Source: Liolophura sinensis (taxonomy: Eukaryota > Mollusca > Polyplacophora > Chitonida > Chitonidae). From it: a stretch of DNA of 64,000 nt. The position numbers and the translations under genes were made by a program. The DNA is taken from positions 49,339,385-49,403,384 of the forward strand of contig NC_088295.1 in assembly GCF_032854445.1 (NCBI RefSeq), given 5' to 3'. Below the pieces are notes generated by a model. It was given only the letters and a program-made list of their open reading frames with translations. It was not told the DNA's origin and made no database searches. Positions within the stretch are counted from its first letter, which is position 1. Every line of letters starts with the position of its first letter. Positions 1-64,000 of this stretch are shown in pieces.

Positions 1-221
1 CAATACACACTGTCCTATTATCACAAAATTCAATATATACTGTCCTATTATCACAAAATTCAATACAAAATTCAATACATACTGTCCTATCATCACAAAA
101 TTCAATATATATCATCCTATTATCACAAAATTCAATATATACTGTCCTATTATCACAAAATTCGATATATACCATCCTATTATCACAAAATTCAATATAT
201 ACTGTCCTATTATCACAAAAA
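1..221. repeat. 30-base minisatellite, copy A
   Basis: About seven units of a 30-base motif (TGTCCTATTATCACAAAATT plus CAATATATAC), with C/T and A/G variants and one partial unit (CAATACAAAATT, about 60-75). It begins at or before the window edge, inside PDXK intron 2 of this copy. Confidence 0.95.
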
Positions 222-968
222 TTGGCCTCACATGTGTCTCTGCCTCTATTTATTAAAACATAAGTCAATTCAAGAAATATGTTATTTTGATTGTCGTTTT
301 TCTGTGTTTCTTGGTGGAATAAGAATGAAAGATATGCCGGTACCAAAATGAATTGGTAATTATTTATATGATTCATGTTTGGGTAGCTGTGATGACAACA
401 GTCTCAGGATACAGGTATAAATATATACACAACTCAATGTTTACATTCTGCTGCTGGTGTTACTGTGCATACATCTGACACAGGCAGGTGCGTGGGGTGA
501 CAAAGGGTAGACAGAAAACAGATACACCTGTATATACACACCTACATGTAACAGGCCCTCCACACCAACATTCCCTGTACATAACAGTCAGGTACAGGAT
601 ATTCATAAGTACATACACAATTTGATTTAATGAATTCGATTGTTGCTTAATTCCATATTTAATAAACGATACTGTGTTGTTAGCTTAACACTGCTGATTT
701 GTAGTTAACACTTAATTAATTTGGTTATACAATTAACTATCATGCATGTCTTCAAATATATATATGTGACAACATATAGCCCTATTAACAGTGACTGAAA
801 TAATGTTGTATTTTAATGTAGGTAAAGGTTTCAAGGGATAATTACAAAACCAAACAGAAAACCACCTACATGCATAATCAGTCAGAAAACAAATTTTTTA
901 GTCAGTAAAATTACACTGTGTAGAACTATCATACAGAAGATCTGAACCATAATGCTCTGTGCATGCTG

Positions 969-1232
969 GGGTCCTCCATGGCTCAGTTGGTTAGCGCGCT
1001 AGCGCAGCGAAATGACCCAGAAGTGTCTCACCAATGTGAGTTCAAGTCCAGCTCATGCTGGCTTCCTCTCCGGCCGTAAGTGGGAAGGTCTGCCAGCAAC
1101 CTGCGGATGGTAGTGGGTTTCCCCCGGGCTCTGCCCAGTTTCCTCCCACCATAATGCTGGCCGCCGGCGTATAAGTGAAATATTCTTGAGTACGGCGTAA
1201 AACACCAATCAAGTAAATAAATAAATAAATTC
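969..1232 (+). mobile_element. Full-length tRNA-headed SINE (family 1), copy A
   Basis: 264 bases. The 5' head has a perfect pol III A box (TGGCTCAGTTGG) and a B box-like AGTTCAAGTCC. The body includes CCCACCATAATGCTGGCC and TAAGTGAAATATTCTTGAG. It ends in CACCAATCAA plus an (AAAT)n tail. It is flanked by a 10-base target duplication, GTGCATGCTG (959-968 and 1233-1242). Non-autonomous retroelement. Confidence 0.93.
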
Positions 1233-1410
1233 GTGCATGCTGATGTCATGTGAAACAGTCAATGTCTAACAGTCAAAATAAAGTTCATGCAGATAGAATA
1301 AATAAGGAGAATTAGCAATGCAAATGTGAAAACTTTTGAATAGTGATCACTACAATAAAACATACAGACCAATGCATGTCTCCAGTAAATCTGCATAAAT
1401 ATGTACTCAC

Positions 1411-4338
1411 CTGTATGATTTGAGAACTGGACAGAGTTAATCGGGCTAACATCAAATCCCAGAAGCTGGAAGAAATAAACATACATACTCACTGCAGTTT
1501 TGTTTTATTTTATTTATTTGATTGTTTTTTTTACACTGTTTTTAAGAATATTTTGTCTTATATGACAGTGGCCAGCATTAGTTTTGTTCCTGTTTTACTA
1601 ATTTACATATTTCATACCAAAACATAATGCCTCCTATTCTAATATTTCTTTGCATATTTTTACTGGTCTTTTTCACTGGGCTCTAAGGCATTAACATTTA
1701 AATAGTGGATTTATTAATATTCATCATTTATCCAAATACCCACTACTCGAGTCAACACTTGAGTGGACTAAGAGAAAACCTGGAATTACCTGTAATTATG
1801 TTAATTATGTTAACCGTACAATAACATTCCAAAAACCAAGGTTACAACTGCATCACACCGAGAACTTTAGCCAATTTATAGAAACTCCCTTTTAAGGCCA
1901 TCTCTTGCTCATCTATAGTCAGCTAACACGTTCTCCTTGCACCAGCTGATCTGCCACTGCTATATATCCTTGAATTTTAATGTCATACACGTACTTAACC
2001 ATTTTTCAGTCAGATGGCGACAGGGAGTTATTAGGTGTATGTACACATAGTGTGTCTTCTTGTGGTAGGATGAGTCCATGCCACCAAACTGCTGCCACCA
2101 CTGAAGTGTCATACTGAAGACACGCCTTCAGCATACAGGACACCCTGACACCTAATCACATATAAGACTAGTGCAGGGCAATGACCCAGGAGTCTCTCAC
2201 CAATGCGATCGCTGTGAGTTCAAGTCCAGCTCATGCTGTGGGAAGCTCTGTCAGGAGCCTGTGGATGGTTGCAGGTTTCCCCCAGGCTCTGCCCGGTTTC
2301 CTCCCACCATAATGCTGGCCACTGTCGTATAAGTGAAATATTCTTGAGTAGGGCGTAAAACACCAATCAAATAAATAAATAAATAAACACATAAGACACT
2401 GGGCCAAACAGTCCTGTTTCCTTCATCTAGCCTCGTGAGGTGAGGCCGCCAAGAGAGGCAGCAACAAATACCATTTTTATTAGGTCTTTGGTATGACCCC
2501 ATCTGGGTTTGATCAAAGGTCTTCCAGCTTTAAAACGGACACTCTAACCAATAGGCCACCGAAGCTGTTTACCAACCCATGCCGACAAATGCTCTCATCC
2601 AACATATGCTGGTTAAGCAGTAGATTTAAATTTAATAGCCAGAATCTTAGGTACTTGGCAAAATGGTGATTTGCTCACAGTAGTCTGATTACCTCCACCC
2701 AGCCACCATGCTAGCTACAGTACCGGTACTATGCTTTACCTCTGCTCAGTTCTGATATGTTGACGGACAGACCTGACTGATTGATACTCTGATGGTCTAT
2801 TCATCTTTCATCACCATGGCCATCAGCCTATCAGTACAACTCGTAAACTACACAACAGATTTATCATCATATGTATTTAAGTGAATATTCTTCAGAGATT
2901 CAACACCAATCAAATACATAAATGAATTACAGTTATTACTGCATCTAGCATTAGTGTTTGAATTAAATATGTGTCCCAGTACAGGGGCCACCGAACTGTG
3001 GGAGGGTGGGGGAAAAGTTCTAATTTGTCAGGCAGGCACCTAAACCCTTGCCTAAGTTGAGATCCCCCCCCCCTCATCACCCACATCCCCCACCCTACCC
3101 CAATCTATAATTTGAGACCCCCCCCCTCTATCACTCACATCCCCCATCCTAGACCAAGCTATTCCTCCAGCATTTTTCTGCTGTTAGGCCTAAACATTAT
3201 CCATGCTGTTATAAATACTGATAGTGATGATTTTAATAACATATATCATCTAACTGGAGCAATGGCAACATCCAGCTCTATACAATATGACTTGATCTCC
3301 AGCCAAGTAACAAGGACATCCTTTTGACCCACAAACAGGTCAGCTTCACCATTTTTATTTGCGAATAACACAAGCAGGAACTTTTTCTCAAACAGGATCT
3401 GCAACTTAATTTCGTCTCTCTTATCCACTTGACGGGTTGAAAAATACCACCCTTCCCTCCCCCCCCCCCCCAACAACCGGGCTTGACGCAAGCCATATCT
3501 TCCATTAGCCCTGGGACTATTGTTATACTTGTCCCATGTCAGCATAATTAAATAGACACTGTATCATAATATTACATCAATGTACGTCTTATAGGCTAAT
3601 CTTCCATACTGTTATATCATAATAATTAGGGGAAAACAGGCCTATTCCTCAGCTATAACTCAATTACACCTCGGTTACACTGCAGACATTCAGTTTTTTA
3701 CCTACTTTTTCCAGCATACACCTCCACTGAGGTGTACTTTAGGTATTAATTTATATAATTGGCAATGCCTCAGACATACATGTACCTGCAGCATACCTCA
3801 AATACACCTCAAACACACCTCAATCCAGATATGCTACATCTAAATCCAGATATGCTACACTTCAATGGTACACTTCTGATGTACCTCAATCATGCCTTAT
3901 CAGGGTAAGTGTATACATGTAGTAAGTCTTCAGGAAAAGCCAAGGGCTATCTTGTCGCGTAAGGAAGAGGTATCAATAAAAAGATTAAGCTCTTGAAAAT
4001 TATAAATGTACACAGTTAATCAGAGTAACCTACAGAATATTTAATACATTGTACGTCTGTACATTTAATACATTGTATTGTTAGCACAAAATGTCTATCA
4101 TTCATTAGGCTAAGTAATGCACTGCGTGCGCATGCACCTCGGCTTTAAGGATGAGAAGCTATTTGCATCATAGATTCAACAAGGCTTTTCACTACATACC
4201 CCAGTCTCTATAATAACTCTACTATTGCTTCTGGTGGATGCTTACCTGCAAAGGAAACGAGGCACTCTTGTTCCCCACATACCCGTAAACTACAGAACTC
4301 TGTATGGAGAGAACTCGGCACGTGTTGTCATCGGCCAT
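1411..4338 (-). CDS. PDXK: Second copy of pyridoxal kinase exons 1 and 2 (partial)
   Basis: Exon 1 is 4338-4246 (ATG to FPLQ, 31 codons, donor GTAAG). Exon 2 is 1465-1411 (55 nt, LLGFD to SNHT plus one base, donor GTGAG). They match 49166-49074 and 46310-46256; the only exon difference is a synonymous GAT/GAC codon in exon 2. No exon 3 follows, because the window begins inside intron 2. This is either the other haplotype of the same gene, misplaced in tandem, or a duplicated 5' end. Splice sites and frame are intact, so it is not a decayed pseudogene as far as it can be seen. Confidence 0.9.
1503..1590 (-). mobile_element. Old SINE (family 1) 3' fragment, copy A
   Basis: TATTTATTTGATTG tail, AAGAATATTTTG and TATATGACAGTGGCCAGCAT correspond to the 3' half of family 1 on the minus strand, with many changes. 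The counterpart is at about 46346-46433. Confidence 0.65.
2174..2391 (+). mobile_element. 5'-truncated SINE (family 1), copy A
   Basis: Lacks the A box; keeps the B box-like AGTTCAAGTCC, the CACCATAATGCTGGCC body and an (AAAT)n tail. Related sequences (CACATATAAGAC before, CACATAAGAC after) suggest a decayed target duplication. Confidence 0.88.
2500..2566 (-). mobile_element. tRNA-like SINE head fragment, copy A
   Basis: On the minus strand it reads GGTGGCCTATTGGTTAGAG (A box-like) and then GATCAAACCC (B box-like). It has no SINE body and does not fold as an intact tRNA gene. The counterpart is at about 47344-47410. Confidence 0.55.
2872..2933 (+). mobile_element. Old SINE (family 1) tail fragment, copy A
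   Basis: TTTAAGTGAATATTCTTCAG then CACCAATCAAATACATAAAT. The counterpart is at about 47717-47778. Confidence 0.65.
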
Positions 4339-4859
4339 CCTTATTTTATAACTGTCTACACTCACATACAGCTAAGTTAGAGGGCCAACTGCGACCCCCT
4401 CGTGACATACATGTACCGGCGGCATGTTGATTTTCTCCTAGCAGCGGTTCTGTGGCACAACTTCGTGGAGAGTACATTGGGATATTCTGAAAAATCTAAC
4501 TTGAAATAAGATCGAATTTTATACAAGGTCGCTTTTCGTGGTAAAGCGAAGTCATTGTAATATTGAACTGGATTTTGATGTTTTTTGTGGATGGTGTTGT
4601 GGAATGACCAGCACAAACTACGATATTGTTATCAGGCCACCATCTATTTTACATGCATGTCTCATACATACATAGTCTAAACAAGTATTTCCTTAAAATC
4701 TAAACGAATTAACTTGTAATTGTTAAACTGAAAGAAAATGAAATGATTTATAACGATCTATTTATACATGTATTTAACTGATCGTTGCATTTTGCATTTA
4801 CAAGATGGCTGTCAGTTTTGTTGTGTCGATGCATGAAACCAGAGTATAGGCTTTTTTTG

Positions 4860-4990
4860 CACCTTGGCCGACTAGGCGATACGCACACCTTAAATGGTCT
4901 TCAACTACCGTCAGAGTGTCAAAGGCCAGGTTTGAACCCACAGCTTGGGTGTCCTTGTGATAGAATTAAGTCAAACGCCTCCACGGCCCG
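4860..4990 (-). mobile_element. tRNA-like SINE fragment, copy A
   Basis: The minus strand contains GGGTTCAAACCTGG, a pol III B box, followed by a degenerate body. The counterpart is at about 49700-49830. Old and decayed. Confidence 0.5.
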
Positions 4991-7127
4991 TTCGGCTCCA
5001 TTGGCGTTTTGATGTGACAAGCTATAAAATGTTTATAGACAATATTTTTCGAGATAGTGCGGGCCAGAACAGGGTTTCAGAGTCTCATATCTAGACTGTT
5101 TCGCTTTGTCCCAAGTTTTATTTGTGGCTAAGAGTTGAAACTGTTGAAAAATAATAGTCTCTCTATATGTTTATACCGATTGCAAAAGATATATAAGTCG
5201 TACATTTGCATGTTACCCTCAAATACAAATTTACTGTAGATTATAGAAATAATCAATAATATAGAAATTTCAAAAGAAATACATGAAAATTTTGAAAAAA
5301 TATCATTAAAAACCTTAATTCTACATTAAGGTAACATAACATACCACACACACATATAACACCGGCAAATAAAAATCCTGTATTTGTCAAGCAACTTAAG
5401 TCATAAACTGCAAGTGCTTGAAAAGCCAAACTCAGAAGTAACAGAACTCAAACTATGTTGGGAACATTGTTCTGCAGTAGAGAACAAGTGTACAATTTTT
5501 AAACTTCCTAGACCAAAACATTTTATTTGTAGATGTGTTTGAATGTTTGACTTTGACAAATATAGCCTTCATGCAACTATATAAAAATATTCCCATATAA
5601 TATACACCTCTATAGTACGTAGCGTGGAACTGTATAAGCTGTATAGGCTGGCCTGTTATGCACCAAAAATTGTCCAAAATCAATCTGTACATTCATGGTT
5701 TTGAAGAGTTCAAAGAGGAATTCGCGTTTGATAATTACTGTTAATATATATTATGTCATTTAATTGTTACTGAAACTTATCCAATCAACTCTTTTTATGG
5801 TGGTACCAGAAAAAATACCGTCTATAGCTAAAAAGTCTGAAAAATTGCATTGAATCCTTGCTATAAGAAAGCGAGAATACTTCGAAACCTCGCACTTTGT
5901 TGTGCTGGTCTTCCTAAATGTTGCTTTGTCCTTAAATTTGTCCGATGGTTAGAATTCATTCCCTCTCTTTGGAATGTCTGCTACTTGGTTCATCATCCCA
6001 TATACTGTCTGCCGTATTATGTTATGTTCACACACGTATACTAGTCTTTTTATCCTATTCTTCTATGAAGACGTCGTTCCGTCGTCGCTGCCGCTAGCTA
6101 TAACCGCTGAGCTGATGACCTTGGCTGGCTCTAATCTATACAGCTCCATGGAGTTGTGTGGGCTATTTGAATGCTATGGCATGCAGCTACTCAATTCATC
6201 CCCGATATCATAAGCAATGATATCATAAATATTCTAAACTCAGTACATGCTTATCCTATATATATATGGTCATCTTTTTTGCCACGAAAAAGTACTTCTA
6301 TCAAGCATAAAACTCGACGCATCCCAAACACGACGTCGAATTTCGAACGTTGGCGTCGACTTTGTTTGTCGACTTTTTCCATTTAAAATTTGACGTGGAT
6401 TTGTGTGTGTGTGTGGGGGGGGGTATTCAGTTGCTTTCCTTGGCACAAAAAGGAGATCATCAGCTATGTACACACATTTCTAAACGCACAGCTTCGATGT
6501 CCTTAGCATACCAGAAAAGGTGTCTGAAAAAGTGTCTAAGATTAAGTTTTATGTTAAACTGGACTTCTTACATTACTCATGCAAGAAAATCTCACGCAAC
6601 AATATCACATTCTTAATATTATCAATGATTCAGTCAACAAAAAAATCCTTTATTTTTCATGGTATGTCCCTATACTTGTCTTATCGGAACGCATTTCGGG
6701 CAAATACTTATTGGTCACACCTCAGGCCACTTCAGAGTCTACAAAACGAGCCATTCCTCTCATACCTGTTTCAAACCGTTTAGACTATATACACCCACAA
6801 CTAGAAATCCTGCCCCCGTTAGAACTTAACAAATTCTCAATTCTCGTTTGTCCACCACCGATAGCTAATTCCAACCCGCTTTAATAGCCATCTTAAAGCA
6901 GATTTTATTCTGTTTCGTATTGTATGGCATCTGTGTTATTCACCCGTCATCAGTATTAATATAAATATATAACTTAGCCGGGATTGAGCGCGATCATTCT
7001 TCATTTAGGTTAACTTAATTTATTTTCGTCAATGTCTGCGTGTCAGTTAAATCATTTATTTTATTTTGCTACAGCAAGAATCACGCATGTTTAAAAAATT
7101 CCCAACACTCGTTCCGATCATAACTGA

Positions 7128-7300
7128 TGTCAGGTCCTTGACCAAGGCAGGAGGTCAAGTGTTCAAATCCAGCTCAAACTTTTTCGGCTACGGCTTCAAG
7201 TAAAGAGCTTGCCAGGCCTCACTCCACTTCACTCCAGGGGCAGCACTGGTTTCTTCACTCATAACCATGCACGCCGCCCTGTTCTCATTGATAGTGAGAT
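7128..7300 (+). mobile_element. Decayed SINE, copy A
   Basis: GTGTTCAAATCCAGCTC (B box-like) precedes a body with GGTTTCTTCACTCATAACCA and GCACGCCGCC, weakly like the family 1 body. The counterpart is at about 51862-52034. Confidence 0.5.
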
Positions 7301-7849
7301 CTGAATTCGTGGAAACAGGCGCTCGACGACGCTTGTGTATAGCCGTTTGGGAGACGTAGACTTCGGGAGAAGACCGCTTGTCTTCAGTTATCTAATACGG
7401 TCTACATGCATATATATCTGTAGGCCACACGAAAGCGAAGTTCGTCAGTAACTTGTCACGAGTCGGTGGTTTACCCACGAAAGGCACGTCGGTTTTCCCC
7501 ACCTATAAAACTACATGTCCCCCCATGGTATTAGTGAAACTCTGCAGTCGCATAACACAAAAATCAAAAAAATACATAAATAGGTCATAAACTTGGCCGC
7601 CGTCATAAAAGGGAAAAACTCTTTTGCATGGCGTTAGTCAACAACCAGTCAATCAAATAATCAGTCAATCAATCAATCACAGTTTATAATCCATCCCCGT
7701 TTTTGCCCCAAAAATATAAAATGACATCAGCATAACCAGCATAACATAACTATTATCTAGATTGTGAGTAGATTAATCGCATGCAAAGCCTAAAGGTCAG
7801 ATGTACCAGAAGAGGTTCGTACAAACTGATTCCAACACAACCAATGTTT

Positions 7850-7907
7850 CAAAGTTTTTGAACTTTTGAAGTCTGTTCCAAAGTTTTTGAACTTTTGAAG
7901 TCTGTTC
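7850..7907. repeat. 29-base perfect tandem duplication
   Basis: CAAAGTTTTTGAACTTTTGA followed by AGTCTGTTC occurs twice head to tail (7850-7878, 7879-7907). The same pair is in copy B at 52583-52640, so it predates the A/B split. Confidence 0.95.
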
Positions 7908-8224
7908 CAAAATTTTCATTGGGTTCATGTTAGACCTTTGTGGTGATCATTATTGGGACGCTCGTATATATGTATGTATGTATGTATGAAAAACCTTAGC
8001 CATGGATTATATAATGCTTTCCCCTGTAGTACCTTGTTATTACACGCTTTACTTTATAAATAATTTACACCCAAATAATTGAATGATGTCAATTTCACTT
8101 TTCGCTTTATAGCCGTCAACTTTGCAGGAGGCACGCACAGCCCGAAATGGTAAACTTTTTTGTAACTTATTCTAAGCTGATCAACTGTGCATTGTATGGG
8201 CTGTTTGATATCAATAATAAAAAG

Positions 8225-8487
8225 TTTTTTGATTTGATTTGATTGGTGTTTTACGCCCTACTCAAGAATGTTTCACTTATACGACGGCGGCCAGCATTAT
8301 GGTGGGTGGAAACCGGGCAGAGACCGGGGGGAACCCACGACCTTCCGCAGGTTGCTGCAAGACCTTCCCACCTACGGCCGGATAGGGAGCCAGCATGAGC
8401 TGGACTTGAACTCACAGCGACCGCATTGGTGAGACTGGGTCATTACGCTGTGCTAGCGCGCTAACCAACTGAGCCACGGAGGCCCCC
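8225..8487 (-). mobile_element. Full-length SINE (family 1) present only in copy A
   Basis: 263 bases in minus orientation, tail (TTTGATTTGATTTGATTGG) first and tRNA-like head (CCAACTGAGCCACGGAGGCC) last. It is flanked by a perfect 13-base target duplication, CAATAATAAAAAG (8212-8224 and 8488-8500). Copy B has one uninterrupted CAATAATAAAAAG at 52942-52954. The insertion therefore happened after A and B separated. Confidence 0.97.
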
Positions 8488-9629
8488 CAATAATAAAAAG
8501 AATATTGCACAGTGAAGATTCACGTCTTGTGGGTTATCACTTCCAACTGTCACAAGAAAAAATATCCATGGTATTGACTATGGTATTCGACATTTACTAC
8601 ATGCATGCAAGCTTCGCCACGATATGGCCTTAATATTGCCGAAGTGCGGTCAATCCATGATCAGTCATTATATATACAAGCTTAATTGTTTCCGACGTCA
8701 TACGTAAGAAATCTGTAAAGAAAGACAAGTCGCCAGAACTGAAGTTTCAGAAGATGATTTTCCTCTAAGTAGTTACTTTAATTTTACTTGGTGAATACGA
8801 TGTATATTTGCATGAGAATAAAAGGAATCTCTGAACAACCTACATATCTTTAACAGTCAGGGTTTCCATCAATCGTTGCGCCTTAATTCTCCTGCAGCTG
8901 TTGTAGTTTCTTCAATATAACCGCGTATGCAATTATTTCGCCCATTTACGAAGTTAATGCAAAGTTTGTAAATTTCAATGACCTTTTACTAGTTATAACA
9001 AAACACATATTTCTCTTACCCTTCCTGAAAGATATATATATAGATATGTATACATGGTGGCGGTGAAGTTTGGAAAAAGAACACAAACCAGCCAAAGCTC
9101 TTGCGAAATCAACTTATAAATAATGTCTTGATAGCAGATCTAAAGATTCAAGACAACGGCTTGAATCAGGGGCTACACTTGGACTATATATGGTATCCGA
9201 TGTATAGAACAGGTGCTACAGTACCCAGTGTATGTAAATCCGTCGTAGTTTGAGGGGTGAGGGTTGTTCATACACATCAAACACGCATGTCAATCAATCA
9301 CTGAAAGAATCAGTCAATCAATCAACCACAGTTTATAATCCATCCTCAAAACACAGCTCTCCGTTCCTGTCCAAAAAGCTGTAATGAGATCGGCAAATCA
9401 GTCTGTTCAGCCTAGGACTAATATAATAGATGTTATAACAATCCCAGGTTCAAGTCAGGTGTCTGCCATTCTCAATACTATTTAACTTCCACTTACGTGA
9501 CGATCAGGTTTATGGACGAAGGCTCATGGAAACCAGCATTCACCAGACACCTGATAAACCCGTAAAACAGGACTGGAACCATGCAGACGAAGGTGAATGT
9601 GAACAAACAACCTGATTGGTTGAGAGCCT

Positions 9630-10230
9630 GTCGTCTGGCGGAGAGTGATGACTGGATCAACAAGTCTGCTGGAGAGCGACCTCTTTGGCGGCTGGAGCAG
9701 CTACTATGCGGGGCCCGGTTGTTTAACAATGTATTAGCTAATACCCGTATTAAGTCATATTACATATTTACGATTTGAACAAAACCCAACTACCAATACC
9801 GTTGTACAGAGCCCAGCTGGAGCAGCAGTACACTTAGTTAAAACTTTAATAATATCGAATACATTTTTAAAGAAGTACATGTAATTGTTTTGGGGCCAAG
9901 CATAAAACTGAAGACTGTTCGAAGTTATAGCTGGTATTAAATCTTAAGTCACTTTTGAACAAGAGGGCGCCGTCGTTAAAAACTGGACCAACCAGGCTTC
10001 TGGAGAGCGATGTCGGTGACGACTGAATCAACCAGTCTGCTGGAGAACGACGCCACCGTCGAGTGGACCAACCAGTGTGTTGGACAGCGACGTCACTGAC
10101 CACGGGGCATTATCGACTTAAATCCCATTAGTTTTGCTGAAAGATAACACTGGTATTAAGATTTAAGATATAACACACCTTTGAACAACCGAACCCTTGG
10201 TAGCGACGTCAATGACGACTGTACCAGTGA
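9630..10230. repeat. Dispersed imperfect repeats with GCGACGTC cores, copy A
   Basis: Variants of CAACAAGTCTGCTGGAGAGC, GCGATGTCGGTGACGACTGA, AGCGACGTCACTGACC and AGCGACGTCAATGACGACTG recur irregularly (about 9650, 9970-10105 and 10200). Copy B has them at about 54100-54680. Origin unknown; no frame persists. Confidence 0.55.
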
Positions 10231-10439
10231 GAACTTAATAAGGTCCTTAACCACTTTCCAATTGTTTAATATAACATAGAAAACGTTTTGCATAAGTGGG
10301 ATCTAGCAAAATTACCAAAACGGAAGTGGCGTTAGTTAAATGGAAATCACGTTTCTGTAAAAGGGTATGGCCCTTTCTGGTGGGCACTACCTGGCCTCCT
10401 CTCCTTGAGTGCACACTGTTAAACATGAATCAAATGGAC

Positions 10440-10660
10440 AAACTATCAGGCCTTTGACCAATTAGACTAGAACACCGACCGTGTGTTCGATTTCCGCGAG
10501 ATACTGCTGCTTGGTTGCGACCTTAAGCCAGGTTGTTTTCTAGGTATCTGGTGGTTTACTCCAGGCACTCCGGTTTCCTACACCCATAAACCTTATCGCC
10601 ATCACAAAGTGAAGAATTCTTGAGCACGACGTTAAACAAAGATCAAATAATTAAATGAAG
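10440..10660 (+). mobile_element. Decayed SINE of a related family, copy A
   Basis: B box-like GTGTTCGATTTCC, then CTCCGGTTTCCTACACCCAT, then GTGAAGAATTCTTGAGCACG and ACGTTAAACA ending in an AAAT-like tail. The 3' part is clearly related to family 1. The counterpart is at about 54892-55110. Confidence 0.75.
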
Positions 10661-13600
10661 AAATAAAGTTCCACTTGGTTGTCACATATCAGCCACTATA
10701 GTCTCACTCCCAAAAAACAAACCATAATTGCATGAATATACAAAAAAAGTCCAAGAAAAATTTGATATCAACGGATTCAAATGCATTTTTATTTTTTCCT
10801 TACATTTCTATTTATTTTCATATATCCAGTGAGTCCATAACACGTCTGACAGGTCTGTTTCACGAGGCCATGCCCAGTGGGTATATGTAATACATGACTG
10901 TGACATAACATTATACTATAATATGATAAACTCTCACATATCAGTCATTTTCCTAACATTTAATATTATGTATAATATATAAATATCTTATAACACAAAA
11001 CAGGATCGACAATATTCGTCTGCACATTTACACCTTTGGACACATATGACTACATATGATAAATTGACTTCTTTCCTATGTGAATGATTTGTCTAAATGC
11101 CCATGCACTGATAGAAAATGCAAAACATGTAAATTAATTTTATATACAGGCAAATACACATGCGCATTTTAGCTGAACGCTTAAGGTACCCCTTTTTGAA
11201 AAAAATACAGATAATGTAATACAATTGTTCTTGACTCCATAAACAATCAGTATTCTAGAGACACATTTTACAAGAATTAGACTAATCCGTAACTAACATA
11301 TGTATATATAGCATTTGCGCTCAAACTTTACAGAAGGCAACTAATGCAGCAAGCATGCAGCTGCATAGAGGATCAATCTAACAAATACGTCACATCCATT
11401 GGAAAATGGTATAAAAGGTACAAAATTGCGAAATCGTTGGAAATAGCCAATGGGGACATATTTACAGATGTTTGTATGCATGTTTTATATATAACCTTTA
11501 AACCCCAAGAGACCACCTGTGCTTTTCTCGACAAAGACGAAGTGTGAACGTTAAAGGAATGGGCAGTCTTAACTCATGGCAATGGAAATGATGAGTACAC
11601 AGTTATATAGCTATGTTTATTTGTCGACAATCAATATTTAATCTGCATCTGTACTGAGCAAATCACTTATACCATTATCTAAAGAGTGTCATTAACGGAA
11701 GCTTAAAGCCGCATGCACCATATTTTATACACACCATTTTCTGCTAACCAGAAAATACTGATAGGTTCCGTATATTTAACACAATTCTCTTTTGGTGTGT
11801 TGTACTGAAGACCTATAGAACACACGGAATCATCAGAAATGGGCCTAGCTTTGAACGTCCCATGGTCTACCAGTGGCGTACGAAAGTCGTACTTAACCCT
11901 TCGATTATACAGGCCATATACCTTTATGGCGCAATTATGTTCTCTTATAGAGGGCGCATACACTGAACTATCATGCACTTATTTCATCGTTGTCTCTGGT
12001 GAGATTTTAGGCCAAAGGCAATTTACTTTAGTTGTAAATGCATGGGAAATAAATAAACAGGTCAATCGTCAACGAAAAAGTCGCTTTGCGTACATGTACC
12101 TGGTATTTGCAGCCCCATGCACAGCAGTCCCCAAAAAGTATTCTATATCCCAAACTCCACCCTTCAGGGGGTTCAAGACAGTATTTTACAGCGACATTTA
12201 CAGGGAATGTAGAATTTGCAAGACTGAATCTTCACTAAACATGTATTATAACTGGCACAATCTAAAAGTCCCGAAGAAATCAGACTTCCTACCATATGAG
12301 GTTGTAAATCTATTCTCGGTCAGGCTAAGCTCATGTGGAGCCTACTTGCTATTGTCTGACGAGTGTTAAATTACATCTGGATGATGCACCATGGAGGTTA
12401 TACAGAGCAGGAACATGCGCAAAGCCAGTTTAATTTTGACTTTCGTCAGATTTGAAAAAATGGAACAATGAGTCCTTGTTTTCTTATAACAACGTAATCT
12501 AAAATTTTGAGCATGTAGAGTGTTATGCTATTACGAGTCATTAGGATTGTATGTTTGGATCATAATATATACTTAGAATTACGGTAAAGTTTGAAACTCA
12601 GATAACCACGGGATCTAAATAACAAGGGTGCCCTATATGAAATGGGAACTCGGATACTGCACACTACAGCCAATTGTAGCATAATATATAATGAACACTT
12701 TGCTGCAATTGCCACTTGCGTCTTCAGGCGGCCAGAGCTATTTGTTTGATGAAGTTGATGACTATGACTTCAGTTTAAATTGCGTTTTTAAGTAAAACTT
12801 TTTGTTAGAATTCAGCAAGCAACCGTAACTTTGAAGAAGATAGTATAGTACATGTGAACATTTTTACAATATATGACTGAAGCTGGAATTCTGATAGTTC
12901 AATTTTGGATAGACTTCATCTGTCTTCATGTATTAATGGTTGTGTGTAGTTCGGTTTTAGTTCTTACAAGCTAAAATAGAATCAAAGGTTAAGCTGTAAA
13001 CTGGGCGTATCCTTCAGCCAGCTTTGTGACACCAAGCAAAGAGCACAACACAAACTATCGAGTAATCAGCAACAAAGGAAATACATAACTTGGTCGTATT
13101 CATGTTTATTCATGCACCTAACAGAAATAGAATTTTTTATTCAGCTATACATTTATAGTCAACGAAACTTTACATGAATTGCACGAACGCCAATACGCAT
13201 CAGGAGATCAGAATTTATCTTCATGTGTACTTTAGAAAGTCTTTTAGAAAGATTTCGTTTCCAGCCCACATTTTGCGATGTCGCGGTATGCCATTTTAAA
13301 GTATCGCTTTATTTCCACAGCTTATTCACGGGACCTTTACCATTTAAGCGTATGTATTTTCTCAGTATTCTTTTTTCAATATTTTTCAATATTATTCTGT
13401 TATAATTACAGAAACTGGCTTTTATTCCCACTTATTCCTCATGGCAATATAAGTTTATATCCTGTCTGACTCAGCCTTGTGTGATTACTCCCATGTTCAC
13501 GGTTTGGAAATGGTATAAGTACACTTTATTGTGTTAGTATTCTTACGATTGCATTGACGTGAGGTGCCCTGTTGTTCAAATTAGTAAAGCTCTATTCCAC

Positions 13601-16600
13601 ACATGCGAATTTCATATCACATAACGCTGTTCTCCGTTAACTAAATTACAGCCTTCATTTCTGTAACCATGGAATCAGTTATGTACCCCCAGCCCGCCGT
13701 ATCCTGATGACTCATCATTTAGACCACAAGTTACCGAGTTTCAAACCTGAATTTTTGATGTTGTGGACATGTCATGGATTTATGTTATACTTACATTGTG
13801 ATCTATTCAAGTGTCAAGGGGTAGTTTGGTTCTATTCTCTAATTCTTTGCATCAAAAAATATCCTGTCTGTCGATCAACAGGCGAATGTCTGGAACCCGT
13901 ATAATTTCCCAGGTGCAGTATCTGGCCTTTCTCGAAAGATAAAGTCTCTAGCTTACAGATGCCTTTACAATGTACTGACACTGATGTTTGAAGAAATGAT
14001 CGCCAAAAACTTTTGGTGCAGCTATAGATGTGAACCGATGAGTCCCGTCTGGCCAAGCGGATTTAATCCGGGAACCTCTTCGGAACCAGCGAAATGAGTT
14101 CTATCGAGATTCATGAAACGCAATAAATGTACAGTGTATTATAGTCACGAGAATCTTTTATAGTGTATGTAAAGCTTAATAAGAAAGTGTTAATGCATAA
14201 ACGTGCAATTATGAGTTCAAGTATATTTATTTACACACTATCGGAATTGTCTACACCACGATGAGACGAAGTAAGAACATATGGAATCAGAGAGAAAAGA
14301 AGGTCCGTACCCTTTGGTATGTATACCCCATCCCCTCAATGCTGTTGTCCTACTACTGTCAAATGGAACATGCAGAACCTTTATATCAATCCTAATCAAG
14401 CCATATTTTCAACTACAACGACGACAATAAACCATATGGCTACAATGTATCATCTCAAAAAATTTCGCAGAAAACAAGCAGAGATACATGCGTAAAGGCT
14501 ATATTTGAAGGTATGCCTTCTGGAAAGGCGATTTCAATTTGAAACATAAATTAGGCATGAAATTAACATTATCTCATTTGAAATTTTTTTAGAGTTTTAC
14601 CGAGAAAGGTTTTCATAATTTCAAAAGTTCATTCTGGATGTATTAAAATTCTTTAAGCTTACATGGCTCTCTGCAACGTTAGGCCACTCATAGAGTACAA
14701 AATGGGAGAACCAGAAATACCATGGCAACAGCGACGTTTTCTTGTGTTTATTGTCCTACTTGAAGTATAAATTATCCTTCATATAAGATGAAAGCCATCT
14801 TTTGACCTTACAGGGTTTGTAGTGAAGACAAGTCAATGTTACTGCCCAGCAGATTATCGCGCACTAAGATCCCTAGGCCTTCCACAATTCTACATGTGTA
14901 CTACTTTACACTTTAGATGTACAATAATCAATGACATATCTGATTAGAAAACCTAACAAGTTTCTAAACTTTGTAAACAATGATGCCAAAATTATGCAAC
15001 TAAATTTATGTACAGTATCAGCCAAAATGGACAAATTATTTACTTCCACATACTTTTTGTGCTTATGTGTTTTGTTTTTGTTTTATTTATTTTTTAAAGA
15101 AAAAAAATCCACAAAGCAAATGAGGAAATGACGTGAAGCATTAGATACAATGCGATAGAAACCACAATGAAACACAGAAGACCAGACAGTAACCAAACAG
15201 TTGAAGGCCTGTATTGAAGATCATGACAATACAAAAACAATTCCATACCTCATAACCTATTCACAATGAGTGACAGTCCCTTTTACACAGAGAAGGTAAA
15301 GGGGAAAAAAAAAGGAATGTTATCGAACAAAAGTCCAAACACTGATTCTGTGCACTGTTTCACTGTCATACACTCCCCACCAGCCCCCTAACCCCACCCT
15401 CTGTGTCCCCGACTAAGCCTATCACAGTCAATCTGTACTTACATGTATGCAACACAAAAGTGCAGGGTGCTTTCTTAGGTTCAGCCACAATTTTAGAAGA
15501 AATTCATAAAAAGTTATTCTCTCTATTTTCCAGACAACATACAAAAATGTGCTTCTAATGAGTGGCTAATCTTTACACAATGGATGGTAATTTTTTTTTT
15601 TTATGGACTGTCCAGATGGGCAATTAATTAGCAATCTGATCTAACCAAAATGAAGATATCCATACCATACAATGAAACATTTCTCACAAACTGCCAAAGC
15701 AATTATCATTTTATAAGCCTTACACGAAAGTGCAGTCTGGCATCTACTTTCTGTAATGTTATTATTTATGTATATCTGGGAGATGTAACTTACACACCAT
15801 GAACCATCAGAATGCAAACCATACACACTATGTAATATGGGGAATGAGTTTATGTACAATACATTAGAATATTAAAAACAACAACAACATTAGATATGAC
15901 TGTCATCATCATTGCAGCTGATTTCAGAAATAACGTCTCTTTTTCAGTGATGATTTTGATAACTTCAGTCACTAATTTCTTCATGTACACCAAGAAACAT
16001 ACTTGTGCTTCCATTTCAACCCCATGAATACTTAAAAAAAATACCACATGTACATCTTGCAATGGTTCTACTGTACTGCTGTGACAGAAAATACATCAGC
16101 TATATTAACACATCATGGCATTGAATCCCAATACTGCCACTGTTTGCAACACGTCCGGGTTGGCTTTGTAGCTTTTCAACTGATTCAAGTTTTACAATAT
16201 TAAAATAAAAAAATTAAAAAAAAGAAATAATGAACATATGTATGTCTGTTCAATGTGTAGGTAATTTCAACCTTACTTAATAGGAAAAAAATCACACTTG
16301 TTTTAAAAAAATATACCACATACGGAGCAGGTGAGGATAAAACAAGTGACCTTAAATGAAACAAATATCGACACAAAGGGTGAAGCACAGATAATCTTTT
16401 TTTCTTCCTTGAAATTAAATAAGGTTTTAAAAGTCATAAACCTACTTTTTAATAAACCAAAGATCTTCAGCAAATTGCCATCAAAAGACCCAAAAATGTT
16501 AAATAAAACAAGGAAAAAGAAAACATGAAGAAATGAAGGTAAGACTAAGATAAACAATTACACAGATATTCATGGACACCCTTAATTATTCCCCTCTTTC

Positions 16601-17455
16601 TTTAATAAAATTTTAATAAAATTTACTTTATTACACATAAATGTATGCAGGAAGTTCTTAACCCTACTTTTATTCTCATTCTAACACTAAAGGTCAACAC
16701 CCACAGAGACAATTTAAACTGCTACATCTTCGCCATTCATTATTCTATCTTTAGTATTGCAAAGCCATGCAGCTATCCCATTAAACTGACAATATACTTC
16801 CTCTATAACGAATTTACAACCATGACGTGTTCAAAAAAAAGACTTCAACCCAGAGATTTGAGAGTACCTGTTTTTCTTTATATAACTGGTATATGTATAA
16901 TAATTAACAAATCTGCTCTGTAATGGTGATGAGGTGAATAAATAAACACCTAGGTCTAAACAGAGATGATGTAAGGCACTAGAAGAGAGAGAGGGTCCTG
17001 AGGAGTTGTCTAGAGGATGGGGAACACAGAGGAAAACCCTGCTCCGTCACTTACCGCCGCATCACGGAGCCTTTGGTAAAAGGTAAAAAGTAAACACATT
17101 AGTATTAGACAGTTTCTTACGGGTAAAAAAAAAAAAAATATATATATATATGCGTGTGATCATGCCAAGGGAGTAATTTTGTATGCTTAGTGCTTTATAA
17201 TGGGGGCCTCTTCCCAATGACTTGGGTACAAGCCTGATGTTTCGTTCTTCTCCTTTAATTGTTACATAAGTACAACTTGTACATTACAATCTTTTCCACA
17301 TCGTCCTTGTGAGGGCAGGAACAAACAGTGAACTATTCTTAGATCACCTGGCTTCTTTGCCTTGCCTTCAAAAAAACCCGAACGCTAGTGATCCAAATTG
17401 CATATGCAAGATGGCACACTAGTGCCATCTGATACACCGAGAAACAGACAGGCAA

Positions 17456-17512
17456 TTTGATTGGTGGTTTAGTCCAAACTCAAGAATCTTCATCTTTATG
17501 TTAAATCGAGGC
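17456..17512 (-). mobile_element. SINE (family 1) tail fragment, copy A
   Basis: TTTGATTGGTGGTTTAGTCC followed by ACTCAAGAATCTTCA matches the 3' end of family 1 read on the minus strand. The counterpart is at about 61867-61922. Confidence 0.55.
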
Positions 17513-19357
17513 ACCTTACAAAACCTTGTCATGGTCAATGTTCCAACATCAGTATCTTAGGATCCGAACTGAGTGAAATTGAATTTGGCAAGATGTGTCC
17601 CACTATGAAGTTTGAAGTCACTTGGACATATATAACAATTATTCCCTTGGCAGGATCCTCATGGTAAAAGCAGTATTTTGTAGTCAAATTATGAATACAA
17701 ATGGTAATACATGTAAAATATTTCTTGGACCTTCAATGTAGTAATACATGAAAGAGTTATGCACAACCCACATACAGGGTGGCCATGGTGATCAACTTTA
17801 CCAAAAAATTACACTATTTGCAAAGAAAATGAGAATATTTCATTCTGAAATTTGTACTTGACTACTGGGTTAAGAAGGATAGAAGGATCTTCAGTGAAAG
17901 CATATTGTTTGGGCTTTAACATAGGCCAGTGGTAAAAGTGACGAATCAAGCTGGCCAAGGAATTGTATAAATACAGGGAGGATTTTGGGCATGTTACTGA
18001 AGGAATTTTTTGGTTTTTTGTGTTCAGTGAGTTTTGGCCAGCTCCTGTCCTTCACCTTCATGTGAAGTTAAAATCCATCAGACTTGAACATCAACTCAAA
18101 AAGATCAAATGTGCAACCACACCACAGTAAAAAAAAGTCCGATAAACCATAACAACACACATGCATACATGTCCTAAAATAGTGTGAATCAAGATTAATG
18201 AAGGATTTTACACACAAAGCATGTCTAATCCACAAAGGGAAGAAGAAAAAAAGTTGTTGCTTAACATCATTGCCTTTCTGTATACAATATCTCAATCAGA
18301 CAATATAAAGTGATCCATGTACATGTAACTATAGCTTCTAGAATAACCATAACCATGGAGGTGTTACAATGCTTTCTTTTGTGATAGCAATTACTTAACA
18401 CTGAGTGTTATGGTGCCAAATGCCTGGCATCTATGACATGGGGGATTCTGTTATCATGGGCCTCATAGCTTCCTTGTGTGGTCATCAATTTAGCGACAAT
18501 CTCTTAATATGTGAACAAATACCCGGAGAGCGAAGCTTTCAATCTTCATCAAACTGATCAAAGTTTAAACAACTAGCCAGTTTTTTCCAATGCACTCCAA
18601 ATCTTTTGTCTTTCATCTTCGTTCATTTCACGTTAACAAAGCCCACTGAACACTATTTCCATAGCTTACCTACATGTACATGCAGAACAATGGACTATCA
18701 CAAAATTTTGATTTACCACTTTTTTCAAAAGGACAAATTTGAAACGCAGGCAATGTGTCAACACAGCGAAACATGCAATATAATTTCATAATGTCCTGGC
18801 AATGGTTACTAACTAAGTCATATATTTGTTCATGTTTGAGGTTTTGACAAACTTGGAAAAGATTTTCTTGTAGTATGTCGCACACACTAAGTATCCATTT
18901 GACATTGTCAGCAACAATGGTTCCTGATCAGTAAACAGTGGTTCTGACAATCTACTTTTAGGCTTAATTTATATCATATTTAGAGAGTCATTGAATGCCA
19001 ATGTTTGCAAAAGTGTATCAGATGAACAGACCAAAAGTTCCCTTCATCCCATCTGACCCATGTATTATCAAAGAGCTTGACAGCATGTGTACATGTGCCA
19101 CAGATTTCTAAAAAAAAAAATAATAATTACATGTATGGTGAAGAAGCTAAAGCACACAGTTAACATTTTGTACAGCAGTTGAAAATAAAAATGAGACAAA
19201 GTCAAACTAAATCAGGCATACCCAAAAGAAATCACTGCAATTTGACTATAAAGCACAGACAGATGTATGGATGGATGATCAGCACCAGTTCATCAAGTTA
19301 TGGTGTGTGTCATGTGGCAGTCCACATTTAACAAGCATACATGTGTATTTCAAAGAG

Positions 19358-19557
19358 NNNNNNNNNNNNNNNNNNNNNNNNNNNNNNNNNNNNNNNNNNN
19401 NNNNNNNNNNNNNNNNNNNNNNNNNNNNNNNNNNNNNNNNNNNNNNNNNNNNNNNNNNNNNNNNNNNNNNNNNNNNNNNNNNNNNNNNNNNNNNNNNNNN
19501 NNNNNNNNNNNNNNNNNNNNNNNNNNNNNNNNNNNNNNNNNNNNNNNNNNNNNNNNN
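19358..19557. other. Assembly gap, 200 N
   Basis: Exactly 200 unknown bases, a round number typical of a scaffolding placeholder rather than a measured distance. The sequence to its right (19558 on) does not continue the sequence found after the equivalent point in copy B (63773 on). Confidence 0.99.
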
Positions 19558-19589
19558 ATTCACAAGATGTGATGTTTGGTAGCATTTAA

Positions 19590-20255
19590 GTCAAAGTTTT
19601 ACAACATTTACAGAGTTTATTGATCTTGAGTTAAAGATTCATAACACTTACTAAATGTGTTGACTTCCATGTAAAAGTTTTGTAACACTTAATTGAAGTT
19701 TTGTAAATACTTAATGGAGTGTGAACCTATGTAGTTTTGTAACACTTCATTGCTAACTATGTAGAAGTGTTGTAACACTCACTGAGTGTGCTGACTATGT
19801 AAAAGTTTTGTAAAATTTACTGAATTTGTTGATTTTGCTGTTGAAGTTTTGTAAGATTAACTTAATTTGTTGACCCAGATGTAGAAGTTTTGTAAAATTA
19901 ACTGAATTTCTTGACCCTGATGCAGCAGTTTTGTAAGATTAATACAATTTGTTGACATCTATGCTGACGTTTATTTGTAAGATTAACCAAATTTGTTGAC
20001 ATTGATATAGAAATCATACTAAAGTTTTTATTTATTTATTTATTTATTTATTTGATTGGTGCTTTATGCATACTCAAGAATATTTCACTTAAACGACGGA
20101 GGCCAGCGTTATGGTGGGAGGAAACCAGACAGAGCCCGGTGGAAACCCACGACCATCCGCAGGTTCAGAAGGTTTTCAGATTATCTGAATTTATTGACCT
20201 TAACGTAAAAGTTCTGTAACACTTACTGAGTTTGTTGACCTCTATGTAGAAGTAC
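19590..20255. repeat. Degenerate minisatellite of about 45-50 bases beside the gap
   Basis: Repeated AGTTTTGTAACACTTACTGA, then (A)TTTGTTGAC and a CTATGTAGA-like link, in about a dozen imperfect units. It is interrupted by a SINE fragment at about 20023-20164. The right end touches the donor side of the SPRY-gene exon at 20240. Confidence 0.85.
20023..20164 (-). mobile_element. SINE (family 1), 5' truncated
   Basis: (TTTA)n tail, ACTCAAGAATATTTCACTT, GGCCAGCGTTATGGTGGGAG and GAAACCCACGACCATCCGCA; ends before the tRNA head. Inserted in the degenerate minisatellite beside the gap. Confidence 0.88.
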
Positions 20256-23200
20256 GAACTGTCTATAGTCAATGGATGTAGGAACTGCACGGCATGAACG
20301 CCACTGGCTGCACTCGGTAAAGTCACATGACAGTTATCAGGGGTTATATCCACCTCCAGAGCTTCAGACAGTCTCAGCATGGGTAAGGTCAGTCCTGGAT
20401 AGATCACATGAATGGCTAAAACATTATGACTGATACATACATTCACAGACTGACAGAGATTTAGGTAGGAGTTACAATGCTCAGAAGAATGTCAGCTACA
20501 GACTGTGCCTGTAATTCACTCTCCTTTGTACAGCAAATCAGAGTTTGTACAATTTAAAACATAAAAATTCACATTTTCAAAGCCACTTGGAATAAATACT
20601 TCAGGGTAATAACCCCTAAAGCAATGTAAAACATCCTTATTAGTTGAATTTTTGCATATACATGTGCACAGCACTGCATCAACCAAGTTTAAACATGGAG
20701 GAAAATAAATTTCTCCAAGAGAATGTCAGCATAGTGTAAAGACTACGTCAGGTTGGTATCCTCAACAAGCCGCTATCAGCGCAACCAAATGTATTTGATT
20801 TTTTTGATTTTTTAGGTATTTCAAGGGATGTCAGATTTTTCCTTCATAGTCATGGTAATGAAACAAAGATTCTGATTGGTGCCATTACTGATGTTTGACC
20901 TCTCCATTCACAGAGGGCTGGCCAGTGACCTCTAGCTGACCTCTACCACAGAGCCTACCTCAGGCTTTCAGCATTCCACCACCATTATACTTACCCTCGA
21001 CTGGTGCACACCTTTACGACAGTGGTCTGCCGATACGGTTGGCCACACCTCTATTTAGCTACCACCTGTGTACACATCCCCATCCCCCACTCACCCCCCC
21101 CCCCCCCCCACAAAGTCCAAACGATGGCATATCAGCCAGCACCAAATTGACAGGAAATTTTAGCCTGAAATGAACTGCTGCATATTACATCTAACACCTG
21201 ATTAATTCACACATGTAGCAATGGACATACAACCATACACCTTGCACAAAAGCTTGCCCTTACGTTTGTTGACAGCATCAGTCTCCAGCATATCACGAAT
21301 GTCTGCTAGCAGATCCCTGTAAATCTTGTCAAGTTCCTTCAGTAAACCCGCCTCTACTGTCTTCCCATTCTCAACCTTTATCTTTGATGCTTGCATACGA
21401 AGAACAAAAACCGAAATTTTAAAATGCATTGAAATTCAGTAAACATGAATAGTAATGAATCATTTGAAAACAATCTTCCCAATTTCTTCCATTATGCTGA
21501 CTTATATTCCATTTGTATATATACATATAGTCAACTGCAGAGCAACCTGCAGAGCATAGCAGAAACCCATGACCATCTGCAGGTTGCTGCCAGATGACCA
21601 GAGAGAAAAATAAATTTAGGAAGAGTGAAAATCTTCAAGGTCAGAATAATATGTGGCAGGTGTTAATAAATGATGATATACATTACAGGTAATAACACTG
21701 GGTCAAACAAAGACAAACTACGTGGTACCATTTTGACTGAGCAGCACCATGGGGTAAAAGCCACCTGTTGGCTGAAGCATCATCTGGAAGCACTGCATCA
21801 CCCTGTTCTTCACCACATAACACAGGACTATCTGCTCAGCCCTGGGGTCAAAGTCAGGCCTGTCCCTGCGCTCAGGGGAGTAATGGACACCCCAGCCTAT
21901 GTGATCTCCAGTCTTCACACTGTTGGCTGAAACAATAAGGAATTGAATCATACTGTTATTAACAAGAATGCAGATGTCCAAAATACCTTTTGACTAATTG
22001 TTTATTTGTGAAAAAGCATCATTATGGTAAGAACCTGAAGGCAGTAATTTTGTAAATATGGAACTTATTATCAGGAAAATTAAGAAGGAACAAGTTGAGG
22101 TCATTCGAAAGATGCATACAAAAAATTCACGGCACTGTTCAGACAAACTCTCATGTGAACTTCTTTGCACTTCGACTAGGGTGACTTTATAAACATTGCA
22201 ATAAATGGCATGAAAATTATGCATGCGCAAGTTTTCATCATGGGGAACGAGGACAACGGACAGACAGACAGTAATGCTAGTATACCTTCTTCTCACCCCT
22301 ACTAACTTGGAGGGGTTGCAGGATGTATAATAACTTATGTAAATTCGCCAAACGTACATGTACCCAGATCAAATAAGGCGTGCACTATTAAATATAGCTT
22401 AGCTCCCAGCTTATTATGAAAGACTTATTTTATCTATTCATTTTAATGCCACGCTGATCAGTTTCTGTAGCTACAAAGCGAAGCTCTATGACAGGATTTC
22501 TTCACACTGATAAACTTACTGGGTTCCCACTTTAGATAGTCTCTCAGCAAAACACATGGAGGTGTTGGCTTCAGTGGACTTACAGTTGCTATGGCAACTG
22601 TTGGCCCCACCCCTTCTGCTGTGCACTCCTCCACTTTTACATCATAAAATGGTAAATCTGTGACAAATAGTAAGTGGCACTATAAGAGCAATTTATAACC
22701 ACTTCTTTCTGGTCATTGAACTGAGATATTCAATACAATATTTGCAAATAACAGACTGGATCAATATTCCACCATTAAAAATGAATTACTGCTCTTAATT
22801 TTCTTCAGACTTTACTTTGATCACCTATGTTTCAAGTAGCTAGTCCTCACCCTAGTCATTCCAGATACCACACCCAGTCCTGCGAGATACCATGCCCAGT
22901 CATACCAGTTCACCCACCCAGTCACACCAGGTACACACCCAGTCATAAATGTACTAGGTGCCCACCCAGTCATATTAGGTGCCCATCCACTCATACCTGT
23001 GTGCCACCCAGTCATACCGGATACCCACCCAGTCATACCAGTCCCACCCAGTCATACCAGTTCACAAACCCGGTCATACCTGATTCCCATCTAACAACAC
23101 CAGATGCTCATTTAGCCATACCAGTCCCCACCCAGTCATACCAGAGACCCACCCAGTCATACCAGTTCACAAACCTAGTCATAGCAGGTGCCCACCCAGT

Positions 23201-26200
23201 CATACCAGGTGCCCACCCAATCATATCAGGTGCCCACCCAGTCATACCAGGTGCCCACCCAGTCATACCAGTGCCATCGCAGTCATACCAGGTGCCCACC
23301 CAATCATACCAGTGCCATCGCAGTCATACCTGATACACACCCAGTCATACCCGATACCCACCCAGTCATACCAGTCCCACCCTGTCATACCTGATACACA
23401 CCCAGTCATACCCGATACCCACCCAGTCATACCAGTCCCACCCAGTCATACCAGTTCACAAACCGGTCAAACTGATTCCCATTTAACCATACCAGATGCT
23501 CACTTAGTCATACCAGTCCCACCCAGTCATACCAGATGACCACCCAATCATACCCGATGCCCACCTTATTATACCCGAGGCCCACCCAGTCATACCAGGT
23601 GTCCACCCAGTCATACATGATGCCATCCCAGTCATACCAGATGTCCACCCAGACACACCTGATGCCCACCTAATCATAACAGATGCCCCCACAGTCATAC
23701 CAGATTCCCACCCAGTCATACCAGTTCACCCACCCAGTCATACCGGATGGCCATCGTCATACCAGAGTCCATCATCTAACATCATAAACCCTGAGCTGGT
23801 CAGCCCTTCCTTACACCATCCTAACTCACACTATGACAGAGATCTAACAGTCCTGTGTCAGACAGTTTCAGCTACTACAGACCTGGTCCCAGAGAGACTG
23901 TCCCCTGAAGAAAACCCTCTACATCTTTGTCCTTGGCACACATGAAGATGTTTTCATTTTGGTCAAATTTAGTTGCTGGTGAGCGGATCCAGTGTGAAAC
24001 GTCGGTCTGCAAAAGTGTTTGTTTATTCATTTATTTGCTTACATATTAAATATATAATTACAGGTCACCTTCCCTGGTTTAAGAAAGTGGTTAGAACTCC
24101 AGACCAGATCTTGCCAGATAACTCACAGATTTCTTGATGTACTACACAGCAACCATCACCAGAAATGAAGACACAGTTTTCACCTAATAAATTGCAGTTT
24201 GTATAAAATGACATTTGCAAGCAGTGATTTGTACTAAATGTGTGAAGACTTACTGACATACAACATACAACTTCATAAGGAGACACAACACGAATAGACT
24301 TCAGCAGTTTACATATTTAGGGGGGAGAATTATCTTTGAAAAGCAAATATTACAGCTGTTTGCAAGCCATTTAAATTTTTAAAAATGTTACAAGCATTTT
24401 TTTTTATACAGTCCTGCAACTTTTGCAGCTGTTTGCAAACCCTTTTAATTTTCCAAAAACTGTTACAAGCATTTTTTCTATACAGACCTGTGTTATAGGT
24501 TGTTTCTCCACAGCAGGTACCAGCCAGACCACCTCCAACTCTATTGGTCCTTTCTCCAGAAAGAGACAGGGGAAATATTGACTGTGGTCTGTTTCAAACA
24601 GATACCTGCAGAAACGACATACCAACTCATAAATGAGATTATAAACTGATACTTCATTTTTGTTGTATCATATTATTACACCTCATAACTGATGTTTCCT
24701 TTGTTTGCTTGGGTTTATTAATGAACAAATGCTTTTCAAAATTATTTATTAACATGTCATGACTGGACGACTGTGGATTTCTCCCGCTATAATGCTGGCC
24801 ACCGTCATATAAGTGAAATATTCTTCAGTATGGTGGAAACGCACAAATCAAATATATAATTAAACAAATTAACATGTTATGACGTGAGTACATGTAATTT
24901 CAGTGTAAGACCAGTCTAAATGTTGAAAAACATATTTTTAAGCAAACATCAGCACACTGGAGGTATCATCTGAAGAAAACTGGGAGAGGACTTTCACTAG
25001 CCATTTGATGAGAGGTGTGTCATGGAATTCCCCATAATTACTGCTAATATGTGAAAATTAAAGTCAGAACAATATCAGTACTAAGTATGATTGTTCTCTG
25101 TCAAATATTCAGTATTATCCAATCACGAGAGGACACATATTCACTGCTCCTACTGTGACTAAATGCTGGTAGCTGGATCCCACCAAGGCTATCTTGGTGA
25201 GCATAATGTCATTATTTTTGTGTCAAAAAAATGTCAGCTTTCCGACACAATGTGTCAACGAATATTAGGGATGAAGTTTTTGAAGGGTGTTCCTTTACTG
25301 GAAAATTGTGAAACTATCAAGGCTATACAAGCCACTTACACCAACTGTAGTTTATGGAATATAACACAAGCTTAAAAGTTACACGCCACTGATATACATG
25401 TACTGTACATACCGGGTAGCAACAGGAAGGCCATTTTTGTAGAAAAAAATAGTTGATGACTTTTTCCCAAAGTATGACACCTCGACTGAGAGCTTGTCAC
25501 CTAAGAAAAACAAAACACAAGTTTAATCTTTTTATCATTAAACCAAAATATGTATTAAGGTACGGCTTGAGACTTTGGGCACATAAAAGAAGGCCTGTAT
25601 GTGAACGCCGTGCACTTTCCAACAATACAGACTGTTCAGCATGACATTAAGAACAGCTATACAGCATGCAACTCATTGTCTGAATTGAAAGTATGCCGGC
25701 TCAAAAAAAAAAAAACATCTTCCAATTATAGAGATAACCTTCTATGCAATTTCTAATATTACTGTTTCTCACCTTAAGTTTGGCATTTCTAAACTCACAC
25801 ACTTTATTTGATTCTGACCGATTCTTAGACCTTATAGCACAACTGAACATTTTTTTTTTGGGGGGGGGGGACTAATTTCTTGTCAAAAACTGTTAACTTA
25901 TGGCATTAAAGGTATACTTTTATAGCCTATATGTAATTTTGAAAGTGGATTTTTAAATAACAAAATTTAGGTCAAATACAGTTATTTGTGCCTGTATTTC
26001 AATTCATACAAATATTGAAAACACAAAAATAAATTTAGTTTTTGTCACACTTTAATAGAGCCAAGATAAATCACCCAGTCATACTGGTGAATGACCCTTT
26101 GCATACATTGCTGCTTTACATTTCATCTGGATTCACGCACAGATTTAAAACTCTTGGGTCACTTTCAGAAAACTAGAAAATTTGATGTAACTTTGATGAA

Positions 26201-28757
26201 AAAAGTTATGAAATTTTTAGGAACATTAGGAAGCTTTGTGAAAGTGGCCCCAGTATACAGAAACCAGGAAGAAATTGCAAAGATTAATTTTGCATATAGA
26301 TCTTACCTTGACCAATCACTTCTCCTCCTGTGTTAGCTGTTGAATCATGGGAACTGTAGCACCTGCCCGTGTTGCTATGGTAACCGACTGTGTTATTCCA
26401 ATGTCCTGGGGCCCTGTTTTCCTCTATAGCACTTCCAGCGATGCCTGCAACTATTTTGCTTTCTGGACCTAAAATGTATGTAAAATCATCAACACTCTTA
26501 AAATCAAGGAATTAGAAACTGTTAAAAAACTAAAAAACCTATTAAAACATGTTTAGGTTTACCAAAAATATGTAGCAAACTATCCTGACATAACTACATG
26601 TACTGTACTAAACTTACAAACATGGTCAGAGACTTCAAGAACAGAAAAAATTTCAATGCCTATATTTTCATATAACATGCACATTGTGGGTCATTTTCTG
26701 ACTGACAATGCCTGTGGCGGCGTGTAATTAACTTAACAACCTGTAAAATACCTGTACAGTTTAGTGAGATAATATTCAGTGAAATCATATTCAATAAAAT
26801 CTTGTTCAGTCAAATCATATGTAGTGAAATTTATTTATTTATTTGATTTGTGTTTTACGCCATACTCAAGACTATTTCACTCATACAATGGCGGGAAGAA
26901 ACCCAGCAGGGCCTGAGGGAAACCCATGGCCTTCCGCACGTTGCTGGCGAAACTTCCCATGTACGGTATGAGAGGAAGGCTAACCACTCTGGCCCCCTGT
27001 AGTGAATCATATTTGAAATTTCATTTAGTCAAATCATACTGGTGAAATCTCAATCAGTCATCTCAAATTCAATGAAATCTCAATCAGTCATCTCATATTC
27101 AATGAAATCTCATTCAGCCAAATCATACTCAGTAACATCTCATTCAGTCATCTCATATTCAATGAAATCTCATTTAGTCAAATCATACTCAGTAACATCT
27201 CAATCAGTCAAATCATATTCAGTGAAATCTCATTTAATCAAATTACATTTGAACACTGGAATCATATTAAGCACTGAAGAAGGCTCTCACCCAGAGACTT
27301 GACCCGCAGACAGAAGGACGGATAAGCTGTTGACAAGGGCTGAAGACTCTGGAGGAAGCTCCAGGCCTGGCAGCTCTGTGGCAGGTTTACTTTACATTTG
27401 CGTCCTCCCCTGGGGTCTTGTTGTGTGTCATACAAGACCTCCCCGGCACAGCGATAGAAACGACCCATACTGGCTGACAGGCATCAGTTTTTCATCACCT
27501 TCATCTATAGTGAGAAGTCATGAAATTAAAATTTAATAAAACTGCATCAACATCTGTTGTAATTACACCTAAACATTACTAGTGAGAAATACAATGTTGA
27601 CCATATGTTCAACTGTGTTTATTTATTTATTTGACTGATGTTTAATGCAGTACTCCACAATTTTACATACATGTATATGATTGGGAGAAGCAATAGCAGT
27701 TGGAGAAAGCCTTCAAAAGTTACAAACTTCCTGACTTTAGAAGGCAATGAAAACAGTTAAATTCCAGCACACGTGCATTGGTCAAGCAGAATTTGTCAGT
27801 ATTATAATTAGTATTATCAGTAAAAACAAATCTACATGATGTGGTTTATTTATTTATTCGACTGGTGTTTTACGCCATACTCAAGAATATTTCACTTATA
27901 CGACGACGGCCAGCATTACAGTGAGAGGAAACCAAACAGTACACAGGAGAAACACGTGACCACCCACAGGTTGCTGAAGACCTTCCCACATACAGCCAAA
28001 GTGGAAGCCAGCAAGACTACATGATGTAAGCTGGGTCTATTATATAGGTGAATCCTCTCACAGTAATACTGGCCACAGTAGTATAAGTGAAATATTCTTG
28101 AGCACGGCATAAAACACCAATCAAATAAATAAATATTATATAGATAAAGGGATATGCACAAGACTACTCCCCTTCTAGTCTCGTTCTGGACTGATTTAAA
28201 TTTAACGCAAACTTTCTGATTCAAAACTTGTGACCTTTTGACTGATAATTCCTACCAGACCATTTATACAACACTGAGAAGAAAATTTAAACAGTAAACA
28301 AAGAATGGAAAAAAGACTTAATAGAATATTTTTAAATCAAAGAAGTTCTTCAGAGAAGTCGACAAGATTTGTACTGCAAGGGCAAGCCATGTGTGGTGAC
28401 ACCCATACTTAATGCTGACCTGCATGCATGTGTACATTACATGTACTTGAAGTATTGCCAGAAAATAGTGTATTTACAGTTTAATATCATGACAATTAGT
28501 AACATGGTTACAAATGTGCTGAGTAACATACATGTACACGTAAATGTATCATGTTGGCAGAAGAAATAAAAGATGTCTATTATACATGTAAGTTTACCAA
28601 TAATAACAAAAAAGGTTACTAACACTGGACCAACACTCATAAATGTGCCATTCAATTCAGGATAAAATTTAAAAAATCTATGTCCGACTTACCTATTGCC
28701 TATGAGTTTTGTTGCTCCGTTCCCCGTAAGGTCCAATAGTACGGCATGCAAAATTAG
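20240..28757 (-). CDS. Multi-SPRY-domain protein, incomplete at both ends
   Basis: Nine phase-compatible exons, with a tenth tentative: 28757-28693 (tentative), 27469-27291, 26462-26307, 25500-25413, 24605-24488, 24006-23883, 22657-22520, 21926-21729, 21389-21264, 20394-20240. All have AG acceptors and GT donors; the 21729 donor and 21389 acceptor are weaker. Joined, they encode about 400 aa. SPRY/B30.2-like signs: domain 1 has PLSTAYPSFCLRV, VAGIAGSA, VGYHSNTGRCYSS, TIFFYKNGLPV, YFPCLFLEKGPIELEVVW. Domain 2 has FYDVKVEE, GDHIGWGVHY, PTGGFYPMVLLS. A short helical linker (LLKELDKIYRDLLADIRDM) follows, then the opening of a third domain (GVHAVQFLHPLTIDSSYFY). SPRY domains bind partner proteins; no catalytic domain is visible. 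The remaining exons should lie beyond 20240 but meet a minisatellite and then the assembly gap. The start codon is not identified. SPRYD3 also carries more than one SPRY domain, but I do not recognise this protein as its orthologue. Confidence 0.75.
22852..23768. repeat. About 21-24-base minisatellite in a SPRY-gene intron
   Basis: About 40 units of CCCACCCAGTCATACCAG with a short variable spacer (GTGC, ATGC, TTCA, GATA and similar). Translated, it gives MTGWAPG-like repeats on the minus strand and PTQSYQ-like repeats on the plus strand. It lies between the exons at 22520-22657 and 23883-24006, so it is intronic. Confidence 0.95.
24770..24867 (+). mobile_element. SINE (family 1) 3' fragment
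   Basis: TATAATGCTGGCCACCGTCA, then AAGTGAAATATTCTTCAGTA and an AAAT-like tail. It lies in the intron upstream of the SPRY-gene exon at 24488-24605. Confidence 0.8.
26745..27247. repeat. About 15/30-base minisatellite, split by a SINE
   Basis: Units resemble TTCAGTGAAATCTCATTCAG and TCAAATCATA, arranged as 15-base halves and 30-base pairs. The array is interrupted by a SINE at 26829-26998 with a 9-base target duplication, so it predates that insertion. It ends about 45 bases from the SPRY-gene exon at 27291. Confidence 0.9.
26829..26998 (-). mobile_element. SINE (family 1) with target duplication
   Basis: Tail (TTTATTTATTTGATTTG) first, then a degraded body and a remnant head (CTAACCACTCTGGCCCCC). 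A 9-base target duplication, TGTAGTGAA, flanks it (26820-26828 and 26999-27007). It splits the 15/30-base minisatellite. Confidence 0.88.
27618..27672 (-). mobile_element. SINE (family 1) tail fragment
   Basis: TTTATTTATTTATTTGACTG then ATGTTTAATGCAGTACTCC; the body is lost. Confidence 0.6.
27843..28016 (-). mobile_element. 5'-truncated SINE (family 1) with 11-base target duplication
   Basis: Flanked by CTACATGATGT at 27832-27842 and 28017-28027. The element keeps the tail, the ACTCAAGAATATTTCACTTA motif and most of the body but lacks the A box. Confidence 0.92.
28046..28136 (+). mobile_element. SINE (family 1) 3' fragment, inverted relative to its neighbour
   Basis: CACAGTAATACTGGCCACAG, then AAGTGAAATATTCTTGAGCA and an (AAAT)n tail. 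It lies only about 20 bases from the oppositely oriented copy at 27843-28016, so the two could form a hairpin. Confidence 0.85.
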
Positions 28758-30046
28758 CTATATAGGCCTTCCGCATGCAATGGCACCAGATTCTTGGAAA
28801 CACCAGTACAGTTATGTCAATACAGAGTTTAGCATTAATGTTTGTCTACTGAAAGAGAGATTGTTGTGCATGGGTCGAACCACAAAAGCTGACCACATGC
28901 CATGCAGGGACGAGACCCGTCACGCACAGATGAAGCTACACCGTTATAAAGTGTAATGTGTTCAGACCAGGCCGTTATGAATGAAGACAAGTTTGGGCGC
29001 GTGTCTGGCTGGGGTCGGAATTGTTGACCGTATTTCAGCCCACATCTCACCTGTCATCCTGACCTACATATCTGACATGCCTAAGAGAGATGTAAATTAC
29101 AATGCCTAACGATACCCTTGATTGATTACATATTCTCCGTGCTTAAGCATATACTGTTGTCAAGCTGCTGTCAAGTAAACGCGTCTAGTAACTGTCCAAA
29201 CTCCTCAAAGCGCTATAACCACTGCCTTCATACAGCCTTGTGGACACGTGGTCTTGTTTACATTTCGCCTCACCAATAATGGTAACCTCCGTAGGCCTAC
29301 TGTGTTGACTCTTCATCGGGCTTTACACAGTTTATCTTTTGCTAACCTCGGATAGAAGTAAACATATAATTTAAAGTAAAAAAAGAAAAAGCACAGCTAA
29401 GAAAATGAGTTCCCTTTCTATCCCATCTGCTGACTCCGACCTTGTTTAACATATTTTTGGCGTTCATTTGCACGTTTATCATTGACCCATAGTGTGTACT
29501 GCAGCGTATTCGCTGTGGGGAGTTTGGTGGTTGACACCCCACAAGGCGCACGAGAGCACATGTATTGCAAATTACATGGCGGATAGACGGCGGATTCATC
29601 AGAGCTCCTCAAAGCCAGTCAAATAACTGATCATTATCATGATCATAAGTTTATCATAACGTTATGTTGTTAGAAATATTGAAATGTTTAACTATATTAT
29701 GCCCACATGAAGACACAAAATTGCTTTCATATTTACAGAAGAATATTAACATAGATGTAGGCCTACAGCTTCCAGAGGCCAGCTTCGATTTTGATCAATT
29801 TCAGCCACGAGATGAATGTCAAATCTGTACAGTAGTTTGTAAGTGATGAAGATAATTAACAAACAATGGTCTAAACTTGCATGCATAGAAAAAATACCTT
29901 GTTGGTACACCAAGAATCTGCCACCATTCTGGACTAACATAAAGCTGCAGCTACCGGTACCTGTAACTGGTTTTGAACTCATCAGCATATTGTGCGGCAT
30001 CCCAGACGGCCCAGGGAAAACTGCTGCATAATAAGCCTATTTATTT

Positions 30047-30355
30047 TATTGTTGCTTAACACCATAGTGGTACTCTAGAACTTTTCAATCATATGATGGC
30101 GATCAATTTTATCGGGGGAGGAAACCAGTGTACCCAGCATAAACCAATGACTTTTGGATAATTACTGATGAACTTTCCCACACATGCACATGATAGTGGT
30201 GGAAGATTAGTGGTCTTCAGCAAACGCCAGACTTCACAAATGGTCATACCATCATAACTGCTTATTGTCACCGATGCCCCACAAGCAGTGAGAGCAGGGA
30301 GTTTTTTCTTGCAGGGAGAATTTCTTGTCCACTGTCGGATTTGAACTTGCACATT
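30047..30355 (-). mobile_element. SINE of a second family (family 2)
   Basis: Starts with GTTGCTTAACACCATA, then GGGGGAGGAAACCAGTG, CAGCATAAACCAATGACTTT, and ends near GTCGGATTTGAACTTGCAC, whose minus strand gives a B box-like GTTCAAATCCG. It differs from family 1 in body and tail. Confidence 0.7.
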
Positions 30356-30617
30356 GGAAACAACTGTTTATTTATTTATTTGATTGGTGTTTTACACCAT
30401 ACTCAAGAATATTTCACTTATGCGACGGTGACCAGCATTATGGTGGGAGGAAACCGGACAGAGCCCAGGGGAAGGTTGCTGGCAGACGAAACTACTATAT
30501 AGTACTCATGTGTATATATGGATATGGCTGTTTTTCAGTAGGCTGGAATTCCTTGTCCAAGGTCGGATTTGAACTTGCACCTTACAAACCACTATACAGT
30601 ACTCATTTGTATATATA
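30311..30617. repeat. Tandem duplicated segment, first unit split by a SINE
   Basis: Unit 1 (about 30311-30365 plus 30488-30520) and unit 2 (about 30537-30617) share TCGGATTTGAACTTGCAC, a CTATA(T/C)AGTACTCAT core and TGTATATAT. The SINE is in unit 1 only. Confidence 0.8.
30366..30487 (-). mobile_element. 5'-truncated SINE (family 1) inside a duplicated segment
   Basis: (TTTA)n tail, ACTCAAGAATATTTCACTTA and CAGCATTATGGTGGGAGGAA. Imperfect target duplications GAAACAACT (30357-30365) and GAAACTACT (30488-30496) flank it. The neighbouring segment 30537-30617 is an empty-site version of the same flank. Confidence 0.88.
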
Positions 30618-31249
30618 TATCGAGTGGGCATTAAAAAAAATGGACCGTACTTTGACACTCAATACCTCCGCAAACCTCTTACATGAGCTGCTAAAAATTT
30701 TCACACTCAAAAGCCATTATGTCCTAAGTATACAGACCAGACTTCAATTTCATTCTTTAAGATTTCTGTTCATGGAACCAAAATCAAAATAGAGTCTAAT
30801 ACGCATATTCCGGACATTTCAAAATGCTGTTCTACATTCCGGACATTTCAAAATGTTGTTCTACCTTGTTTTACTTGAAAAGGTGATCATTTCCTTGTCC
30901 GCCGCAGGGAAAACCATCTTCATTCCACAAAACTTGTGCCTATTTGGCAGAAGGGTTTCCCTGACACTAGAGCCAGAGAATTTTTCCAGACAACATTTGA
31001 TTGACGTGTGTCACACGGATGCAGCACGCGCTCTACTCACAACACCGGATGATGATGCAATGTGGGTCACTGGAACATGCGTTTTTGAGGCTATGTTTTC
31101 ATTTTAACCCTGTGTACAGACTGCTCAAGCTATGACTTTGAAAATTGGTCAGTATATTAACAAAATCATGCCATTTGAATGTCTAAAGTTTGAAAGGGTT
31201 TGAACAAAGGATAATGGAGCAATGCAGCATCAAAGTGTAGCCCATTTTT

Positions 31250-31345
31250 TTATGCCCAAGGGCTTCATTGATATGGATGTTTTTAGTAGGCTGGAATTAT
31301 TTGCCCAAGGCCGGATTTGAACCCAAACCTTGGAAACCAGACATA
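31250..31345 (-). mobile_element. SINE family 2 fragment
   Basis: GTAGGCTGGAATTATTTGCC, then AAGGCCGGATTTGAACCCAA; the same head as in 30537-30600 and 44540-44820. Confidence 0.6.
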
Positions 31346-32799
31346 TATATATATATATATTTAATAATGTAATCCAGTCCAGGGTTTCACGAATATGGAT
31401 GTTTTTTTATGTAAGTTAATAGGGCCTACTAGAAAACTGTATGGCTGTAAGATACTTGAAGCCTTGATCTGGGTTAAACAAGGTAACAAGTGTCCAGTTA
31501 GTCCACATAATTACATCATACATGTAGCAATAATTATTTATTTGTAACAGTGTATGTACCAAATTTGCCACAGTTAACATTACTGCAATATATAATCATC
31601 CTTAAAACAATTAACATAGTTGCTTTATACATAAGGAATAGCTGGAGGATTGGTTAAGGATTCATGCAGTTATAATAATGAGTGATGAGTGGGATAACTG
31701 TAACATTGTACAACATCTGAACAGCTGACAGTGGCAACTTAACTCTTATGCTACCTTAATGAAGATGTTAGGAACTGTTAAAAGCTGTACCAGTATACAG
31801 TAAAGAAATGCAGAATTGATAAAATGCCAGAACCATTGGAATGCTAACTTTAACTTTTCAGCCTCCACTGTCAGAGACTAAGCAGTTAACTACACTGCAA
31901 CTTTATCAACATTTCTGGTGTACTCAGCCAATGAATGTATTTCCTAGATTGGAAAAAGTAAGAAATCAACAAACTGCTTCGGCACACCTAAAAATGATAA
32001 ACATTTTATTGAAAGTTTAATAAGAATTTAATGAACCACAAAAGTCATGGATGACAAAAAAAAATTTGGAACAAAAACAGAAATTTTTTCAAATAGTGTA
32101 CAATATATCTACATATCTTAACAACATGCTTGAAACTTTATTATTATTGCTTATTTGACAACAAAAACAAAATGTCAGGTTAGATTAACATGTACCTAGA
32201 AAAGTTTTCCTCCCCCACACATCAATGTTTTGATATTTATCTTAAAATCCAGAAGAGAGTGATGATCAGTATTCATGCTTTTTATTCCTGGGGTTGGTTT
32301 AATGTGAAAGTGATAATAACCAACAACAGCCACCATTACGCCAAAACCTTGTATATTTTAGTATTTTTATGGATATGATTTTTGCTTTACATTCATTGTA
32401 CAGATGACTGCTTACAGATGAACAGTTGACTTTCAGAAAAGGCAGTTTGAAGGCAATTTATACACATGGATACCTTAAAACTTATTTATTATTTTAATTA
32501 TATGTACATTTTCCTTTATTTCTTAACTTAGTCAAGTAATATTCAATTTTGAGTGTAGAAGATTACGACAGTGCAGCCTGAGTGAATTCTCTTTGAGCCA
32601 GCACATCACTGTTTTATGCCACAACAGGGTTTACTTAGCTACATGTATCTTTTAACACAGACATTCATGTATCTATGTAAAACTGTTGGCAGAATTCCAA
32701 TATTTTTGCACCTGGCAACACAGAGACACTGAAGAACATAATGATTATCATAGGTTGCTTTTCAATGATTGTATGTACCAACCTATGTGAAATTTGATG

Positions 32800-32951
32800 C
32801 GGCCGTATGTGGTAAGGTCTGTTCGCAACCTGAAGATGGTCGTTGGTTTCCGCCGGGCTCTGCCCGGTTTCCTCCCACCATAATGTTGGCCGACGTCGTA
32901 TAAGTGAAATATTCTTGAGTACGGCGTAAAACACCAATCAAATAAATAAAT
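32800..32951 (+). mobile_element. 5'-truncated SINE (family 1) with 10-base target duplication
   Basis: Flanked by AAATTTGATG (32790-32799 and 32952-32961). Body CCCACCATAATGTTGGCCGA and tail CACCAATCAAATAAATAAAT are intact. It lies in the expected PDXK 3' flank. Confidence 0.93.
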
Positions 32952-33231
32952 AAATTTGATGAACTGACCCTACTCTGTTGTGATGTCAAGCCACAAAGAG
33001 ACATCACATTGCTGACGTATACTGAAAGTCATGTAGTGACAAAATTTTAGAGGTGTAATGTTCACAGTTGATCCACCAAATATAATCGCTTAATTGAAAT
33101 TCACATTCTAAAAATAAATCAACATGCACATGATATGCTTTTTAGTGGTCTAAAATTTCAGAGGGGTAAAAGGGTATAATAAAAATTTGTAAATCTCAAA
33201 ACAATTATTAGTCTAACATTTATGCTATGTG

Positions 33232-36200
33232 TCAAAGAGGAATGCTTGAGGCCTTGTAGACTATTGTTGGATTTTCTATGTCAGTTTTACTTTGGACCAG
33301 TCTGAGCTCCATGGAATCTGGGGAGGGTTTAGATAATGCTTCATCGTTCTTGTGTTGGGCTGAAAATCCAAAAAAAAAAAATCAAATTTTACCTATTTAC
33401 TTCATTCTTGTTTGACGACACACTCAAGAAAATTATGACTTATATGATGACATTCAGATTTGTGGGTTGAGGAAACTGGCATAAACGACTGACCTTTGGC
33501 ACAGTAGATGTCTACACACCTATTGACTCCTCATATGACATGAAAAATTGTTAAATACACCGTTAAACCCCAAGCATATGCAATGAACACAACTGTTTAT
33601 TATGAGAGATAAAGGGCAATAACCTGAAGAGCTCTGAGAAACAGCAAGAGTTATCTCCTCTTAACTCAGGACATCCGGATAAGGAGGAAAGGATCCTATA
33701 ATGAACTTCATTCATACAATGAGCTTAATTTAATAATTCTGAATGTTCAAATGCAGCTCTAAGTGTGAAAGGAAAAGTCCGCAAATAATCTGAGTTATCT
33801 GTGAAGAGGAGTGAAAACAGACCTCTGGATGGTCAGAGACATTTTTTTTTCTGACATGCTTAGTAACTCTTAGTAATCAACTTCTATTAAGCAATTCCAA
33901 GGTCATGGAAAAGGCTATGTCAGAGCAACCGGAAACATGGTGCTGCATCAGTCGTACCCGTGCAGGCTCATATGGTTAAAAACACGGTTCAGGTGACATA
34001 TAAAACAGAAACAAAAGCGTCCTCAGGTTATAGAAATAACTCGCATCCAATTGGATAAAACTTATACCATAGCAGTGCTTTTTCATGATAATCATGATTT
34101 TCCTTACTTTGAACTGCGATGTTGTTTTGTGCAACATCACAAAAATAAAAAGTTATGTCTCCTGAACTTTCTGTGGAATACTTTATTAATGCACACAAGA
34201 ACTTGCTCTTGTCTTGTCTTTTAAGAATTTCATCTAAGTTTAGCAAGAAAACCATTTCACAGCATGAATTCTTGAGCTCACCTTGCGCATACTCCATCGT
34301 CCTCTTCAGAACTGCCTGTACACAAGCAACTGTCTTCTCCAGAGCAAGCTGCAAGCAACAAACAACACTGTCAATACTATTAAAACCTAGGCCTGTTTAT
34401 AAGGAGGCAGACTCGTGCAGCAGCAGAGAGAGAGTAATTTTCATAGAATTATGTGGTCTCTTGTTTAGGACTGACCTCTGTTCACACACACAAACAATTC
34501 CTCCTGCAGAATGACCTGATTGCTGTTCATAATTGATTCACGTTTCACATCTGACGGTTTAACAATTTTTAGTTTACTCACAAGTTTGCTCATAGTCACA
34601 CGCTCTCCAATGAAAGTCACATTTATGAATATAGGGAATATTAGATCATTGCGAGTCCAGGGGGATCCCTTGCACCTCCTTAGTAACCATTGCACCTGCT
34701 CATTTTGTACAGTGTGGGAAACCATGGCGAAACCACTGCACCTCCTTAAATTGTAAAGCTCATGGGAGCCACTGCACCTCCTCAACTTGTAAAGATCTGG
34801 AGCAATCATTGCACCTCCTTAACCTGTAAAGCTCTTAGGATCCATTGCACCACCTCAACTTCTAAGGATCTAGAGAAACCATACCACCCTCCACAATTTT
34901 AAAGATCTAGATGCACCATTGCAACTCCTGAATTTTTACAGATCTGGAGAAATCACTGCACCCCCTCAATTTGCACAGATCTGGAGAAGCCATTGCACCA
35001 CCTCAATTTGCACAGATCTGGAGAAACCATTGCAACCACTCAACTTGTGATGGTCTGGTGAAACCATTGCACCTCCTCAATTTGTAACGGTCTGTTGAAA
35101 CCACTGAACCTCCTCAAGCTGTAAACATCTTTAGAAACCATTGCACCTCCTCAACTTGTAAAAAAAATCTGAAGAAACCATTGCACTTTGAAGCCATTAC
35201 AACCCCTCAATTGGGAAATTCCATTAATTTGCCAAAGGCCGGTGGTTTACTGTGAGCCAAAATTACTGAAAATGGCATTTCATAAAAATAAAATAAATGA
35301 ATAAATGCAAGACACTGCTGTCAATATACCTTCAAGTCATCATCTCTCTGCAGCCATGCCAGGAGTAAGGCAGAGAACAAGTCTCCCGTTCCGCTGAAGT
35401 ACACTGGTAACGATGGGAACTGTAATTTGTAACATTCACGTTTGCCATCTGCAGAAGAAAGAAAATATGTACAAGTAGTGTGTTTCATGTCAATGGAATA
35501 TAAAGAGTATGAGAACTGGTAAGACCACAGTTCAATACTTGCTCTTGCCCACCAAAGAATTGCATTGCTCATGTAGAGATTGCACAGATTAATTCCTTTG
35601 AGATATTTTTTGTCCCCAGCCCCAGAGCTACATAAATACATCGAGTGAACATACAATGCAAATACTTTCCAAAATAGTCCTCATAATGCATTTTTTTATA
35701 TAGTGTATGCTTTTCTAGGTTAGTACGACTAAGACTGATATAAATTTACATAATGGCCATATTTCTAAAACTGTGTTGAATTTGCTAAAAAACGTACTGA
35801 AAAATGAAAACTGTAATGTTTGCTCAGAACACCCGGTCATCTATTGTTATCATGTCACTGAAAATCATGCTTAAAAACCATACAGCTACTAAACATCGCC
35901 AAGCACTAAAGCCACAATTAAATTTCACAGTTTATGTGCTATTAGTGTGTTTTACTGTATGATGCTTTTGTCTACAGGGATTGAAGGTGGGAACACTTAC
36001 TCCTGACAGAGCTGGCCATACATAGCAGATGTCCTTCACTTCCCAGGTTAGTACTCGACAGCACTACGGTCTTCGGCCCACACTGATGAAGTTTCTCCAT
36101 GGCTAACAAGGCCTCAGCCTCTGATGTAATTTTCACCCCAGACAACAATCTGAATCAAGAAGGTAAATTGGCTCATTTTGAAGATTATTTTGCATGTTGA

Positions 36201-39200
36201 TGCAAGTACACCAGGACATGTATGCAGAATATAATACTTGACAAATTCCATGACTTTCCAGGTCATATTCATATAGAATTCCATAGAATTTCCAAGACTT
36301 TCATTGCCAGTTCACTGATCATTAGCACAGCAAATTGCTTTCCACTTTTCATTTGATATTTGACCACTTAGCCAGGTGTCAACAGTTTGTGGTGCTATCA
36401 TGCAAATATCAACATCAACAATAAATTAAAATCTTGCTCCACTTAAATATCAAGAGCTTGAAACATAAAACAAGCAGACTAGACAGTTTGGCAAGTTGTT
36501 TGTCATTTTTATCAATTTTTAGGATTTCCAAAGAAATTCAATGCCAAAGGCCTGAAAATGTTATTTTCATATCCCATTACTTTCAAAAATTTTGCAGCAC
36601 TGCCTGAACCCTGACACTCACATTTATGCATGGGGGAAACCAGACAGAGCCAAGAAAACATTTATCTACTTATATGATACTATACAGCATGATTAAATAA
36701 CTACACAGTTATTACAATACCAAATACTTCAACATGGATGATAATCAGAGGTTGTTCCATTTATAACCTCCTTTGATGCATAATGGCTGGTAACTTTTTG
36801 CATAATTTCTTTTTTATCAAAACTTTGCTTTATCAAAAGCCCATGAATAAATGTTTTCTTCACAACCTGTTCTGATTTCTTACTTAATAGTACTTGTTTA
36901 TTTACTCTATATTATACCTATTTATTTTACCTATTTAATCTTTGATCAGTGACAGCAGAGAAAAATATCACCTTTAGTCAGGTGCCTGACAAACTTCCAA
37001 ACATAAAACCAGAGCTGGGATCATGCAACAGCTGGGATCATGCCAGAGCAGGGATCATGCCAGAACTGGGATCATGCAAGAGCTGGGAGCATGTCAGAGC
37101 TGGGATCATGCAAGAGCTGGGATCATGCAAGCCTGCCACTTCAGTGGTCAGGATCAAATAGCTGCAGTAAGAGCTGTACAATGCTTTAGCTGAACATGTC
37201 AGCAAAAGTAACTTGGCTTGTTTCAGGTTTACATTAAAAGTTTTCTAATGTGCGATGTTGCTGGACAGCTTCAAATAAAGGTTCTAACATGGCTGTGAAA
37301 ATCAGTTCAACTCACTCTGCCTCAAACTGATTGGGTGTGACAATGTCTGCCAGGGGCACCACCTTATCTCTGTACACTGGTAACAACTCAGGCTTTACGT
37401 ACTGCAGAGCAAAACAAAGAGTGTCATACAGTTCAGGTCATGAAATTTCTTAAAAGATACATGAAAACGTACTAAAAAACAAAGAGTTTGGTTTTAGCCA
37501 AGAAGAAGAAAGAGACACTACAAAAAAATGAAAAAAAAATCATTTCTTTTCATTTATACACCATATAGATGAACATTCAGGGAGTGCTGTACTGGCTTAG
37601 AGCCCTTAGTTGGGCTCTTTCCCCCAACAAAGTTTTTTTGACAGCTATCACCATTTATGTCACTACAGCAGCCAGGCTACTTAATGTCTGGCCTTAGAAA
37701 TGTGGGGCTTTAGAAAAACTGTAGTTTAAAGATTTTTTTTGTACTTTATATGTACTTGCATATGAAGAGTGCAATCTTCTTGTGGCATTCATTACAATGA
37801 AACACTGACCTTCTGAACATAAAACTGAATGGAACAGCCATATAGATATAGAAGAAAGATATGCCATATTTCACCTAAGTTAAGCCTCTCACAAAAGACA
37901 TACTTCTATTGATCCTGACTGATTCATTCACCTTATAGTGCCACTTAAAAAGTTTTTGTGAACTTTGATTAATTTCCAATCAGAAAAACCTGTGTTGGCA
38001 TAAAAACTATAATTTTAAGGTCTAATCTATGTGGCTCTGAAGTGAATTTTTACATACCAAACCTTAGGTGAAATACACTATGTTTTATTACTCTACCAAA
38101 CCTGAAATACACTATGTTTTATTACTCTACCAAACCTTACGTGAAATACACTATGTTTTATTACTCTACCAAACCTTACGTGAAATACACTATGTCTCAT
38201 TACTCTACCAAACCTGAGGTGAAATACACTATGTTTTATTACTCTACCAAACCTGAGGTGAAATACACTATGTTTTTATTACTCTACCAAACCTGAGGTG
38301 AAATACACTAGGTTTTATTACTCTACCAAACCTTACGTGAAATACACTATGTTTTATTACTCTACCAAACCTGAGGTGAAATACACTATGTTTTATTACT
38401 CTACCAAACCTTAGGTGAAATAGACTATGTTTTATTACTCTGCCAAACCTGAGGTGAAATACACTATGTCTTATTACTCTACCAAACCTGAGGTGAAATA
38501 CACTATGTCTTATTACTCTACCAAACCTGAGGTGAAATACACTATGTCTTATTACTCTACCAAACCTGAGGTGAAATACACTATGTCTTATTACTCTACC
38601 AAACCTTAGGTGAAATACACTATGTTTTATTACTCTACCAAACCTTACGTGAAATACACTATGTTTTATTACTCTACCAAACCTGAGGTGAAATACACTA
38701 TGTTTTATTACTCTACCAAACCTGAGGTGAAATACACTATGTTTATTACTCTACCAAACCTTACGTGAAATACACTATGTTTTTATTACTCTACCAAACC
38801 TTAGGTGAAATACACTATGTTTTATTACTCTACCAAACCTGAGGTGAAATACACTATGTTTTATTACTCTACCAAACCTGAGGTGAATACACTATGTTTT
38901 ATTACTCTACCAAACCTGAGGTGAAATACACTAGGTTTTATTACTCTACCAAACCTTACGTGAAATACACTATGTTTTATTACTCTACCAAACCTGAGGT
39001 GAAATACACTATGTTTTATTACTCTACCAAACCTGAGGTGAAATACACTATGTTTTATTACTCTACCAAACCTGAGGTGAAATACACTATGTTTTATTAC
39101 TCTACCAAACCTTACGTGAAATACACTATGTTTTATTACTCTACCAAACCTTAGGTGAAATACACATAATTTTTTCTTACTCTACTAAACCTGAGGTGAA

Positions 39201-42200
39201 ATACACTATGTTTTATTACTCTACCAAACCTTACGTGAAATACACTATGTTTTATTACTCCACCAAACCTTACGTGAAATACACTATGTTTTATTACTCT
39301 ACCAAACCTGAGGTGAAATACACTATGTTTTATTACTCTACCAAACCTGAGGTGAAATACACTATGTTTTATTACTCTACCAAACCTGAGGTGAAATACA
39401 CTATGTTTTATTACTCTACCAAACCTTAGGTGAAACACAATATGTTTTATTACTCTACCAAACCTTACGTGAAATACACTATGTTTTATTACTCTACCAC
39501 ACGTGAGGTGAAACACACTATGTTTTATTACTCTACCAAACCTGAGGTGAAATACACTATGTTTTATTACTCTACCAAACCTGAGGTGAAATACACTATG
39601 CTTCATTACTCTACTCTTCACACTAAAACATAGGACTTCCTAAGCTGACTCTGCCTTGACAACAAAAACAAGCCGTCATAAACTGTTTACTTTATATTGA
39701 CTGTTTGAGGTTTTGGAAGTGGTAACATTTCAAGTACAGTTTTCCAGCAGAAAATAGAGGATTGCACATTAAATTCCTTGAATAATCAATACAGAAGTAA
39801 CAAAAGATCTTACTAGTTTTCCATTGTCTCCCATAACAGGGTCACATGCTGAAAGTGAAGATGAAAAAAAGCAGAAATCTTCAATAATCAAAATCTACTA
39901 ACACCTACAAACATGACATGAAGAAATGTACACTAAGCACCATTTTAACTGAATGGATCGGCAAGGGTTCCAACTTTCATACATATTTTTTGTTGCAGTT
40001 ATTTGAGGAAAGCTACAAGGTCTAATCTCCATTTTTCTACTAAAATAAACCACATACATACATGTACATATACCAGTAGTTCCTCTGCCTCTTTAAAAAA
40101 CCAATTTGTAAAATCTTACCAAATATCAGGTTTGGATTATGTTTCCGCAAGTCCAACACAATTTCACTGACTTTCTCTAGGAATGAACTGGAGCCAATGT
40201 ATCCTGATAAAAGCAAAAGGATATAATCAGACTGAATTTGAAATATTGAGATGAGAAGCAACTGTTCTTTGTTCTCTGCATGGACCTGACACACAGCCTT
40301 TCTTCAAATATTCAAAGATTGAGCATGCAGTGAAGTCACACCTCTGATGGCATCACAACTTCTTTGACAACTGACTTTAGGAAATCATGTACAACAGTAT
40401 TTTGTATATTATTTTAAATATTACCAATGAAGGGCTGTCCCTGAAGAATAATATATAACAATCAATTACTGATTACTTTTTCAATTAGAAGTGTGTCCAT
40501 ATATCTGTAAAAATTAATACACATAAAATGGAAATTAATTTTGATAAAATAAGCCAAAAATATGCCCTTTTGCATGATTGCATATATGAAGAAATATACT
40601 GAGTCACACAGGGAATTTCACTTCAAGACAAATCACTGTTTTATTTCTTAAATCATGTCGGTCACTTTTAATTTGAAGATCTGCAACTTGTTCAAATGTA
40701 GATACAGCATATCACTGTCAGATTGTGGCATATGTCAGAAAACTACAAGAACACCACGGAAGGATTATCTTCTCAGGCAGTAGACCCTTTATTACAAGGT
40801 CCCAAAGATTGCTGGTTCAAATCCCTACAGGGTCGCAACAATCATTTTGTGTTTTACGGTCATTTGCAAACTCTAAAAAATCCAAAAATTGAAAAAAAAA
40901 AATAAAACCATCCTTTCATTTCACTTACCCTTTATGTGTCTATGACTTTCCTGCTTTCCATAAGCTTTCACATCATGTCAGTACAAGAAAAATTGTCATG
41001 ATGCAGCTAATTTTTCACAATATAAGATGATTTTCAAGTTTTTATTTTCATTTATATACTTTCCTCCGGTATGAAAAAAAGATTTTTTCTGCCCATAAAG
41101 CAACAACTTAAAATGGTGTGGCCTATGAAGTTACACAGGCTAGTTTCTCACAGCTATAGACCCCCATTACACTCAAAGAGGCCTTCTTATCTTGAACAGT
41201 CAGCTGTGTGTGCTGATAAAGATATGGGTCCCAGCGTCCGATATTACTTTGTGCATGTTTGGACAGACCTTTTTATCAGTCTTGTCTGATATCTGGGTTT
41301 CATATCGCCACAGATTGACAAGAAGAAATCCTTCAAGTCACGACAGATTCCCTTCTCTTTTGTTGTAGTGATCAACTTGCTCCTCTTTGTATCAAATTTT
41401 AAGAGATTTACTGACATAAAGAATGTCCTTTTCGGACGTGACAACACATTAGAAAACGTACATGCACCTATAATGGCTGAGTATCACATGACTATATTAC
41501 TGTAATTCCTCAACCTTTTCACATATCTATTCAAGCCTAGTGTCAGGGGATTATCATGACATTGTACTATTCATGAAGCCCTGAAACTGGGCAGCACAAT
41601 CAATGTGGTTTTGTCTCCAAAATCAAATGAAAAATGTGAGTAAATAGTACTGGAAGTTGTTCTTTCATATGTGAAAAGGTTGAGGAATTGTAGTTTGGCA
41701 TGGAGGTTTATTTAAAAAACCCAGAGCAAAGCAAATACAGAAAAATGTCTCTGACCTGTAAGAATGTGAGAAAATTTTGGTAATGCCATTGAGCTTAAGT
41801 CCCTCATACAGATTGGATACTTCCCCTGAGTGAAGAACTTGGCCTTTAAACGTTTTATAACCTGTAAGATAAAAAGTAATGCATCAAGACAGGTATACGA
41901 TGGTGTGTAGTTGTCTGAATGAAACATAAAATAGACAAATTACATAGTACTGTAAGTGGTAACATATGTGTATGCACAGTTCTAAATGGACTGTATGATT
42001 TCTTACAGTCAAAAAAACATGAAGTCAAAAAAGTGAATTATCAGCGAAATGTTATTTTCATTAAAAAAAGTGCTACTTGAGTCCCAAGAGAAACCAGGCA
42101 GAAAGAATTAAATGATATGAGAATGCTCTATTGAATATAGTTGGCACCACGGTTCAAAAAACACTATTTAACCCATGAATAACACTATTTAACCCATGAG

Positions 42201-45200
42201 TGAAGAGTCCTCAAAAAAAAATCCATGGTAGTTTCTGGAAATTTTCCTGATGTACACAACTGTCATGCTACATAGAGTACCGGTACAGATGTTTTCTTAT
42301 GTTTGGAGATAAATGTATAATGCTGGTTAAATGGTTTAAGAGGGGTTGCATGACATACTTCTGGTAGCCATACTGGAGTACTGTGGCTATAGCAAATCAT
42401 GTTTACAGGATCCAATATGGCTGACCGGGTATCGTTCTGCCAAGGTAATGATGTCACGTGCAACCACTCCATTAAGAACATTGTCTCCTTGTAGCAATCC
42501 ATACAGTCTTGCTTATGTCAATCAATAAAAATATGGAGGTGTCACCAAGGAATGCCATTTAAGTCCAGCAGAGCCTCAGTGCCAGTGTGAAATGCAGAGA
42601 GTAAATCTGTCAGTCACTGTACTTTACCTTGATCCTTGTTCCCCAAACTACAACTCATTAACATTATAATTCATTTCACTGGTACTTTATGTTGTATTAC
42701 AGTGTATTTCACGTCAAAATTTGTCTGAATTTCTGACTTAACGCTTGTATCAAACCACTACCAGCTGGAATAAATTATAAGACAGTACTGGTCAAGGTAT
42801 TGAGGATACCTAAGGCCCACCCTAAATATTTTAAAAGTCATCTTTTCCCAGTGCATGTTTTGGGTCGTACATGTATGTCCACATATTTTCCCTACGTCAT
42901 GTAATTCTTATCTCTGAAACAGTTCAAAAAATATATTTCCTGCCTGGCCCACACAATGACTCACCTCTTGTTACATGTTATCACACAGTACTTCAATAAT
43001 TCATTAAACTAATTAACAAAAGCGCAAGATTAATTTATCAATTACATATATGGTTAATGTTTAGTGCTCTACTCCAGAGTGCAATTCTCACACCTACATG
43101 TAGTACTGCAGTCAGGTTTATACCTGGAGGGAACTTGAGTAAACCACTGGCCTTTGGGCAAGTAACTAACAAACTTTCATGACTTTCCCACATGCAACAT
43201 CCAGATGAATGTGAGATTGGTGGAAGACTACCGACAAACTCTGTAAGGTAGACCACCTAACGGCCTATTTATACCACCATGGCCCCAAGAATGGTTAATG
43301 AGTCAACGGAATTTATTTAGCTGAAATTCATCTGACACCTCATGCAGTCATGCATCCTATTCAGTGAAAACCACTCAACCATCATCTGTTCCTTGCTAGT
43401 TGATTATATGCTCATTATTTTCAAAAAATATTCTCAAAGAATTCATTGCTTGAAAACAATGCTACAAACAGGCCAAATTATTAATAGTGTGGCATAGTTA
43501 TTGGTTAATGGTTAGTTATGTTGGGTAATTTGTAGTTACATGGACAATAATAACCATGCATGGTTACTACACAGTAATTTTTCAGGTGTTTAAACACTGG
43601 TAGCGTTTAGATAAATGACATGCATAGCAAGCATATAATGCTTAGTGTTAAAACATAGACATCACAAGCAGGAGGTTCTCAATTACTAACACACTATATA
43701 AACTGATTAACGCAATTAACAAAAATTAACCTTCAACATATTGAGGAAAAATGCAAAATGTATAGTTCCATAAAAACATCATTTTTGTCTCTTAGATTCA
43801 TCAGTGTGATCGTTGTTCAGCAAGATATACTTTACAATTTCATACACAGTATACATGTAACACTGTGCAGGAATACAGAGATAAACTTTCATTAGTGTTT
43901 TAGGTATACATTTGTTGACAGGACAAATAATCTTCTGTACACAGGGAATGTTAAGTCATACACGCGTATATAAACCAAACAAGCTCTGGCCACATTATGA
44001 AGAACAATGTACAAGTAGCTGAGTCCAGATAAGGAAATGGTTGCTTCTTACCACTTGTCCCTCGACTCCTAGTGCTGCAAGTTGTTTGTCTGATCTGAAT
44101 TTGCCTGATCAGAGCTTTCCTGATTAGAGTCTGTCTGATTAGAATTTGTCTGATTCAAGTCGCTTTCAACATTATTTTGGTTGTACCACCATGGTGCTTC
44201 CATGTAGAAGACCTGACCCAATGCTGACACATTTACGATGCTGCCTCACTAGTATACCATGCCAAAGACACCAGACACAATGTGACAACATAACAAACAA
44301 CTGACCAGTATTTGGTCCATTCCTCGATGTTGAGCACACCAAGAGAGGTAGTGCCAAGATTACCCATGTCAATTTAAGTCTTAGATATGACACAATCTTG
44401 GACTGAACTCCCAGATCTGCCTTAAATGAGACAGAAGTTATGTTCACTACACAGGAATAAACATGAATATCATATGCAAATGTGTCATAGTGACAAATCT
44501 CTAATGGACACTCTCACATTCACACTCTGATATTTTTCATATTGTTGCTTAATACCATACTCAGGAAATTTTCACTTAAACGACGGATGTTAGTTTAATG
44601 GGTGGAGGAAACTGATGTGCTTGGCATAAACCACCAGCCTTTGGTAAGCTTTCCCACGTGTAACAAACAGATATGCAAACAACAAATGTTAGATTGCACA
44701 AACCTAAAAATTCTCTTTTTATGGCCGGTTTTGAACCTACACCTCATCCTGGTGACTGAAAAGGCAAGCGCCTCTAACCACTCGGCCACAGACCTCTCCA
44801 TGCTATTGGCACATCTATTGGCATATGTCCTATCATCACAAAATTCAACACAAAATTCAATACACACTGTCCTATTATCACAAAATTCAATATATACTGT
44901 CCTATTATCACAAAATTCAATACATACTGTCCTATCATCACAAAATTCAATATATACCATCCTATTATCACAAAATTCAATATATACTGTCCTATTATCA
45001 CAAAATTCGATATATACCATCCTATTATCACAAAATTCAATATATACTGTCCTATTATCACAAAAATTGGCCTCACATGTGTCTCTGCCTCTATTTATTA
45101 AAGCATAAGTCAATTCAAGAAATATGTTATTTTGATTGTTGTTTTTCTGTGTTTCTTGGTGGAATAAGAATGAAAGATATGCCGGTACCAAAATGAATTG

Positions 45201-48200
45201 GTAATTATTTATATGATTCATGTTTGGGTAGCTGTGATGACAACAGTCTCAGGATACAGGTATAAATATATACACAACTAAATGTTTACATTCTGCTGCT
45301 GGTGTTACTGTGCATACATCTGACACAGGCAGGTGCGTGGGGTGACAAAGGGTAGACAGAAAACAGATACACCTGTATATACACACCTACATGTAACAGG
45401 CCCTCCACACCAACATTCCCTGTACATAACAGTCAGGTACAGGATATTCATAAGTACATACACAATTTGATTTAATGAATTCGATTGTTGCTTAATTCCA
45501 TATTTAATAAACGATACTGTGTTGTTAGCTTAACACTGCTGATTTGTAGTTAACACTTAATTAATTTGGTTATACAATTAACTATCATGCATGTCTTCAA
45601 ATATATATATGTGACAACATATAGCCCTATTAACAGTGATTGAAATAATGTTGTATTTTAATGTAGGTAAAGGTTTCAAGGGATAATTACAAAACCAAAC
45701 AGAAAACCACCTACATGCATAATCAGTCAGAAAACAAATTTTTTAGTCAGTAAAATTACACTGTGTAGAACTATCATACAGAAGATCTGAACCATAATGC
45801 TCTGTGCATGCTGGGGTCCTCCATGGCTCAGTCGGTTAGTGCGCTAGCGCAGCGAAATGACCCAGAAGTGTCTCACCAATGTGAGTTCAAGTCCAGCTCA
45901 TGCTGGCTTCCTCTCCGGCCGTAAGTGGGAAGGTCTGCCAGCAACCTGCGGATGGTAGTGGGTTTCCCCCGGGCTCTGCCCAGTTTCCTCCCACCATAAT
46001 GCTGGCCGCCGGCGTATAAGTGAAATATTCTTGAGTACGGCGTAAAACACCAATCAAGTAAATAAATAAATAAATTCGTGCATGCTGATGTCATGTGAAA
46101 CAGTCAATGTCTAACAGTCAAAATAAAGTTCATGCAGATAGAATAAATAAGGAGAATTAGCAATGCAAATGTGAAAACTTTTGAATAGTGATCACTACAA
46201 TAAAACATACAGACCAATGCATGTCTCCAGTAAATCTGCATAAATATGTACTCACCTGTATGATTTGAGAACTGGACAGAGTTAATCGGGCTAACGTCAA
46301 ATCCCAGAAGCTGGAAGAAATAAACATACATACTCACTGCAGTTTTGTTTTATTTTATTTATTTGATTGTTTTTTTACACTGTTTTAAGAATATTTTGTC
46401 TTATATGACAGTGGCCAGCATTAGTTTTGTTCCTGTTTTACTAATTTACATATTTCATACCAAAACATAATGCCTCCTATTCTAATATTTCTTTGCATAT
46501 TTTTACTGGTCTTTTTCACTGGGCTCTAAGGCATTAACATTTAAATAGTGGATTTATTAATATTCATCATTTATCCAAATACCCACTACTCGAGTCAACA
46601 CTTAAGTGGACTAAGAGAAAACCTGGAATTACCTGTAATTATGTTAATTATGTTAACCGTACAATAACATTCCAAAAACCAAGGTTACAACTGCATCACA
46701 CCGAGAACTTTAGCCAATTTATAGAAACTCCCTTTTAAGGCCATCTCTTGCTCATCTATAGTCAGCTAACACGTTCTCCTTGCACCAGCTGATCTGCCAC
46801 TGCTATATATCCTTGAATTTTAATGTCATACACGTACTTAAACCATTTTTCAGTCAGATGGCGACAGGGAGTTATTAGGTGTATGTACACATAGTGTGTC
46901 TTCTTGTGGTAGGATGAGTCCATGCCACCAAACTGCTGCCACCACTGAAGTGTCATACTGAAGACACGCCTTCAGCATACAGGACACCCTGACACCTAAT
47001 CACATATAAGACTAGTGCAGGGCAATGACCCAGGAGTCTCTCACCAATGCGATCGCTGTGAGTTCAAGTCCAGCTCATGCTGTGGGAAGCTCTGTCAGGA
47101 GCCTGTGGATGGTTGCAGGTTTCCCCCAGGCTCTGCCCGGTTTCCTCCCACCATAATGCTGGCCACTGTCCGTATAAGTGAAATATTCTTGAGTAGGCGT
47201 AAAACACCAATCAAATAAATAAATAAATAAACACATAAGACACTGGGCCAAACAGTCCTGTTTCCTTCATCTAGCCTCGTGAGGTGAGGCCGCCAAGAGA
47301 GGCAGCAACAAATACCATTTTTATTAGGTCTTTGGTATGACCCCATCTGGGTTTGATCAAAGGTCTTCCAGCTTTAAAACGGACACTCTAACCAATAGGC
47401 CACCGAAGCTGTTTACCAACCCATGCCGACAAATGCTCTCATCCAACATATGCTGGTTAAGCAGTAGATTTAAATTTAATAGCCAGAATCTTAGGTACTT
47501 GGCAAAATGGTGATTTGCTCACAATAGTCTGATTACCTCCACCCAGCCACCATGCTAGCTTACAGTACCGGTACTATGCTTTACCTCTGCTCAGTTCTGA
47601 TATGTTGACGGACAGACCTGACTGATTGATACTCTGATGGTCTATTCGTCTTTCATCACCATGGCCATCAGCCTATCAGTACAACTCGTAAACTACACAA
47701 CAGATTTATCATCATATGTATTTAAGTGAATATTCTTCAGAGATTCAACACCAATCAAATACATAAATGAATTACAGTTATTACTGCATCCAGCATTAGT
47801 GTTTGAATTAAATATGTGTCCCAGTACAGGGGCCACCAAATTTCTAATTTGTCAGGCAGGCACCTAAACCCTTGCCTAAGTTGAGATCCCCCCCCCCCCC
47901 TTCATCACCCACATCCCCCATCCTAGCCCAATCTATAATTTGAGACCCCCCCCCTATCACTCACATCCCCCATCCTAGACCAAGCTATTCCTCTAGCATT
48001 TTTCTGCTGTTAGGCCTAAACATTATCCATGCTGTTATAAATACTGATAGTGATGATTTTAATAACATATATCATCTAACTGGAGCAATGGCAACATCCA
48101 GCCCTATACAATATGACTTGATCTCCAGCCAAGTAACAAGGACATCCTTTTGACCCACAAACAGGTCAGCTTCACCATTTTTATTTGCGAATAACACAAG

Positions 48201-49166
48201 CAGGAACTTTTTCTCAAACAGGATCTGCAACTTAATTTCGTCTCTCTTATCCACTTGACGGGTTGAAAAATACTACCCTCCCCCCCCCCCCCCACTCCCA
48301 ACAACCGGGCTTGACATAAGCCATATCTTCCATTAGCCCTGGGACTATTGTTATACTTGTCCCACGTCAGCATAATTAAATAGACACTGTATCATAATAT
48401 TACATCAATGTACGTCTTATAGGCTAATCTTCCATACTGTTATATCATAATAATTAGGGGAAAACAGGCCTATTCCTCAGCTATAACTCAATTACACCTC
48501 GGTTACACTGCAGAAATTCAGTTTTTTACCTACTTTTTCCAGCATACACCTCCACTGAGGTGTACTTTAGGTATTAATTTATATAATTGGCAATGCCTCA
48601 GACATACATGTACCTGCAGCATACCTCAAATACACCTCAAACACACCTCAATCCAGATATGCTACATCTAAATCCAGATATGCTACACTTCAATGGTACA
48701 CTTCTGATGTACCTCAATCATGCCTTATCAGGGTAAGTGTATACATGTAGTAAGTCTTCAGGAAAAGCCAAGGGCCATCTTGTCGCGTAAGGAAGAGGTA
48801 TAAATGAAAAGATTAAGCTCTTGAAAATTATAAATGTACACAGTTAATCAGAGTAACCTACAGAATATTTAATACATTGTACGTCTGTACATTTAATACA
48901 TTGTATTGTTAGCACAAAATGTCTATCATTCATTAGGCTAAGTAATGCACTGCGTGCGCATGCACCTCGGCTTTGAGGATGAGAAGCTATTCGCATCATA
49001 GATTCAACAAGGCTTTTCACTACATACCCCAGTCTCTATAATAACTCTACTATTGCTTCTGGTGGATGCTTACCTGCAAAGGAAACGAGGCACTCTTGTT
49101 CCCCACATACCCGTAAACTACAGAACTCTGTATGGAGAGAACTCGGCACGTGTTGTCATCGGCCAT
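33232..49166 (-). CDS. PDXK: Pyridoxal kinase, complete 10-exon gene (one exon frameshifted)
   Basis: ATP-dependent kinase of the ribokinase fold that phosphorylates pyridoxal, pyridoxine and pyridoxamine in the cytosol (B6 salvage). Exons on the minus strand: 49166-49074, 46310-46256, 41861-41756, 40203-40120, 39848-39814, 37401-37316, 36149-36001, 35448-35330, 34348-34282, 33359-33232 (stop TGA). All have AG acceptors and GT donors and the phases join. The protein is about 306 aa; human PDXK is 312. Visible landmarks in order: [19 protein letters not shown] at the N-terminus, [38 protein letters not shown], the catalytic anion hole [10 protein letters not shown], and the C-terminal [11 protein letters not shown]. 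The start is the ATG nine codons before SIQSS, matching the family. Exon 3 is 106 nt where the neighbouring phases need 105, so it carries one extra base (probably in AAAATTTT, 41771-41778). This is a sequencing slip or an allele rather than a decayed gene. Introns hold several minisatellites. Confidence 0.95.
33390..33525 (-). mobile_element. Decayed SINE family 2 fragment
   Basis: TTGACGACACACTCAAGAAA, then TTATATGATGACATTCAG and CTGGCATAAACGACTGACCT, resembling family 2. It lies just upstream of the PDXK last exon, in intron 9. Confidence 0.6.
34655..35210. repeat. About 37-base degenerate minisatellite in PDXK intron 8
   Basis: About 15 imperfect units built on GATCTGGAGAAACCATTGCA followed by CCTCCTCAATTTGTAAA. 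Units diverge by several bases each, so the array is older than the 39-base one. It lies between exon 9 (34348) and exon 8 (35330). Confidence 0.92.
37011..37132. repeat. 17-base minisatellite, seven units, in PDXK intron 6
   Basis: The unit is AGAGCTGGGATCATGCA. GGGATCATG (or a variant) recurs every 17 bases at 37017, 37034, 37051, 37068, 37085, 37102 and 37119. It lies about 180 bases downstream of exon 6 in the intron. Confidence 0.95.
38055..39614. repeat. 39-base minisatellite, about 40 units, in PDXK intron 5
   Basis: The unit is CTATGTTTTATTACTCTACC followed by AAACCTGAGGTGAAATACA, 39 bases (13 codons). The variable centre is CCTGAGGTG, CCTTACGTG or CCTTAGGTG. Open frames run through it on both strands (for example 39151-39621 on the minus strand). 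However, units with one base more or less (near 38273, 38740 and 38885) break the frame, and it sits between PDXK exons 5 and 6, so it is not coding. Confidence 0.97.
40770..40850 (+). mobile_element. tRNA-like SINE head fragment in PDXK intron 3
   Basis: GGTTCAAATCCCTACAGGGT is a near-perfect pol III B box followed by a stem-like complement. The upstream half does not fold as a full tRNA and no typical SINE body follows. Confidence 0.45.
43050..43275 (-). mobile_element. Decayed SINE family 2 in PDXK intron 2
   Basis: TAGTGCTCTACTCCAGAGTG, then GAGTAAACCACTGGCCTTTG, CAACAAACTTTCATG-like text and TGGTGGAAGACTACCGACAA correspond in order to 30047-30355. Confidence 0.6.
44540..44820 (-). mobile_element. 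Near full-length SINE family 2 beside the copy B boundary
   Basis: Tail side GTTGCTTAATACCATACTCA, body GGGTGGAGGAAACTGATGTG and GGCATAAACCACCAGCCTTT, B box (minus strand GTAGGTTCAAAACCGG) and an A box-like head (minus strand GTGGCCGAGTGGTTAGAGGC). The head resembles a serine or leucine tRNA. It abuts the 30-base minisatellite at 44826. Confidence 0.8.
44826..45065. repeat. 30-base minisatellite, copy B
   Basis: Eight units of the same 30-base motif (240 bases), in intron 2 of PDXK. Because 30 is a multiple of 3, it stays open in several frames on both strands and produces meaningless long ORFs. It starts directly after a full-length SINE of family 2. Confidence 0.95.
45814..46077 (+). mobile_element. 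Full-length tRNA-headed SINE (family 1), copy B
   Basis: Same insertion as 969-1232, with the same target duplication (45804-45813 and 46078-46087). The A box region reads CTCAGTCGG here, a single difference. Confidence 0.93.
47018..47232 (+). mobile_element. 5'-truncated SINE (family 1), copy B
   Basis: Counterpart of 2174-2391, with small indels in the body (CTGTCCGTATAAG and GAGTAGGCG). Confidence 0.88.
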
Positions 49167-52100
49167 CCTTATTTTATAACTGTCTACACTCACATACAGC
49201 TAAGTTAGAGGGCCAACTGCAACCCCCTCGTGACATACATGTACCGGCGGCATGTTGATTTTCTCCTAGCAGCGGTTCTGTGGCACAACTTCGTGGAGAG
49301 TACATTGGGATATTCTGAAAAATCTAACTTGAAATAAGATCGAATTTTATACAAGGTCGCTTTTCGTGGTAAAGCGAAGTCAATGTAATATTGAACTGGA
49401 TTTTGATGTTTTTTGTGGATGGTGTTGTGGAATGACCAGCACACACTACGATATTGTCATCAGGCCACCAACTATTTTACATGCATGTCTCATACACACA
49501 TAGTCTAAACAAGTATTTCCTTAAAATTTAAACGCATTAACTTGTAATTGTTAAATTCAAAGAAAATGAAATGATTTATATGACATTTTTAACGATCTAT
49601 TTATACATGTATTTAACTGATCGTTGCATTTTGCATTTACAAGATGGCTGTCAGTTTTTTTGTGTCGATGCATGAAACCAGAGTATAGGCTTTTTTTGCA
49701 CCTTGGCCGACTAGGTGATACGCACACCTTAAATGGTCTTCAACTACCGTCAGAGTGTCAAAGGCCAGGTTTGAACCCACAGCTCGGGTGTCCTTGTGAT
49801 AGAATTAAGTCAAACGCCTTCACGGCCAGTTCGGCTCCATTGGCGTTTTGATGTGACAAGCTATAAAATGTGTATAGACAATATTTTTCGAGATAGTGCG
49901 GGCCAGAACAGGGTTTCAGAGTCTCATATCTAGACTGTTTCGCTTTGTCCCAAGTTTTATTTGTGGCTAAGAGTTGAAACTGGTGAAAAATAATAGTCTC
50001 TCTATATGTTTATACCGATTGCAAAAGATATATAAGTCGTACATTCGCATGTTACCCTCAAATACAAATTTACTGTAGTGTATAGAAATAATCAAAAGAA
50101 ATACATGATCGGATTTTTGAAAAAAATCCCTTATTGAATATCCCTTATTGAATGAAAAGCCAAACTCAGGAGTAACAGAACTCAAACTATGTTCGGAAAA
50201 TTGTTCTGCAGTAGAGAATAAGTGTACAATTTTTAAACTTCCTCGAGCAAAACATTTTATTTGTAGATGTGTTTGAATGTTTGGCTTTGATAAACATAGT
50301 CTTTATGGCACTATAGAAAAATATTCCCATATAATATACACCTCTATAGTACGTAGCGTGGAACTGTATAAGCTGTATAGGCTGGCCTGTTATGCACCAA
50401 AAATTGTCCAAAATCAATCTGTACATTCATGGTTTTGAAGGGTTCAAAGAGGAATTCGCGTTTGATAATTACTGTTAATATATATTATGTCATTTAATTG
50501 TTACTGAAACTTATCCAATCAACTCTTTTTATGGTGGTACCAGAAAAAATACCGTCTATAGCTAAAAAGTCTGAAAAATTGCATTGAATCCTTGCTATAA
50601 GAAAGCGAGAATACTTCGAAACCTCGCACTTTGTTGTGCTGGTCTTCCTAAATGTTGCTTTGTCCTTAAATTTGTCCGATGGTAAGAATTCATTCCCTCT
50701 CTTTGGAATGTCTGCTACTTGGTTCATCATCCCATATACTGTCTGCCGTATTATGCTATGTTCACACACGTATACTAGTCTTTTTATCCTATTCTTCTAT
50801 GAAGACGTCGTTCCGTCGTCGCTGCCGCTAGCTACAACCGCTGAGCTGATGACCTTGGCTGGCTCTAATCTATACAGCTCCATGGAGTCGTGTGGGCTAT
50901 TTGAATGCTATGGCATGCAGCTACTCAATTCATCCCCGATATCATAAGCAATGATATCATAAATATTCTAAACTCAGTACATGCTTATCCTATACATATA
51001 TCGTCATCTTTTTTGCCACGAAAAAGTACTTCTATCAAGCATAAAACTCGACGCATCCCAAACACGACGTCGAATTTCGAACGTTGGCGTCGACTTTGTT
51101 TGTCGACTTTTTCCATTTAAAATTTGAAAGTGTGTGTGTGTGTGGGGGGGGGGAGGGTATTCAGTTGCTTTCCTTGGCACAAAAAGGAGATCATCAACTA
51201 TGTACACACATTTCTAAACGCACAGCTTCGGTGTCCTTAGCATACCAGGAAACGTGTCTGAAAAAGTGTCTAAGATTAAGTTTTATGTTAAACTGGACTT
51301 CTTACATTACTCATGCAAGAAAATCTCACGCAATAATATCACATTCTTAATATTATCAATGATTCAGTCAACAAAAAAATCCTTTATTTTTCATGGTATG
51401 TCCCTATACTTGTCTTATCGGAACGCATTTCGGGCAAATACTTATTGGTCACACCTCAGGCCACTTCAGAGTCTACAAAACGAGCCATTCCTCTCATACC
51501 CGTTTCAAACCGTTTAGACTATATACACCGACAACTAGAAATCCTGCCCCCGTTAGAACTTAACAAATTCTCAATTCTCGTTTGTCCACCACCGATAACT
51601 AATTCCAACCCGCTTTAATAGCCATCTTAAAGCAGATTTTATTCTGTTTCGTATTGTATGGCATCTGTGTTATTCACCCGTCATCAGTATTAATATAAAT
51701 ATATAACTTAGCCGGGATTGAGCGCGATCATTCTTCATTTAGGTTAACTTAATTTATTTTCGTCATTGTCTGCATGTCAGTTAAATCATTTATTTTATTT
51801 TGCTACAGCAAGAATCACGCATGTTTAAAGAATTCCCAACACTCGTTCCGATCATAACTGATGTCAGGTCCTTGACCAAGGCAGGAGGTCAAGTGTTCAA
51901 ATCCAGCTCAAACTTTTTCGGCTACGGCTTCAAGTAAAGAGCTTGCCAGGCCTCACTCCACTTCACTCCAGGGGCAGCACTGGTTTCTTCACTCATAACC
52001 ATGCACGCCGCCCTGTTCTTATTGATAGTGAGATCTGAATTCGTGGAAACAGGCGCTCGACGACGCTTGTGTATAGCCGTTTGGGAGACGTAGATTTCGG

Positions 52101-55100
52101 GAGAAGACCGCTTGTCTTCAATTATCTAATACGGTCTGCATGCATATATATCTGTAGGCCACACGAAAGCGAAGTTCGTCAGTAACTTGTCAAGAGTCGG
52201 TGGTTTACCCACGAAAGGCACGTCGGTTTTCCCCACCTATAAAACTACATGTCCCCCATGGTATTAGTGAAACTCTGCAGTCGCATTACACAAAAATCAA
52301 AAAAATACATAAATAGGTCATAAACTTGGCCGCCGTCATAAAAGGGAAAAATTCTTTTGCATGGCGTTAGTCAACAACCAGTCAATCAAATAATCAGTCA
52401 ATCAATCAATCACAGTTTATAATCCATCCCCGTTTTGCCCCAAAAATATAAAATGACATCAGCATAACCAGCATAACATAACTGTTATCTTAGATTGTGA
52501 GTAGATTAATCGCATGCAAAGCCTAAAGGTCAGATGTACCAGAAGAGGTTCGTACAAACTGATTCCAACACAACCAATGTTTCAAAGTTTTTGAACTTTT
52601 GAAGTCTGTTCCAAAGTTTTTGAACTTTTGAAGTCTGTTCCAAAACTTTTCATTGGGTTCATGTTAGACCTTTGTGCTGATCATTATTGGGACGCTCGTA
52701 TATATGTATGTATGTGTGAAAAACCTTAGCCATGGATATATAATGCTTTCCCCCGTAGTACCTTGTTATTACACGCTTTACTTTATAAATAATTTACACC
52801 CAAATAATTGAACGATGTCAATTTTACTTTCCGCTTTATAGCCGTCAACTTTGCAGGAGGCACGTACAGCCCGAAATGGTAAACTTTTTTGTAACTTATT
52901 CTAAGCTGATCAAACTGTGCATTGTATGGGCTGTTTGATATCAATAATAAAAAGAATATTGCACAGTGAAGATTCACGCCTTGTAGGTTATCACTTCCAC
53001 CTGTCACAAGAAAAATATTCATGGTATTGACTATGGTATTCAGCATTCACTGCATGTATGCAAGCTTCGCCACGATATGGCCTTAATATTGCCGAAGTGC
53101 CGTCAATCCATGATCAATCATTATATATACAAGCTTAATTGTTTCCGACGTCATACGTAAGAAATCTGTAAAGAAAGACAAGTCGCCAGAACTGAACTTT
53201 CAGAAGATGATTTTCCTCAAAGTAGTTACTTTAATTTTAATCGGTGAATACGATGTATATTTGCATGAGAATAAAAGGAATCTCTGAACAACCTACATAT
53301 CTTTAACAGTCAGGGTTTCCATCAATCGTTGCGCCTTAATTCTCCTGCAGCTGTTGTAGTTTCTTCAATATAACCGCGTATGCAATTATTTCGCCCATTT
53401 ACGAAGTTAATGCAAAGTTTGTAAATTTCAATGACCTTTTACTAGTTATAACAAAACACATATTTCTCTTACCCTTCCTGAAAGATATATATATATAGAT
53501 ATGTATACATGGTGGCGGTGAAGTTTGGAAAAAGAACACAAACCAGCCAAAGCTCTTGCAAAATCAACTTATAAATAATGTCTTGATAGCAGATCTAAAG
53601 ATTCAAGACAACGGCTTGAATCAAGGGCTACACTTGGACTATATATGGTATCCGATGTATAGAACAGGTGCTACAGTACCCAGTGTATGTAAATCCGTCG
53701 TAGTTTGAGGGGTGAGGGTTGTTTATACACATCAAACACGCATGTCAATCAATCACTGAAAGAATCAGTCAATCAATCAACCACAGTTTATAATCCATCC
53801 TCAAAACACAGCTCTCCCTTCCTGTCCAAAAAGCTGTAATGGGATCGGCAAATCAGTCTGTTCAGCCTGGGACTAATATAATAGATGTTATAACAATCCC
53901 AGGTTCAAGTCAGGTGTCTGCCATTCTCAATACTATTTAACTTCCACTTACGCGACGATCAGGTTTATGGACGAAGACTCATGGAAACCAGCATTCACCA
54001 GACACCTGATAAACCCGTAAAACAGGACTGGAACCATGCAGACGAAGGTGAATGTGAACAAACAACCTGATTGGTTGAGAGCCTGTCGTCTGGCGGAGAG
54101 TGACGACTGGATCAACAAGTCTGCTGGAGAGCGACCTCTTTGGCGGCTGGAGCAGCTACTGTGCGGGGCCCGGTTGTTTAACAATGTATTAGCTAATACC
54201 CGTATTAAGTCATATTACATATTTACGATTTGAACAAAACCCAACTACCAATACCGTTGTACAGAGCCCAAATGGAGCAGCAGTACACTTAGTTAAAACT
54301 TTATATCGAATACATTTTTAAAGAATTACATGTAATTGTTTTGGGGCCAAGCATAAAACTGAAGACTGTTCGAAGTTATAGCTGGTATTAAATCTTAAGT
54401 CACTTTTGAACAAGAGGGCGCCGTCGTTAAAAACTGGACCAACCAGGCTTCTGGAGAGCGAATGTCGGTGACGACTGAATCAACCAGTCTGCTGGAGAAC
54501 GACGCCACCGTCGAGTGGACCAACCAGTGTGTTGGACAGCGACGTCACTGACCACGGGGCATTATCGACTTAAATCCCATTAGTTTTGCAGAAAGATAAC
54601 ACTGGTATTAAGATTTAAGATATAACACACCTTTGAACAACCGAACCCTTGGTAGCGACGTCAATGACGACTGTACCAGTGAGTACTTAATAAGGTCCTT
54701 AACCACTTTCCAATTGTTTACCATAACATAGAAAACGTTTTGCATAAGTGGGATCTAGCAAAATTACCAAAACGGAAGTGGCGTTAGTTAAATGGAAATC
54801 ACGTTTCTGTAAAAGGGTATGGCCCTTTCTGGTGGGCACTACCTGGCCTCCTCTCCTTGAGTGCACACTGTTAAACATGAATCAAATGGACAAACTATCA
54901 GGCCTTTGACCAATTAGACTAGAACACCGACCGTGTGTTGGATTTCCGCGAGATACTGCTGCTTGGTTGCGACCTTAAGCCAGGTTGTTTTCCAGGTATC
55001 TGGTGGTTTACTCCAGGCACTCCGGTTTCCTACACCCATAAACCTTATCGCCATCACAAAGTGAAGAATTCTTGAGCACGACGTTAAACAAAGATCAAAT

Positions 55101-58100
55101 AATTAAATGAAGAAATAAAGTTCCACAAACAAACCATAATTGCATGAATATACAAAAAAAGTCCAAGAAAAATTTGATATCAACGGATTCAAATGCATTT
55201 TTATTTTTTCCTTACATTTCTATTTATTTTCATATATCCAGTGAGTCCATAACACGTCTGACAGGTCTGTTTCACGAGGCCATGCCCAGTGGGTATATGT
55301 AATACATGACTGTGACATAACATTATACTATAATATGATAAACTCTCACATATCAGTCATTTTCCTAACATTTAATATTATGTATAATATATAAATATCT
55401 TATAACACAAAACAGGATCGACAATATTCGTCTGCACATTTACACCTTTGGACACATATGACTATATATGATAAATTGACTTCTTTCCTATGTGAATGAT
55501 TTGTCTAAATGCCCATGCACTGATAGAAAATGCAAAACATGTAAATTAATTTTATATACAGGCAAATACACATGCGCATTTTAGCTGAACGCTTAAGGTA
55601 CCCCTTTTTGAAAAAAAATACAGATAATGTAATACAATTGTTCTTGACTCCATAAACAATCAGTATTCTAGAGACACAGTTTACAAGAATTAGACTAATC
55701 CGTAACTAACATATGTATATATAGCATTTGCGCTCAAACTTTACAGAAGGCAACTAATGCAGCAAGCATGCAGCTGCATAGAGGATCAATCTAACAAATA
55801 CGTCACATCCATTGGAAAATGGTATAAAAGGTACAAAATTGCGAAATCGTTGGAAATAGCCAATGGGGACATATTTACAGATGTTTGTATGCATGTTTTA
55901 TATATAACCTTTAAACCCCAAGAGACCACCTGTGCTTTTCTCGACAAAGACGAAGTGTGAACGTTAAAGGAATGGGCAGTCTTAACTCATGGCAATGGAA
56001 ATGATGAGTACACAGTTATATAGCTATGTTTATTTGTCGACAATCAATATTTAATCTGCATCTGTACTGAGCAAATCACTTATACCATTATCTAAAGAGT
56101 GTCATTAACGGAAGCTTAAAGCCGCATGCACCATATTTTATACACACCATTTTCTGCTAACCAGAAAATACTGATAGGTTCCGTATATTTAACACAATTC
56201 TCTTTTGGTGTGTTGTACTGAAGACCTATAGAACACACGGAATCATCAGACATGGGCCTAGCTTTGAACGTCCCATGGTCTACCAGTGGCGTACGAAAGT
56301 CGTACTTAACCCTTCAATTATACAGGCCATATACCTTTATGGCGCAATTATGTTCTCTTATAGAGGGCGCATACACTGAACTATCATGCACTTATTTCAT
56401 CGTTGTCTCTGGTGAGATTTTAGGCCAAAGGCAATTTACTATAGTTGTAAATGCATGGGAAATAAATAAACAGGTCAATCGTCAACGAAAAAGTCGCTTT
56501 GCGTACATGTACCTGGTATTTGCAGCCCCATGCACAGCAGTCCCCAAAAAGTATTCTATATCCCAAACTCCACCCTTCAGGGGGTTCAAGACAGTATTTT
56601 ACAGCGACATTTACAGGGAATGTAGAATTTGCAAGACTGAATCTTCACTAAACATGTATTATAACTGGCACAATCCAAAAGTCCCGAAGAAATCAGACTT
56701 CCTACCATATGAGGTTGCAAATCTATTCTCGGTCAGGCTAAGCTCATGTGGAGCCTACTTGCTATTGTCTGACGAGTGTTAAATTACATCTGGATGATGC
56801 ACCATGGAGGTTATACAGAGCAGGAACATGCGCAAAGCCAGTTTAATTTTGACTTTCGTCAGATTTGAAAAAATGAAACAATGAGTCCTTGTTTTCTTAT
56901 AACAACGTAATCTAAAATTTTGAGCATGTAGAGTGTTATGCTATTACGAGTCATTAGGATTGTATGTTTGGATCATAATATATACTTAGAATTACGGTAA
57001 AGTTTGAAACTCAGATAACCATGGGATCTAAATAACAAGGGTGCCCTATATGAAATGGGAACTCGGATACTGCACACTACAGCCAATTGTAGCATAATAT
57101 ATAATGAACACTTTGCTGCAATTGCCACTTGCGTCTTCAGGCGGCCAGAGCTATTTGTTTGATGAAGCTGATGACTATGGCTTCAGTTTAAATTGCGTTT
57201 TTAAGTAAAACTTTTCGTTAGAATCCAGCAAGCAACCTTAACTTTGAAGAAGATAGTATAGTACATGTGAACATTTTTACAATATATGACTGAAGCTGGA
57301 ATTCTGATAGTCCAATTTTGGATAGACTTCATCTGTCTTCATGTATTAATGGTTGTGTGTAGTTCGGTTTTAGTTCTTACAAGCTAAAATAGAATCAAAG
57401 GTTAAGCTGTAAACTGGGCGTATCCTTCAGCCAGCTTTGTGACACCAAGCAAAGAGCACAACACAAACTATCGAGTAATCAGCAACAAAGGAAATACATA
57501 ACTTGGTCGTATTCATGTTTATTCATGCACCTAACAGAAATAGAATTTTTTATTCAGCTATACATTTATAGTCAACGAAACTTTACATGAATTGCACGAA
57601 CGCCAATACGCATCAGGAGATCAAAATTTATCTTCATGTGTACTTTAGAAAGTCTTTTAGAAAGATTTCGTTTCCAGCCCACATTTTGCGATGTCGCGGT
57701 ATGCCATTTTAAAGTATCGCTTTATTTCCACAGCTTATTCACGGGACCTTTACCATTTAAGCGTATGTATTTTCTCAGTATTCTTTTTTCAATATTTTTC
57801 AATATTATAATTATTCTGTTATAATTACAGAAACTGGCTTTTATTCCCACTTATTCCTCATGGCAACATAAGTTTATATCCTGTCTGACTCAGCCTTGTG
57901 TGATTACTTCCATGTTCACCGTTTGGAAATGGTATAAGTACACTTTATTGTGTTAGTATTCTTACGATTGCATTGACGTGAGGTGCCCTGTTGTTCAAAT
58001 TAGTAAAGCTCTATTCCACACATGCGAATTTCATATCACATAACGCTGTTCTCCGTTAACTAAATTACAGCCTTCATTTCTGTAACCATGGAATCAGTTA

Positions 58101-61100
58101 TGTACCCCCAGCCCGTCGTATCCTGATGACTCATCATTTAGACCACAAGTTACCGAGTTTCAAACCTGAATTTTTGATGTTGTGGACATGTCATGGATTT
58201 ATGTTATACTTACATTGTGATCTATTCAAGTGTCAAGGAGTAGTTTGGTTCTATTCTCTAATCCTTTGCATCAAAAAATATCTTGTCTGTCGATCAACAG
58301 GCGAATGTCTGGAACCCGTATAATTTCCCAGGTGCAGTATCTGGCCTTTCTCGAAAGACAAAGTCTCTAGCTTACAGATGCCTTTACAATGTACTGATAC
58401 TGATGTTTGAAGAAATGATCGCCAAAAACTTTTGGTGCAGCTATAGATGTGAACCGATGAGTCCCGTCTGGCCAAGCGGATTTAATCCGGGAACCTCTTC
58501 GGAACCAGCGAAATGAGTTCTATCGAGATTCATGAAACGCAATAAATGTACAGTGTATTATAGTCACGAGAATCTTTTATAGTGTATGTAAAGCTTAATA
58601 AGAAAGTGTTAATGCATAAACGTGCAATTATGAGTTCAAGTATATTTATTTACACACTATCGGAATTGTCTACACCACGATGAGACGAAGTAAGAACATA
58701 TGGAATCAGAGAGAAAAGAAGGTCCGTACCCTTTGGTATGTATACCCCATCCCCTCAATGCTGTTGTCCTACTACTGTCAAATGGAACATGCAGAACCTT
58801 TATATCAATCCTAATCAAGCCATATTTTCAACTACAACGACGACAATAAACCATATGGCTACAATGTATCATCTCAAAAAATTTCGCAGAAAACAAGCAG
58901 GGATACATGCGTAATGGCTATATTTGAAGGTATGCCTTCTGGAAAGGCGATTTCAATTTGAAACATAAATTAGCATGAAATTAACATTATCTCATTTGAA
59001 ATTTTTTTAGAGTTTTACCGAGAAAGGTTTTCATAATTTCAAAAGTTCATTCTGGATGTATTAAAATTCTTTTAAGCTTACATGGCTCTCTGCAACGTTA
59101 GGCCACTCAAAGAGTACAAAATGGGAGAACCAGAAATACCATGGCAACAGCGACGTTTTCTTGTGTTTATTGTCCTACTTGAAGTATAAATTATCCTTCA
59201 TATAAGATGAAAGCCATCTTTTGACCTTACATGGTTTGTAGTGAAGACAAGTCAATGTTACTGCCCGACAGACTATCGCACACTAAGATCCCTAGGCCTT
59301 CCACAATTCTACATGTGTACTACTTTACACTTTAGATGTACAATAATCAATGACATATCTGATTAGAAAACCTAACAAGTTTCTAAACTTTGTAAACAAT
59401 GATGCCAAAATTATGCAACTAAATTTATGTACAGTATCAGCCAAAATGGACAAATTATTTACTTCCACATGCTTTTTGTGCTTATGTGTTTTGTTTTTGT
59501 TTTATTTATTTTTTAAAGAAAAAAAATCCACAAAGCAAATGAGGAAATGACGTGAAGCATTAGATACAATGCGATAGAAACCACAATGAAACACAGAAGA
59601 CCAGACAGTAACCAAACAGTTGAAGGCCTGTATTGAAGATCATGACAATACAAAAACAATTCCATACCTCATAACCTATTCACAATGAGTGACAGTCCCT
59701 TTTACACAGAGAAGGTAAAGGGGAAAAAAAGGAATGGATATGAACAAAAGTCCAAACACTGATTCTGTGCACTGTTTCACTGTCATACACTCCCCCCGCC
59801 CCCAACCCCACCCTCTGTGTCCCCGACTAAGCCTATCACAGTCAATCTGTACTTACATGTATGCAACATAAAAGTGCAGGGTGCTTTCTTAGGTTCAGCC
59901 ACAATTTTAGAAGAAATTCATAAAAAGTTATTCTCTCTATTTTCCAGACAACATACAAAAATGTGCTTCTAATGAGTGGCTAATCTTTACACAATGGATG
60001 GTAATTTTTTTTTTATGGACTGTCCAGATGGGCAATTAATTAGCAATCTGATCTAACCAAAATGAAGATATCCATACCATACAATGAAACATTTCTCACA
60101 AACTGCCAAAGCAATTATCATTTATAAGCCTTACACGAAAGTGAAGTCTGGCATCTACTTTCTGTAATGTTATTATTTATGTATATCTGGGAGATGTAAC
60201 TTACACACCATGAACCATCAGAATGCAAACCATACACACTATGTAATATGGGGAATGAGTTTATGTACAATACATTAGAATATTAAAAACAACAACAACA
60301 TTGGATATGACTGTCATCATCATTGCAGCTGATTTCAGAAATAACGTCTCTTTTTCAGTGATGATTTTGATAACTTCAGTCACTAATTTCTTCATGTACA
60401 CCAAGAAACATACTTGTGCTTTCATTCAACCACATGAATACTTAAAAAAATACCACATGTACATCTTGCAATGGTTCTACTGTACTGCTGTGACAGAAAA
60501 TACATCAGCTATATTAACACATCATGGCATTGAATCCCAATACTGCCACTGTTTGCAACACGTCCTGGTTGGCTTTGTAGCTTTTCAACTGATTCAAGTT
60601 TTACAATATTAAAATAAAAAAATTTAAAAAAAGAAATAATGAACATATGTATGTCTGTTCAATGTGTAGGTAATTTCAACCTTACTTAATAGGAAAAAAT
60701 CACACTTGTTTTAAAAAAAATATACCACATACGGAGCAGGTGAGGATAAAAACAAGTGACCTTAAATGAAACAAATATCGACACAAAGGGTGAAGCACAG
60801 ATAATCTTTTTTTCTTCCTTGAAATTAAATAAGGTTTTAAAAGTCATAAACCTACTTTTTAATAAACCAAAGATCTTCAGCAAATTGCCATCAAAAGACC
60901 AAAAATGTTAAATAAAACAAGGAAAAGAAAACATGAAGAAATGAAGGTAAGACTAAGATAAACAATTACACAGATATTCATGGACACCCTTAATTATTCC
61001 CCTCTTTCTTTAATAAAATTTTAATAAAATTTACCTTATTACACATAAATGTATGCAGGAAGTTCTTAACCCTACTTTATTCTCATTCTAACACTAAAGG

Positions 61101-63772
61101 TCAACACCCACAGAGACAATTTAAACTGCTACATCTTCGCCATTCATTATTCTATCTTTAGTATTGCAAAGCCATGCAGCTATCCCATTAAACTGACAAT
61201 ATACTTCCTCTATAACGAATTACAACCATGACGTGTTCAAAAAAAAAAGACTTCAACCCAGAGATTTGAGAGTACCTGTTTTTCTTTATATAACTGGTAT
61301 ATGTATAATAATTAACAAATCTGCTCTGTAATGGTGATGAGGTGAATAAATAAACACCTAGGTCTAAACAGAGATGATGTAAGGCACTAGAAGAGAGAGA
61401 GGGTCCTGAGAGTTGTCTAGAGGATGGGGAACACAGAGAAAACCCTGCTCCGTCACTTACCGCCGCATCACGGAGCCTTTGGTAAAAGGTAAAAAGTAAA
61501 CACATTAGTATTAGACAGTTTCTTACGGGTTAAAAAAAAAAAATATATATATATATATATATGCGCGTGATCATGCCAAGGGAGGTAATTCTGTATGCTT
61601 AGTGCTTTATAATGGGGGCCTCTTCCCAATGACTTGGGTACAAGCCTGATGTTTCGTTCTTCTCCTTTAATTGTTACATAAGTACAACTTGTACATTACA
61701 ATCTTTTCCACATCGTCCTTGTGAGGGCAGGAACAAACAGTGAACTATTCTTAGATCACCTGGCTTCTTTGCCTTGCCTTCAAAAAAACCAGAACGCTAG
61801 TGATCCAAATTGCATGTGCAAGATGGCACACTAGTGCCATCTGATACACCGAGAACAGACAAGCAATTTGATTGGTGGTTTAGTCCAAACTCAAGAATAC
61901 TTCATCTTTATGTTAAATCGAGGCACCTTACAAAACCTTGTCATGGTCAATGTTCCAACATCAGTATCTTAGGCTCCGAACTGAGTGATATTGAATTTGG
62001 CAAGATGTGTCCCACTATGAAGTTTGAAGTCACTTGGACATATATAACAATTATTCCCTTGGCAGGATCCTCGTGGTAAAAGCAGTATTTTGTAGTCAAA
62101 ATTATGAATACAAATGGTAATACATGTAAAATATTTCTTGGACCTTCAGTGTAGTAATACATGAAAGAGTTATGCACAACCCACAAACATGGTGGCCATG
62201 GTGATCAACTTTACCAAAAAATTACACTATTTGCAAAGAAAATGAGAATATTTCATTCTGGAATTTGTACTTGGACTACTGGGTTAAGAAGGATAGAAGG
62301 ATCTTCAGTGAAAGCATATTGTTTGGGCTTTAACATAGGCCAGTGTAAAAGTGACGAATCAAGCTGGCCAAGGAATTGGTATAAATACAGGGAGGATTTT
62401 GGCATGTTACTGAAGGAATTTTTTGGTTTTTTGTCTTCAGTGAGTTTTGGCCAGCTCCTGTCCTTCACCTTCATGTGAAGTTAAAATCCATCAGACTTGA
62501 ACATCAACTCAAAAAGATCAAATGTGCAACCACACCACAGTAAAAAAAGTCCAATAAACCATAAACAACACACATGCATACATGTCCTAAAATAGTGTGA
62601 ATCAAGATTAATGAAGGATTTTACACACAAAGCATGTCTAATCCACAAAGGAAGAAGAAAAAAAAGTTGTTGCTTAACATCATTGCCTTTCTGTATACAA
62701 TATCTCAATCAGACAATATAAAGTGATCCATGTACATGTAACTATAGCTTCTAGAATAACCATAACCATGGAGGTGTTACAATGCTTTCTTTGTGATAGC
62801 AAATTACTTAACACTGAGTGTTATGGTGCCAAATGCCTGGCATCTATGACATGGGGGATTCTGTTATCATGGGCCTCATAGCTTCCTTGTGTGGTCATCA
62901 ATTTAGCGACAATCTCTAATATGTGAACAAATACCCGGAGAGCGAAGCTTTCAATCTTCATCAAACTGATCAAAGTTTAAACAACTTAGCCAGTTTTTCC
63001 AATGCACTCCAAATCTTTTGTCTTTCATCTTCGTTCATTTCACGTTAACAAAGCCCACTGAACACTATTTCCATAGCTTACCTACATGTACATGTAGAAC
63101 AATGGACTATCACAAAATTTTGATTTACCACTTTTTTCAAAAGACAATTTGAAAACGCAGGCAATGTGTCAACACAGCGAAACATGCAATATAATTTCAT
63201 AATGTCCTGGCAATGGTTACTAACTAAGTCATATGTTTGTTCATGTTTGAGGTTTTGACAAACTTGGAAAAGATTTTCTTGTAGTATGTCGCACACACTA
63301 CGTATCCATTTGACATTGTCAGCAACAATGGTTCTGATCAGTAAACAGTGGTTCTGACAATCTACTTTTAGGCTTAATTTATATCATATTTAGAGAGTCA
63401 TTGAATGCCAATGTTTGCAAAAGTGTATCAGATGAACAGACCAAAAGTTCCCTTCATCCCACCTAACCCATGTATTATCAAAGAGCTTGACAGCATGTGT
63501 ACATGTGCCACAGATTTCTAAAAAAAAAAAAAAAAAATAATTACATGTACGGTGAAGAAGCTAAAGCACACCAGTTAACATTTTGTACAGCAGTTGAAAA
63601 TAAAAATGAGACAAAGTCAAACTAAATCAGGCATACCCAAAAGAAATCACTGCAATTTGACTATAAAGCACAGACAGATGTATGGATGGATGATCAGCAC
63701 CAGTTCATCAAGTTATGGTGTGGGTCATGTTGGCAGTCACATTTAACAAGCATACATGTGTATTTCAAAGAG
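49167..63772. other. PDXK upstream DNA, copy B; no gene supported
   Basis: Counterpart of 4339-19357. The longest open frame (56252-56782, plus, 176 codons) is present in both copies. All four differences inside it change the amino acid and it matches no family I know, so it is not called. The last 4 kb contains minus-strand open stretches (63078-63360, 62253-62474, 61947-62186) whose frames are shifted by small indels between the copies. It could be the 3' end of another gene, but this is unproven. Confidence 0.6.
52583..52640. repeat. 29-base perfect tandem duplication, copy B
   Basis: Counterpart of 7850-7907; both units are retained. Confidence 0.95.
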
Positions 63773-64000
63773 AGTAACACAAAAAGGACATAAATTACAG
63801 AGTGCCAACATAATCAATTGTCTACATTATAAACACAGAGTGGAAAATAAAACTTCAAAACTAATATCACACACTAAAAAAAAAAAAAAAAAAAAAAATC
63901 TTCCCACAGATATGGTGGCAGCAAGCACCGTAGTCACACAACATATAAACACTTCAACCAAAACAAAAATCATTAAATAAAAAGATTGTCAAGTGCCATT

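Follow-up and report, generated by a model that had tools for sequence, protein, structure and literature searches.

The large direct repeat in the stretch of Liolophura sinensis DNA that we analysed (the window; 64,000 nucleotides, G000:C1:49339385-49403384, NC_088295.1) appears to be an assembly artefact, with a probability that we put at about 94%. Its two copies would be the two alleles of one locus of about 45 kb that carries PDXK (pyridoxal kinase, the vitamin B6 kinase), left in the assembly as a retained heterozygous (haplotypic) overlap. The assembly that holds the window comprises 609 Mb in 632 contigs. All coordinates are window positions, and negative numbers lie to the left of the window.

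Self-comparison of the window recovered the direct repeat described in the initial annotation, in three long matched pieces (1-5256/44858-50095, 5419-8224/50153-52954 and 8488-19357/52942-63772) at 97.7-98.0% BLAST identity. We then added flanking sequence to the window (40 kb on its left side, 10 kb on its right) and compared all the sequence before the gap with all the sequence after it. The end of the left contig, from -27007 to 19357 (46,365 bases; copy A, in whole G000:C1:49312377-49358741), was co-linear with the start of the right contig at 19660-63772 (44,113 bases; copy B), and the size of the repeat is 44-46 kb. The match between 1-19357 and 44830-63772 that had been proposed initially therefore stands, while its left limits and its size of 19 kb do not, as the repeat reaches back to -27007 in one copy and to 19660 in the other. 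The alignment of the left flank against 19558-44830, which had been suggested as a check, was positive from 19660 onwards: 24,704 of the 25,198 bases of 19660-44857 align with bases of the left contig. A repeat of 19 kb whose copies are separated by unique sequence was rejected, given that 19660-44857 is the earlier part of copy B. Because the window edge cuts the repeat, the initial annotation arrived at a size of 19 kb and at one set of later exons for PDXK. Over the full overlap, 28,426 24-mers were unique within each copy and common to both (chance expectation about 7e-6), and a single co-linear chain takes in 28,412 of them. Since the repeat continues co-linearly past the left edge of the window, the two contigs overlap, the terminal part of the left one matching the initial part of the right one across the gap; this is a dovetail, the chained alignment between contig ends that characterises heterozygous overlaps and false heterotype duplications.

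Features of the window with their positions, strand and supporting analyses.
Feature	Position	Strand	Evidence
Copy A, part within the window; terminal stretch of the left contig	1..19357	+	self-comparison, flank comparison, genome search
PDXK, copy A, first two matched exon stretches (other seven left of the window, to -13504)	1409..4329	-	TIGR00687, probe match
tRNA-type SINE-like insertion, 263 bp	8225..8487	-	copy comparison
200 N, read as a scaffold gap joining two contigs	19358..19557	.	self-comparison, flank comparison
Initial 102 bases of the right contig, with no counterpart in copy A	19558..19659	+	alignment, genome search, array comparison
Copy B, 44.1 kb at the start of the right contig after these bases, co-linear with the left-contig end	19660..63772	+	flank comparison, 24-mer chain
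PDXK, copy B, nine matched exon stretches	33241..49157	-	TIGR00687, probe match, domain hits
39-bp minisatellite, copy B, 40 units	38055..39614	+	array search
Right contig past the overlap; four matches of 31-47 bases elsewhere, without a second long copy	63773..64000	+	genome search

N occurs in the window as one run of exactly 200 bases, directly preceded by the final base of copy A. The duplicated pair thus lies on one scaffold and is separated by an assembly gap, as in a false heterotype duplication, and the junction, which is contiguous sequence in a true tandem segmental duplication, is here occupied by the 200 N. A YaHS-scaffolded assembly with 54 gaps, each of 200 N, is described in passages of PMC12134992; by analogy, our guess is that the present assembly may have been made with YaHS too. 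On the other side of the gap, the alignment of copy B starts 102 bases into the right contig, beside a degenerate tandem array of about 41-bp units. When 19558-19900 was used as a genome query, these 102 bases matched nowhere else. Compared with the adjoining array they scored 53, against a mean of 29.7 for shuffled sequences, of which 1 in 2000 reached that score, in a weak test that relied on one consensus unit and long alignment gaps. Given the lack of another genome match and the likeness to the array, the simpler reading, which would explain the unmatched bases, is that the alleles differ in the length of the array; a duplication breakpoint, considered as another origin for them, is not needed.

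We examined the copy number of four overlap segments (1-1500, 13900-15400, 19558-19900 and 62800-64000) by genome search, and all four had two full or near-full places, both at the present locus. The second match of 19558-19900 lacked the 102 bases that open the right contig, and the last 228 bases of 62800-64000 lie outside the overlap and are absent from copy A. Further matches of 1-1500 were confined to query positions 962-1250, which correspond to a dispersed SINE-like element, and those of 62800-64000 were of 31-47 bases each. No second long copy of the flanks was found among the scored candidates (left flank, 1,993 bases; right flank, 228 + 3,000 bases), and elsewhere the flank queries matched one dispersed element of about 220 bases and otherwise short repeats that are dispersed. 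These copy counts are not absolute, because the best 40 candidates were scored out of 3,956 (1-1500), 1,119 (left flank) and 5,723 (right 3,000 bases) and very common words were skipped.

We also sampled the 3-kb starts of 11 unplaced contigs for allelic comparison, and one of them (C20) was used as a genome query; no second dovetail-like example was found in this sample. The C20 start was a dispersed repeat according to the genome search, and the starts of C14 and C30 held 2,500 N in 3,000 bases. In the other eight starts (C50 to C600), distinct 12-mers were few (0.26-0.50 of positions) and the opening sequence was similar in several of them, so that these contigs begin in satellite-like arrays.

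PDXK lies on the minus strand in both copies. TIGR00687 had four matches in the genome (13 out of 13 candidates scored), two per copy, and a pyridoxal kinase probe matched nine exon stretches in each copy, running from 4329 down to -13504 in copy A and from 49157 down to 33241 in copy B. The second set of later exons, to the left of the window, contradicts the initial report of a single set. Probe residues from about 111 to 126 had no match in either PDXK copy, and two probe matches with an E value of 0.42 (13109-13023 in copy A and 57522-57436 in copy B) were set aside as chance. An approximate peptide joined from the translated stretches hit both PF08543 (E 7e-10) and PF00294 (E 8e-9). Over the nine hand-picked exon stretches, the two PDXK copies differ at 9 out of 777 columns.

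The full alignment of the two copies comprised 43,549 columns with 692 substitutions (1.59%; 403 transitions and 289 transversions). We also counted 188 indels: 94 of one base, 60 of 2-9 bases, 23 of 10-49 bases and 11 of 50 bases or more. Single-base runs of four or more hold 40 of the 94 one-base indels, in line with the homopolymer changes noticed initially. The number of substitutions per 2,000 columns varied from 9 to 62 across 21 full bins, with a variance/mean ratio of 8.4 that none of 100,000 Poisson simulations of equal mean reached. Alignments within tandem arrays are arbitrary, so the bin count was repeated without 18 array stretches: 622 out of 39,315 columns differed (1.58%), and the 19 full bins spanned 10 to 59 substitutions with a variance/mean ratio of 6.8, again reached by 0 of 100,000 Poisson simulations. 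Misaligned tandem arrays were thus rejected as the origin of the patchy divergence, which persists with the arrays removed. Haplotypes are expected to diverge patchily, and the distribution fits a mosaic of coalescence times between alleles; the patchiness could also stem from uneven constraint or, if the duplicates are real, from gene conversion between them.

Taken together, the dovetail at one gap, the two copies of the overlap, the flanks with no second long copy among the scored candidates and the unevenness of the divergence fit a heterozygous overlap retained through scaffolding. The initial proposal of two haplotypes placed in tandem gains support from the position of the boundaries, at contig ends beside the scaffold gap, and from the allele-like unevenness of the divergence. 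The geometry alone is not decisive, since a tandem duplication interrupted by a contig break would give the same dovetail. We weighed a real recent tandem segmental duplication, with a unit of at least about 45 kb that includes PDXK and with its junction inside the 200-N gap, and consider it very improbable. The copies do lie head to tail on one scaffold, the probe matched the identical nine PDXK exon stretches in both of them, and the 102 bases that open the right contig, having no counterpart in copy A, count against a retained overlap. Against it, the assembly holds no junction sequence and both copies reach contig ends; a break at exactly that point would probably need a coincidence, since copies with 1.6% substitutions and many indels should be separable by accurate long reads. 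The strongly uneven divergence also argues against a real duplication, though gene conversion between duplicates could cause such unevenness. A tandem duplication on just one of the two haplotypes is more improbable still, as it would need polymorphism in addition to the same coincidence, and the true allele-specific tandem duplication described in parts of PMC9516828 sat within one contig, unlike the present case. Even when all the real-duplication readings are pooled, including the one whose junction would lie inside the gap, it is very unlikely that a block of about 45 kb with PDXK underwent a genuine and recent, possibly polymorphic, tandem duplication.

The retained heterozygous overlap would have arisen as follows. 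In a heterozygous diploid individual, the assembler would have placed two diverged alleles of one locus of about 45 kb in two contigs, one allele closing the first contig and the other opening the second, and neither allele would have been removed from the assembly. Scaffolding would then have set both contigs in order and orientation with a gap of 200 N between them, presumably introduced by the scaffolder, and each copy would carry half the read depth. Retained overlaps occur in highly heterozygous species, of which most insects and marine animals are named in passages of PMC7203741. The heterozygous overlap of purge_dups, as outlined there (Guan et al. 2020), likewise involves two contigs of the primary assembly and a long matching chain read as diverged alleles, whereas the present overlap was met after scaffolding and is seen in the assembly sequence. 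The false heterotype duplications treated in parts of Ko et al. 2022 (PMC9516828) likewise consist of an adjacent pair on one scaffold with an assembly gap and an apparent gene gain; those cases come from assemblies of birds and the platypus and draw on read depth and k-mers, in contrast to the present case, which was recognised in the assembly sequence alone.

The two copies also differ in an insertion and in the lengths of tandem arrays. The 263-bp element of copy A is flanked by a 13-bp target-site duplication and is absent from copy B, where the empty site is uninterrupted (52942-52954). Family members were also observed at 968-1229 and 2168-2387, and the family is dispersed in the genome, with 3,956 rough first-look candidates, the best 40 of which were scored. 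The minus strand of the element contains what we take to be tRNA-promoter-like boxes, and the 3' part of the family presumably resembles the Nin-type SINEs of molluscs. Based on the boxes and on the spread of the family over the genome, we read the element as a putative SINE inserted on one haplotype. The Nin-SINE of Lottia is described in passages of PMC11121367 as a SINE2/tRNA element that comprises a box A, a box B and a Nin domain. A search of the window for tRNA genes returned none.

The 39-bp minisatellite of copy B sits between two PDXK exon stretches and has open frames on both strands (six-frame stretches of at least 75 aa downstream of the gap, of which the 30 longest were viewed). 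Its counterpart in copy A extends from about -8594 to -5318 in BLAST coordinates, with about 84 units, and is about twice as long. We also observed a degenerate 21-bp array of about 42 units at 22895-23765, where the copies differ by indels of 41 and 61 bases and by 0 substitutions in 877 aligned columns (22821-23800).

If the duplication were true, the animal would have two vitamin B6 kinase genes. Under the retained heterozygous overlap that we favour, an annotation of this scaffold would count two PDXK genes and record a tandem duplication, although neither the gene pair nor the duplication is likely to be real, which makes the finding mainly a matter of quality control. If the copies are alleles, the locus would provide one local sample of the heterozygosity of this animal, with 1.59% substitutions, a one-sided SINE-like insertion and a large difference in minisatellite length.
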